The translations under genes were made by a program, and so were the position numbers. The notes beneath the pieces were generated by a model. The model worked only from the letters and a program-made list of their open reading frames with translations. It ran no database searches and had not been told where the DNA came from. From positions 694,703 to 758,702 of the forward strand of contig RDEW01000027.1 in NCBI GenBank assembly GCA_011109175.1: a stretch of DNA of 64,000 nt. Direction: 5' to 3'. Shown one piece after another: positions 1-64,000 of this stretch. Source of the stretch: Dicyema japonicum. Its lineage: Eukaryota; Dicyemida; Rhombozoa; Dicyemidae. Each line of letters starts with the position of its first letter. The first letter of the stretch is position 1.

Positions 1-246
1 TTGCGTGGATCGGTTGCGTGTTGCAATTATTAAGTCGTCTGTGTAGGATAATAGCAAAAAATCTTCGTCTTCGTAATTTGGTAGGTCGTGGAGGAAAAGA
101 TTGAAAAGGGTCGGAAAAGCGAAGAAACTTGTGGTAGTCCGATAGGTAGTAGTCGTGATCTCGATCTAAGATGCTCGCAGAAGACTCTCCAACCTCGCCC
201 AGAGACAAAATTGGTCAACCTCAGCTTTAGGCTTGGACGAACTTTC

Positions 247-2000
247 GAATCAAAAATCTTCCCAATAAGAAGCTTCCTGGGACTGTGTCAAAGTTAAGTC
301 GATTGATGCCATTGTAGTTCGCATGTGTGGTGGGGTGGCATTAAATCCATCGGCTATTAATTGGGATAGTGTAGTTAAATGGGTGGTGGACCTTCCAGGA
401 CGAAAGCCATCCTGAAAAGCCGTTTTGAGGGAGGTCCGGAGTAATGGCAGATACTGCCAGTTTTTCAAGAAGTTTTATAATGTGATGGTTAGGGAGATTG
501 GCCTGTATGAAGCAGGTTCTCTTTCCGGTTTTCCAGCCTTCAAAACTGGTTTGATAACAGAGTTCTTACAAATCTTGGGAATAATATTGTAGTTAATAGA
601 CAGGTTAACTTGCGTGAGGTAGCCAATTGCGTACTTGCTTAGGTGTTTTAGGTGAATTGAGGATACTTTGTCAGGGCCGCAGGTCCGTGAGTTCTTTAAT
701 CCGGCGATAACCTCTGAGACCTGCTTGTCTGAGAATAGTTCTTGGTAAGGTTCATTTTTTGGTTTGCGGGCACGTACTTTGATATCCAGTTGTTTAGAGA
801 ATTTCTTGAAGCTGATCGCAGCGTAATGTTTCATAAGTAGATTAGGGTGTATATGACAAATGTGTTCTGGATAGGGGTTGCCGGTTCCATTGCATCTTCC
901 AACTCTGATCTAATTTGTTTTAGTGTTTTCCAAAATTGATGAGATGAACTTTTCCCGTTGAGGCGATTGACCAAATGACGCCATCTCTTATCCTGATGGT
1001 CTTTTATGCTCTGAGTGACACTTTTATTTAACTGTCTGATGGATTTCAACTCCGTCGGATGACATCTTTTTATTTGGTTTCTTCGTTTTATGAGTGCAAG
1101 TGTCCGTGAATTGAGGGTGTAAAATTCATGTGTGATGAAAGAGGAATAAATATGTTGTCATCCTTTTGAATGGCCAGACTGATGATTTTTGCGGCTTCAT
1201 CTATATGATGTGTATGGAATTATGGTCCTTTGACCAATTCCAGGTCTACGAAGTCAGAGAAGCCATACCAGTCAACCTTCTTATAATTCTTGAAACTTTT
1301 CACATCGGTCTGCAATGTAAGGCGTCTCCGAAATCCTCTTAAATAAGAAGGATGAGATTATGGTCACTGGAAAAACCATAATTCACATCCCATGTAGTGA
1401 TTCCTGCTAAAGAAGGTGAACATAAAGTTAAATCACAAGTGCAGATATCAATGGGGTTCTTGTGTGTAATTTAGGGTCATTCAGGATAATCATATCAATA
1501 AGACCATTTGTGATCAACTCGCCCAGTTGTCATAGGACTGTGAAGCAAGCCAAACGGGGCGTCGGCCATTTAGGTCGCCGCATATTAGAACGTTCTTTAG
1601 TACTGAGAAGAGGGGTATATTTGGGGTGTAGGATTTTGGGCAAATCCTTGTGGTGGAATATATAGNGCAAGCCAAACGGGGCGTCGGCCATTTAGGTCGC
1701 CGCATATTAGAACGTTCTTTAGTACTGAGAGGAGGGGTATATTTGGGGTGTAGGATTTTGGGCAGGATCCTTGTGGTGGAATATATAGGTTAATCAATTT
1801 GATCCAAAAAGACGGGTACAGCTCCATTTTGAAGGTGATCTGCTCCGTGGTATCATCTGAGTCCAAAAGTTATGAGGTCCGTCGACTCACGTCAATGAAA
1901 GGTATACCGATCTTTATAATTGTAAGTAGTCCTCCACCTGGTCTTTATGTTGTGGGGAAAAGTTAATGGCTCTTTTCGTTCCTTTCCGGAATGGGTGACA
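247..2000 (-). mobile_element. Type A non-LTR retrotransposon remnant (endonuclease + RT N-terminus)
   Basis: Read on the minus strand, the order is endonuclease then reverse transcriptase. At about 1860-1514 the frame contains ICGDLNGRRPVWLASQ, the GDxN core of an APE-type endonuclease. At about 1049-475 it contains GPDKVSSIHLKHL and SYRPISL, typical of the N-terminal RT region of Jockey/CR1-like LINEs. Stops and frameshifts break every frame, so the copy is dead. The endonuclease segment is present twice because of the single-N join at 1666. It lies upstream of the seryl-tRNA synthetase gene in opposite orientation. Confidence 0.8.
1545..1788. repeat. Duplicated contig ends around single N at 1666
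   Basis: About 121 bases before the N (from 1545) are repeated almost identically just after it, differing at a few sites. A unit this exact next to a lone N is best read as an unmerged overlap, not as biology. Confidence 0.85.
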
Positions 2001-2199
2001 CTTTTTCTGGTGAGTCACAAGACACCACGTTAAGCACGTCCCCGACCATGAAAAAAAGTAGTAATTTAGTGCAATAAAGATACGTTAGCATCTCAATAAA
2101 TTATAAAAAATATTTTAAAAACTATGAAAATTATTAATTTTGAAACTAAATAATTTAATCTGAAAAGTAAACTCTCACGTTTTTCATTGTGTTGTTTTG

Positions 2200-3819
2200 A
2201 TGGATATTAGTCTGTTTCGAGAAGACTATGGAGGAAACCCAGAATTAATCAAAAAATGGCAGAGGAATCGTTTCAAGAGTGAATCCCTCGTGGATCAGGT
2301 CACATCGAATGACAAATTATGGAGGGACGGTATCTAATAACTCATTTCAAGCCCGCTACAAAATCGACAGATTAAATCGTGGAGTGAATATTTGCAGTAA
2401 AAGTTTTGCGATCTCCAAAAAAGTAAAAAATTATTTTTCCAACACAGAATCAAATCGCAACAGGAAATAGCGCTGACGACGTCTCACTCGACTTTTTGTC
2501 TCTTTCTGTGGATGAAGTGTCTGTAAATTTCGCTCATTTCACTCTCAGAAACTCTCTATGGATTCAATTAAGGATCTTTCTAAGAATTTAAGAAAAGAGA
2601 TAGAAAAACTAGAGACTTCGCTCAGTGAGTATGAGAGACTGAGGAACTCGGCTCTTTTTGAAATCGCAAACGACCTTGATCATCGAGTTGTCATTAGCAA
2701 CAATGAAGTTGTCCTATGGTTCACATGTAGGACGAAAACAAGTTAATCCGCGTTTCCGGTGACACTTCTTCCACTAAACTCCGTTCCCATATTGACCTCC
2801 TTGAAATGATCGGTGGAGTTGATTACGAAAGAGGTGCCTCAGTTGGAGGGAGTCGATGTTACTTTCTGAAGGTATACTTGCCGTGTAAATTCAGGGACCT
2901 GCTGTGTTTTTGGAAATCGCACTTATTCAGTATTGTCTCTTCTTCCTTAGAGTACGTGATTATATTGTGATGAAACCTCCGTATATGATGAAGAGGGAGG
3001 TCATGTCAGAGGTGGCTCAGCTGAGTCAGTTTGACGAGGAGTTGTACAAAGTTGTCTGCAAACGTGGTGCAGAGGAGGTTGAAGATTCTGACATTTCGTA
3101 CCTAATTGCGACTTCTGAGCAGCCTATTGCGGCCTATCATCGAAAAGAGTGGATCCCTGTGGAGAATCTGCCGATAAAATACGCGGGATTGTCCACCTGC
3201 TTTCGTCAGGAATGTGGAAGTCATGGGAGAGACACACGTGGGATATTTCGAGTTCATCAATTCGAGAAGGTGAATTGAACTTAGTATTATAGTAGATTGA
3301 ACAGTTCTGTTACACTTCACCAGGTGACGAGGAGTCCTCGAAGATGTTTGACCAGATGATCGGGACATCGGAGAAGTTCTACGAGTCCCTTGGCGTTGGT
3401 TTCCGCGTTGTGAGCATCGTTTCTGGTGATTTGCCTGATTGACGGGTAGGAGCCCTAAATAACGCTGCGGCTATAAAGTACGATCTTGAAGGTTGGTTTC
3501 CTGGGTCCAGAGCCTTCCGTGAGTTAGTCTCATGTTCCAACTGCACTGATTACCAGTCTAGGAGGCTGAACATTCGGTTTGGTGTCAGCAAAAATAATGA
3601 TAAGGTTATGTTGGCTGTTATCGTAGGCTGAGTTTGTTCATATGCTTAATAGTACGCTTTGTGCCACCACGAGGACTATTTGTGTAATTCTAGAAACTTG
3701 GCAGAGTGATGAGGGCATCAGAGTTCCTCCGGTCTTGGCTGATTTTATGCCTCCTGGTGAGATGTTTTTTTATTTGTGCAGATTTAAAGACTTTTATTCC
3801 ATTTGTCAAGAATAATTAA
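2200..3819 (+). CDS. SARS1: Seryl-tRNA synthetase, cytosolic type, 10 exons
   Basis: Charges tRNA-Ser with serine in the cytosol. The start ATG at 2200 opens [17 protein letters not shown], matching the N-terminus of animal SerRS. Nine introns of 22, 25, 26, 23, 23, 26, 24, 22 and 25 nt (2330-2351, 2423-2447, 2523-2548, 2708-2730, 2872-2894, 3270-3295, 3426-3449, 3605-3626, 3757-3781) restore one frame of 467 residues; human is about 514. The N-terminal tRNA-binding coiled coil is followed by the class II core: VMKPPYMM (motif 1 region), [16 protein letters not shown] (motif 2, about residues 293-308) and TRTICVILE (motif 3, about 428-436). The serine-site segment [12 protein letters not shown] is intact. 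The C-terminus, [15 protein letters not shown], lacks the lysine-rich tail of vertebrate SerRS. All introns are GT-AG and none exceeds 26 nt. No frame damage was seen; very likely functional. Confidence 0.95.
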
Positions 3820-4890
3820 TCTGAGATTATTATCGGATTTTTTTTAATTCATTTTTTTGTGTTAGCAGATTAGTGGAGAAAGGGAGTCATCTTTTGCAGT
3901 AATGCAATGGAATAGGGGGAGAGAATTCTTCTTTTTCAAGTTATTTTATTTCGTGCCGCTACATTTACATCTCTGAATGCAGACAATTATACGAGGCGGT
4001 GGGGTGCCTCTATTAGCAAGGGATAAAAATGCTAATCGGGATCACCTAACTAGTATGGATACTATTGCCTTCCTTCTTGGTGTTTCCTGGGTTATGTAAA
4101 TAAATAAAAATCTCTATAGGCCTCAACTTAAAACATTTACGCTTCTATTGACCATCTGTTTCCTTTTTATGAAAATATTTCAATCCAATTTTTGGATCTA
4201 TCTGTCTTATGTGATTTATAAAACATCTGGCCTCTTTGGCGATGTACGAAAACTAGCTGCGGAAAAACCTCAAAAATATTGAAATTTCAACATTCAATTA
4301 TTGGAATCATTCAGCCAGTAGAGAAGAATTTTTGGCATTATTCCCGGTGAAGGTTCAAACCCATGGAGAGGACATTGCTTGTGTCATACTTGAATACATG
4401 GAAACCAGATTCAAATCTTCCTCACGATATACGGGTCTATTTATTTGTGCGAGTAAGCGTTTTCACATATGAATTTGATCAAATCAAAATTAAGGAGTCA
4501 AATTACTGATTCAAATTTAGAATCTCGTCTTAAGTTAAAAATGAAAATTTATGCCCCAGACATAACACTATTGGCTAAGGAAATGCAGGGTCAATTAAAT
4601 ATAATTTTGTTGTGTTTTATTATTTTAAAAAGTGTTATGTTTTATTATTTAAAAAATGGCTCTTCAATTTTTTTAATTGCCGAAAAACAAAAAAAATGGC
4701 TTTTTGGCTTACAAGGTTGCCGACCCCTGGTATAGGGAATCATATATCTACAAGAACCAGATATCCGCTGGCTATTTGAGCTAATCTCCCTCGCCATCTT
4801 GAGAGGGAATAGCCACACAGTCACGGAGGCCGTTTTATGACTGTTTCTTTATTTTATTATTATTAAAAAACACTCCCGAGAAAAAATAAA
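3820..4890. other. AT-rich intergenic stretch with LINE 3' tail and a hairpin repeat
   Basis: No gene is visible. At about 4040-4110 there is a LINE-like 3' terminus (GGGATCACCTAACTAG followed by TAAATAAATAAA). At about 4765-4830 there is a copy of a dispersed repeat with complementary ends GGCTATT and AATAGCC, also found near 13170. Confidence 0.5.
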
Positions 4891-4891
4891 A

Positions 4892-5175
4892 TTAGTTAAG
4901 TCTCCATTGTGCCGCATTCCGAATCATCCTCTCCGTTAGCCTTGACCGTAATCTTCTGTTGCGGACTAGAGATCTAAGGTAATCCTGGTCGTCCGTCAAA
5001 GTTGGTCTCATACCAATCGCCGATAGGTCTTCAAGATAGTCAGAAGTGTCGTTCTTGGCCTTCCATGGAGTCCGGCTCCTGTGTGCAAAATAATTGCCCA
5101 TTGCGACATTTGCAGGTCATTTAGACGTAACACGTGACCAAAGATGCTCCACCTTGAATATAAAGTATCATCTGA
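4892..5175 (-). mobile_element. Type F non-LTR RT C-terminal fragment
   Basis: The minus strand encodes PANVAMGNYFAHRSRTPW. This aligns with PANVAMEEYF at about 40120 and APDNQAMESYF at about 52220, each preceded by a FGH(I/V)LR-like motif (FGHVLRLND here, in a neighbouring frame). This is the C-terminal region after the RT domain of some non-LTR elements. The copy is truncated and frameshifted. Confidence 0.6.
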
Positions 5176-6394
5176 CAGCATGCCGTATTTTCATTTATTA
5201 TAAAAATTTGCATTAGAGATCTTCATTGGCCAGTTGATCTTGATTTTATTTTAAGAAAAATAATTATGGAATTTTAAACTTTTTTCCCAGTTTTAGTGCA
5301 TTCTCCGTATCTTCTGAGTATCATACCCCGTATGCTCTGAATATGGTCTCTCTCTGTCTTTGAGTATCCTGTTTCCACTTAGAGAAAAATCGTACCGACG
5401 AAGTCATCCGAGAGATGTTCATCCTGTCGGCTAGTCAGAACCTCGAAACGTGGAATCTCCTCTCTGCTTGTTGAAATTTCTTCAACTATGAGTTTATCAA
5501 ACTATCCAAAGCCGCCGCAGGCGCACTTGGAGGATTTCACTACCGTCATGCCTCAGCCTATGCAGGGAGGTTCTTTGTACCCGCGCCACTTTCTCGTTAA
5601 TTGCCCATCAGCCACAGACCCCGAAATAATCATACGCCTCATCTCGGAGCGACGTTCCTAACGAACTATCCCGGTGAAGATCTCCAAGGCCAAACGCCCT
5701 GTCGCTTCGGAAGCCCTTTCCAATACGATCGAAGATACTCTCCGTACAAACGCAATACAGGACTGGGCGCGCCTACTCAGTTTTGCGCTTTCGAACTGAG
5801 ACTTATCGAGACAGTCGCGGAAAAAAGTCTCTCGCTGCCGCCATGAAGACCAACATTCGTTGTTTTTATAAGAAGAACCTGTATCCCCATTTGCCCCATA
5901 TCTTCTAACCATACACGGGAGATGCATAGTCCCAACAAGGAAGTTGAAGTGCTCCTTCTCAAATAAACTGTTCACTCAAAGTTGATCGAAGGTGGTACCC
6001 GCGCAGTCATCAGGGCACTTTCTTCAAGTGAACCGCGAAAATTGACTTTTGACGTCTAAAACATTTTGCTGAACAAGCATCCTTTGTCCCCCCACAACCT
6101 CGGCACAGTCGCTCCACAACCGGAGTGACTCCCCTGACTGCATCAAACAATGAAGTTCTCCCCGCAATACGGAATTTTGCCCTTACTAGCAGTGGTGGTA
6201 TCGACGGAGTAAGACCTGCCCAAAGATCTAACTTCTTTGTCCGTAGGAGACCCAAGACTTTGTCTTACGAATTTAATTACCTCACTTATGAACCAGATTC
6301 TGTCTAGAGTACTTCTAAAAGATTTGCCCAACACAACTTGATAGCCTTCGATAAGAAGGGCGGCGGAGTACGACCGGTTGCAGTCGGGTTTGTC

Positions 6395-6871
6395 TTCAAG
6401 AGGCTAGCTGCTAAAATTACCTCCAGACATTCTATTCCATTCGTCACACAATTCTAACCCATATCAAGTAGTCGTCGGTGTTCTCCTAGGATGCGAGGCC
6501 GCTGTCCAAACAATTAATGTCACGTTAAATGGAGTACCTATACCACAAAAGAAATTACAGAAGACACTGGGAGTAACTTTTGATACTTTCCTTTGCTTCT
6601 CAGCCCATGTGGAATCTATCATATCAACCTGTNTTCAAGAGGCTGGCTGCTAAAATTGCCTCCAGACATTCTATTCCATTCGTCACACAATTCTAACCCA
6701 TATCAAGTAGTCGTCGGTGTTCTCCTAGGATGCGAGGCTGCTGTCCAAACAATTGATGTCACGTTAAATGGAGTACCTATACCACAAAAGAAATTACAGA
6801 AGACACTGGGAGTAACTTTTGATACTTTCCTCTGCTTCTCAGCCCATGTGGAATCTATCATATCAACCTGT
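6395..6871. repeat. Duplicated contig ends around single N at 6633
   Basis: Bases 6395-6632 and 6634-6871 are near-identical with scattered substitutions. Likely an unmerged overlap. Confidence 0.85.
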
Positions 6872-7262
6872 GCAAAGAAGATCAATTTTGTAAAGGTCTT
6901 CCTTTGGAACTGTGGAGGAATTTATCCGCCAGGTATCGGGACCCTCTACAAGCAGTATGTCGAGCCAACAATAGGCTATGCATGTGCTGCATGGGGATCT
7001 AACCTGTCGGCAACGAACCTAACAAAAATTCAAGAGATCCAGTCAAAAGCAAAAAAATTACTGGACAAATATACAGACAAAGAAATTGCCCCCAGAGCAC
7101 TCGAGTCTATCATAGAGGCAACTGAAGGCAATTTCAGAAGAGGAAAGGAAAAAGACCCCCGTCCGTATAGAAAATGCGTGGGATCACGGTCGGAGCATCG
7201 AGAAAAAATGGCTTGATTATTGAGAGATGCCGGGATCACCTGAATATTAGTTATTGGTTAAG
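6478..7262 (+). mobile_element. Type A LINE 3' fragment inserted inside type B element
   Basis: The frame 6703-7216 encodes LQKTLGVTFDTFLCFSAHVE, LYKQYVEPTIGYACAAWGS and GSRSEHREKMA, the RT C-terminal region seen in the type A copies near 14.8 and 46.4 kb. It ends in the type A 3' signature GGGATCACCTGAATATTAG. On each side, type B coding resumes at the positions expected from the uninterrupted copy at 49.2 kb, so this is a nested insertion. The first 238 bases are duplicated across the N at 6633. Confidence 0.75.
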
Positions 7263-7859
7263 ACGGTGTTTTTTTGGCTTAAATAATAATAATGAGAACA
7301 TTCTAAACCGTAGTATAGAAGATTCTCGGGAGCATGTCCTTGTCAAACTAGACATCAAGAACATCTTCAATAGTCTAAGGAGAGATAATATCCTGGAGGC
7401 GTGTATTGAAAGATGCCCTAATATCTTCGAATTTGTGAATCTGTCCTACAGTCTACCATCATTCTCTCTTCGGGGACTATCTAATCCATTCGTCTTCCAG
7501 AGTGCAACAAGGAAATTTTCCTGAAACCCTGTTGTTCTGTCTCGCAATCGAAAAAATAATTTAACTTCCGCTCTCGTCCTTCAACATATAGTATCTGGAT
7601 GATGCGGTCCTTGGAGGACTCCCAGACACTGTCTTCCAAAATTTGGGGGTGATAATTCCATCTCTATCAGAAGCTGGACTGAAATTAAATTATGTAAATG
7701 AAAAATTGTGGACTTTCAGAAAAAAGTATTCAAAAACTGTGTCATCTATCGCGAATTATTTCCAAGCCAGACGAAGACATTATATTCCTCTGATCCCCAA
7801 TCAAAGAAGATATTATTCAACGTCCGGTTTGAGGATTACTCATGGAAGCAGGGCACACT

Positions 7860-8198
7860 GCCAGTAAAACTCGGAGGGCTTAGAATTTGCAACCCTGTAG
7901 ATATTTCTCTCCCTGCTTATCTCTCGTCTCTAATGGCCTGTAACACCCTTTTAAGAGGATTCTATACTCCCTCTCTGAATTCTCTACTGACCAGGAGGCC
8001 GGTCACTCTCCTGCAGAAAGAGTGCAGTNGCCAGTAAGACTCGGAGGGCTTAGAATTTGCAACTGTGTAGATATTTCTCTCCCTGCATATCTCTCGTCTC
8101 TAATGGCCTGTAACACCCTTTTAAGAGGATTCTATACTCCCTTTCTGAATTCTCTACTGACCAGGAGGCCGGTCACTCTCCTGCAGGAAGAGTGCAGT
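7860..8198. repeat. Duplicated contig ends around single N at 8029
   Basis: Bases 7860-8028 and 8030-8198 are near-identical (same LGGLRICN coding segment). Likely an unmerged overlap. Confidence 0.85.
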
Positions 8199-8400
8199 CA
8201 GATCTCCCAGATACATGGCCTTGAACGAAGTCATTAGGTGAGCTTTGGACGTCTTCGGAAACCCATTTATACTCGAACCAGTCAGTTTATGCAGGCATGA
8301 TGAGAAACGACTAGATGGGATGACTTTCTTCCCCTTTGAAGTCAGGAACGACTCAAGAATTTCAGCATCGCAGGCGTAAGGGAACTAGAAGTTTCAACCG

Positions 8401-9234
8401 CGAGCCGAACAAACAAAAAATCATTACCTTTTGTTTTATTTTTTATTAATAAATTTATTTTGTTTACTGTAAATAATTAATTAACACAGCCATTCATCCA
8501 AAGTGGACCCCGCCGACATTAATAAATCAATTTCAGTTTTGGCGCCATTTTATAATTGCTTTTTGTGGTGACTCGTAATTAATGTTTATACAGTTTTATA
8601 GCTGCAATAAAGTTTAATTAACTCTGATTTATTTTAATGAGATAAAAATGATTGTTTTTTAATCAATATGAAAAATATGTAAATTTTATCGATATTAAAT
8701 TCTAAACTGCATGGCAAAAGTGGAAATGGCAAAGCGGAATCTCAAATTAGTTAACTTTCCTGTTAAAAGTGGAATCTCACATTAGTTAACTTTTCTGGTT
8801 CCGTGGACATTGCTATTGATAATAAATAAATTCCAAAAATTCGCAAAAAGTGGATCAACTAATATTACTCAATATATAAGGTACCCTTCCTAGAGTCACA
8901 CATATTTTTCCAAAATAGCGTACTTGTATACTTTCCGCGCCATTAAATCGATCACTGGTCATACTTCTAGGAACATCCTGTCCCGTATTAGGTGACCTGG
9001 TTTGTGAAAATGGGAGATCTAACGGCCTATCCAGGAAATATATTCAGTATGACGTTTCTTAGGAAAAGTTCCGATAAAGAAAGACTTCTATTCATGATTC
9101 TGTGTCTTCTGGAATCTGTCCTTCCTTTATAAATAGTCCACATCGATTTACTGTAAGTAAAAGAATTCAGCACGTTTTGAAATATAAAGACCGCTTAAGA
9201 ATATGATTAAGTAACAGTATAGTTCATAAAATGT
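8401..9234. other. AT-rich intergenic stretch, nothing recognised
   Basis: Rich in A/T runs, with a short internal repeat (AAAGTGGAA...TCNCATTAGTTAACTT) at about 8727-8790. No coding signal was seen. Confidence 0.4.
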
Positions 9235-10583
9235 TCATTCAAAAGCTAAGCTTTGATTTCGTTTGGAAGAAAGAATGGAATCGATAGAATATTCGATCTT
9301 CCTCTTTTTCTTGGGATTTCCGAATCCATGGACACTTTCGTCCTGTGGTACAGTACATGAGATGAGAGAATCCCCCGACCTCGTGAAAGTATCGTTAACG
9401 GCATAAAATTCTGAAAGTTTGATCTTCTCGGTTTTGAAGAGTGAATTCAAGTCATTCATACCTTCAGTGGTATCCGGTCGGGAGTTCAGCGGATTTGAGA
9501 CCCTCTGAAATGTGTCCCAGTGGTTTTCTACTGAAAGTGTGCTCTCAGAAATTGTTGAGCGTATTTCTTGGTCTGCAAACTGGTCTGCATCGACAGAAAT
9601 GGTCGATTCGCTTGGAACAGATAGAGCACGGTATTTTTTGAGCACACGGTTCCTAAGAATCCTCAGATTCGGAAATTTATAAGTCAATAGATTTTTAAAA
9701 TTTTCCAGTGGTTCAACTTGAATTTCAAAAGTAAGAACAAAGTCGTCAGCAGAACAGAAGAACTTGACGATGTCACTAAATTTTAAATCTTGGGGCATTT
9801 CGTTACCACAAAAATATATCATGACCTTCAAATTAACGGTTATGCGAACCTTAACATTTGTACCAATGAAATACTTAAGACAAATGTGGTCTCTAAGGAT
9901 CTTGACAGGGGAGTTCGTGGGGTACATCAAAATGCCCTTAGATATCTAGTAAATTAGTTGTCATGAATCACATTTTCTTTAGATGTGGTTTTCACTGAGC
10001 TATAAAACACAGATTAAACGAAAAATAACTTTCTAAAGTAATACTTTACGCAAATCATCTGTTGGGCCGATCTCTGGCTCGCAACCAAGTTTCTCAGGGA
10101 AGTACTCATCCGTTCATGCCCTGCAATGACAATTAAGGATAACCTTCGATGTTGCGGTTTTCCCTGCTGCCTATGACAGTTTAAGAGAAAATTAACCTTC
10201 ACTTAAAATTTGGATAAAAGTCTTCAGTTTAGGATCTTCCCTAATATAAATCAACATTATGTACATTAGGGAATTTTCAAGAATGATGCAACCGCAGACT
10301 GGGCAATCCTTCGATGTTCGCAAATAGGTTCGAATACATTTGTCGCAAACTAAAACCAAATAACCAACAAACGCAAAAAACCGCATAGCATATCTTACTG
10401 AAAGCAAAAACCGCTGTAATCAGCATTACTGGCTATTGGGCGTTTGCAAAAAAGTAAATTTGTTAAATTCTTACAAGAATGATCGCAATCTGACGAAGAA
10501 ATTGGGTTTTCCATGATTTCTTTGCAAATTGAACAAGCCACGAGGTCCCGCATAGAACGAAAAAACAAGCAGTCAGGATTCAT
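9235..10583 (-). CDS. Polycomb group RING finger protein (PCGF type), RING + RAWUL
   Basis: PCGF proteins partner RING1 in PRC1 complexes that ubiquitinate histone H2A in the nucleus. Exon 1 (10583-10475) encodes ACSICKEIMENP, and joining across the 125-nt intron 10474-10350 gives CDHSFCDKCIRTYL then TSKDCPVCG, a complete C3HC4 RING. The downstream sequence YIREDPKLKTFIQIL matches the helix after the PCGF RING (BMI1 NIRSDKTLQDIVYKL). Exons after 9958 encode a RAWUL-like ubiquitin fold (VKILRDHICLKYF...VMIYFCGNEMPQDLKFSDIV). The C-terminus carries NPKKKRKIEY, a classical nuclear localisation signal. Remaining proposed introns are 26, 23, 30, 26 and 24 nt, giving 364 residues. The linker exons (about 10200-9990) are not fixed by homology and could be wrong. 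The RING and RAWUL assignments are firm; which PCGF paralogue it is remains open. Confidence 0.85.
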
Positions 10584-10599
10584 TACACGAATGCCGCGC

Positions 10600-12600
10600 C
10601 GCTTTAATTTTTATGCGCTATTTTGACGTAAGCGCATTAGTAATGAAGTGTTATCAAACCAAAGTCAAAAAACAATGTTTACTCCTCATTACAAAAATAT
10701 TCCTAAAAATGCTTATATACTCCCAAAATAGCTCTGGTTGACATCTTTATAATACTCAGGCCTTGAGGAGATGGGATAACAACTTGAGGTCACATCACTT
10801 CACAAATTTGGTTAATCAGATTTGAAAGTTATTATATCAAAGTTATATTTGCATGAATTACACTAACTTTCTGAGTTTTATGCTAAATAAACCTATTTTC
10901 AGTTGCTTATTGGGAAATATCACAGAATTGTGGAAATAATTGATTCGGATCTGGGGGAGGAAAGAAAGGTGAAATAAAATTAAATTTCCATGTGATCAAC
11001 TCCAAAAATATCCTCGACATGTAGAAATATCAAGTAGTCTCTTTGAAGACGAGAAATGTGAGACTCAAAGGAGTAAAATGATGTTTCTCAACAAGGTCAG
11101 GTAGCCAAGTGGTTAGTGACGTCGTTTGTATCGGGATCACTTTTCTCTCCTCCCCCAAATCCGAATCAATTATGTTTCGCGTGGGATGTCCTTGGAGTCA
11201 TCACACACTTCATCACATACCAATTCCATTCTTCTGCTTAACTATCATACTCTCAAAAGTTCTCTTCAATACGACGAGGAAGGGAACACCAAGAATGGGA
11301 CAGTGGGCCTCAGAATATTCGTCTCGCTATAATAAGGGGTGCTTCCATCTATTATTGGTGCCTGTCATAAGTAATATTTCTCACTTAATTTCTCAATATG
11401 AGCATGAATGTGAACGAGCCTAGTTTTGTCATTGATTCATTGGAAAGGATTTAAGCAAAAACCTGGAATCTACCACTTCCAATCATGCTTCAAATAATTA
11501 TATTGGTGGCAATTCAAAGGAGTAAGTCCTATTTGTCATATGCGGTGAACATTTTAACGGACGATGGCCATCTAGAGAGGTTGCCAAAGTTCGTTTCCAG
11601 TGGTCTCAAGCTGATTAGTTGGCCCTAACTAAACGATTAATCAATCAATAATGATCGAAATGTCAAATAAAGCAGATGAATCAATTTATGCTTTAATTTC
11701 GTGTTTGAACGGATTAGTCATTCTTTGATTTTAATCCACCCTAATCTAGGTTAATAGATCAACTGTAAATATTTTATAACCACCATATTCCACAACTCCC
11801 TAGTGGACTTAATGCACTTTACAAAGAGCCATATTAGCTATAGCTCCACTAGGCAGGACACACACTTTATTTTAAGTAAAAAACAGTCATCATAAATAAT
11901 CGATAAGGGATTTTTCAGAATATCGGTCTACCAATATTGAGGTTCACAAGTTCTAGTTGTCTCAAAATATTTTGTCCAATGATCTCAAGCCAAATGTTTT
12001 GGAAGAGCCATCGTACCGTTCTAGGTTCTCCCTTTGTGATCCAACAAAAAGCACAATTGAAAGGAAGTGAGGTTGGATCTGTTGCTACAACAAATGTAGG
12101 AAGGTTTCACCACGAACAGGTGACCCACATGAAAACCCTTCTCCATAGAGATCGGCTAAAAAAAGAACCTGTCCCTTAGTTGTGACTAAATTAGAATAAT
12201 ATCGACTTCTGATGACGACTAGCTAGAATCTCACTGCTGTACATTCCGGCTGAAGATTACACGCATCTACGATGCTTTGGTTGACATATGGCACCGTCAT
12301 CAATGAGCATTTTACTGCGGAAACGGATCGTCTGAAAGGACATAGATCCAACAAAAAGAAAAAAAAGTGAAGAGGATCACTTGGTTCTCCCTCTACGATT
12401 GGTTATAATGACTGTTCTATACTTAAAGAAGGTGTGTGATCTGTCTGAGCGGAGCTATAGCTAATATGGATATGCGTAAAAGTGCAGTTTTTAAAATTGA
12501 AAAAAATTTTTATATTTTTTATATCATCAAAATTTAATTTTTATTAATTTTAAATTTCGCGTACTCATTGTTTTTTTTAATTTCACTGATCTCTTGTTTG
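10600..12600. repeat. Intergenic region with SINE fragments
   Basis: No gene recognised. At about 11098-11125, GGTAGCCAAGTGGTTAGTGA is a near-perfect tRNA A-box region without a matching B box. At about 11840-11910 there is a minus-strand SINE tail (ACACACTTTATTTTAAGTAAA). At about 12245-12475 there is a plus-strand SINE body (ACGCATCTACGATGC ... GTCATCAATGA ... TGCGGAA ... GGTGTGTGATCTG ... GCGGAGCTATAG). These match the SINE family at 35.3-37.2 kb. Confidence 0.6.
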
Positions 12601-12639
12601 GTTGAGTGGTTGACATTTCTCTAATAATGTCCATGTCTT

Positions 12640-12830
12640 TATCGTACTCTCAGTCTGTCTATTCCACCCCGTTTACAATTGAAGCTTTCAACGTCAGAGG
12701 ACTGCGGACGACCTCGATGAACTGAGGAGACATGCGACGAGGGAAGTTTTACATGGAGAAAATCGGTAGAACGAATTGTATAGAGCACAGCACACGTGGA
12801 AGAGTAGAAATGAACAAAAGTCAAGATGGT
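12640..12830 (+). mobile_element. LINE endonuclease N-terminal scrap
   Basis: A frame reading FTIEAFNVRGLRTT at about 12670-12715 is the start motif of an APE-type LINE endonuclease (compare GTFNIRGL at about 58775). Too short to assign to a family. Confidence 0.45.
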
Positions 12831-13154
12831 TTAAAGAATTTCTTTGATGTCTTATAAGGGGACCCTGACTATTCTCAAGTCTTATTAATCTACTACTACA
12901 AACTATTAGTAAATTTTATATCTGGTACTAATTATTTGAAAACTACTTTGTTCTGGGCCTTCACGTTTCCTTGGTCGACCAAGGACAACTCTACCTACCG
13001 TCCTTGATGAAGACCTTAAAAATCGGGAGACTCCTTAGGAATGGGCATGACTTTGCTGCACCTCTCAGGATTGCGGAAGGGCCTTAAAATGACATGACGG
13101 CGATCCTACCCTGCGATATGGAATTTCTGCGCTGTCTAGGAAATCCAATTTCTA

Positions 13155-13265
13155 CACGAACAAGAGATCTCCGTGAGCGATGCTGGCTATTTGAGCGAAT
13201 CTCATTCACCATTTAGAGAGGTAATAGCCGGGCAGTTATGGCGGCCGCTGTATGGTGACCTTTCT
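13155..13265. repeat. Dispersed repeat with self-complementary ends
   Basis: GCTGGCTATTTGAGCGAATCTC ... AATAGCCGGGCAGT resembles the copy at about 4765-4830. The GGCTATT/AATAGCC arms could form a hairpin. A weaker relative (AATAGCCATGCAGTCA) lies at about 32953. Confidence 0.45.
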
Positions 13266-13433
13266 GGATAGTTGAGCTGGATTATTTTGATTGTTACTAT
13301 ACAATCAATTGGCAACCTTGATCTCAGACAACAAATCATACACTAGTGGTCATTGGCTTCTAGTCATACTATTCCCCATTAAAGCGATCTTAAAATGTTA
13401 AACATAATTTAAGATCGGTTTTTTACATTGCAT

Positions 13434-14300
13434 TTGTCTCAACGTGACGTTGAAAAACGCACTTTCTTCTGCTGGTCACCATTGCATTTTGGAGCCTACT
13501 GGTCTCACTTGAGACGATGGCAAACGCCCCGGCGGGATGACAACATTCCCTTTTGCTAATGATCGGAACTTGGTTTGGGAGGCGACGTGTATTGATGTAT
13601 ACTCTCAGAGAAATTTGGCCGCTTCAGTCTTTGACCGAGATCATGCTTCTAAGCAAGCCGAGGATCAAAAGAGAGGAAGGTACTAAAGCATTACGGATGA
13701 TAACTTGTTTGTCCCATTTGCTGTTGAGACGTCAGGAATCCTTGGCTCACAAGCTGACGATCTAGTCCGTCGGATCGACTTAATGATCCAAAGAGTCACT
13801 AAAAATCCATGTGAGACTGGATGGCTTCGAGATCATAGCAAGGATTCCTGACGTCTCAACATCAAATGGGACAAACAAGTGATCCTCCGTAATGCTTTGG
13901 TACTTTCTTTTCTTCTGATCCTCGGCTTGCTTAGAAGCATGATCTCGGTCAGAGACTGAAACTGTCAAAGTTTTCTGAGAGTATGTATCAGCAAAACAGG
14001 TTCCTACCATTAGTAAAAGGGAATGTTGTCAACCTGTAGGGGCGATCGTCTCGGGTGAGACCAGTTGGCTTCGAAATTCAGCGGCGACCAGCAGAGGAAA
14101 GTACGTTTTTTAACGTCACGTTGAGACAGGCATGCTTTGGGAAACGGCCCGCACTCAACCTGCACGACAGTGGATGGTAACCACATGGATCGATCAAACG
14201 TCCACGGCCACATTTTCGCTCCGCACACACTTTAATCCCAAGGCGTAGCAAGGCGGCTATTCTCATTGCCTCACAGCAGGTTGTCACTCTCGGCACAAGG
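13434..14300. mobile_element. Two type B C-terminal domains in tail-to-tail inversion
   Basis: The plus strand at 13434-13800 encodes DRDHASKQAEDQKR and, further on, VPFAVETSGILGSQADDLV. The minus strand at 14300-13800 encodes GYHPLSCRLSAGRFPKHA, DRDHASKQAEDQKKRKYQSI and VPFDVETSG. Both are the C-terminal domain of type B elements, equivalent to HPLSCKKSAGRAPRHAA and IPVAIETSG near 50.5-50.97 kb. The two arms are diverged, so this is an old inversion or two insertions meeting, not a recent palindrome. Confidence 0.7.
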
Positions 14301-14459
14301 ATAGGCGTTTAACCAGAAACGAAGAAATTATTATAATTTCCTAAAAGCCAATTATCCAAGTAATTAAGTGATCTGAAAATTGAGATGATGACGTACTCAA
14401 ATTGTACAAAATGTCTACTTAACTTGAATGAAAGCCTTTATCTTCCTTTTCTCATTAGC

Positions 14460-14705
14460 ATAGACGAAATGGCTAACTCGGAAGACATCGAAACTCGAAG
14501 TTATGAACAAAGGAAGCGTCAGAGGCACGTAAGATCCGGGTTTGAATTTCGTCCAGATCAAAATGAAAGAACTCGGATGATTGACTGTCATAGTTATTTG
14601 CGGGGCTGCGGAAAAGCGAGCCTAAAACGACACAATGACTCTTCCAAAACATTAGGCTCGAGAACATGCGGGGTGATCCCACTGCTCAATGCATGCAGGT
14701 CATAG
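14460..14705 (+). repeat. SINE-like repeat with pseudo-B box
   Basis: GGCACGTAAGATCCGGGTTTGAATTTCGTCCAGAT has a close relative at about 33890 (GGCACATAGGATCCGGGTTCAAATTTTATC). The GGGTTCAAAT core looks like an eroded tRNA B box. Confidence 0.45.
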
Positions 14706-14744
14706 TGAAATTTCCCATAACGACTAATAATAATAATAACACCA

Positions 14745-16722
14745 GAGACCACGGTTACACAAACTAACTAATCACGTGATCCCACCACGTAGTAGCAGGA
14801 ACCGCATCTTGGCCCGATGCTCCTCCCTCGACCCCACACAAGCACGTATTGGTTGAGTGACTGGATCTTCCCAGTCACGACGGCGCGTTCCATGGTTCAT
14901 TCTTATCAAGACTTCAAGAGAAATTGGTGGCTGGAACTCTCCAGAAATGATTTTGGAGGCTCTTTTTCGGCTAGCCTCGATCTTCAAGACACATGTCCAA
15001 GAGATGAATAGGCCCCATATATCACATGTGTAAGAGATGCATGGTTCATTGTATTGTTTATATACAGTGGTCAAAACAGAATGCTTTCCGATCTTCCAGA
15101 AGCCTGTGAGGCATTTCAAAACATTACTTTTCTTTTCGCATTTTGTTATGACGTTTTCAACATGGGGCGAGAATGACATATGCATGTCAAAAGTCACCCC
15201 AAGGATCCTTTGGGATTTTCTGAAAAGAATAGCTTCATTGTTTGCCTTCAGTTCGACCGTCCGTTTCCCCAGTCTCTTGTCTGAAGTAAATATGGTTGTG
15301 ACCGACTTCTCACTGCTGGCAGCAAGGCGATTCTTCGATAGCCGTTCGTCAAGAGGGTCCAGATTTTGTTGCAATCTCGAAATGGCGATCTTGATGTCCT
15401 GATCACGTGACGAAATTACAATGTCGTCGGCATAAGTAAGAATAATATCATTTGGGGAGGTCCGCCATAAATAGATTGAATAAAACTGGAGACAAAGGGG
15501 ATCCTTGGAAAACACTATTAAAAAGAAGGCGTGAAATAGACCTTGACTGGTAAATGCAGACGCATCCACTAAGGAAGTAAGCTAGCCAGAGTATAAGCTT
15601 TCCAGGGATCTTTGTTTAGTAAATTTTCCAAGTAAGAACCCTCCTTGACACAGAGTCAAAAGCTTTGTGGACGTTTATGGAGCAAAGTACAGTCTTCATG
15701 TGTCCCGGCCTGTGCGAGAAACCATATCGTATAAAGTTATTCAATGCAGATAAGTGGGTCGAAGTAGACCTCTCCTCTTTAAATCCACGGTGAAATGACA
15801 AATCTGGGAGAAAATTTTTGATTTTCGCAAGAACCAGCCTTTCCAGAATTTTCGACACCGAACAGAATANTTTGTGGACGTTTATAGTGCAAAGTACAGT
15901 CTTCATATGTCCCGGCCTGTGCGAGAAACCATATCGTATAAAGTTATTCAATGCAGATAAATGAATCGAAGTAGACCTCTCCTCTTTAAATCCATGGTGA
16001 AATGACAAATCTGGGAGAAAATTTTTGATTTTCGCAAGAACCAGCCTTTCCAGAATTTTCGACACCGAACATAATAACGCGACCGGTCTGTATGAAGCCG
16101 GGTTTTTCTTCAATTTTCCGAGTTTCAAAATTGTACGTAGGTGGGCAAGCTTCCATAAGATCCCCTGGCGCTGTTAAAGAGGTGTTTAGGTACATATAGT
16201 GATCTCGCATCCAAGAAAGTGCGGTTTACATAAGCGACTACTTTGTCCATGGAAGTAATGCCATCCAGGTACTGCAGTAGATTGTCAGTAAGTGTACCAT
16301 AAAGTCTCCAGTCTGCGCGTTTGTAGTTGAATTGTTATAGGGACCTCCTCCTAGTTAACGTTTCTCTCATGATCCTCAAAAGGATGGCATTATGGTCACT
16401 TCTTGAGTTGTAAATGACTGACCAGGTCGATATTGCCGCCAGGCCTGGAAAACAAATTGTGATGATCTGGAGAAGTTAGTTGGTCTGACTCCCTGAAGGG
16501 GGTTCTCGTGTGTTTTGACGGGTCATTCATGACCGTGAAAGGTTCTGTCTGCGAAAGTAGTACTTTTCCTCTTGAACCGGACGGTTGACTTGCCAGCCAT
16601 AGATGGTCTTTGGCGTTGATATCCCCACCAATGATCACGTCGTTCAAGGAAGCCAAAGTGGATAAATTGGGCATATAGTGTAGTGTTTCGAGCAAGAACC
16701 AGGTGGGGGCATAGATGTTCAC
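14745..16722 (-). mobile_element. Type A non-LTR retrotransposon, near full spread (EN + RT + tail)
   Basis: In minus-strand order: endonuclease core IIGGDINAKDHLWLASQP (about 16650-16580); RT N-terminus SYRPVALLCSVSKILERLVL and FHHGFKEERSTSIHLSAL (16128-15616); RT catalytic segment ILTYADDIVISSRDQD (about 15440-15400); then LGVTFDMHMSFSPHVE, VYKQYNEPCISYTCDIWG and GSREEHRAKMR. It ends in GGGATCACGTGATTAG, continuing to GTAACCGTGGTCTCTGGTGTT and (TTA)n at about 14735. Several frameshifts and one single-N join (15870). It stands head-to-head with the plus-strand copy starting about 16900. Confidence 0.85.
15664..16076. repeat. Duplicated contig ends around single N at 15870
   Basis: Bases 15664-15869 and 15871-16076 are near-identical (both encode LERLVLAKIKNFLPDLSFH on the minus strand). 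Likely an unmerged overlap. Confidence 0.85.
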
Positions 16723-16908
16723 AAAAGTAATTTATCCGTTTGTTGTTTCATTTTTCTGTTTATTAAAATAAAATTACATTGATCTTGATTTTTTTTAATT
16801 TATTAAAGATAAAAAAGTGAACAAATTGTCATATGGCGACAAAGTTCAACAATTATTTGAAGGCAAGGTTTCAGGGCGTATGTAGACAATAGTCTGCTTG
16901 ATCTTACA

Positions 16909-18610
16909 ATGGATAATTGTACAGTAAAGAAGACGGCCAAGATTCTGTCTGCTATCATTTTGAAAGCTAATAAACTATTTATACCTGCCGCCTCTTACAA
17001 GAAGTTCAATCCAAGATTATCATCGCCAATTGTGTCACCCATCAAGAAACGAGATGCGCTGAAGAGAAACAGGACGCAGTCCAATAACTCCTTTTATTAT
17101 ATACGTTCACTGAATACCAAATTATCTGAACTCATCCGAATTAATAACAGACTCAAATGGATCCGTCTAGTTGGACGACTATGTCACAAAAACTCTTGTG
17201 CCACATTTTGGAAAACACTAAGAAGGATCAATAGCTTTATCAATGAGGAGGATTGCGGAACTGAGGCCGCTACCCGCTCGCAAGCTTGCAAACAAGATTA
17301 TAAAGTACTACGTATCGTTCAGCCATAAAGATTCTCTCGCTCTCCACATGTTGAACGTCGCGGGCTGCAACAAGAACCATAATCAACCTTCTTCACCTTC
17401 ATGATTAAATTGCTACGTCCCACTCGTGCTTGTGGTCCCGACGATATTTGTACTATTCACCTCAAACACCTTGGACCTCTGGCATGGCCCATATTATCAA
17501 GACTGTACAACGACTCTATCAACTACCATACGCTACCTAATATATAAAAGAACTCCTTGATTACGCCAATTCTAAAACCTAGAAAACTAAAAGACGTTCC
17601 CTCTTCTTACCACCCCATCTCAATAACTTGTGTTTTATCAAACGTATTGGAAAAGCTTGTGTTAATGCGTATCTTTCTTGTTTTACATCTACCAGAATTT
17701 CAACATGGTTTCAGGACAGACCGTTCTACAACGACTCATTTTGGTTCTATCTCCCAGTTTATTACTGACGGCTTCAACAGAACACACTTATACAGAAGGC
17801 CTTTGATTCTGTTCCGAGGAAACTCCTAACGCAAAAAATTTGATTCGAACTTGCATCCGAACATCAGAATATGGCTGGAAAATTTCTTAACTGGGCGACG
17901 CGGAAGGGTCCGGATTGACAAAACCACTTCAAAATCAAGACTACTCCCCAATGGGATCCCGCAAGGTTCACCTATATTTCCTCTCTTTTTTAACATATTA
18001 CTACATGACCTACCTATTACCAATGACCAGGACATCCCTTCTCTGCGGAGACAGAAGATCCTTGGGGTAATTTTTGACTCTCTGATGACATTCTCGAGTC
18101 ACGTGGAGGAAGTGCTTGCCAAGGGTCTTCGGAAATGGAACATTTTAAAAGAGATAATAAAGAAAAGCCCCTTCCCCCCACTGCTGCTTGCGTCAACAAG
18201 GTCTACCAACAAGTCATTGTTCCTACTATTGAATATGCCTGCTCCGCCTGGAGATCTGCCATTCCCTTTCGAGAATTGATCGTTTGAACTCTCAGGCGAA
18301 AAATTATGTACCATAATGACATCTCCATTGGCGGACTCGTTTCTGATGAGGCGACGTTTAAGAATGGCCAGGGTTTCCTACGTTTTTGCAAGCAACTTGG
18401 AAACCCATTCAAGGAAAAAGTTGCCCATGCAGAGGAATTTCGGTCGGTTATAAAAAAGTGCACGCCGATTGAATTCCTATGCAGAAGGAAGAGAAGGCGC
18501 TTCCGGAATGCGGTTGGGTCATCTGATGACCAGGCGAAAAGAGTTCGGATGTTGTTGGAGGCTGGGATTATCTAATTAGTTAATTTTGCCCTATCTTTCT
18601 TGGTGATCTT
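16909..18610 (+). mobile_element. Type A non-LTR retrotransposon remnant
   Basis: Plus strand: a pre-RT region (16909-17328), then ACGPDDICTIHLKHLGP, SYHPISITCVLSNVLEKL and FQHGFRTDRSTTTHFGSIS, then VRIDKTTSKSRLLPNGIPQG and LGVIFDSLMTFSSHVEEV. The 3' end reads RFRNAVGSSDDQAKRVR, followed by the tail GGGATTATCTAATTAGTTAA and TAAATAAATAAA at about 18565-18630. The catalytic YADD segment appears deleted between about 18020 and 18050. Dead copy. Confidence 0.8.
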
Positions 18611-18889
18611 GGAGTTAAATAAATAAATTGGCGGATTGATCTTAATTACTATAATAATCCGATAATTATGGTAATAGGTTTAATTTAGTAAGCAATGCAG
18701 ATTAAGTTACGGGGGAAGTAATATGAAAGGTAGGACCTGCCAACCCACTTCTACTCCAACAGTTTCCCAAGAAATCAACAAACATAGGGTCATCTTTGAA
18801 GATAAGTCCAAGATACTTGATTACGGTTTTAGAAAACCTCGAATAAGATTTTCGATAGAAACGTGTTTTTTAGGTTAGCCAGCCTCCTG

Positions 18890-19960
18890 CTTCCAGTTAT
18901 TCTCACCAGACCAGACTTCTCATGTGCGAATGAAAAAAAGTTTTCATTACATCACTCTTCAATTTGGTCCATGTACGTCTTTAACTGTTTCTCAGATACC
19001 AAAGGGTTTAAAGGGACACCATAAATTATGACGTCATCAGCATATATCAAGATTTATGTGCTTTGATTTTCTGGGGAAGGCAATTCACTCATTAAAATGT
19101 TGAATAATAGAGGACTGAGCAGTGAACCCTGAGGGACACCTCTACTCAGTCAAATTTCACGAGACTCATAGTTTAAAAAATTAACAATTGACCGTCTGTC
19201 CGAGAGAAAACGTTGTATCCAAAATAAAGTTCATTTTCAACACCTCATTTTCCAAGACAAACCGAAAGTCAAAGATCCCATACACTATCTAAAGCTTTGG
19301 ATATATCAAGGCTGATCGCGGTCAAACATCTTTTAGTTTCCAAAGCCTTCACAATTAACGCGTTAACACTGTACAAACAATCTCCACAAGACCGATTTTT
19401 GCGAAAACCCCACTGGTGCTCTTTTAATATCATTACGTTCTATGTGTTCAGAGAGTCTGTTAAATACGATTCTTTCCATAATTCTTGAGATTGTTGGTAT
19501 AAGGCTTATGGGCCTATAACTAGTTGTTAAGTATCCAGGTTTCCCTGATTTACGTATCATCCTGACCTCCGTCAATTTCCCATTGAGAGGTATATGATCC
19601 AACCTGATACTGCAAATATAGAGACATACCAGATATTTATACAGTTTCCGGGGTGCTTCCTTGAACAAACGCATAGTGATCTTGTCCTTTCCAGAAGCAT
19701 TGTCTTTAGTGCATTTTACTATATTTTCAACTTCTCCAGCATTTATACGTTGTGATGCTGGTAAAAAACTAATGACTTTTTCCAGGTTTTCTTTTAGAGA
19801 ACAAAGAGCTAACGAGACATGCGCTCGTCAAGCTAAACCTGTTGTATTTTTGAATGTTCATCCCCAAATAGGTTAGGAATCTCTTATAAGGATGAAGAAG
19901 ACCCATCATGTTTTGCAAACTTTTTTATATTTACGTCCGGTCACTTTGTTATAGACTTTC
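18890..19960 (-). mobile_element. Jockey-like LINE RT remnant, distinct from type A
   Basis: The minus-strand frame 19674-19363 reads SYRPISLIPTISRIMERIVF, and further down ILIYADDVIIYG (about 19055-19020) gives the RT catalytic motif. The wording differs from type A, so I treat it as a separate family. Frames are broken throughout. Confidence 0.75.
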
Positions 19961-20202
19961 CAAAAATTTGGGTTTCTAGGTTTCTTGGTTTCTATAATTC
20001 ACTGCACTGAGGTATCCATAAATTATTCTTGTTAACTTTTTCTAATATGCGTATTTTTGTATGTGATCGTTATAATTTCCAGCTCCATGAGCCTACGGTC
20101 ATCGCCGTAACTGTTAAGCATTGTTTCCTTGATGTTAAATAAAATTTTTGTTAACCGAACATAAGGGTAGCATTGAGCTTTTTTTGATCTACAGCGGAAA
20201 AG

Positions 20203-20421
20203 CTACCGTGTCATTCGAGGCTCTTCCTTCTTTAAACTTGCAAACCACCCGATCAGCCCGATAAACTTTGTTGCGCTAGGGCCAAGCACGCCACACGTCT
20301 CAACGGAGATAAACTGGAAAGCGAACCGATCCCAATACATGGTACTTCTAAAAAATATTCGAATTTCATTACATTTTGGTACAATTTTAAAAAAGCAATT
20401 AGAGATCACTCTAACTCTCAA
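20203..20421 (-). mobile_element. Type B C-terminal domain fragment
   Basis: The minus-strand frame contains FAFQFISVETCGVLGPSATK, the same conserved F-x-P/S-V-A/E-T-x-G region as the ends of type B elements at 13.7 and 50.9 kb. Confidence 0.55.
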
Positions 20422-20557
20422 GATCCAAATTTGAAGACTTCAAATTACAAAAATTCAAGAACAGACTTCATGCCTGTAGAACCTCTGCCTCTCTAAAAAA
20501 GAGGGCCAACAGGTTCCGGACTTCAAGTCTTTTTCGGCACAAATATAAACCATTTTG

Positions 20558-21420
20558 TCAACAGCATTTATCAATTCCAAGTCTGCAACGGCCTTCCACC
20601 AGATAAGGAATATTGACAGTAATCTCTTTGTAACGTTGGTTACATGGCACCATGCGGTGATATGTGGCTAGTTGGTCAATAATTATTTTCCTTCCCTCCG
20701 ATGGCGTCATTGGATCCACCTTAATGAGGGACGCCCAATTTCTGGCCGACATCAAGATCATCCACTTATTCTTTCTCCGGGGACAACTTTGTTACCTGAG
20801 ACAAGTTCTGGAACGAGTCAGGATCAAGGAGTTAGTTAATTTAAATATCCTCGGTTTTTGGAATAAATTTAATTTAATGTAATTGGAAACAATTTTTGTA
20901 TTGTCAGAGGTTTTGTTAATATCCACAGCCGACATTTTCGCGTCCATTTGGGTCGAAAAATCACATTTTATGCGTTTAGATTTTACTAAACACTTTCGAC
21001 ATCCTCAGCTTAACTCACTTAACAAGTCGAAACACCTTCTTAGTCATGTCTTTTGTTCTATCTTCAAAAGCAGCCTTTACTGAAGATAAACCACCGTAAC
21101 AAGCCAAATGACTAACTGTCCTGCAGTTAATGGATTCTCTTTCGCTGTCCTTAACCAAACAATAGTTCATATTGTGCTCTCCATCACAAATTAAGAACCT
21201 TTCCTTTTACTTGCAGAAATTCGCAATCTACTCTAATTTTTGTCATCCGAAGCCTCTAGTTACCGGTTTCCTGTACCATTCAAAACGAACTCTGGAACTC
21301 AAACACCATGACTAGTCTCACAAGCGACGTGGCTTCCGCCTTAGACTTCAAAGTTAATTTTCCAACAGGGAGGCTGCGACCGTTCTTCATGAAACGTTAG
21401 AAAGAGAAACATGGCTGTAG
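20558..21420 (-). other. Coding-like fragments, unassigned
   Basis: Minus-strand pieces look protein-like: HLACYGGLSSVKAAFEDR (about 21110-21055), MDAKMSAVDINKTSDNTK (about 20947-20890) and DPMTPSEGRKIIIDQLATYH (about 20720-20660). I cannot chain them with short introns or name the family. They could be a decayed repeat protein or part of a host gene. Confidence 0.25.
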
Positions 21421-24400
21421 ACTTATGTAGGGTAAAGATAAAAGTATGAGAGACCAAGAAATATGAGACCCAAGAAAAAATTCCCTTCACAACAACAGTG
21501 GAAGGATATAGGGCGGATGTGGTACAAACATGTCAATCAATACCAAAATCATCAAGACAAATGCCCACATTTTCTTTTTAGGCAAATTCAAGCGTGAATA
21601 TGCTTGATCTCCTTAGTGTAATTCGTGCCTCATTGGCAGTCTCTGAGTTTAATAGAATGACCTAACGTGTGATTCGTTCCAAAGCCAAGTTTTTAACTTC
21701 CAGATTCACTAAAAGTGAGTCATAAGCAAGGCAGAGGAAATAGCTTGTCCTGACGCAACATCCCCATATAGTTAATTGAGCGGTATTCCAATCCCCTTTA
21801 TGGGTTTATCTTCCTTAGCGAGCTTTCATTTCTTTGTTGTTATTGCTTTCCAACTTTTCCTTTAGTTGAAATTTTGCCACACATCAATTGAAAAGCCTTA
21901 GTGATACCGCTCTAATAACAAATGTACTTTTAGAATTATTCGAGTATTAAAAATAAAAATTCAAGTAACTAACTCGATATGCTTATTTTCTCTCCATGAT
22001 AGAGCTCACCTGCCTGGACAAAGAAGACAAAAAGGCGTGGCAGAATTACAACTTTTTTGTCCGATGGAGGGAAAGCATTGATGTGGGATACCATGTGTAT
22101 TGATTATACTTACCCTAAAAATATTACCGGGAGTGCGGTAAATACATTATTGCTATCATAGAGAAAACGAACGTCAACTATGTCAGGAGATTCAAGAGTT
22201 TAAATTAATCAGTGTATTTGATTTAAATAAAATATGCTTAAAAAATAAGGGAATGTTGCCACGGAGAGCTATTTGACCTCCAACAATCGAGGATTCCGTA
22301 AATAGGCAAGAATATATCTTAATCTTTTTATACAAACAACCAAAAGGATTGAGAAGAGCCTCAGAGAGGGAAATGGTGTTGATGATTTGTATGAATAGGA
22401 AGAAACAAGTGGAAGAGAATGACATTGCTTTTAATTTATTGTCATAACAAGGAAATCCACGACGTGGCTTTAATAATAAGAAAATTGATTTAAAATCTTT
22501 TTTAAAAATAATTTCAGACATTTTACTGAAATTGATTCACATAAATATGTCAATCCAATCACTGAAGCGTGTTTATAAGCATTTCTAAGTATATTCTGAG
22601 AGATGGTATACAGGGGAAAACATCAAAGCACCGACGCCCATGGAGACATTAATCGAAAAAAACAAAAATTGACACCAATGCCAAAAAGGAAGTGCTCGCC
22701 CGCAACGAACTTGTGTATGCTCAAGGGATCAACACCAAGCAAAGATGAAAGCCTTGATCCAATTCGTCATGATCACTTAGTTTAGTTTTTTGGTTTAACA
22801 GTGGTCTTTGGAATTAATTTAAATTTAAATTCTGATATTTTTATTTGGGAAGTAAACTATAAAATTCCATCAAATTTTCAATCTTGAGAACTGAGGTAAA
22901 TTCCACATCTGATTGAAGATCTATTTGCTGATAGTTAGAATGATGTGTCGCTAACAATAAGAACTTGTAAAAAGTGTAAAAGTCTATATATAGGTGGGAT
23001 TTTCTTATGTTATGAGCAAAATTCACTCGTTTAAAATATTCATATTATCATGTCTTGTTTTGTGTGGTAGAAGAATCGTATGATCTCTAAGCTTGTATTC
23101 CATTAGTTTTTAAGTAGCTAAATTAAAGGGGAGAATACATGAGCTTATTCACTGTTGGTTTAAATATTTGGTCATATAAGGCCTATTGGCTGATGTGGTG
23201 ACGTCCCTCATTTATGGGTAAGTCTAAAACAAACTTTGAAGAAATCGCAATTATCAAAAACCAAGACCTATACACAATTTTTTAAATCAAAACACTTGGA
23301 TACAAATACTAAGACACAATAGGGATTATTTGGGCACATTACGGATAAATCATGCCGTTCCTGCTTACGATTTTATGGAATCACACTTCTTCCACTCGGG
23401 GGCTTTTTTAAGGAAGCCCTAGCAACTTTGCCATCAATAATGAACATTGATATAAAACATGTTAACATGGCATTAGAAGACGCAGATGATCTAGACAGCC
23501 TCCGAAAAATCGCAATCTCGAAAGAGTGTAAAAATGTCTAACAGACCGGATCATTCGGGGAGTCACACAAACGACGAAAGAATATAACTTGTTCATTATA
23601 ATAATAAGGTCTATGATCGGCTCATCAATTGGAATCTGCGTGCAAAAATAATACCGATCATGTTTAATTTTTGGAGTTCATTTGGTACAACGTTATTCAC
23701 GCGATAGAAAATGATGGCGGGAAGACCAAGATAGCACCTTATATTTTCTGCTACCTATGGTGGGGGATCAGTCATCGTGTTAGTCGGTTATTTCTTTTAT
23801 TTTCTGGTACCTATGGAATGAGATTAGTCATCATATTGGTCGATTGTTCCTTGTATTTCCAGTACTTATCGTTCATGATTACTTTTTATCGCAGCAGTAG
23901 ACCTGAAAATTATATGCAATAACTTTTTGGGAGACATATATAACCTGTTTGATCATAGCTCGTCCTCCAAGCTTTCTAGGTGCAACAGCTATGGTCGAAG
24001 AAATGCTTTTTATGGGATTATTAAGCCATTGTCAAAAATCAGCAGGAAGAAGTTAATGTTCAAGACACGTGGTCCCATGAAGAAAGAGAATAAAAAGGTG
24101 AAAGGGGGATTATCTTTTGGGTATAATTAAGGAGAATGAGATATCTGATTTCCTTGAATAGACATATACTGTTGATTATTTTAATAAAAACTTAACAAAA
24201 ATAAACAAACTGATTACATAAGGATGGAGAACTGTACATTTTTTCTTATAGTTTTCTAAGAACGAGTCAGATATTTTTTTAAAAACTAACAATATTGCAT
24301 TTCCATAATTTGTCAGGAATGCTCTGAGAGAATAAGTTGTGTTCTTCTAGACAGATCATAATAGAAATCATAATTGAGTAAAATCATCTCAGCCTTTCCG

Positions 24401-24430
24401 TAACTTTGAGGCAATATAAATTAAAGATAT
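21421..24430. other. 3-kb region without a defensible gene
   Basis: Contains open frames, including a 109-residue minus frame (22192-22521) rich in hydrophobic residues, a plus frame 23671-23922 and a plus frame 23927-24130. A short plus-strand piece at about 23456-23525 reads NMALEDADDLDSLRKIAIS. None has support from neighbouring exons that I could find. Confidence 0.3.
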
Positions 24431-24439
24431 TCTCCAAAG

Positions 24440-24640
24440 TACTTTTTCTGGCTTGACGAGTGACGCCGTCATCAGTGAACACTTCACTGAAGAACCGGAT
24501 CGTCTATAAATGGCATACATCCGAGAAAAAGAGAACAAAGAAGTGAAGAGCATTCCTTGGTTCTCCCTCATCGATAAGCTATGGTAACTGTTCTTTGCTT
24601 AAAATAAAGTGTGTGTTCTGCGCACAAGCGAAACCATAAA
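24440..24640 (+). repeat. SINE copy
   Basis: GACGAGTGACGCCGTCATCAGTGAACACTTCACTG ... GAGAAAAAGAGAACAAAGAAGTGAAGA ... ATTCCTTGGTTCTCCCTC ... AATAAAGTGTGTGTTCTG. Same order of blocks as the copies at 35.3-37.2 kb; the tRNA-like head is missing here. Confidence 0.7.
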
Positions 24641-25239
24641 CAGTGTTTACTGGTGGTAAATAAAGTTGAAGCAATATTTAAGTTAAATAGTCAATAACGC
24701 TTATTAAAACGTGTGATCAGTTACCGTGGTGGTTAATCAGTCGGAAGACACGCCAGGTGGCGTAACAACGTTGAACTCTGGCATAGATGTAAAACACTTG
24801 ATGTCTTCACTTTAAAGTGGATATAACATCTCGTCACCTCTTTGGGCTCAGATGACATAAGCTACGCGAATTTTTGGAAATAAAAAAGCATAGGATGTAC
24901 AAATATCTGGCTTCAAATCCCATCTGGCCAATTTTGAAAAGACTTGTATAAGTCTGCTTTGAGGATGTATTGAGAATGAATAGAATAATAGAAAACAGTC
25001 CTACTGCCAAGGGGTAGTAATGTAAACCTCGTGCATAGGCAGAACTCACACTTTATTTAAGAAGTAGGAACAGTCATACTAGTTTATCCAAGGCATTGAG
25101 AATTTTCGTTCTTATCTTTTTTGCTTGTATATGAGTCTCGCAGTGATGAAACGTAGATGAAGGTGTCACTTTTTTTTCCTTGAGGATGGTTTATTTTTTT
25201 AAAACAAAAAATCACCGTCAAATAAACGGAATAGGTGGC

Positions 25240-26650
25240 CGTCAGGTGATCTCGGCGTCCGCCTCATCCTTTCACAGTGTTCGTCCCGAGAATCGACGCA
25301 CTTCCTGTACGTACGGGACACTACTAAATTTAAAAGACGGTAATTGGACTCCCGTTCTCTTAACAAGTTCCTCGAACGGAGTTGGAATTATTGTCAAGGA
25401 GAACCTTTGTAAGGCCCTCGTGACTTTTTCTTGGAAGACTTAGGTTCATATAAGACAGATTTGTGTTCCATGACGCACAGCTGTAGCTGATTGTCGGTTG
25501 TATGTATTGCATATAAAATTGGCTTAATGTTTAGTAGAAATAGCCTTCGTAGTATCCAAGAAGTGTTTCTACAAAAGTTAGTTTTTGTTGGGAAAAGGAA
25601 TTGACGTTGCTGACATGTTTGCTTAAGTCATAAAGAGATAGGTGATCCCCAGTATGTTGTTAGAGTTAGTGGAAGAAATTGACATTCCATTATGAATAAG
25701 CCTAGTTTGTTATCTTCCATTTGAAGTAAAAATCATTGTGCTAGAGTTTTCAGGACTTGTGTGTATAATAGGTTCTTAGTAAGCCAACAGGTCAGGTTGT
25801 CCAGTAATTCTTTAAACGAGTACCCCCTGTGTGAATACACCGGTCTCTTGTTGCCAGGATTATGTCGTCAGCATAAATGGGGATCAGAGTGTTGTTGTCG
25901 CTATGGAAATGCAGAGGTTGAAGAGAATAGATGACAATTGGGATTCCTGTGGCATTCTATTTGGTAAAAATTTAGTGGCAGAAAATGTTGAATGTGAAAT
26001 TATTCTTTCTCTTTGTCAGTTGAGAAAGTTAGCAAGCCAAATTTTTCAAATTGTTTAGAATGTTAGACCAAAAATCTTCCTAGTGTGTAATTTCATGTGA
26101 ATCTAGTCAAAAGCCTTCTGTATATCAATGGAGCACATAAGGGTCTTTTGATGCCGAGGTTTGCATTGTAGGCTCTCCTTTATGAATTTCGTTAAGAATC
26201 TAAGGTGAGTAGTGATTCTTCTTAAAACCATGCTGGAAGGATACGTCTGGAAGGTAAGGTTTAATCTGATCGAGAATGATTTTCTCTAGATTTTTTGAAG
26301 AAGCACACATAAGAGATATTGATCTGTAAAAGGTCAGTGAGTCTTTTAGTTGCCCTGGTTTTAACATTGGTCTATATCAGATAATTTCCATTGGGTAGGG
26401 ATAGAGTTTCGGGTGATGGAGACATTGAAAATTTGGGTGAGGGCCTATCTTCTTCAATACTATTGTAGGGATTCTATCTGGACCGCTGGAGTAGGACGAT
26501 ATTTTGTTTTGAATCACCTTCCGCACTTCATCCATAGAAAGATTATTTGTGGCTGCGTCGCGTTTAGGTTTGATTAAAGAAATGGAAGAACCATCAATTT
26601 TCTGGTGAGGGTGATGAAAGGAAATATTTTCATTAGTTCCCCCGCATGCT
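25240..26650 (-). mobile_element. LINE reverse transcriptase remnant
   Basis: On the minus strand at about 25895-25850 the sequence reads IPIYADDIILA, the RT catalytic motif. RT N-terminal-like sequence lies at higher coordinates up to about 26600, consistent with a minus-strand element. No frame is intact. Confidence 0.65.
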
Positions 26651-26809
26651 CTTCATAATAATAAGTAAAACATCTAATTAAATTTTATTTTAAATAAAAA
26701 TTCAAAAAATTGTCAAAATTGTAGTCTTTTATTGAATACAACGATATTTTTTAAATTTGGAATCCAAGTAAATAAAATAAATAAAAATAAATAATTATTT
26801 GCGATACCT

Positions 26810-27690
26810 TCCAAATTGAGTTCCACAAGGATCACCGTTATCATCAATGCTCTTCAACATGTTCCTCAGTGACCTACCATCCCCAACTGCAAAAAACACA
26901 ATTCTTTTATCGTATGCGGATGATTTCGTGGTCACAATGAAACATCGAAGAATTGAGGAGGCGACACGGTCCGTGCAAGATCTACTAAACCTGATGGGTC
27001 TTTGGCTCCTGAAGAACCGTCTAAATATATCACCAAGAGAGTCACAATGACGTTTACTTTAGCACGAAAAGATATACGGGCAACACCACGAATAAAATTA
27101 TATGATTCCCCCCTTCCCATTAAGAAGACACTTTTAATCTTTGGAGTCATCCTGGATCCCCTCCTCACATTTACTCATCAAGTGGGCCTAGTAACCGCAA
27201 GGATCAAAAGAAAATTGGAATTATCAAGGCTTTCACTCACTTTCCAACTTCTTCCCCCCATCGTTAGAGCTTCTATACAAACAATTTATTCTACCTAGTA
27301 TCGAGTACGCCTGTGCTGCATGAATTGCCCCTTTATCACTATCGGCACAGAACAAGTTGGAAGCTTTACAAAATCGATATTTCAGAATACTATTGAGATC
27401 GTCGAAAAAGGCATCCACCTCGTTACTACGGAGAACAATAAACGTCTCTCCAATCATGGAATACCTTACTGAACGTTACCGGGACTTCCTCAAGATGGTA
27501 AAGTCCCCTGACCATCCCCTCGGACTGCACATCAAAATATATATATGAGAAAAAACCTTCCCCACTGTGGAGATTAATTCAGGACTCCAAAACTAACCGC
27601 AGGAAAAAGACTGGTATGGACACCGGGTTCACTTAATTAGACGATAACTTTTATCCTCTTTCTCGTGATTTCAAGGTAAATAAATAAATA
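26810..27690 (+). mobile_element. Type A-like LINE RT 3' half
   Basis: VPQGSPLSSMLFNMFLSDLP, then SYADDFVVTMKHRRIEEA, then FGVILDPLLTFTHQ and QNRYFRILLRSSKKASTSLL. It ends in GGGTTCACTTAATTAGACGATAAC and GTAAATAAATAAATA, the shared LINE 3' terminus. A close relative of its C-terminal part lies inverted at 61.9-62.2 kb. Confidence 0.8.
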
Positions 27691-27699
27691 TTTGGAAGA

Positions 27700-28150
27700 A
27701 TGCTGAATAACTCATATCTCAGGCGGCATAATGAAGTGGTCAGATGTCTACATCTACATTTTTGCCGTCAATATGGAATAAGAAAAACTAAGAAACTGAA
27801 GACCTATTCTACACAATCTGTTATCGCAACTAAATTTGTGGAGATTCGTGTAGATACGACGATCAGTACGGATGCGGCTGTAACGAATAACAAACCCGAC
27901 ATTTTCGTTTATGATAAAACAAAAAATAAGATTACTCTTGTTGAAATTGGGATCACTTCGCAAAACTGCCTCAAGCAGGTCGGGTAGAAAAGTTCCACAA
28001 GTATGACCTACTGGCGAACTAACTTGAGATTATTCATCGCGCAAAGGTGAAAATAATCCCTGTTGTCATCACCTAGGATAGAATTGTCTCCAGATTTTTC
28101 AAAGGATCCTGGATGTACTCAAGGTGGTAAAAAGGGTCAAAGCTTACATG
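27700..28150 (+). mobile_element. Type D nuclease-like domain fragment
   Basis: The 27700-27987 frame has RRHNEVVRCLHLHFCRQYGI, IRVDTTISTDAAVTNNKPDI and VYDKTKNKITLVEIGITSQN. The PDI...VEIGI spacing resembles a PD-(D/E)xK nuclease core. Later in another frame come KYDLLAN and VKIIPVVIT. The minus-strand copies at 52.4-53.1 and 54.1-55.0 kb have the same order. No RT is attached here. Confidence 0.6.
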
Positions 28151-28479
28151 CAGACGCTAGTGTTACTAAAGACTTTGGAGAGTATGCAAGCTGAGGAGAA
28201 ACATGGAGTATCGATGTCTGTTAATAAGAAAAACGGCATGGAATCTCAACCTAGGGTAGTCTCTGAATGTGGTGTATGCAGCGACGTGAACACGCCTATA
28301 AAGGCAATAGGGGTTGGGTCCGAGAAGACAAGACTGAGTTAGACGATCGTTATAAAATAATTACTTTTACTGTTGATTAATAAAAATAAGGTGACAACTG
28401 AATTACTACCGAATTTTCCATTTTTCAACATTTTTACAACACACGTGACTTACCACTTTTTGATTTGTAATATTAAAAA

Positions 28480-28765
28480 AAAACAATGGTTCCGACTTCA
28501 TTCTCTGCGGCACGGAATCCAATCGCTTCTACCGATCAGTGATAGATGCAGCCGATACACATATATTGAGGAAAACCCACGCCTCTCTAAATTCTCATGA
28601 AAAAGGAACGTGGTGGATTCAGAAAAGCTGTGGGTACCATGGAGGAGCACAGCAAAAAGCTCTTGATCCTGTTGAGGTCTATAGGGATTGCTTAATTAGA
28701 TGGTTAACTCTCTCTTCATTTGTGTTCCCTTTTCGGAGTTAGATAATGATACTAAAAAGAAGTAT
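28480..28765 (+). mobile_element. LINE 3'-end fragment
   Basis: GGFRKAVGTMEEHSKKLLI followed by GGGATTGCTTAATTAGATGGTTAACTCTCTCTTC matches the 3' ends at about 18500-18600 and 33340-33450. Confidence 0.55.
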
Positions 28766-30600
28766 ACCAGTAATTGAAAGTATTTGTATAAGTTCATGAA
28801 ATTTGAAACAAAAGAAAATCACATCGTTTGTGTAATTAACTTTATGTGCGGGGAATTTGCTACGACATAAAATCCGTATAGTGAGACAATCACGAGATCC
28901 GTTTAGTTAATCTTCTGTTCAAGACTAGTTAAGCTTTGGATTCTATGAATGGTTAATATGAATAAACAAATTCGTATTTCTTTTGATTATTATTTGCTAT
29001 TACTTACATCAAATTTAAAATTCATGACTTAAGGGCAATAATCATTCCAAGGATTTGTGAAAACCTGAGATCTCTGAATCTTGCTGTACTGTCTCTTGGC
29101 TACTGTTGCGTGCTTTATTTTTGCTTCCGAATAGAGCTCAATTGGGGTCTCAGTTTGTGCTTATACATTAAGCATAATATCTAGGTTGGGTCACTAAGAA
29201 TAGTGACAAAATCATTGAAATGTAATCAAAATCGGCAATAAAATTCTTAGCCATGTCCTGCATCTTTGATGACATTTTCTCTCGTTCTGGTTCACTTTTA
29301 TTTTCGCCTCACCAGGTACATCTCACTGATCTCTAAGAGTGTTTGATTTTGTTTTTTACTTTTATACTTGTAAGGGAGATTTTAATTGGTTAATTGCACG
29401 TTATTTAGAAATGCAAGATTATGGATCAACTTCTCCAGCATTTGGATGCAAGAATTAGGAATCTGCGGGTTTGCGATCGTTTCTTCCATAAACTCATCTA
29501 TTAGTTTCGAGGGGGTTAAGTGAATACGAATTAAATGAAGGTCTTGGAATGCCTAAAGAATCATTATCTTTTGAGTAAAGACAAATCTTCACATGAAGAC
29601 AATTACTCCACAAAAACATTTTGGAAAGTCTCCGTTTCAAATCCATCTTTCGAATAGAAAAGATGACTTTTTCCTCTGACTTAATTTACCCCACAAAGTC
29701 TCCTATGTCTCTTTGTGTTCCTCAAGTAAAGTTAAAATGCTGAAGATGACTAAGATATAATTATTTTTGAAAATTCCTGTCGAATATTAAAAATTATAAA
29801 GGGAGTTTTGATCATTTTTATGGTTTCAATACATTTCATTATTAATCAAATTATTTTGACATTTATGACAACTAGAAGTCAATCAGTGACTTTGATTGTC
29901 AAAAACATATTACTCAGAATTACCAGGATTTATACAAATGAAACAATCAACCGAGGTACGTACAGTAGCATGCCTGAATTCGTGGCTATTCTCTCTCAGG
30001 ATAACGAACATAACATAACATTTTTTTATCAAAACCAAGACATAGCGATAGTTATGGGGGATTATTTTATTAAAAATCCTGCCATGAAGCTTGGATTATT
30101 TCCCAGTTTTACCCCCCTTTACCTTCACAATATTTTATGAATGAACGAGTCATTCACTTTGGTCCTCAGAAAAAAACCCTCAATCCGTTACACTACCACG
30201 CTCCTTATTTACTTGATCAGGGTTTCCTCATCCTCATCTAGTGGTTCTTCACCCCTTTTATGAAGGGCCAGGTCGATTGCCATCTTCCTCTTCTTGTCCA
30301 AAAGATTGATTATTCTTTCTTTTTTGGGTGAAAGATACCATCTTTCACATACGTAGACGAGAGAGGGAAGAATAATTCTTTCAAAAGTAAAGATAAAGTC
30401 TCTTTCTTCAAATCGAGTTTTTGTAGACACACAAGTGCTGATAACGACCAATCACCAATTTTGATTTTATATCAATTAAAATTAATTCCAGATTAGCGAG
30501 ATATGCGACGAAAAGTTATATTAAACGATTTTTATTAGTTTAACAATTTTTAAATAAATTTCCACATACACTTCCTGAAGTTCTTAATGAAGATCTGAGG
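28766..30600. other. AT-rich region, no supported gene
   Basis: Contains a 110-residue plus frame (29808-30140) that I do not recognise. A minus frame at 30451-30209 includes ILPSLVYVCERWYLSPKKE, reminiscent of the post-RT region of LINEs. Confidence 0.3.
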
Positions 30601-30607
30601 CTGTCGA

Positions 30608-31105
30608 AGAAAGCATGAGGGACGGTGAAAATTTTGATGATCTGAGGAGCTCCCTGTTAAACAATGCAAGGTGTAAGAAATCTGTAACCAGAACTATTCA
30701 AAGCCGGTCTCCTTTATATGAATTATTTGTTGTTTTATTTATTTACCGCCGGTCCCTTCAAGTGTAGGAAACTGCTGATTACAGGAAAGTAACTACGAAA
30801 AACGAATTCTTTCAGAGATCCGTCAGATATATTTGGTGGAGCAGAAATCAAAAGTNTAAAGAAAGCATGAGGGACGGAGAAGACTTTGGTGATCTGAGGA
30901 GCACCCTGTTAAACAATGCAAGGTGTAAGAGATCGGTATCCAGAACTATCCAAGGTCGGTCTCCTTTATATGAATTATTTATTGTTTTACTTATTTACCC
31001 CCGGTCCATTCAAATGTAGGAAACCGCTTACTACAAGAAAGTAACTACCAAAAACGAACTCTCCCAGAGATCCGTCAGATATATCTAGTGGAGCAGAAAT
31101 CAAAG
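30608..31105. repeat. Duplicated contig ends around single N at 30856
   Basis: Two copies of about 248 bp (AAGCATGAGGGACGG ... GGTGGAGCAGAAATCAAA) on each side of the N, with more substitutions than at the other joins. They could be two haplotypes of one locus. Confidence 0.75.
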
Positions 31106-31271
31106 GTGATCTGTAAGTTTACATAATTCTCACTTTTTAAGGGTGGCACAGTACAACGAATTCCAAGTAAAAATTACTTTTTTCGACTTCTTCTTTACTT
31201 GGGGATCGATCTTTTGTCGTCCCTAACTTTCAAAAATATCATTTTTATTCCAACTAGTTCCTATCATTTTT

Positions 31272-31461
31272 AAAGTGGCTTCTGACTTCGATTAGATACA
31301 TTTCATTTTTAGACTCAATAAGAAAAAAAGTTTTTCGACCTTTTTTTATTCAGGGACCGCCGTCATTCTCAAAGTGGCTTCTGACTTCGATTAGATACAT
31401 TTCATTTTTAGACTCAATAAGAAAAAAAGTTTTTCAACCTTTTTTTATTCAGGGACCGCCT
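31272..31461. repeat. 99-bp tandem duplication
   Basis: The unit starting AAAGTGGCTTCTGACTTCG at 31272 recurs at 31371 with almost no change and no intervening N, so this duplication is probably real and recent. Confidence 0.8.
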
Positions 31462-31769
31462 CCTTTTCGTCCTTTACATTGGATTTATTCAAAGAATATC
31501 ACTTTTACCCTTTTAAGGATCGTCTAGTAGTTTTATTTGGTTGAGGTAAATTTGTCAACTTTTCTGGACAGACAGAATCACAAACTCAGTATTTTATTTT
31601 ATAAATTTGAACCTGAGAAGATCAACAATTGAGTTAAAAACAAACACCAATATTATCCCCATCAAGATCTCAAAAGATCCTAAGCGATTTTTGACATGCA
31701 CGTGTGCTTTCGCCTCAAAATAAAAATGTGGCTACAAAATGCAAAAAAGGCTAACGTATTAAAATGTCT

Positions 31770-31975
31770 CTTGGAGTTATGAGAGATCGGAAATTACTTT
31801 ATCTTGGGAACTATCTACAAACAGTACAGTGATCCGTGCATTTCTTAGCCATCCGCCTGATGCGTTCTTTTATAATTTCTAGGAAAGAGAATCGGGCCAA
31901 GATGAAGTCTCTAATGAAACGTGCGGCGATCACATGAGTAGTTAGTTTGTTGTTACCGTGGTCTTACCGAATTTT
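31770..31975 (+). mobile_element. Type A LINE 3'-end fragment
   Basis: Encodes TIYKQYSDPCIS at about 31808-31845, then CGGGCCAAGATGAAGTCTCT and the tail GCGATCACATGAGTAGTTAGTTTG ... CCGTGGTCTT, as in the type A copies at 14.7 and 46.4 kb. Confidence 0.6.
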
Positions 31976-32249
31976 CGTTTCACTTCACATAATCAACGTG
32001 ACGTTTCCTTTCACGATGGATATCAAGATCAACTGGAAGAGCCACTGGGTTTCGAGTATGACCAGACATCCTAGGTTTTTGAAGAAAAAAAAACTTCTCG
32101 CTTATCGGACAACAATCAAAATTTCACTCTCAAGTCAAGAGAACAACAAAAAAAACTAAAAATTAGAAGTTTAAATAATTTTTGATTTTCTTAGTTAAGT
32201 AAAAGCACTTAGGTCACAACATGGATTTAAGTTCTTATCCGAACAGAAT

Positions 32250-32455
32250 CGGACAATCTTCTCCACTTTGCCAATCATGCCTTCTTGACGACCAGAATAC
32301 CTCTTCTCTTGTCCGGGTTTCCCTCCAAGTTCTATATAAAATCAAATACACCTGTCGGATCTCTGGGAGCGTCCGCTTATGGCTGTGACGTTCTTGTTAG
32401 CCACTAGTTTTCTGTATTTGAAGCGACCTGGGTTAAATAAATAATAAATAAAAGC
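32250..32455 (+). mobile_element. LINE C-terminal zinc-knuckle-like fragment
   Basis: NRIGQSSPLCQSCLLDDQNT then GSLGASAYGCDVLV, ending in GGTTAAATAAATAATAAATAAA. Related to the frame at 37316-37680 (NKIGQSDFSC). This looks like the cysteine-rich C-terminus of a Jockey-type LINE. Confidence 0.5.
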
Positions 32456-33180
32456 ACCTCATTGTTTCCCATAAGCATATGAATATTTATGATTTTGCTT
32501 GTGCCGCACTCCCAACTATTTTTTTACTAGTTTCTTCCACGTAGAATAGACAGACTAAAAGTAAGATAAAGACGAAAACATCACTAGACAAGTGCCAACC
32601 ACTCACCGACAGTAATTTCCTCGATGGTTTGGATAGTGCTAAAATCTTTTTATGTTAACTTTATCATACAGAATAAAACTTATTATTTGATTAACTTAAA
32701 AAATTAAATGGTCCCACAATTTAAACAATTTATGACTGCTGCTAATGCCTGTTTAGTCGCTGGGAAAAACGAAACAATAAAATTCCTAAAGTATGTTGAC
32801 ATTCCCAGTGATGTGACATTTGTTACTCGTGGAGACCCAAGATATTTTTGCTATATTTTCCTCAATAAACTCAAAATTATTATCTCAGCCCGTTCAAGGA
32901 ACCTTCACGAACGGTGCTATTCGAGCGTGCTTCCCTTGCAGTCAAGAAAAGGAATAGCCATGCAGTCAGACTCACTAATTCTAATTTTTTGTTTTTGTTT
33001 TTCATGAAAAAAAATTGATTCTGTTGACTCTCTTTAATGTGCTCATACTTAATTTAAGAGTCTTACTATTTTTCTTTATGTAAATGAGAAGATGAATGGA
33101 ATGCCAACCTTCTGGTGAATTAGTAAGTAAGTAAATTGATCTTGTCATTTGGTATATATAAACGAGAAAAAAATGGACGA
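32456..33180. other. Region with one unassigned frame
   Basis: A plus frame beginning at 32708 (MVPQFKQFMTAANACLVAGK, running to VTRGDPRYF) is not matched to any family I know and runs into repeat-like sequence after about 32880. Confidence 0.25.
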
Positions 33181-33189
33181 GGAGGTGAT

Positions 33190-33460
33190 GAAACTGAATG
33201 CAGGTAAGCTGATTGATCCTGTTACTTTTCCAAAAATTATATAAAATCATCCCCAATTTTACAAAAAAAATTCCCATTATGGAGCAATTCAAAGTACGGG
33301 CTATTTGCGATATTATTAACTTTGGCACGAGAAAAAAGCTTCCAAGAGCGGTAAGTACGATGGAGGAACATGGATGGATGATGACCCAGCTAACTGAGGG
33401 AACTTGGATTACTTAACTGTACTTTGTTTTTCTTTTTCGGTGATTTTGTGTTTTAAATAA
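33190..33460 (+). mobile_element. LINE 3'-end fragment
   Basis: GTRKKLPRAVSTMEEHGWM followed by GGATTACTTAACTGTACTTTG and TTTTAAATAAATAC. The same block occurs at 28.6 and 18.5 kb. Confidence 0.5.
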
Positions 33461-33799
33461 ATACTAACTTTGGCCTGGTAGAAGATATAATTCATTAGAG
33501 AGTAAGTTGTAATTATTCAGCTTCTCAGTTTCAACATATGAATTATTCCAGGGAGTTATTTTTACCTCAACGATCAAGATAATGTTTTTTATCAGAGTAC
33601 TTGACTCTTTTTGTTATGGTTGGCATGTGAATTTGTTTTAATTTGAGAGTTGGTTAAAATTTCTATTAAAAAACTATGAATAGAATTTTTTCATTTTCGC
33701 GCGTTTTAATACACATATCTCACAGCCAACTGGTTAACTGGTCGGAAGGTTGAGGTGGTTACGAACAAAATATCTGCATAGTTTCATGACGGATAAAGC

Positions 33800-34170
33800 C
33801 CTTTGTCTTCCTTTTCTATTGAGCATATACAAAGTGATAGACTTGGGAAACATCTGAAACCCTAAATTATGGACTAACGAAGTGTCGGAGGCACATAGGA
33901 TCCGGGTTCAAATTTTATCTATTCCAAAATTGAAAGGCTTGGCAAACGTTGCACATTACGCAGAGCCATCTTATCTATTTCTCCACCAAAAAGGAAACAC
34001 ACTTTATTTTAAGTAAAGAACAGTTATCATAACTAATCGTAGAGGGAGAACCAAGGAATGCTCCTTTTGTTGTTGTTGTGTGTAAGTCCTTTATAGATGA
34101 TCCAGTCCCGCAGTGATGTTCACTGCTGACGGCGTCACTATTAAAGCCAAAGGAAGTTGCACGTATATGA
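33800..34170 (-). repeat. SINE copies
   Basis: At about 33800-33960 is a relative of the 14.5-kb SINE-like repeat (GATCCGGGTTCAAATTT). At about 33995-34145, on the minus strand, is the common SINE body and tail (ACACACTTTATTTTAAGTAAAGAACAG ... CTGACGGCGTCACT). Confidence 0.6.
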
Positions 34171-34209
34171 TAATTGATATGATTCTATGCATGATGGTAG
34201 TAATATCTC

Positions 34210-34480
34210 ACAGTATGTAACGTATAAGTTCTACATGATTTATTTGATGAGTTAAAAATAACCAAGAGCGGGATAAATACTCACTTAAAAGAAAATGATG
34301 TATCATAACACAGTATGTAACGTATAAGTTCTACATGATTTATTTGATGAGTTAAAAATAACCAAGAGCGGGATAAATACTCACTTAAAAGAAAATGATG
34401 TATCATAAAACCAATCGAATTTATTACTTTTAAGAGTTTGGAAAAAGTCACGGAGTTTGGAAAAAGTCACGGATTTGGAA
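34210..34480. repeat. 100-bp tandem duplication plus 19-bp repeats
   Basis: The unit CAGTATGTAACGTATAAGTT ... TGATGTATCATAA occurs at 34211 and exactly 100 bases later at 34311. Immediately downstream, AGTTTGGAAAAAGTCACGG is repeated in tandem (about 34436-34474). No N is present. Confidence 0.8.
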
Positions 34481-34759
34481 AAAATAGGATTATAAATTTT
34501 GTCTAATTTCATTTTATAAGATACTCGGCTTGTTTGACCAAAAAAAGTAAAACCATGAACTTTACTCGGCGTTTTTTCTTTGAGTCTGAAAATGCCCACG
34601 ATGAGCAGAGAAAGTCAGTATAACTGGTACCCTGCATTGCTTAGACGATTTAGGGTTTCCATAGTGTTTAGTAGGAGTTTTTTCATTGATCCACTGTTCC
34701 ATCACTCTGTATACTTATTGTGGAGATTATAAAACGATCTGTTTTTATGTTAAGGCGTC

Positions 34760-35270
34760 TTGCATTATGTTATGTTGTCCAATTAAGTCATGTCCGACCC
34801 TTGGAGATTTCATGAACGAGTTTCCTCCATTCTCCCCGATCCGTTGGAATTTAGAGTAGCCTTGATATAGGCATTCCCGTGACGTCTTCCACCGTAGATA
34901 ACCACCGAGTTTTCGGTCGACCAGGTCTTTTCTTCCCAGTAATATTGTTCAGCATAATGGTTCTTTCCAGTGAATCAGAGCGGACAACATGCCCAAAGAA
35001 CGCCAATCTGTGTTTAACGATTTTTCCTTCTAGCGAAATGTCCGTCTCTACCCGTTTGAGTACATCGATGTTTGTTATTTTGGAAGTCCAAGGAATTCTT
35101 AGTAACCTCCTTCAGCACTACAGCTCAAAAGCATCAATTTTTCGTCTATCTGCCTTTTTAGTATCCATGATTCTGTGCCGTATAGAAAAACCGGGAACAC
35201 GATTGCATTAACCAGTCTGCATTTGGTCCTCAAGCAAATATCTTTGCTTTTTCAAATTCTATTCGTCTTG
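34760..35270 (-). mobile_element. Non-LTR element C-terminal fragment
   Basis: The minus strand carries the order seen in RTE/CR1-like C-termini, spread over broken frames: YGTESWILKRQIDEKLMLL, RIPWTSKITNIDVLKRVETD, SDSLERTIMLNNI and RPGRPKTR. Confidence 0.6.
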
Positions 35271-35329
35271 CATACAACAAATAAATTGTATAGGAGTTTT
35301 TTTTGCTGGATTATTCAAAAGTACGTTTA

Positions 35330-35830
35330 CTATTTAAAGGTAGTGCGAGGGCTTAAGTGGCTTAGGCTACGAATTCGAATCTCGCTGTTCACCTGGTGGA
35401 AGGTTCCACGCATCTACGATGCAGAAAGGGTTTGACGAGTGACGCCGTCATCAGTGNATTTCTATTCGTCTTGCATACAACAAATAAATTGTATAGGAGT
35501 TTTTTTTGCTGGATTATTCAAGAGTACTTTTACTATTTAAAAGTAGTGCGAGGGCTTAAGTGGCTTAGGCTACGGGTTCGAATCTCGCTGTTCACCTGGT
35601 GGAAGGTTCCACGCATCTACGATGCAGAAAGGGTTTAACGAGTGACGCCGTCATCAGTGGACACTCACTGCGGAACTGGATTCTCTAGAAAGGACACTCA
35701 CACAAGAAAAAGAAAAAAGAAGTGAAGATCATTCCTTGGTTCTACGATTAGTTAAAATTAACTGTTCTTTACTTAAATAAAGTGTGTGTCCTGCCTATGC
35801 GGAGCTATAAATACTAGGCTTTATTATTAT
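35330..35830 (+). repeat. tRNA-derived SINE (duplicated across N at 35457)
   Basis: Head: GCGAGGGCTTAAGTGGCTTAGGCTACGGGTTCGAATCTCGC (35545-35585) contains an A-box-like GGCTTAAGTGG and a B box GGTTCGAATCTC. Body: ACGCATCTACGATGC, GACGAGTGACGCCGTCATCAGTG, AAGAAGTGAAGATCATTCC. Tail: AATAAAGTGTGTGTCCTGCC ... GCGGAGCTATAAA. About 200 bases (35257-35456 and 35458-35656) are duplicated across the N at 35457, so only one head copy is certain. Confidence 0.75.
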
Positions 35831-35869
35831 TTATTATTATTAGTGCGGGAAAATTTCAGATAGTTTCGG

Positions 35870-36260
35870 AACCGGATTTTCTACAGGAACTCACACGCAA
35901 CAAACAAAGAAAAAAAGAAGTTAAAAACATTCCTTGCAAGAACATACTCTCAAAAATTAGTTAGCATAACTGTTCTTTACTCTAAAATAAAGTGTGTTAT
36001 GCCCATGTGAGATATAAGTCTTATGGCTCACGCGAGAGTCGAATGTTGATTGTATCTAAGGTATAAANTGTTTACAGGAACTCACACACAACAAACAAAG
36101 AAAAAAAGAAGTTAAGAACATTCCTTGCAATAATATACTCTCAAAAATTAGTTAGCATAACTGTTCTTTACTCTAAAATAAAGTGTGTTATGCCCATGGG
36201 AGATATAAGTCTTATAACTCACACGAGAGTCGAATGTTGATTGTATTTAAGGCATAAACA
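35870..36260. repeat. SINE 3' body, duplicated across single N at 36068
   Basis: ACAGGAACTCACACGCAAC ... AAATAAAGTGTGTTATGCCC occurs before and after the N at 36068 with minor differences. It is a diverged SINE relative and the pair is probably an unmerged overlap. Confidence 0.75.
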
Positions 36261-36929
36261 TATAGTAAATGGTATTGGGGGTAAATATCAGTTTTTGGAG
36301 TGAAACAATACATTGGCTTAAATTTGTTTTTCTGTTTGTGCGAGCTGAAGAGCTTTGGCTTTCACAGGCGACTTCCAAGTGTAGCCAAATTTTCTAGTCT
36401 CTTGACAGTGATTCCCGCTTATTCCTCCAATTGTCTTAACGACAAGATCACGAATCATGAACTATTCCAGGAACCTATTGTGCCTCTTTTCTTTAATTTT
36501 CTCAGCCTTATCTGCACCATATAACAAGTTTATCTCACCCCCGACAATTATCCAACAGTCTTCTGTAGACCCCTTGGTTGACTGGTCTGTAAACAGATAT
36601 TTTTTTCTATAAAAATGAAAATTTGAGATAAGCCTCATTGAAGTCAAAATTCCTTATAGAATCGACTTAAATATGTTTAGGTGAGAAACGTCACAAATAT
36701 GACTTCTTTGGTGGAGAGGTCTCATTTCTGTACGACTTCCAAGTGAATTTTATTTATTGTGTCCTGCTATGTAGTTGTTTCTGAATGCTTCAAGAAATTT
36801 TCTAATGAAGAAGCAAAGAGAATTCCAATCAATTGTATTAAAGAAGACTCTTGGAGAAAGGTTATTGAATACAAATATGGACTGAGAGTCTAACGAAAAG
36901 TTTATATTCACCTCCATCTAACTCGTAGA

Positions 36930-37205
36930 CCGAATAAGTTCTGCATCAAGATCACGAGGTCCCCTGTTCGAATCTCGGTATTGTCCATTCGATTGAAGGT
37001 TCCACGAATCTACGATGCTTTGGGGTTGACGAGTGACGGCGTCATCTGTGTTCCAAAACAGCGGAACTGGATTGTCTTCTGGGACTCCACACAAACACAG
37101 AGAACGAGCAGTCAAGAACACTTGCAATGTCTTGGACATGTTTTGGATTAATTAACATTACTGTTCTTACTTTTTAAAATAAAATGAGTTCTGCCTAAGG
37201 TGGGT
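36930..37205 (+). repeat. tRNA-derived SINE copy
   Basis: Head with CCCTGTTCGAATCTCGGT (B-box-like), then ACGAATCTACGATGC, GACGAGTGACGGCGTCATC, CAGCGGAACTGGATT, and the tail AAAATAAAATGAGTTCTGCC. Same block order as the 35.5-kb copy but clearly diverged. Confidence 0.75.
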
Positions 37206-37315
37206 ACAATACTGCACTTTAAGAGATGGGTATATTGATAGAAACATTACCTACTCCCTGCCGGGAGGGCAAAATTCATATTTCTGAAATGGAAGCCGTT
37301 CATTAACTTCTCAAA

Positions 37316-37690
37316 TTGATTCACGATTGGATCAATAGTCTTGATATTGAGAAGGCTCGTAAGCATCCGCCACCAAAAATTGATATAAGTAAAACCTCCA
37401 TACGTTCATGTCCACTCGACACCCTTCCCCTGCGGTTACTCTGTACTTTACAAGAGTATATGAACAAAATCGGACAATCGGATTTTAGCTGCATTCTTCC
37501 TACCTCCCTGACGAGCTTTATTTATTCTGACCTGCTTTCAATTTTTTCCCTGCCCCAGATCCATCTGAGTGATCTCTGGAAATGTTCGCTATTTGTTGAT
37601 ACTTTATGTTCGCCACCAGTTTCTCTTAAAATTCTAAAATTCTTCCATTTTTTGTATAATCATGACCAAAGTATTGGGGGTGACTATAAC
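37316..37690 (+). mobile_element. LINE C-terminal ORF fragment
   Basis: A 130-residue open frame. It shares the NKIGQSDFSC block with the LINE tail at 32.25 kb, along with SDLW and the following sequence, so I read it as a LINE C-terminus that happens to be open and not a host gene. No flanking exons were found. Confidence 0.45.
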
Positions 37691-37885
37691 CAAATTATTA
37701 TTAATTGAAGTAACTACAAAAACAGTAATCTAAAATGGACATCTGGAATATAAAAATGATGATTCTATTTATGGTAAACTTGGTAAAACTCTTTAAACAC
37801 AACTTTAAACTAAATTCAGCCACGTAGTGATATGTCAATAATTGGTTGAAGATTTTTGTTCCTTTGTTTTTTCCTCCTCTGACCT

Positions 37886-38317
37886 TTCCTACTAGAGTGA
37901 CGTCATATGATCCACCTGTCTCAGGTAGCACCCAGTGCCAGGCTGGCAAGAAAAAGGATCATTTGCTCTTTCTCACTCCACTGTAGGGATTTCCACAACT
38001 GCAAGGAATTGACGTCTTTTACCTTTTATGCTGGTTCCGGATGGACTTGTGTGTCGTTGAAAGACTCAGTTTCTGTAACAGTGGAAACTGGATACACTTA
38101 ANTCCTACTAGAGTGACGTCATATGATCCACCTGTCTCAGGTAGCGCCCAGTGCCAGGCTGGCAAGAAAAAGGATCATTTGCTCTTCCTCACTCCACTGT
38201 AGGGATTTCCACAACTGCAAGGAATTGACGTCTTTTACTTTTCATGCTGGTTCCGGATGGACTTGTGTGTCGTTGAAAGTCTCAGTTTCTGTAACAGTGG
38301 AAACTGGACACACTTAA
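37886..38317. repeat. Dispersed repeat E, duplicated across single N at 38102
   Basis: TCCTACTAGAGTGACGTCATATGATCC ... CAGTGGAAACTGGA occurs on both sides of the N (37886-38101; 38103-38317). Independent, diverged copies lie at about 42805-42975 (+) and 61660-61770 (-), which shows a real dispersed family of about 215 bp. The doubling here is an assembly effect. Confidence 0.8.
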
Positions 38318-38502
38318 TTAGTTGTTTACTGTTAACTTTTTCGGTGTATTCTGGGTCAATAATAAATAAACACAAATGTAAACAAAATTTATTTAGTTTG
38401 TTGGATCATAATGTGAGATTCCCAATAGTACTCAATCTAACTATGTAACCAAAATTGATATTAACATCGGTTTTGTAGAGAATACGGCTAAATCAACTAT
38501 AA

Positions 38503-39320
38503 GTGAATTTAACCACCAGGATCATTGGGTTAGAAGAGAAAAAGAATGCTCTCATGAACAATCTGTACCATTCTTTTAATTGGATATGGAGTATCTCATA
38601 TTTTGCGGGACTTTCAAGGTATCTGAGGATTGTGAGAGCCGTTTGGAGGGTTAGCCGTCATTATGAATTTTTGTTGCCATTTGAGTAAGTCATTATTCTT
38701 CAAAAATAATTTCTTAGAGAAAATCAGAGACTGTCCGTTTACGAACAACTTATTTTCAATTTAGGAAGCCACCGACAAATTCATCGGTCCTATTTTTTGA
38801 GCTACTTATGCCTCTTGAAGCACATCTACTAGAACGACAATGAAAAATGGAAACCAAATTTCAAAACAGCCTTCTCTACAAAATCTTCTCAGATACTTGA
38901 AAACGGTCGATTTTCTTTCATAGAGGATACAGTAAGAAAGAACGGAGAAAACTGGATTCTCATGTTCGGGTTAAACCATCCGTAAGTAAAGGTTCGGTGG
39001 ATATTCTTACTTGGGAGCTCAACATATGGATGGTTTTTGATATAGCTATTGAATTTTTCGAGTCTTGTCTCGAAAAGAGCGAATCTCTAGGCTGTTGAGC
39101 ATACTTCGAAGTCAGAACGATATTTTGTCGATAAAGTCTTGTAATGTATTCATTCAATTGGAAAGGACTCATGCGAGCTATCGGCCGTATAGCATTCAGT
39201 TTCTGTATTCGCTTGAGACATTCTTTTACTCTTATAACCTAACGATTTTTAATAATAAATCATATCAAAAAACCAAAATTAATATCATTCTGATGAATTT
39301 AGAAGAGCAACACTAACAAC
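38503..39320 (+). other. Candidate gene or pseudogene, structure unresolved
   Basis: Several plus-strand frames look coding: FFELLMPLEAHLLERQ (about 38790-38840), ENGRFSFIEDTVRKNGENW (about 38900-38955), SKGSVDILTWELNIWMVF (about 38985-39038) and, through a possible 29-nt intron at 39060-39088, LLSILRSQNDILSI. Two in-frame TGA codons and competing frames prevent a single model. I do not recognise the protein. Confidence 0.3.
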
Positions 39321-39689
39321 AACTGTATACAAGATAAAAATTAGAATTCAGGATTTTCAGTCTACTGGGTAAAGATTTTAGTCTTACAAAGAATTGTATG
39401 CACAAATTGAAAAAATCTATTTAAAATTAATGGATTCTAATGGCGATCAAATACACTATTTGCAGTCTTTTCAGCATAACCTACCCTCGAGCAACCAACA
39501 TATAATTACCCACGTTAAAAAAATGTTTCCAGGCCTACTATCTTTAAAGACTCCCTACAATTTATTTATGGTCATTTCAAAACTTAGTCTTCTGGAAAAT
39601 AAAGTGTGTGTTCTACGAGGAACTATAGCTTTTTGTAAAGTGCAGTATTATTATATACTTGGAAACGGCGCTACGTGACCTTAGAAAAT

Positions 39690-40300
39690 TTTATGAAGCA
39701 ACATAGAAGAATCCACTTATGCTGACGACGTCGACTTCATATCGAGAAATAAATCAACACTTATTCGCATATTGGAAGTAGATTCCAATGGACTCAAAAA
39801 ATGGTACCTAACCATGAATGTTCACTAAACAGAAATAGTGGACATCAGAAGAATGGAAAGAAGATCGGATGAACAACGAAAAAGGACCAATAAGTTCGGA
39901 TACTTACTTGAAGACAGTCATCCCGGCTGAGGAACAGGGGATAGACTGCTTTCATCGAAGGCAACTGAGGTGAATGCTCGGTTTGAATTGGCTAAGGAAA
40001 ATAACCAAAAAAGCTTTATATAATGTTTGCTCCACTGGTCTTTTAAATCTTGACGAGATCTCTGATCTGAGATGGAGGCTCTTCGGACATATACTGTAAT
40101 TGGAAATGGATACTCCAGCTAATGTAGCAATGGAGGAGTACTTCGTTGAGACTGGATCACGTTTCTGTAGAGGCCTACAAATCAAACTTCCTGTGATACT
40201 TGACGCTGATCTCAAGTATGCCAAAAGGAAATGAATGCGGAAAACATCTGGATGACTTAAGAGATTGCGCATGATCACGAAGGGCGGAGTCCCTTAATTA
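39690..40300 (+). mobile_element. Type F LINE fragment (RT catalytic motif to C-terminus)
   Basis: YADDVDFISRNKSTLIRILE (from about 39718) is an RT motif C region. It is followed by LRWRLFGHI (about 40068-40095) and PANVAMEEYFVETGSRFCRG. It ends in CCTTAATTAGTTTGAT at about 40300, about 75 bases short of the CFAP206 stop codon on the other strand. Confidence 0.7.
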
Positions 40301-40375
40301 GTTTGATAGTTTCTAAGACGCATTGATGAAACTATTACGTGTGTAGCTTTAATATGATTTATTAGGAAATTAATA

Positions 40376-42583
40376 CTAATCATCAATGTCACGTGTTAAA
40401 TCTACTTTGTTGAATGAATTTTTGTCGACACATCCTCTTAACCCCGTAAGAAATACTTGAGGCTTCGGCACATTTGAATTTCCATCTCCTTTTGTTTGTA
40501 CTCCAAATTCCCTGTTTTATGATTTAAAGTAAATTTAACTTTGGCGGGTAAACCTGAGTACAATTTTCCCTCTTCATATGACTTTTATTAGTTTGACAAG
40601 ATTTAGTTATCTTGGTCCGTAGATTAGCCTAATATCTTTCATGACTACCCATACCAGCTTGATTGCCTGTCGTCTCATCTCCCACTCATTCCACTGATAG
40701 TTTGGATCTATGTGACTTTCCTGCATGTGAAGTTCTGTCTGCATTCCATAATCGCAAGTCCGCTTTGTTGTAAACATGTTAGTCTAAGAATAAAGCATAG
40801 ATAAAACATCAAAGGAGGAATCAACAACTTCAAAGGACTGTTGCAAGTCAAGTAAGCTTATCAGTTCTGGATTTCTATAAGCGATATTTAATATTTTTAG
40901 TAAATTTCTAATTTTTATAAATCATTTTTACTCATTTATGTTTTCGTTGAATTCCACTGCGTTGTTCCTGTCAGAGAAAGCCAAGTATAGGTTTTTATAC
41001 GCGACTAATCCCAGCTTAGAGTTTGCAGGGATCAATAATCCGTTGTATTTCACAAAATTATTTGCACAAAACCCCTTTATTTAAATTTACGTTTATGCCT
41101 GCAAATAAACTTGAAATTTGTTGTAATTTGGATCATCTGGCCTTACCACTCTATATTTACTGACAAATTGAGGTTGTCCGATCAACTCATGTTCCCTCGG
41201 AGTCTTGAAATATTAAAGTGCATAATTACTTTTAATCGTTCTTCGTTTGTTAACTTTTTTATATTTTTTGTTAAATTTATAATTTTTTCGTTCGTGGTAG
41301 AGCTACAGAACTAATAAATTTTTAAATCCGTCACAACTTCGACAAATTGCTTTAGGTTGGTAAATATATTATTCTGTAAATCCAAAATTATCAGCTCTTC
41401 TTGAAATGCTTTCCAAAAATGATAAATGGAGTAAAATTGGGGCTTCGAAATAACCATGAAAGTACGTAAACTTGGCCAGTTGGCACGGCAGACTTGTCTT
41501 GTATGGTATTTCTTAGTATTTCCATGGTAGTTTTGAATTGCTGATATAAGTCAGTCATTTCCCTAGCAGAGTTTGACATGTCATTCTCAGTTAGTGTTTA
41601 CGTTATACCAGTAATAAACTTAAATATATTTCATATTGGCGACAGTTCACAATGACGTCCCGTAAAGGAAGTGTGCCTTCATCATCTGATTCGTTGGTTC
41701 TATTCAACTCCTCAAAGAACGCTATTAATCGTATAATTGTACTAACATGTAACTATGTCGCACGTGTCAACTGTCGATTTGATTTCTTTCTGGATTTCGC
41801 CCATCGCTGACTCAACCAATGTGAAGAACATTGCAGGGACTGGGAGTTCTAGTAAAACTGATACCATTTTCTATGGATTTCCCGCCTTTTCCACAATCCT
41901 TGTTGAATATTCTGATCCCACCTACAATGGCTGAGAGCTCCTGAAGGTGCTTAATTTTGTCAGCTTTCTTCATTTTTGTAAAATTGTTCAGTTCTGACTC
42001 AGAAAACACGCTTTGTAGAGCAGCTTTAAAATAAACACAAAATCAACCCGTGCTTTCTCTTAAAACTTGAATTTCCGTGATTCCTCCGAGTCCAGAGACC
42101 AGGATTGTGGCAGAAACGATTTTTCTGTATAGATGATTGAGTTCCTCAGTGTTCCGAGCTCTGCTATCTACGATCTCCTGAAAAATTGGCTGAGTTTTAG
42201 ACTTGAGCACATTACTATGTTCGGCAATGAACTCATCTTTAGTAAATAAGCACATGAAACCCTTTTGGCTGTAATTCGAGTCAAAATAGACTTGCATTTT
42301 AATGGTGTCCAATGAAATAGAATTTTCTGCACTAAGCCTATCAACACACAACTGTGAGGTCATCACTTTTATACTACCTCTATTATCTGTTTGACGTCTG
42401 TATTATTGAGTACATTGCTGAACTGATTGTCAGGGTTCATCACTGTTGATTTGACCTGAATATGTAATATTGTGATACCATAAATGCTGCCAATTCCTCA
42501 CTTACAGTGATCATGTTTGCACTGCAGTTTTGGCATATTTGCCTGATTATATCCCTTATTATACTTTCAGTTCTTATAGACAT
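40376..42583 (-). CDS. CFAP206: CFAP206, cilia- and flagella-associated protein, 16 exons
   Basis: CFAP206 is an axonemal protein linked to radial spoke and central-pair function in motile cilia. ATG at 42583-42581 opens MSIRTESIIRDIIRQI, matching the family N-terminus. Fifteen introns of 22-28 nt (23, 26, 24, 24, 25, 22, 23, 23, 24, 26, 24, 24, 24, 26, 28) give 613 residues against about 622 in human. Diagnostic blocks, in order: SLDTIKMQVYFDSNYSQK, ELNHLYRKIVSATILVSGLG, GIRIFNKDCGKGGKSIEN, KSAVPTGQVYPQFYS, GFCANNFVKYNGLLIPAN, YQWNEWEMRRQAIKLANLR, CTQVYPPK, PKPQVFLTGLRG and VDLTRDID, then stop TAG at 40378-40376. The intron at 41098-41075 is GC-AG; homology fixes its ends. The ninth intron (near 41325) could be 24 or 27 nt. 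All exons join in frame, so the gene looks functional. Confidence 0.95.
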
Positions 42584-42699
42584 GTTGCTAAGAGATATTA
42601 ATATTTTTAATTTATTTACGATTATAGGAACTTAATTTTTTTGTTCAAAAATCGTGTTTAATAAAGTAAATTTTAATGCTAAGAAAATTAATCAGAAAC

Positions 42700-42985
42700 T
42701 TCCTCTCTTTTGTCGGTCTGGGATCACTTAGTTAGATGAGAACTTTTATTTCTTTCTCTTTGACCCAGTGATCCTGGGGGTAATAATAATCAGAAACGTT
42801 CTAATAGAGTGGCGCCAGGGTAGCACGCAAAAGGATCATTGCTCTCACCACTCTACTGGAGGGGTTTACACAACAACAATGAATGAATGCCTTTTACCTT
42901 TTATGCTGGTTTTCGATGGACTTGTATGACGTTGAAGGACTCTGTTTCTATGACGGTGGAAACTGGAGGAAAAATGCTACCAGTT
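42700..42985 (+). repeat. LINE 3' tail plus dispersed repeat E copy
   Basis: GGGATCACTTAGTTAGATGAGAACTTTTA (about 42720) is the shared LINE 3' terminus. It is followed at about 42805-42975 by a diverged copy of repeat E, without duplication, ending GGTGGAAACTGGAG. Confidence 0.6.
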
Positions 42986-42989
42986 TGAT

Positions 42990-43930
42990 GTGTGTCATTC
43001 CTTCGCGGCTATAGTTGGAAGATATTTCTAAAAACGGCTAACTGATTACTGAAAAATATTTCAAAAGCCTCCAAAACCAAACGCAGGAAATAAGGTGGAG
43101 TCTTTGGAAAAGGAGATCGCGAAGTAAACAAAGACATAAAAAGTCCTCATTACCCTCGAATGATATACATAAGGCTTGTGACTCAGATATATGGATTGTT
43201 AACTTACCACTGAACTCAGAGGAAGGGTCGTATCACGAACTATCATGTCCATTAATAAATTTCTACTTAATGGATCACCCCTCTCCTCGCTCTATTTTAC
43301 TTATTCCTGTTTGACCTGCATGAAGAAACCTCCCAAAACACCACGATTATAACATACACGGATGATATATTCCTTGCATCTAAGAACCGCTTTATCCAGA
43401 AAGCCTCCAGATATCTGTAAGACTTGTTTGACAACCTAAACAGATAATTAGAGTAAACTCGTAATCCACAAGCGCTGAGAGGTCATGTACTACGATATTT
43501 ACTCCCTAATAGAAGGTTGACCGATTCAGCTCCATCTCTGATTCTTGACAAAAACAAAACTTTTGCATGAACAAAGTAAAAATTTTGAAAATCTTCGAAT
43601 CCCATATGACTTTAGGAAGACACGTTGGCGATCTTAACTTTTCTTTTATTAGAAAGTTGACCGTTGCTAGAGCATTACTTGGAACTACTAGAAATCATTC
43701 AGTTTCATGCCAATTTTTTGTACAATTGATCTATTGAACCGACAATCAGGTACTGATGTACTTGATGGGAACTAATTTGGCAAAAAAGAAGATAAAGAAA
43801 ATCGAAGATTTCCAATTCACAACTACCAAAACTCTACGAATAGTTCGAAATTACAGAACATAAGTTTTCCGTAGGCCTGACGGATTTATTTTTTTCGGAA
43901 TTGATATCATTAGGACAACCAGAAAATACC
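42990..43930 (+). mobile_element. LINE RT remnant
   Basis: NGSPLSSLYFTYSCLTC followed by TYTDDIFLASKNRFIQKA is RT motifs B and C of a type A-like element. Frames are broken on both sides. Confidence 0.65.
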
Positions 43931-44590
43931 AATATTTAATATATAAATTTCACCAAAAAAACTTAATTGCAAAAAAATTGCTTTATGGAAAAATAAATGA
44001 AATTATTTAATGTAATACGAAATAAAATATTCCTGAAAATTTCAGATTTAAAGTTTCGATCTTTAGTAAGAATTTTCGTCAGAGATATCGCCCTTTCAAC
44101 TGAAGCTGAGTATCCGAAACAGTATCGAAGGTATCAGTAAATTTTTGGCGAAAAATTTTGATCTGATGAAAATTCCATGCTGCTCAGATCGGCATAAGAT
44201 TTTTCAATTGAATGATCGAGTAGTTAGGTATTTGAAATCATTTCAATTAACACCAAATAATTTTTACTAATTTCGTTTAAAGTTGAAAATAACGAGAGAA
44301 TGTTAACTGAGTCTATGGCCTAAAAAATTAAAAATAGAAACATTTTTGATTACAACTACATTTCCTTCAAATTTAGAGATAATTTTAATGATTTCTGGAA
44401 GATTCTGGAAATAATACTTGACTGCTTATAGCCAGCTTTTCCATTTTGTTACAACAACTTCAGGTGGATTTCCTATTTGTGAGAAAATTTCTCAGCGTTT
44501 TTTGTTTTTTATTCTGATAATATTTTCCAGCTTCTTTAAAGAAAAAATAAGATTATCAACATCTGTGTAGTAGGATTTTATTCTTAGAGC
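43931..44590. other. AT-rich stretch, nothing recognised
   Basis: No open frame or repeat match stands out. Confidence 0.35.
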
Positions 44591-44599
44591 ACATTGTGT

Positions 44600-44745
44600 A
44601 ATAGATGTGAAACAAACATCAGCAAGGATGTGATAGATTCCCGGTGGAGGCTAGTTGGACATGTATTACGAATGAACCCGGACGCACCCGATAACAAAGT
44701 GATGGAAGATTACTTTGACAGTTGCGAGAAACCCTAGTTAATATT
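44600..44745 (+). mobile_element. Type F C-terminal scrap
   Basis: DSRWRLVGHVLRMNPDAPDN followed by KVMEDYFDSCEK matches the FGHILR...PxNxAMxxYF block at 40.1 and 52.2 kb. Confidence 0.65.
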
Positions 44746-45259
44746 AGCTTCCGAAAAGTTAATATTTAACATTGTAAGCAGCACTACTATTGTTAATCAA
44801 AATTCCAATGAACCACGTTGTCAAGTCACAGGGAGCGTCTATCTTTAAGCTATCTCATTGCTCTTGAAACCTCCTTTGATGAAATTTTACGTATAAGTAT
44901 TACCTTCCTCCGTAAAGGCTAAATCAATTTGCCATAAGACCTCGAGTCTTGCAAAGGGGATTTGTCTTTTATTTGACAGATTTAATCGATCCGATTAAGA
45001 AATGTTCACATCCCCTTCTCACTCCAACTCAGGCACTCCAATCACCCGTGTTAAAGAGAATTCCAGAAAATGTTAGGATCCTGGAAAATTCCTCGTATAA
45101 AATGTTTTTTCAAGACACGACCCCTATATGGAATGCATACAACGATAATAGATATTAGATCCATTCTGATCGACGCGTAATCGAATGAAGATTATTCTAT
45201 CATTGATCCCCAGAAACTGAATAGTCCAGCAAGTGCTTGTGCACTGAAAAACCTTTTTA

Positions 45260-45480
45260 TAATGTCTCAGTCAGATGTAGGTGAGATCAATCTTCTTCAT
45301 CAAGGCCTTCCTCGACTTTTGTTTCTTGAAGGTAGCAGATTGAGCTTCCAGGTCATTTCAACCATCATGTTCATCAATATCCGTCATCGCAGGAACCAAT
45401 CCACTGGTCGGGAAACGAGGGATCCTTTTTGGATGCCGACCAGGCACTGGCCGTCTTCAGAGTCAAGTGGATCCAATATG
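45260..45480 (+). repeat. Dispersed repeat with GGATCC...GATGCC block
   Basis: AGGGATCCTTTTTGGATGCC ... GGCACTGGCCGTCTTCAGAGTCAAGTGGATCC resembles segments at about 46205-46265, 48475-48525 and 55918-55955. Function and class unknown. Confidence 0.45.
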
Positions 45481-45599
45481 ACTTGTATAAAACATTTTGT
45501 ATAATAATTGCAAATATTGAATAAAAATAAGCGTATTATTGTTTCATTAATTATTAAGACACTTTTCGAATCAGTGTGCTTCCTGGGGCCATTTTATCT

Positions 45600-45880
45600 C
45601 GGACAAATTCCACTAAGATCGAAACCAGTAAAAAAGGGGTTTTAAGACTACGGAGCGATTGACTTCTGTAAAAATCCCCTTTGGATTTCCTAATCAGCGT
45701 GAACTGAGGAGTGGTCCTGTACGACAACGAATATCCAATTGAACGGTCGATACGTATCGAAGCCAGTAAAAAGGGGGTTTTAAAACTACGGAGCGATTTA
45801 CTTCTGTAAAGATCCCCTTTGGATTTCCTAATCAGCGTGAACTGAGGAGTGGCCCTGTACGACAACGAGTATCCAGTTGA
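45600..45880 (-). repeat. About 135-bp tandem duplication
   Basis: A block running from CAGTAAAAAAGGGGTTTTAAGAC to about GAACGGTCGATACG (45627-45755) recurs immediately downstream (45762-45890) with a few substitutions. On the minus strand both copies read TLIRKSKGD(L/F)YRS(K/Q)SLRS. No N is present, so it is probably genuine. Confidence 0.75.
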
Positions 45881-46389
45881 ACGACCGATACGTGCTCGTG
45901 TGGGCTCGATGAGGTATCGGACAAAGTTGAGGTCTCTGTTGGAACCTGCCGGGACACGTGAGTTGTTAATTTGGTGTTACCATTGACTTTGGAATTTTTT
46001 ATTCTTTCATCCTTTGGCGCCAACGTTAGTGTGGTGCTAAGTGGATACTTGAATATAAGATTTTTTTGTTTGTTTCTTATGTTCCTCCTGTTCCTTTTTG
46101 GCTTCAGGGAGCTTGAATTGATAGCGTGAGTCATGTGGTTCACCATCTCTGGTTTTGTATAATAACACCAGATATGCCTGAAAGAGGTTTAATCAATTTT
46201 CCAAGAGAGGGATCCTTTAAAATCCAGGTCAGGTAGTGGGCGTCTCCTAACTTAGGTGGATCCAATGACGCCTTTTGATAATTAAATAAGATAAAGATAA
46301 GAAAGGAATGCATAATTAATTGCGGGGCTAACGACAGCATCATCCATTAGGCTACTTTGAAAATAATAATAGCACCAGAGACCACGGTT

Positions 46390-46800
46390 ACACAAACTAA
46401 CTAATCACGTGATCCCAGCACGCTCTAGCAGGGACCTCATCTTGGCCCGATGCTCCTCCCTCGTCCCCACACAAGCACGTATCGGTCGAGTGACTGGACC
46501 TTCGCAGTCACGACGGCGCGTTCCGTGGTTCATTCTTATCAAGGCTTCAAAAGGCATTGGTGGCTGGAGTTCTCCAGAAATCCAGCGTTCCGTGATTTTG
46601 GAGGCTCTTCTCCGGCTAGCCTCTATCTTCAAGACATTCGTCCAAGAGATGAGTGGACCCCATATACCACATGCATAAGAGATGCATGGTTCAATGAATT
46701 GTTTATATACAGTGCTCAAAACAGAATGCTTTCCGATCTTCCATAAGCCTGTAAGGCATTTCAGAACATTAGTTTTCTTTTCGCAAAATAACATCGAAAA
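46390..46800 (-). mobile_element. Type A LINE 3'-end fragment
   Basis: The minus frame 46794-46405 reads NVLKCLTGLWKIGKHSVL, YKQFIEPCISYACGIWGP and GTREEHRAKMRSLLERAGIT, followed by the tail GGGATCACGTGATTAGTTAGTTTG, GTAACCGTGGTCTCTGGTGC and TATTATTA. It is the best preserved type A C-terminus in the window (130 residues open). Its broken 5' edge lies about 110 bases upstream of the MAEA start. Confidence 0.8.
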
Positions 46801-46905
46801 AGAAAAACATGAACAATTACCATTTTTTATGAGTAAAGTTAATTTAAAAATTCTTTTTAAAAACTTAATAAATTACGAAATAAATGTATTTAAGTTATTT
46901 ATCTT

Positions 46906-48269
46906 ATGTTTCTCGAAGAGCACTTTAATGAAGAAGGTTACTCGTGCATTTCCTCCCTATGGGGGATATCTACTAATGTAATAAATACATGTGACTCACA
47001 GGTGCCGTTGACAGTTGCTTATAAGACTGCGAGGCTGACTCAGAAATACTGTGAGTCTTCTTTAACTGCCACTAAGGCTTTTCTGGCCCAACTAGACAGC
47101 TATAATCGCAGTGGAAACCTCTCTGATATTATCGGGGACCTCGAGAAGCTTCAAAAGAAGTTCGAATCTATGGCAAAGCTGGTTTGTTACCTTTCATCAA
47201 ATAGATCGAAAAAGAAACCCCTATACTCAGCAACCTTTTGGATGTCACCCAGGAAAGACTTGCCAAAATGGACACAGCGACCAACAACTTGCTGAAAAAT
47301 CGGGATTTCCAGTCTATGGAAAGTTTGAGTGAACCGCATATCAACAGATTGATCCTCGACTATCTTCTTCGCTCTGGTTGCTACGAAAGTGCCATAATGT
47401 TCTCCAAAGATTTCAACCTCAATGTAACTCTTGAGGTCATTTTAGGGAGAACTCGACCAGATATTTCTCGAGGCGATGAGGCCCATTGATAATCTCCTTC
47501 AATCTGGGGATTTGGAGCGCTGCATTGCCTGGTGTGACGAAAATAAGTCTTCAAAGGTACCCCATTTGGTCATTTCAGTCTGATTTGCTGTACAAACTTC
47601 GAAGACAGGAGCTGATTCAGTTAATGTTGAAGGGACAGTACACTGCGGCCGTAGAGTTTGCTACTTTCTCAAAGTAGATACGTGAAGAAGCACCTTAAGG
47701 ATAATTTGGTAAAGGAAATGGCCGATATCAAGAACCTTTTGGCTATTATAATATCTCCACGTGGAAAGCAGTCTCAGGTTTTGCCAAAAGACTACTTTTG
47801 TAGGAGTTGATTACGAAGGCTGACTGGGGATCTTTGGCGGAGTCATTCCGCAGTGATTTTGTAAACTCATTGTCTGGGCTCACCGTATCTCCCTTCTTGG
47901 TGGCAGCGGAATGCGGGATCTCAGCCTTTAAGACACCGTAATTGCTCAATTTACCTTAGTTTGTGCTTCCCCGGTATCTCCAAAAGCTGTCCTCACTGCG
48001 ATGCTGATATTTTTAGCGTGGGAATTTCTCTTCCGTTCGCGGAATACAACTTTTCTCGTCTCAGATGCCCCTATGAGGGGGAGAACATAGATGATAAGAA
48101 TGTCCCGTATGTTTTGCCAAATGGACACGTTTATGGAATTAATGTACCCAGTAGGCTCTATTTTAAGGCACTGAAGAAGATTGCGAGTTTAAATGATGGC
48201 CGCATTGTATGCGTCTTTACTGGCATGGAATTCAAGTTCAAGGAGGCTGTTAGAATTTTCGCTACATGA
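46906..48269 (+). CDS. MAEA: MAEA/GID9-type subunit of the CTLH (GID) E3 ubiquitin ligase, 9 exons
   Basis: Catalytic RING-type subunit of the CTLH complex, which ubiquitinates regulatory proteins in nucleus and cytoplasm. ATG 46906 is the first in frame after TAA at 46891. Introns of 24, 23, 22, 22, 22, 26, 22 and 24 nt give 392 residues (human 396). An N-terminal helical region leads to a LisH segment (HINRLILDYLLRSGCYESA), CTLH (LDQIFLEAMRPIDNLLQSGD, then LERCIAWCDENKSSK) and a CRA-like part (ELITKADWGSLAESFRSDF). The C-terminal GID/RING-like domain has CPHCDADI and RCPYEGENIDDKNVPYVLP followed by NGHVYG. The first (46978-47001) and last introns are 24 nt without an in-frame stop, so retention would add eight residues instead of breaking the protein. 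Intact; high confidence in family. Confidence 0.95.
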
Positions 48270-48760
48270 TTAATTTGATTTATTATAATTTTTCTTTGAT
48301 CTTTTTGACTTTTGGATTCGGGAGTTAATTAAATTTGATGGTCGACCGGTTCGCGAAATGAAATGAAAATTGTAAGACAACGGTAATATAGAACCAACTA
48401 CTCATGTTATCTTGACACACCTTACCTGAGGCCTTATCTTGGCCCGATGGTTTTTCTTCGGGAAGAGAGGGATTTTTTTTGGATGCCAGGCATTGGATGT
48501 TTTCTGAGTCAGGTGAATCCCGTGCATCCTCTTAAGGATTGAAGAAGGAAAAGAGAAGAAAGAAATCCTTCGACCAAGTAACGATGTGGGAATAGAATTC
48601 ACAGAGACCAGTATTGCACAGCACAGTTTGCAGTTGCCAAGTAAATAAGTGTTTTCCATTTTCTAATAAAAATGGTTGATATAAAGGCTTTCCCAAAGTG
48701 GGCGATATCGCCCTTTTGTGGGAAATATGAAATTGGCCAATTAATAAGAAAACAACGAAA
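48270..48760. mobile_element. LINE 3' scrap and dispersed repeat downstream of MAEA
   Basis: About 48370-48450 on the minus strand is a short type A 3' end (GGTGTGTCAAGATAACATG region, GCCTTATCTTGGCCCGATGG). About 48450-48540 is the GGATGCCAGGCATTGG repeat also seen near 45.4 and 55.9 kb. Confidence 0.5.
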
Positions 48761-51110
48761 CTGTTATGGCTGCGACACCTGAGGTTCTGGAACTACTCAG
48801 ACGAAAACATCCATGTCCTCCGGTAGATTACCGCCCATTCGTGCTTCCGAGAAATTTGTCAAGGATAACCGTCACCGAAGGCGAAGTGCGACGCGGCATT
48901 TTGTCGTTTGCGGCGAGTAGCAGTGAAGGTATCGATGGCTTGCGGATGGGTCACATTAAGGATCTTACGGCGGAGTCTACTGCAGAAACTGCATGCAACC
49001 TTATCAAATCAATTACAAAACTGGTTATGTGTATTTTGAACAGAGATATTCCTCTCCACGCAAGGGAGCTTCGTTTCAGTGCACATCTACAGGCTTTCAA
49101 AAAACCCGAAGGTGGGGTCGGCAACTATTTCAGAAGACTGACAGTGAAAATCGCATGCAGCATTGTCTGACCGAATTTCCCCCCTCCAACTGGGGGTTGG
49201 TGTAAGGAATGGATGCGAGGCGGTAGTGAATGCTGCGAGGTGTTTTTTTGGACAGAAAGACGAACAAAACCAACACATTGGAGTCAAGCTGGACATCTTC
49301 AATGTCTTCAATTCACTGGGGAGGGATCATATTTTCGAAACTACAAGCAAACGAGCCCCGGAACTTATTCCACTTGTCTTCCTCACTTACGGAACCAATT
49401 CTTCACTGGTTTTCAGGGAAAAGATTATATGTTCGGAGACTAGAGTTCAACAAGGGGACCCACTTGGTCCACTTCTCTTCGTTCTGGCCATCAATGAAAT
49501 TGTCCGCTCTATAAACACACAACTATACCTCTGGTATCTTGATGACGCCACGATTGGAGGGCCGTGGAGAAAAGTTCATGACGTTCTGTCATATGCCGTG
49601 CACTACGAAATCTCGGACTTGAGATAAATATAAAGAAATCGGAGCTAATAAATATCACATACTCGGAGAGTGATTTTATCAATGTGGTCGAGTCTTTCAA
49701 CTCGGTACTACCTGGAATTACTGTCGTACCCAGGGAGCGGACATACTTTCTTGGGTGCCCACTTGGCGAAAAGGAACTGCGGAGTTATCTACTAACAAAA
49801 GAGGATGAACTCTCCAAAGTCACGGAGAAACTCTCATTACTCGATGCTCATACAGCGTTCTTCCGTTTGAAGAATAGCATCGGCTTGCCCAAACTCCTAT
49901 ATGCTCTCCGATGTTCTCCCTGCTTCAAACATCGTGACATCCTCCTGTCACTGGATAGGATAATGAGAAAATCAGCTGAATTGCTGCTAAACGTCCATTT
50001 TGATGTGCCGAGCTGAAACCAATGCAAGCTTCCTACACGCCTCGCAGGTACGGGACTCAGGTCGGCGCTGGAGATCGCCTTTCCAGCATATGTGTCATCG
50101 CTATCAAGTGGAAGCTTTTTGTTCCAAGATATCCTATGTTTTCCAACCGGACTTTCTTGGGAAAGAGTCTTCGACGAAGCTCGTCGCGAATGGTGTGAAA
50201 CTGGTTTGGATATGCCGAACGATCCTTCGAGGCAACGTGACTGGGATGATATCTACTCCAAGAATATCTTCGACGTGCTAAAGTCTGATGCCAACCAGCA
50301 CCGTCTTGCATGCCTCGTGTCCGTGCGTCTTGCAACCATGGGAGCGGAGCGTGGATGGATCCAATCTCATGTTCCTCCCTGGGGACTTTTTTGGACGATG
50401 ACTGTATTCGGATTGGGATCGCACAACGCCTGGGAGTTGATGTTTGCGTCGAACACCAATGTCGTTGTGAAGGGATCGTCGATGCCAAAGGGCTGCACCC
50501 GCTCTCGTGCAAAAAGAGTGCGGGCAGAGCACCCCGCCATGCTGCTATGAACAACATTGTCCTGCGTGCTCTTGAAGCTGCAGACTTCCCGGCAGTACTG
50601 GAGCCCGTGGGATTGAACCGCGGAGACGGGAAAAGACCGGATGGGTTAACTATCTTTCCGTTGACTGAGGGAAAATCGCTTGTATGGGACTGCACTGTTG
50701 TGGATTTTTTTCGAACTCAGCTCGGCGCAGTCTACTGGATCAGCCGATCTGGCCAAGAAAATCAAGATTAAAAAATATGGCGAAATTGGAGANTCCGTTC
50801 ACTGAGGGAAAATCGCTTGTATGGGACTGCACTGTTGTGGATTTTTTTGAACTCGATGATACTCAACTCGACGCAGTCTGCTGGATCAGCCGATCTGACC
50901 AAGAAAATCAAGATTAAAAAATATGGCGAAATTGGAGACCGCTACCGTTTTATACCGGTAGCAATCGAGACGTCTGGTGCGGCCAAAAGTATTACAGCCT
51001 CTTTCCTTAAAAATTGGCCCACCGCAAGAAAAACGTGCGGGAAGCGGTCTGGCTTAGGCAACGAATTGGTATCGCAGTTGTCCGCGGAAACGCTTACTCC
51101 GTGATGTCAG
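48760..51110 (+). mobile_element. Type B retroelement, best preserved copy
   Basis: In order: LELLRRKHPCPPVDYRPF and SSSEGIDGLRMGHIKDL (pre-RT and RT N-terminus, 48766-49170); LGVGVRNGCEAAVNAARCFF; GVKLDIFNVFNSLGRDHIF; VQQGDPLGPLLFVLAINEIV; LYLWYLDDATIGGPW (RT motif C, YLDD, about 49525-49565); thumb-like LGCPLGEKELRSYL and FFRLKNSIGLPKLLYALRCS; cysteine/histidine-rich RLGVDVCVEHQCRC, GLHPLSCKKSAGRAPRHAA; KRPDGLTIFPLTEGKSLVWD; KYGEIGDRYRFIPVAIETSG. The last blocks resemble a restriction-like endonuclease domain (PDG ... WD ... ET). Several frameshifts make it inactive. The N at 50793 duplicates about 135 bp. Confidence 0.8.
50658..50938. repeat. Duplicated contig ends around single N at 50793
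   Basis: TCCGTTGACTGAGGGAAAATCG ... CGAAATTGGAGA before the N recurs after it. The second copy contains a 9-base segment (GATGATACT region) that the first lacks, consistent with two alleles. Confidence 0.85.
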
Positions 51111-52095
51111 CCGCTCTCCCCCATAGTTAATAAATAATATTTTATTGTTAATAAATTTTTCACACGTTATCTGAAATTTCAGGTGGGCGTTTATGAGAAA
51201 ATCATTTTTTCAGGGGAGGGATATGAATTTAAAATTATTTATACATCCTGATTAATTGAGGACCATGGAACGTATCGTCCAACGACATCGGATCTGACAG
51301 TTATGGGTTCGAATCATTGACAAATACGGAATTCAGTTACAACTCGTTATTCAATACTTCCTGGAAATGAATCCTTTACTTATTTATGTACGTTCGGACA
51401 GATTCGAATTGATTTTTTCTCAAAAGCTGGAAATTGATACAAAAAGGATATCAAAGTGAATCAATTTCATATCTTAAAGACATCCCTTTTTTGTAAAGGG
51501 GGAAATAGATGAAAAAGTTTGGGAACTCCCGATATAAAATCTTGCCATCAGATATTCTCCTTCACTTCAAGTCCTCATTTATTTTTTTTACATCAGTAAA
51601 ATTGTTAGAGAAATAATATTCACCTTCAAACCATTTCCCTAAGCAGCCAGGATTATAGCGGCGAATCTCCGATTTCGTTAAATTCCTTTTGACTTGTTCT
51701 TGATTGTGGTAGCCCTTATAAATAGAACATTCGAGAATTAATTTCCTTGTTACTCATCAAGGTAAGCATGTTCAAGTTCTTCCAAAGACGGAATTTGAGA
51801 ATAGTGTGTCTGTGCTCCCCCATAAAACTCGTCGACCTTTGTCTTTTTCATGCAGCGGATATAATTCATTTGGATGTGAATGTTGTTGTATTCCCCATTG
51901 TCGTTTTTTTCTAGCCACGAGGTCTTATGACTTGATGCATGTGCAAAGATTTTATTGTGTCTAAATATTATTATTATTAGCAATGTCTCCGGAACCAAAA
52001 AAGTTAACTAATTTGAGATTCCACTCTTGCCATGCATTTCTGGACACGCGCTGTAAGTCGTTTCCATCCTCCCCTGATTCTCGCATCCGCCCTCA
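51111..52095. other. AT-rich intergenic stretch
   Basis: No gene recognised. At about 51295-51315, TTATGGGTTCGAATCATTG is a lone B-box-like string, probably a SINE scrap. Confidence 0.35.
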
Positions 52096-52099
52096 GATC

Positions 52100-53160
52100 A
52101 TCCAGATCCTTTGCTGTTTTCAGTTTTCTTCCTATGCAAGTGAGTTCTTTGTCGACTTCGATACGTTGTTTTGTTTAATACAGAAAAGTATGATTCCATG
52201 GCCTGATTGTCTGGTGCCATTTCCGAAGCTCTTAGGATATGTCCAAAGAGCTGCCATTTCGCAGAAGTAACTATATTCCCAATCTTTGTTGTTTGAGTAA
52301 TTATATATAGCTCGTCGTTGGTTATCTGTTTTGGCCAGTAGACTCCCAGAATAACTGGTTGCTGAAACAACTCCGAGAGCGCCTTGTCCAATTGAACCCT
52401 CTACCCATATGGCATTCAGGCTCTGCCTCCTATACTCCGGTGTCAGGCTTTCTAGGATCAACTTTAACACAGTGGACTGTAGATAGGCCTGGAGCTTCCT
52501 ATCTACCCCCAACTGCTTCAGATAACCCTTGTGGTGTATTGTTGATCGACCCCAAAAAATATTGTTACAATTCCTTCCCACGTCATTACTATAGGAATAA
52601 CGAGGACCTTGCAACCAAACATCTGCCCCATCTCGTTTGCAAGAAAGTCATACTTACTTTTTTATCCACCTCCACCGTCTGAAAACGGCCTTGAGACGTA
52701 ATGACAACTTCTATAATAAGGACTTGGCCAGACTCCTTATCGTGTACCACAATCTCCGGTTTATTGTGCTTGACTAGCACCGAGGTACGGAGAACACTGT
52801 CTACCTTAATTTGGACCCTGGTGCTCTCTACTACAGATTGTACCTTATGAGTCCTAACTTTCTGGTGTGGCGAATACCATACTTATTGCATAGTAGAAGA
52901 TGAGGACTCCTTACTACCCCGTTATGCCTCCACACATAGTCATGGCATGGCATAGATCCACATCGAGTGGCTAAATGATCAACCGACATGCTCCTTGACT
53001 TATAGTGGGGACATGTATTTGTTGATCGACCCCAAAAAATATTGCGGTCTTGCATACACGTGTACAGCGCTTCCGATCGAAATGGGTTGTCACCGTATTT
53101 TAGCCATATTGTCGACGACTTAAGGTCGACATGTAGGTTGTCCAATGCTCTGAAGAGGAC
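52100..53160 (-). mobile_element. Type D nuclease-domain fragment adjoining a type F fragment
   Basis: Minus-strand order: SVDHLATRCGSMPCHDYVW and RHNGVVRSPHLLLCNKYGIR (53145-52831), then KHNKPEIVVHDKESGQVLII and VVITSQGRFQTVEVDKKV (52780-52650), then KGYLKQLGVDRKLQAYLQST (about 52530). This is a zinc-binding HxxxRC region followed by a PE...IEV nuclease-like core. Below about 52390 it passes into a type F piece, KWQLFGHILRASEMAPDNQA. All frames are interrupted. Confidence 0.65.
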
Positions 53161-53382
53161 CTTATGAAGGCTTTTTAAGTAAAAAAAATATATATATATT
53201 TAATTAAAAATAATATTTTAAATCTAATAAAATGAATAATAATTAGATGCAAATGTTTTACGTATCAATTTGAATTATTAAATAGATACTACTTAATATT
53301 TTTACAGTAAATCTTGAAGAATCGTTCATGCCTAACAAATGTGAAGGTCTATTGAAAAAATAAATTAATAGTTTGCAAATTA
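53161..53382. other. A/T-rich spacer upstream of the 152-residue gene
   Basis: Includes an (AT)n run at about 53188-53202. No other feature was seen. Confidence 0.35.
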
Positions 53383-53955
53383 ATGACAGAGGATATTCTG
53401 GATAAACTCAAAGAAACGGAAACTTCTGAAATCATTAGGACAGGTCATGAATACGCCACAGAAATAGAATATTCAAACTCGTTCGTTTAGTAAAATAATA
53501 GAAAGAGAAATTCGGTTTAGTACAATGATAGAAAGAGTGTGTGAAATATTCAAAGATTATGATTTGCATAAAGAATACATTGGATGGAGAAGGTTCAGAC
53601 CTGGGAAGAGTGAAACAATGCAGGCAATGCAAAATCTATTGTTTGATTTTGTATTTACTTAAGAAAGCGAAATGTGTCAGTCAATTTGGGCATTCCGGAA
53701 GCTCTCTGGAATAATACAATTCGTGAAATAGCTGCTCTTCGTGTTGATGTAATATTTGATGATAGACTAGTGTATTTCCATGGTAAATGAATATGAAGAA
53801 GAAATATACATTTGGTACAAATACCACAGAAATGAAGACTTGGCTGAATATATTTGTAGAAATATTATTTTGGTCGGAGAGGACTTTTGTATTAACAATA
53901 TATCATTTTAGCCTGTCTTTACGAAAAACTAAAGAAGATCACTGATCCTAAATAA
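53383..53955 (+). CDS. Unrecognised 152-residue protein, six exons with 22-23 nt introns
   Basis: I do not recognise this protein. A model with introns of 23, 23, 23, 22 and 23 nt (53485-53507, 53515-53537, 53641-53663, 53749-53770, 53889-53911) yields one frame from ATG 53383 to TAA 53953: MTEDILDKLKETETSEIIRT ... WRRFRPGKSETMQAMQNLL ... NLGIPEALWNNTIREIAALR ... MVNEYEEEIYIWYKYHRNED ... SCLYEKLKKITDPK. Predicted mostly helical, charged, no signal peptide or membrane span. The first two introns are near-copies of each other separated by a 7-nt exon, so that part is uncertain. The later exons are well supported by the coding look of all pieces and by matching splice lengths. It lies between two degraded type D copies. 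Confidence 0.6.
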
Positions 53956-54089
53956 TTATGACTAATTATGTTAAGGGTGGATTTTCTTTTTAATTTTTCA
54001 TTTAACCAACCAAAAATCACTATTTTTACCATAAGCAACTTTCCTCGCCTGCCTGTTCGCCATCCTCTTCATGGAGGTTCGACTCTGGT

Positions 54090-54985
54090 TGCTGAAAAAG
54101 CTCCTGAAGCGATTATCTAATTGAACCTCTGCCCATATGACACCTCCGGTCTCTGCCTCCTATACTCCAATGTCAGGCTTTCTAGGATACACTTTAACAC
54201 AGTGAACTGTAGATAGTCCTGGAGCTTCCTATCTACCCCTAGCTGTTTTAGATAACCTTTGTGGTACTTTGTTGCACTTCCTTCCCACGTCATTACTATT
54301 GGAATAACGATGACCTGGCAATTAAGCATCTGCCCCATCTCGTTTGCAAGCAAGTCATACTTACTTTTTTATCCACCTACAGTCTGCAAACGGCCTTGGG
54401 ACGTAATGACAACTTCTATAATAAGGACTTGGTAAGACTCCTTATCGTGTACCACAATGTCCGGTTTATTTTGCTTGGCTATCATCTGGGTTCGGACGAT
54501 AACGTCCACCTTGATTTGGACCCTAGTGTTCACTAATACACATTGCACCTTTAAGTCTGTTTTCTGGTGTGGCGAATACCATAATTATTGCATGAAGACT
54601 CCTAACTAACTCTTTATGGCTCCACTTAGTCATGGTATAGCATGGATCCGCCACTAATGGTTAAATGATCAACTAATATGTTCATTGACCTACAATGGGG
54701 ACATGTATTNATCGTGTACCACAATGTCCGGTTTATTTTGCTTGACTATCATCGGGGTTCGGACGACAACGTCCACCTTGATTTGGACCCTAGTGTTCAA
54801 TAATACACATTGCACCTTATAAGTCTGTTTTCTGGTGTGGCGAATACCATAATTATTGCATGAAGACTCCTAACTAACTCTTTATGGCTCCACTTAGTCA
54901 TGATAGAGCATGGATCCGCCACTAATGGTTAAATGATCAACTAACATGTTCATTGACCTACAATGAGGCCATGTTGTCAACGACT
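54090..54985 (-). mobile_element. Type D nuclease-domain fragment, partly duplicated by contig join
   Basis: Minus frame 54353-54117 reads MLANEMGQMLNCQVIVIPIV and KGYLKQLGVDRKLQDYLQFT, matching the C-terminal part of the 52.5-kb copy. Bases 54443-54709 and 54711-54976 flank the single N at 54710 and are near-identical, so the upstream half is counted twice. Confidence 0.65.
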
Positions 54986-54989
54986 TAAG

Positions 54990-55330
54990 GTCAGTTGTCA
55001 GATGCGTTCAAAGACAGATTGAGAGGAAATTGGAGTAATTGGATGATAGAAGGCGAAAAGCAGTTTACTAAAGGGGGAGCCATGAAAGCACTCTTATTAG
55101 AAATAATAACAGGATGGATTATTAGTCGTGGGATGATGTGTCGCTGTCTACTGAGGAACGCTATTTTAAGAATTGCTGCATTTCCAATTCTCTCAATGGG
55201 ACAGAAGACGACCTTATCTGGAAAGAAGAGGAAACTGAGGATAAAGAAGACCAAGAAGATGCCTTTTATGACGACAGACTAAACGAAAATGAATGAAACG
55301 AGCTTTTTGGAAATAGTGACGATGAAGACG
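54990..55330 (+). pseudogene. pogo/Tigger-like DDE transposase C-terminal remnant
   Basis: LSDAFKDRLRGNWSNWMIEG and IITGWIIS, then after a frameshift WDDVSLSTEERYFKNC, CISNSLNGTEDDLIWKEEE. The W-[DN]-x-[VI]...C.ISN.L.GTED order is typical of the C-terminal end of DDE_1 (pogo/Tigger) transposases. An acidic tail ends at NENE-stop (about 55296). At 55497-55525, AGGGGGTCGACTTATACACCGG may be the terminal repeat region; no matching left end was found. Confidence 0.65.
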
Positions 55331-57120
55331 GATTTTAACACTTTATAATTCTAATTTATTGTTTCTTAACTAAAAATAAATCACTTTCTGAGAGTATTCA
55401 TTGTTGTTAGTCTCTCTCGCCGCGTGATATCACAGGGTTACAAAGTAAATAGTATACAAAGGATATGTCAGGAAATCGTAAATTTCCGTCGAATTTTAGG
55501 GGGTCGACTTATACACCGGCAAATACGATGATTTAAGGTGAGCCTAGAATGACATGATGACTCTCCCATAACATTGGGCTTGATCATGAGGGGTAACTGC
55601 CATTCATATCATGTTGTTAAGATTTAATAGCCACTAGTAAACAAATCGTATTATGGTTACTTAGTAAGGAAGAGAGTTCGTAATTTTGAGCAGTTTCCAC
55701 CACTAGCGGGTGACCAGAATGAAATATATGATAATTAGAGAACGAGGTCACTTGGGGTATTCGTGCTGAATTAAATTATTCCAAAGACCAAGGGTAAAAC
55801 CAAACTAATTTCTTGATCCTGACACGTTGATCCAGAGAGCGAGCGTAGTCCTGGCAGCTGAGGTCGATTCCAGAACTCGTCTCCAGGAAGCGAAATTGTC
55901 TCCCGGTCGAATGAATAGATTGATCCTTTTGAATTCCGGCCAGGCATTGGGTGTCACGCGGCGTTCTCAGTTTTAATATTATTATTAACAACAAAATCGA
56001 ATCATATAAGAAAAATTCTATTTGTGCTGCGTCTGGATGATATTCGATACTAGTCTCTCCCACCCTCTCACTACTGAGGTATATTTAATATTATAAACTT
56101 GAAGGTACTTTGAAAGTTCTCAAAGTCAATTTTTAACCTGCATCTAATTTTACCTTTTAGATAATAAACCAGTTATTAAAATGTATAAATCTCTTCAGAA
56201 TGACTACTTGGATGATTTTATAAAGAGTTCGATAGATAGTCTACGTTAACTCATTACTGACTTTTTTGATGGACCAATATTTTGATTCACATATTTTGAT
56301 TGAGGTAAAATTAACCTAAGAGCCTTCATGATTTCGCGAATTTTCTTAGGGATTTTTGCATTTAGCGGTATTTATTTTATTAAAGAAACACTAAGACCAC
56401 AGAAAAAGCAGTCAAAGCTAACTAATTAAATGATCCTAGCTTCTAATAAGTCCCGGATTCTCCTCTAGTAATCCCCGGCGATCCCATAGCTTTCTGAAAG
56501 TGTTTCCCGACAATTCTGCAAAGAAATTCGATCGGGGTCATTCAGGACTGATCAAGATTCCTCCGTATCGATAACTCTCCTCCAAATGGGTATCTGGCTC
56601 TTTTGAAAGTTTTACTACTAAAAATAACTTATCATAAAGACATTAATTTTTAAGGAAATTCTACTTTATCGAAACTTTTTAATTTTTAAAATTATATACG
56701 ACGTCATTGGATTCACTAAACTCAAAAGATCTGAACCCTGCCGGCATCCAAAAAAGATCCCTCTCTTCCCTAATCCAGTGAAGGGATTCTCATTATGGCG
56801 GATATACATGGACATAATAGTGAGAAAAGATGCATTCCACTCCAATCGGGAAACTGAATAAATCATGTTTCAGGTAAATAATTTGGACGGTCTCATAGTG
56901 AGACCTAATTTCCTGCAATAATTTATATGGAGATGGGACCTATTAGTCATCCCTTTCACGTCTGTCTTTCTGGCTATTAACGATTCAATTCAAGTAGGAA
57001 AACGAGGAAGTTTGCGTTAATCAACTCCAAAGTTTCTACCGTGATAGACCTCAAAAGAACTATCTTCCGAGCAATGACTCGAATAAATGGGGTATTAAAA
57101 GCAAAAAACATTCATGCAAA
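55331..57120. other. Region without a supported gene
   Basis: Contains scattered repeat scraps: the GGCCAGGCATTGGGTGTC block at about 55940, and GGATCTTTTTTGG in inverse at about 56750. Nothing coding could be defended. Confidence 0.35.
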
Positions 57121-57126
57121 GACAAG

Positions 57127-58571
57127 TCATGCAAAAAGCGGTAATATTGAGGAATATTCACAATCCTCGAAAAGATAAGAGACTCTTCTAATCTCATCGA
57201 TAATCAAATCAGCTCCATCATCACTAATCATATATGACACATTGAATGTCTTTATATATGGGTCCTGAATACAAATACGTGACAACTTGGATAAAAAATA
57301 TGGCATACACTGAACTCTCCCGCAGTCTTATCCCCCAACGATCCCGACAAATCGCGGCAAAACGCATCCGAAGGTACCACATAACCATTCGATGAGAGAA
57401 ACACTTTGTCAAAGTTCTGACCCGACCAGAATCTGAAAAACGCAGAAATCATATCCACTAAAGTTTCAAAAACCAAAAACTGGTAGACAGATCTGAAGGT
57501 CCTCTCACCGCCATCAATGTGTCCAAGGAAGGAACTCCGCATAGCCAGCCGTCCACAACCACGGTCTCTTCTGCGTATTAGATTAAAAAAACGTGATATT
57601 TCTAGCAGCTCAGAGGGAGTAGGGAAGCTACGACCCACCGAAGCCGGCAAATTTGAATGGAAGAGGGGTATCAGAATCATTAGATTAACAATGTAGGAGT
57701 TCATAAACACACACTTGAATAGAGGTTGTTTGAACCACTGACGAATCAAGATTGATGCATCTCTGAACCCCCTCGAGTAGTTGACGTATAACGCGAAAAG
57801 CTGAGAGTTAAGGATCCCCATTCTGATAATCAGATACCACAAACTTGTTATTGAAAGACAGGTCGACATTTGTGGATGGAAATTTCCGAAGACGGAAGGT
57901 CAGAATAGGCATCCGAGCGTATTTGATGGCGACAATATTCTTAAAAACATTGGAGCCACGAAGGAATTTAGTTACCTCGTCGAAGAAGTTCATACCCTCC
58001 CTAATCTGCAATAATGAGGAAAAAGCACCAGAGTCACGTCAATATCGCATTTTTTACAGGCAAATCCAGCCACGAAGGAACCGAACGGAACCAAACGACC
58101 GAAAAAGCTAAGCTGTTCTCCCAGGATTCCGATTATTTGCTGACATTCCTTGTAGTTAGCACTGTCAATGATAGTTTTGGTTATGATATACTGGATCTGA
58201 CTGAAATAAAGGTCAAAACCAACCTCTCCACAGTTGTAAGATCTTCGGGGATCGTAAATACATTTGGGGTCGACTTTGAGAACCGACATTTGGCACGTGT
58301 TATATTTAGATTTTTTCCATTTAGGGTTATAGTGTAGGGATATTGTAGCATTTTTTCCACGCTGCTTCGACTCTTGAAGGTCAGGAAAGCCTCCGTGTTC
58401 TGAATATATCGACACAGGACAAACCCGATGTATTTTGCAAGACATGATCTCTCCGAAAGACCTTAAACCTGAAATGAGGTCTTCAGGCTTTGTTTTGGGT
58501 TTAAATCCTGAAATATGAATGACAAATTTGCTGTTTCTTTGTTTTTCAGAATTGTGCCCTCGAGGAATCAT
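57127..58571 (-). CDS. Non-canonical poly(A)/poly(U) polymerase, MTPAP/TUT1 type, with N-terminal RRM-like domain
   Basis: A template-independent nucleotidyltransferase that adds A or U to RNA 3' ends. ATG at 58571; introns of 25, 23, 23, 22 and 23 nt give 442 residues. Residues about 14-88 form an RRM-like fold (KFVIHISGFKPKTKPEDLIS ... EAFLTFKSRSSVEKML). The catalytic domain has PFGSFVAGF (146-154), CDIDV with D160/D162 as metal ligands, ARMPILTFR and VDLSFNN with D212. PAP-associated helices follow (RDASILIRQWFK, MNSYIVNLMILI, FRFWSGQNFDKVFLSSNGY). The end is CIQDPYIKTFNVSYMIS. The C-D-[IL]-D wording and spacing fit MTPAP and TUT1 best. I cannot decide mitochondrial versus nuclear, and no clear transit peptide was seen. 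All catalytic residues are intact. Confidence 0.88.
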
Positions 58572-58699
58572 AAGAACAACCAAAGTTTATTTTTTGAATT
58601 GCAAGAGTAATTTATTTTTAAAATAAACAAAGATTATTTTTATAATAAAATACATATATAAATTAAAGAATAAAAGTCAGGCGAAACTAAAGGTTTCTA

Positions 58700-59520
58700 G
58701 TAGAGGTGTTGACTTCTCTTTTTGAAAATATGTCTTTTTTTGCGATTGATTACCCGTTGTCCATTCTCCCTCGGTACTTTCAACATTCGAGGTTTGAAGT
58801 TAATTACCAAAACATCAACTTGGACATGATATATCAATTCATGGGGTCAGTATTTGCTGTCTTCAAGAAATGAAAATTACCGCATATTCTATTACTAAAT
58901 TGGATGATTATTATATAATTTTTTGGACTCTGATTTTCGACATTAAGGTGTTGGATTTTCTGTCATGGAGATCTTTATGACCTTGTGACGCATGTATGGG
59001 CTCTCTTGGTTAGTATTGCAGTCATGCAACTCCGTCATCTCTATCATCAATGTCTATGCTTAGACCGCTGCCTATGTCAATGCCGACCCTGAAGATCTCG
59101 GCGAGATCTACTCATGCTTGACTGGCACAATGACTCACTTTCGTTATCATTTCTGACGTGGAGATTGGAATGCCAGAGTTGGTAAGGTGCGGAATGAGGA
59201 TGCTTGTATTGAATAGCATGTTGGGAACCGTCGAAGTTCCTCTGATGTTTCATTATTTTAATTCTACAAATCCTCTGACGATCTGCAAGGAAATGCGATT
59301 AATAAGCCAGCTCCTTTCTCTTATCTTTCTTCCTTACTTCGATACGGTTCAGCAGAATCAGTGATCTGGTTCCTATAAGTACTGATGTTTCCACACCGAG
59401 TTGCTCAAAGATGAGCTGTCCAACGAGACATTCATATTTCTTCTTCCTTTGAATCTTTTGACCTTCAATCATATCGGTTGTAGTCAGAAGGAAGGTCATA
59501 CAATGTAGGCTAAGCAATAT
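58700..59520 (+). mobile_element. LINE APE endonuclease remnant
   Basis: Across shifting frames: GTFNIRGLK (about 58772), SVINVYAQTAAYVNADPEDL (about 59032-59095) and RGDWNARVGKVRNEDACIE (about 59155-59208). These are consecutive endonuclease motifs (GTxNIRGL, NVYAPT-like, GDxNARVG). It occupies the spacer between the divergently oriented poly(A) polymerase and the next gene. Confidence 0.7.
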
Positions 59521-59985
59521 AGACCCCCTTGAGAATAGCCAAAAATTTCCCTTTAATGAAAAAACATCTATTTTAACGTGTTTTATTTTTTTAATTTATT
59601 GAACTAAAAACACCGTCTTAACCGGAACGAAAAAATTTAGGTGATCTCGGCCTTCCTCAGCAGTCTTCGCATGCTCGGACTTGAAGGAAGTGTTTTCCAG
59701 GGGGAATTCTTCTGCATGGTTGTTGACTAATGGTCCTTTTTGGATATAATTTAGGATTATATCTGTCGCAACCAGATATGGTAAGCCACATGACGCACAC
59801 TAAAAATTCAAGCTCCCTGGAGCTAAAAAAGGAGAAGAAGAACAGAAGAATCAAACAAATTAATTAATAAAAAAAACTTCTTCAAAAAATAGTTTAATTA
59901 AACTGATAACTTAATTAACTAAAAATATTTTATTAATTTTAGAATATTTTGAATAGACTTTCGGGCTTTAAATTAGTGTTGTGTG
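59521..59985. other. AT-rich spacer with inverted LINE tail
   Basis: At about 59590-59655 there is sequence resembling an inverted LINE 3' terminus. No gene was seen. Confidence 0.3.
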
Positions 59986-59988
59986 GCA

Positions 59989-61449
59989 ATGAACGGAGAT
60001 ACAAACGCTATTACAGTAGGGGAAATAAGGGAGAAACTCTATCCTTTTGAGGAATTTTTCACAGTCAATGGTCTCAAGGAGTTATTTGACGCCATAATAA
60101 ATATACCTAAGGAGCACACAATTACACATGACGAATACACGAGATTCAAAGAACTGGAAAAAGCAAAAGCCCTGGTATTTGACATTGATTTCGTCGACCC
60201 AGAAATCTCCAGACAAGTAGAAATTCGCAAAGATGATGACCTTAATTACGACTTGGACGACTTGATGTATTTCAGTTTTTTATTCCAGTGAAATTTCCGA
60301 AGAGTTGAAGAAGACTGTGAAAACCAAACTTGAGTGCATTGCAGAGAAAAAGGAACTCGTACAAGAAGCGTAAATTTAATTAATTTTATTTCAGAAATAA
60401 TTTAAATCCGTTAAATAATAAAATTGAAAAATATAAAAATTGTGAAAAGTTAAACTTGGAGGTATTGTGTTTTTTAATTTAAGAATTTAAAAAATCGTTT
60501 TGACGAATTTTCATTCTCATTGGCGAACCTTTTAGACGAATGGCCGGTAAATCAATTTATGGACTTCCTCTGTGAATTTGCGGAAACACAGACTGAGGAC
60601 CTTCAAAAATTGAAGGAATCGTTAAAAATTGTATCAATAGATGAAGTAACATAGATTATCAAGAAACCTGCTCTTCTTTGTCCAGGAGAACTGGCGAGAT
60701 TCGAGTCTGTGAGTTCCAGGTTTTGATTTGCTGATTTAAGTCACCAGGTTATGTCAGATTATTCACAAAAATTCCCAATGGGAGCTTGATTGTGAAGCCT
60801 TGAAGGCTCAACTCAAATTTATGAAGAAATTTGATGTGACTTTTCCGGAATTAGTGGACACTCAGTCCATTCTGTCAAATGAGGATGTCGACGAAATCCT
60901 CACGGGGTACTCTATAAGTAAAACTGACTCGATTATTACTGAATTTACTGACTTATACAACACCCTTCAACGGTCATGTTCAGAAAAGGTCGATTATTAT
61001 GCCAATTTGGTTGAGTTGGGGTTATTTTGAGGCTTTGGGAGTTTTAGAGAGAACGGTTGAGGCCAATTTGGAAGAGATTTTTAAATCCGTTGAGATGTAT
61101 TTTGACTTTTTCGAGACCACCATCAAAACGTGGTCAAATTCTCAAACCTGACCATCGAAATTGTCGACCGTAAGCTGAAGACATGTGATGAAGTTCAATC
61201 TGAGGGAATACGGATTATGGGAGAGAAAGAGATTGGTGGAGAAGCTAAACGAGAAGGCAATAGTTTAGCTGTGGAAAAAGTTGATGGGTATTGTTCATTT
61301 TGATATATAGTACTGCGGTTATGGATGTTGTGAAGAAGACGTGTGACATTGAAAGGAGGAGTAAGCTGAGGTTACGGAGATCTGAGTTAGATGCGAAGAT
61401 AAGCTGTATTATGTCCATTATTGACTCTAAACTAAAAGACTTTTTGTAG
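59989..61449 (+). CDS. Unrecognised helical/coiled-coil-like protein, at least eight exons
   Basis: I do not recognise the family. From ATG 59989, introns of 22, 25, 22, 24, 28, 22 and 23 nt join exons such as EKLYPFEEFFTVNGLKELFD, ISEELKKTVKTKLECIAEKK, NRFDEFSFSLANLLDEWPVN, LDCEALKAQLKFMKKFDVTF, DSIITEFTDLYNTLQRSCSE and VVKKTCDIERRSKLRLRRSE, ending at TAG 61447. It would be about 420-430 residues, acidic at the N-terminus and strongly helical with Lys/Glu-rich repeats. One phase change near 61110-61150 is not explained: the summed exons miss a multiple of three by exactly the amount of one more 23- or 26-nt intron or a 1-base indel. Structure elsewhere is consistent. Confidence 0.6.
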
Positions 61450-61639
61450 TAAGTCACTTAATTTTTATTTTTCATTGAAATGAGTGTTTTGTAGAAAATT
61501 TATTTTTAGCGGTATTTTTGTTTAAAAAAATAAAGGATATTGATTAGAATTTTGGGGGATATGTTTCAAGGGTGAATTATCGCTATAAAGAAGATTCCTT
61601 CTCTTATCTGTGGGATTATTCGAGATATGACATACTGTC

Positions 61640-61800
61640 TACGACGATGCTTCGGAGACTAACAGGAAGTTGTGGAAACCCCTATAGTGGAGTGGGCGAG
61701 AGCAAATGATCCTTTTCCGCACCAGTCTGGCACTGGACGCCACTTGAGATATGTGGTTCACATGAGGAGTCTACTAGGAAAGGAAAGAGGAGGAATAGAC
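61640..61800 (-). repeat. Dispersed repeat E copy
   Basis: Reverse complement of GAAACCCCTATAGTGGAGTGG ... GCAAATGATCCTTTTCC ... CAGTCTGGCACTGGACGCCA matches the repeat at 37.9-38.3 kb in order and spacing. Confidence 0.65.
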
Positions 61801-61854
61801 AAAACAAACAGAAATCTTTAACCAATTAGGCACATGGAGAACGCCCGACTCGCA

Positions 61855-62230
61855 AGAATTAATTTATTTTATTAACCCCTAAGAAGATAAAAGTTATCGT
61901 CTAATTAAGTGATCCCGGTGTCCATACCAGTCGTTTTCCTGCGGTTACTTTGGAGTCCTGGATTAATCTCCACCGCGGGGAAGGTTTCTTCTCATATCTC
62001 GGGCAGGCGTCCATGTATAGTTTGATGTCCTGCCAGAAAGGATGGTCAGGGGACTTTGCCATCTTGAAGAAGTCCCGGTGAAGTTCCGTAATGTATATCG
62101 TGATTGGAGGAAGTTTAGTGTTCTACAAAGTAACGAAGTAAACGTCCTTTTCGACGATCTCAATAGTATTCTGAGAAATCGATTTTGTAAAACTTCCAAC
62201 TTGCTCTACAAAATATTTGTATTATAGCTC
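61855..62230 (-). mobile_element. Type A-like LINE 3'-end fragment
   Basis: The minus frame reads LQNRFLRILLRSSKRTFTSL, a close relative of QNRYFRILLRSSKKASTSLL at 27.36 kb. It then ends in the shared terminus GGGATCACTTAATTAGACGATAAC ... TAAATAA (about 61915-61860). Confidence 0.75.
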
Positions 62231-62383
62231 TAACGATGGGCGGAAAATATTTCCGACTTACAAGAAGAGACTGAAAGATTTATAAACTTGGGAAAAATAA
62301 ATTAATTTTTGATAAAAATAAAAAAAAACATTATTTAAAATATACTAAAATATTTTTAAAAAAAATTTATTGCTAAGAAATTA

Positions 62384-64000
62384 ATGGATGATCCTGGAAA
62401 AGAGTCACTCTTAAATCTTATAAAAGAACATCAAATAACCTTCGAATCAGACATTCGAAGTCTTCAGTCCACTAGCAGCGACACAGTTCCATCTTACTTA
62501 CTATTTAAGGAAAAACTTGCTCTTTACGAAAGGCATAATAAAGATTTGACTGAACAAAACCAATTCTTAGTGTCACTTTGCTGTGAATTGCAGGAAAACT
62601 GCACTTCTCTTAACAAAAATGCAATTAGCAGCGAAAATAAGTTTATGTATGTTTTATGAAAGCCACCACTCGATGCAGGAAAAAATCAAAATTCTAACAC
62701 AAGAAAACCAAGTATATGAGAACAAAATTCTTTTCATGGGGAACGAGTACCAGGCACTCAGAGAAATGTATGAAAAAAAAGTGGACGAAGTAAAATTTTA
62801 GTCACGTAGGTCGCCCATTTGAAAGAAAATAAAAACGACCAAGAAAACTGTGGACTTGAAGCTTCAAATTTCAAATCAAGAAGATTCAGCGAAGAGGTTT
62901 AAGTTCTTTATAGCCGGCAGTGGCTTATTGATCACTTAGAAGAGACTGAGGATAAAAAGGGGAACATTGAACGTTGGTTAGAGAGCTCAACCTTGGTGGA
63001 TCAAAAACCGACTCGAGATTTATATAACGAAAACAACCGACTGTTACAGCAGGTTTGATGTTTTGGTGAATTTTTGCAGATTCAAACCATCACTGAGGAC
63101 CAGGCTAAGACACGTGACCAGTGTGATGAGTTGAAGACACAACTTTCTCGTCAAATTGAGGAAAACTCTCTTAAACAATCCATCATTGAAAGCAAAGAAA
63201 ATCTGCTTAGAAGTATAAATGACGAGATCTCTGCACTTCGTCAGCATATAGACACTCTAAATGGACAAATTGGCTCCCTACAACAATCCGAGGCCAACTT
63301 ATTCCGTGAAAATGCCGTTCTGCGCACTCAAATGACCAGTAACTCAGAAAACATGCAAGAATTCTTCAACGTCAAAGAGGAGGTTCATAAACATTTAATG
63401 GGCTTTAGATCGAAGAGAGGAACGAAGTCATCCAAAAATTAGTGGACGAACTGGACAAAACTCGTGGGCTTGCTAGACAGATGAGAGGAGTCATTGATAA
63501 AAAGGACGAAGAGATCTCTTCCTTGAATAGCAGAAACAACCGTCTTCACTCTGAGTACAGCCAAAAGATTCAATCTGTTGAGATTTTATTTATTTTGACA
63601 GATTGAGGACAGTATTCCAACAAAAATGGAGAGAGAGGAAAGCGTGGAGGAGGCTTGCCGACCTTTGAGGACCGACAATGCCGTGTTGAGACAAACAATG
63701 ACCAAGTTGGTTACAGAAAATAAAAAATTGTGCGACAAAATCGATACCTTAGACAAGGATGTTGACTCCTGGCGGGCCAAATGCAAAGGACAGCATCAAA
63801 AGGTAAAAATACTTTCCAAGTCCTTAGATGGAAGAGATTGTGGAGAGTGTGTCAGTCATGAGCTATAATTTGAAGGTTGCCAATGAAAAGGTTTCCACAA
63901 TGACCGTAGAAGTAGTCAAAAGGCTTAGTAACCTAGATTGGCATGAAAAATGAACAATTTGATACTCTAGCGTACGAACTGAAGGAATCCCGCTCAAAAA
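62384..64000 (+). CDS. Long coiled-coil protein, 5' part, runs off the window
   Basis: ATG 62384 opens MDDPGKESLLNLIKEHQITF. Proposed introns: 28 nt (62649-62676), one of 20 or 29 nt near 62800, then 24, 27, 26, 25, 25 and 25 nt. Joined exons are almost entirely coiled coil: LFKEKLALYERHNKDLTEQN, EKIKILTQENQVYENKILFM, ERWLESSTLVDQKPTRDLYN, QIEENSLKQSIIESKENLLR, EISALRQHIDTLNGQIGSLQ, RNEVIQKLVDELDKTRGLAR, AVLRQTMTKLVTENKKLCDK and KNEQFDTLAYELKESRSK at the edge. Hydrophobic heptads and Gln/Glu/Lys richness suggest a structural or centrosomal/ciliary protein, but no family motif identifies it. About 480 residues are visible. Confidence 0.7.

Follow-up and report, generated by a model that had tools for sequence, protein, structure and literature searches.

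The question raised by this locus is how a spliceosome recognises introns hardly longer than 20 nt. The window, i.e. the entire 64,000 nt stretch of Dicyema japonicum contig RDEW01000027.1 which was analysed (GC content ~0.38), had been annotated from its sequence as harbouring about 60 introns in eight host genes, nearly all of them 22 to 28 nt in length. From this the initial annotation concluded that their recognition has to be unusual.

Host genes and their introns

The gene of cytosolic seryl-tRNA synthetase (SARS1; 2200..3819, forward strand) encodes 467 amino acids and is interrupted by nine introns of 22-26 nt (2330-2351, 2423-2447, 2523-2548, 2708-2730, 2872-2894, 3270-3295, 3426-3449, 3605-3626 and 3757-3781). 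Splicing produces a single 467-residue protein with the stop codon at its end, the unspliced frame containing 37 stops in 1620 bases. A 474-residue model matches a cytosolic SerRS chain with E = 4.9e-158. Eight of the nine junctions were found again by all four queries, one of which places the third intron at 2517-2548. A tree of SARS1 gives a long end branch (1.62) and does not place the species.

On the reverse strand, CFAP206 (40376..42583; 608 amino acids; Pfam FAP206, E = 3.7e-48) contains fifteen introns of 23-36 nt which, in forward coordinates and in the order of transcription, occupy 42456-42478, 42352-42377, 42237-42260, 42024-42047, 41840-41864, 41722-41746, 41586-41608, 41443-41465, 41311-41334, 41204-41229, 41075-41110, 40908-40931, 40784-40807, 40629-40654 and 40512-40539. 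The protein compares with 624-641 residues in the five relatives considered, and eleven of the fifteen junctions were found again by all five queries. The sixth intron (41722-41746) is weak, being returned by three of five queries, but the frame stays open with it. For 41311-41334 one query proposes a 27 nt alternative, and long alternatives of 63, 140 and 178 nt, each from a single query, arise at weak spots. The best match of CFAP206, P0121, was dismissed as a near relative since it is a duplicated gene model of 40% identity.

The MAEA-like CTLH protein (46906..48269, forward strand) comprises 408 amino acids if six ab initio introns are removed: 47182-47204 (seen in the ab initio prediction alone), a second one of ambiguous boundary at either 47424-47445 or 47436-47460, 47557-47578, 47656-47677, 47778-47803 and 47938-47959. 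The model matches an MAEA chain over residues 135-406 (E = 1.8e-30); a search of a large protein database returned no match at E <= 0.001. A CNPY-like (DUF3456) model at 53383..53955 of the forward strand (PF11938, E = 2.5e-18) has introns of 31, 23, 22 and 23 nt. The model at 57127..58571 of the reverse strand, resembling a poly(A) polymerase or terminal uridylyltransferase, has uncertain ends and introns of 23, 37 and 23 nt. Its family matches are weak (PF22600, E = 4.5e-10; PDB, E = 0.033), for which reason the claim that the protein length fits its family is not confirmed for this gene.

Three further models are ab initio. Those at 59989..61449 (forward strand, 422 amino acids; introns of 22, 25, 22, 24, 28, 29, 19 and 23 nt) and at 62384..63953 (forward strand, coiled-coil-like, 464 amino acids; introns of 28, 20, 24, 27, 26, 25 and 25 nt) gave no usable family match when one was looked for. 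A RING-like model on the reverse strand (9235..10583) has poorly supported introns of 18-39 nt, a weak RING match (E = 0.11) and no Pfam match. The introns, supposed to extend across 2200-64000, do reside in the host genes but do not spread over the whole range, as between 10.6 and 40.4 kb there is a single ab initio model, which is reverse-transcriptase-like.

Spliced alignment with a flat length range of 15-200 nt was the source of a curated set of 57 homology-supported GT-AG introns taken from SARS1, CFAP206 and MAEA in the window and from PRP8 and U2AF2 on other contigs of the assembly (64,672,829 bases in 191 contigs searched). PRP8 alone supplies 25 of them (20-25 nt; human residues 689-1558 and ~1600-2333 only) and U2AF2 four. 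Two weak introns were retained, namely CFAP206 42237-42260 (24 nt, support 4-10) and the last intron of SARS1 (support 8-16), while CFAP206 41722-41746 (25 nt) and two introns of a LUC7L3-type gene, one of them with a G at position +5, were not counted. We also left out a 19 nt CFAP206 segment, which is weak, a 33 nt MAEA segment, which an insertion explains equally well, and a 20 nt PRP8 segment, which compensates a homopolymer frame slip.

In the curated set the median length is 24 nt, and 54 of 57 introns fall between 22 and 28 nt although the length prior was flat, which bears out the sizes initially given; the others measure 20 nt (PRP8), 36 nt (CFAP206) and 68 nt (U2AF2). Longer introns, of 36 and 68 nt, also occur in this genome. 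All 30 introns first returned from the flat range were 19-36 nt long. Ab initio prediction limited to 18-40 nt yielded 54 introns in seven host gene models (41 of them at 22-28 nt) and, in the same run, four more in the CNPY-like gene, which comes close to the number originally counted. Ab initio runs over a wide range over-predicted introns in repeats and were used for the length peak only. That such introns are used genome-wide could not have been learned from the window alone; the 25 introns of PRP8, the four of U2AF2 and the two of the LUC7L3-type gene, all on other contigs, agree with it.

The segments might be artefacts, with pseudogenes, frameshifts or assembly errors being mended by a permissive spliced alignment. 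The frame slip in PRP8 is an actual instance of this, and duplicated ends do occur at assembly joins. Yet junctions were found again by independent queries, the length peak is narrow under flat priors and the spliced parts of PRP8 are 81-87% identical to the human protein (755 of 863 and 592 of 729 residues), so that we regard this explanation as the most improbable of those considered.

Splice signals and the spliceosome

At the donor the exon side is conserved, with A at position -2 in 63% and G at position -1 in 61% of the 57 introns, and AG precedes GT in 22 of them versus 3.7 expected from exon composition. On the intron side, G occupies position +5 in 4 of 57 and GTRAG is present in one. 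Compared with exonic decoy GTs, +5G is depleted (4/55 versus 50/237; Fisher p = 0.019); among introns of 20-28 nt outside PRP8 it is found in 3 of 30. The best separation of introns from the 237 decoys is achieved by T fraction (AUC 0.89) and A+T content (0.85), followed by a weight matrix of positions +3 to +6 (0.79) and by exon-side pairing to U1 (0.73), while intron-side pairing to U1 reaches 0.63, or 0.59 without PRP8. As the matrix discriminates, the intron side does carry information even though it lacks the usual consensus: it displays A/T-richness only and departs from the U1-pairing consensus at +3 to +6.

No branch motif complementary to U2 emerges from the introns, the best pairing scoring 3.59 versus 3.54 in shuffled sequences (103 of 300 shuffles as high), nor is a separate pyrimidine tract seen in them. 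The acceptor is the first AG at a distance of at least 19 nt in 52 of 57 cases. Restricting the permitted length from 20-200 nt to 20-28 nt reduces the exonic GT-AG decoys per real intron from 83 to 4.3; since the length window removes most decoys, decay of the other signals may have been possible. What sets the introns apart is U/A-richness, length and the first AG. The proposed unusual recognition is thus supported by the scarcity of +5G, the failure to detect a branch consensus and the lack of a separate pyrimidine tract.

In Paramecium, selection for stop codons in introns of 3n length is known. A plain comparison of the present introns points the same way (in-frame stops in 13 of 15 3n introns versus 16 of 42 others; p = 0.002), but shuffled 3n introns contain stops in 11.6 of 15 cases. 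There is no excess beyond composition and such selection is, accordingly, unsupported here.

The pairing regions of the spliceosomal RNA loci which were read are nearly all canonical. The U1 5' end ACUUACCUG is present in seven of eight loci read (11 matches in all, the best at 69.0 lying just under the Rfam cut-off of 69.5), GUAGUA of U2 in eight of eight (of 25 matches), ACAGAGA of U6 in eight of eight (of 10 matches) and the canonical U5 loop in six of six (of 15 matches). U12 RNA was also found in the assembly; none of the 57 introns has the U12-type donor GTATCC, and a scan of 233,635 bases for an RTATCC donor and a CCTTAAC branch site gave two matches of no clear meaning. Core proteins are represented by matches to Prp8, the U2AF large subunit, SF1 and the U1-C zinc finger family. 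Judged by these sequences, the core splicing machinery looks ordinary. Loss of METTL16 as the underlying cause is disfavoured, since a match to its family (PF05971) is present, albeit with orthology not proven, and the route of U6 methylation is therefore not visibly lost.

These data also bear on whether the segments could be internal DNA removed at the DNA level, in the manner of ciliate IES, instead of by RNA splicing. Paramecium has IES of 26-28 nt, and chromatin elimination has been reported in dicyemids. Against this stand the GT-AG ends, which rank first of 256 dinucleotide pairs in each of the three window genes tested (lengths 15-100), the AG frequently preceding GT and the presence of U1, U2, U5, U6 and U12 RNAs. 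Moreover, published dicyemid introns derive, as described in the accessible part of PMC2222250, from comparison of genomic DNA with cDNA. We consider removal at the DNA level highly improbable.

LUC7 and the exon-side donor

One search of the assembly, which may be incomplete, revealed one LUC7 gene. Its alignment with human LUC7L3 (score 517; 108 of 228 residues identical) is better than that with human LUC7L (score 315; 76 of 239). LUC7L or LUC7L2 was not found in that one search, which a divergent gene could have escaped. In poorly conserved stretches of the LUC7 alignment introns of 24/36, 80 and 18 nt were proposed and left uncounted. According to the available part of PMC11732430, LUC7 paralogues differ in specificity and LUC7L3 is tied to exon-side 5' splice sites. 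The sole LUC7 found, being of LUC7L3 type, is likely a candidate reason for the exon-side donors; we found no earlier report in print linking LUC7L3 to dicyemid introns.

Alternatively, the donors of these same introns may have lost their intron-side consensus merely because a rapidly evolving parasite drifts towards AT, in which case the LUC7 set would be coincidental or incompletely assembled. A general AT drift could erase +5G with all factors unchanged. The intron interior contains 8.8% G, so that +5G at 7% corresponds to background, and the interiors of PRP8 introns have 2-6% GC. Also, SARS1 resides on a long branch, and the D. japonicum assembly is given a BUSCO value of 76% in the consulted part of PMC6736024, which agrees with possible incompleteness. 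But -1G (61%) and -2A (63%) persist under the same AT pressure, which suggests that just one of the two sides is under selection. Furthermore, the only LUC7 found is of the exon-side type, and Paramecium bursaria pairs both features likewise. Drift alone therefore strikes us as unlikely, though it deserves more weight than artefact or DNA-level removal.

We favour, with a probability of roughly 70%, that these are genuine U2-type introns of D. japonicum which would be specified by the exon-side donor together with LUC7L3, by length and by U/A-richness. U1 would first grip the exon side (AG|GU), assisted by the LUC7L3-type protein, and the intron would be read as a single unit (intron definition), its limits being set by permitted length and U/A-richness. 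Downstream, the acceptor would be whichever AG is met first at a distance of about 20 nt or beyond, and U2 might take nearly any A within an A/U context as branch point. Commitment to the 5' site would rely on pairing of U5 loop 1 with the exon instead of U6 pairing with +4/+5. More tentatively, at somewhat less than even odds, this animal may have lost the intron-side (U6/LUC7L2-type) donor code along with LUC7L/LUC7L2 independently of ciliates, the exon-side LUC7L3/U5-type code and the fixed length remaining. If so, a mechanistic link may exist between the loss of LUC7L/LUC7L2 and introns of such extreme shortness.

Relation to known short introns

The dicyemid origin suspected in the initial annotation is strongly suggested by intron size, a ciliary gene and the long branch. 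Ogino et al. 2010 is reportedly a further study on dicyemid short introns. The accessible parts of PMC2222250 and PMC6543705 give a mean of 26.2 +/- 1.9 nt (n = 16) and a median of 27 nt, with which the median of 24 nt agrees; it is lower than the mean of 38.2 nt given by Lu et al. For 41 introns of Dicyema acuticephalum, PMC2483917 describes, in the part seen, a 5' boundary weaker than any other known (0.5 bits) as well as an absent branch signature; it likens dicyemid introns to those of Paramecium and a nucleomorph and contrasts them with those of intron-poor species. The donors and branch regions examined here agree with that description. Going by these portions, the ultra-short size of dicyemid introns, the weakness of their 5' boundary and their lack of a branch signature are already published (2007/2008/2019), while no statement on the donor exon side, snRNAs or LUC7 was found in them. 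What the present genome adds to the known weak-signal tiny introns is a candidate reason. Orthonectids have a median intron of 57 nt (PMC6543705, in part), making dicyemids versus orthonectids the natural comparison.

Human short introns are reportedly spliced with SPF45/RBM17 (PMC8363638), the model intron measuring 56 nt. Splicing of human short introns with SMU1/RED is cited in the available part of PMC12862383. Introns of either kind are likewise short and have hardly any usable pyrimidine tract or none at all.

Two classes of 5' sites, U5-type AG//GU and U6-type //GURAG, are distinguished in PMC11732430, of which complex eukaryotes, as stated in the part available, have both. The 57 introns of D. 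japonicum contain, in contrast, essentially one donor class, resembling the U5-type, LUC7L3-dependent class of that study. The closest parallel is Paramecium bursaria, for which PMC12862383, as far as accessible, reports that LUC7L was not found, LUC7L3 is kept and the consensus is exon-only (-2, -1). Common to both species are ultra-short introns, an exon-side consensus and the absence of the +3 to +6 consensus. P. bursaria, however, is a ciliate, and the same source reports no U11/U12 snRNP in the ciliates it considers, whereas U12 RNA is present in D. japonicum. As P. bursaria reportedly shows this combination of LUC7 and donor, D. japonicum may be an independent animal case. If dicyemids and Paramecium separately kept only LUC7L3 and lost +5G, it would become testable whether paralogue loss leads to ultra-short introns or follows from them.

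Short introns in the window and on other contigs

The initial annotation had claimed that host genes of the window carry spliceosomal introns of 22-28 nt. This size class is borne out by flat-range alignment, by repeat queries and by the ranking of GT-AG above all other of 256 boundary pairs. Our own spliced aligner compares protein with DNA in three intron phases, allowing GT-AG introns only, in a flat range of 15-200 nt and with no further splice-site model. Queried with the SerRS of an octopus, the CFAP206 of Lineus and a MAEA chain, which we take to be human, it places nine introns of 22-32 nt in SARS1 (2200..3819, + strand), 15 of 19-36 nt in the motile-cilium gene CFAP206 (40376..42583, - strand) and six of 22-33 nt in MAEA (46906..48269, + strand). 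Barring a single intron together with those overlapping it costs between 3 and 170 score units. Eight of the nine SARS1 junctions are reproduced by all four queries and 11 of the 15 CFAP206 junctions by all five; alternatives of 63, 140 and 178 nt stem from single queries and lie at poorly conserved spots. When the alignment was redone at 15-100 nt with each of the 256 dinucleotide pairs, GT-AG scored best in all three genes (1209 versus 1107 for the next pair, 1194 versus 1055 and 303 versus 274). Ab initio prediction in a flat 18-40 nt range yields 54 introns in seven host models, 41 of them of 22-28 nt, and even without a splice-site model a length peak at 22-28 nt exceeds the background (16-80 nt range; 490 calls, many of them false). 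Tiny introns are also present in a CNPY-like gene (DUF3456; 53383-53955, + strand) outside the four genes named initially.

On other contigs of the assembly (64,672,829 bases, 191 contigs), PRP8 shares 755/863 and 592/729 identical residues with two segments of its human counterpart, which lie from human residue 689 onward, and its spliced alignment to the human protein contains introns of 20-25 nt. One further 20-nt segment was rejected as a frame slip at a homopolymer. At a short stretch of T residues near 5290 on the reverse strand of its stretch (L045), the PRP8 reading frame is displaced by a single base, probably through a sequencing or assembly error. In U2AF2 the introns measure 22, 23, 68 and 22 nt. 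After curation, 57 introns were kept (SARS1 9, CFAP206 14, MAEA 5, PRP8 25, U2AF2 4), with a median of 24 nt, 54 at 22-28 nt and 22, 20 and 15 in the length classes modulo three. GC content varies strongly by gene, from 2-6% in PRP8 intron interiors through 23% in CFAP206 to 32-37% in SARS1, MAEA and U2AF2. A LUC7 gene located on yet another contig has two more introns, of 23 and 22 nt, that both queries recovered. Additional candidates in this gene, of 24/36, 80 and 18 nt, fall in poorly conserved stretches and were left out of the count.

The window itself (GC about 38%) contains ten single-N positions (1666, 6633, 8029, 15870, 30856, 35457, 36068, 38102, 50793 and 54710), all within near-perfect two-copy tandem duplications with a period of about 120-270 bases. 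These sites are probably contig joins with unmerged overlapping ends whose gaps were collapsed to one N; the tandem repeats of the window are partly artefacts. Putative broken retrotransposons bearing reverse transcriptase, named by eye, lie at about 5.3-8.5, 14.4-16.7, 17.5-19.8, 26-27.5 and 48.7-51.3 kb.

Splice-site signals

On the intron side of the 5' splice site, G at +5 occurs in four of the 57 introns and a GTRAG donor in one, positions +3 to +8 being A/T-rich. By contrast, our data show an exon side that has been kept: A is found at -2 in 63% and G at -1 in 61%, and AG immediately precedes GT in 22 introns versus 3.7 expected from exon composition. When 55 introns of 20-28 nt were compared with 237 exonic GT-AG decoys of equal size, intron-side U1 pairing proved a very poor separator (AUC 0.63). 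A weight matrix over the same positions reaches 0.79 because of A/T-richness, and T content 0.89. Donor and acceptor weights combined yield 0.93 when the real introns, but not the decoys, are scored by leave-one-out. The best match to a U2-complementary branch motif is no better in the introns than in composition-shuffled ones. In 52/57 introns the first AG to occur from 19 nt onward serves as acceptor, and in 46/57 this acceptor is the very first AG of all. There are 83 exonic decoys per intron when 20-200 nt are allowed, a number that drops to 4.3 under a limit of 20-28 nt.

Spliceosomal RNAs and proteins

The assembly search returned 25 matches to U2 (22 above cut-off), ten to U6 (nine above), 15 to U5 (all above) and 11 to U1, none of which exceeds the cut-off (best 69.0 versus 69.5 bits). 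Among the loci read, the U1 pairing region ACUUACCUG is present in seven of eight, the remaining one bearing a single change; GUAGUA of U2 and ACAGAGA of U6 are intact in 8/8 each and the U5 loop in 6/6. One U12 snRNA (85.4 bits, cut-off 53; G000:C68:163471-163599) keeps its branch-pairing region in this genome of introns of about 24 nt.

Family matches are present for Prp8, SF1-HH and LUC7. The U2AF large subunit stays under the curated cut-off exon by exon and matches a U2AF65 chain at E = 8.4e-54. The zf-U1 match (U1-C family) comes from a profile whose control was also positive in E. coli, and that to PF05971 (METTL16 family) from one which also matches bacteria and an archaeon.

A PF03194 search of the assembly found one LUC7 gene. 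It aligns with a score of 517 to LUC7L3 versus 315 to LUC7L (both references taken to be the human sequences), and its sole strong match in the PDB is yeast Luc7.

Comparison with known systems

The published genome of D. japonicum measures 67.5 Mb, of which 4.1% are gaps, and has a GC content of 36.7% (PMC6736024); SARS1 forms a long branch in our tree. Dicyemid introns are reported with a mean of 26.2 nt (PMC2222250), a median of 27 nt (PMC6543705) and, by Lu et al., a mean of 38.2 nt. In a 2008 study of 41 Dicyema acuticephalum introns, the 5' boundary, at 0.5 bits, was weaker than any other known, and a branch-point signature was lacking (PMC2483917). The size of the introns, the weakness of their 5' boundary and the lack of a branch signature had therefore been described before; the 2008 result is here extended to another assembly. 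Among the literature matches listed for dicyemid introns and splicing, we saw no report that deals with LUC7, with snRNAs or with exon-side nucleotides of the 5' splice site in dicyemids.

Disruption of LUC7L/LUC7L2 moves usage off sites with strong U6 pairing, and knockdown of LUC7L3 off sites with strong pairing to U5 loop 1 (reviewed in PMC11732430). The weakest link in interpreting our data along these lines is the apparent absence of LUC7L/LUC7L2 in a single search of a possibly incomplete assembly. In Paramecium bursaria, as described in 2026, LUC7L was not found, LUC7L3 is kept and the consensus is exon-only (PMC12862383); the present animal genome, with a LUC7L3-type gene as the one LUC7 found and an exon-side consensus, appears to show this combination too.
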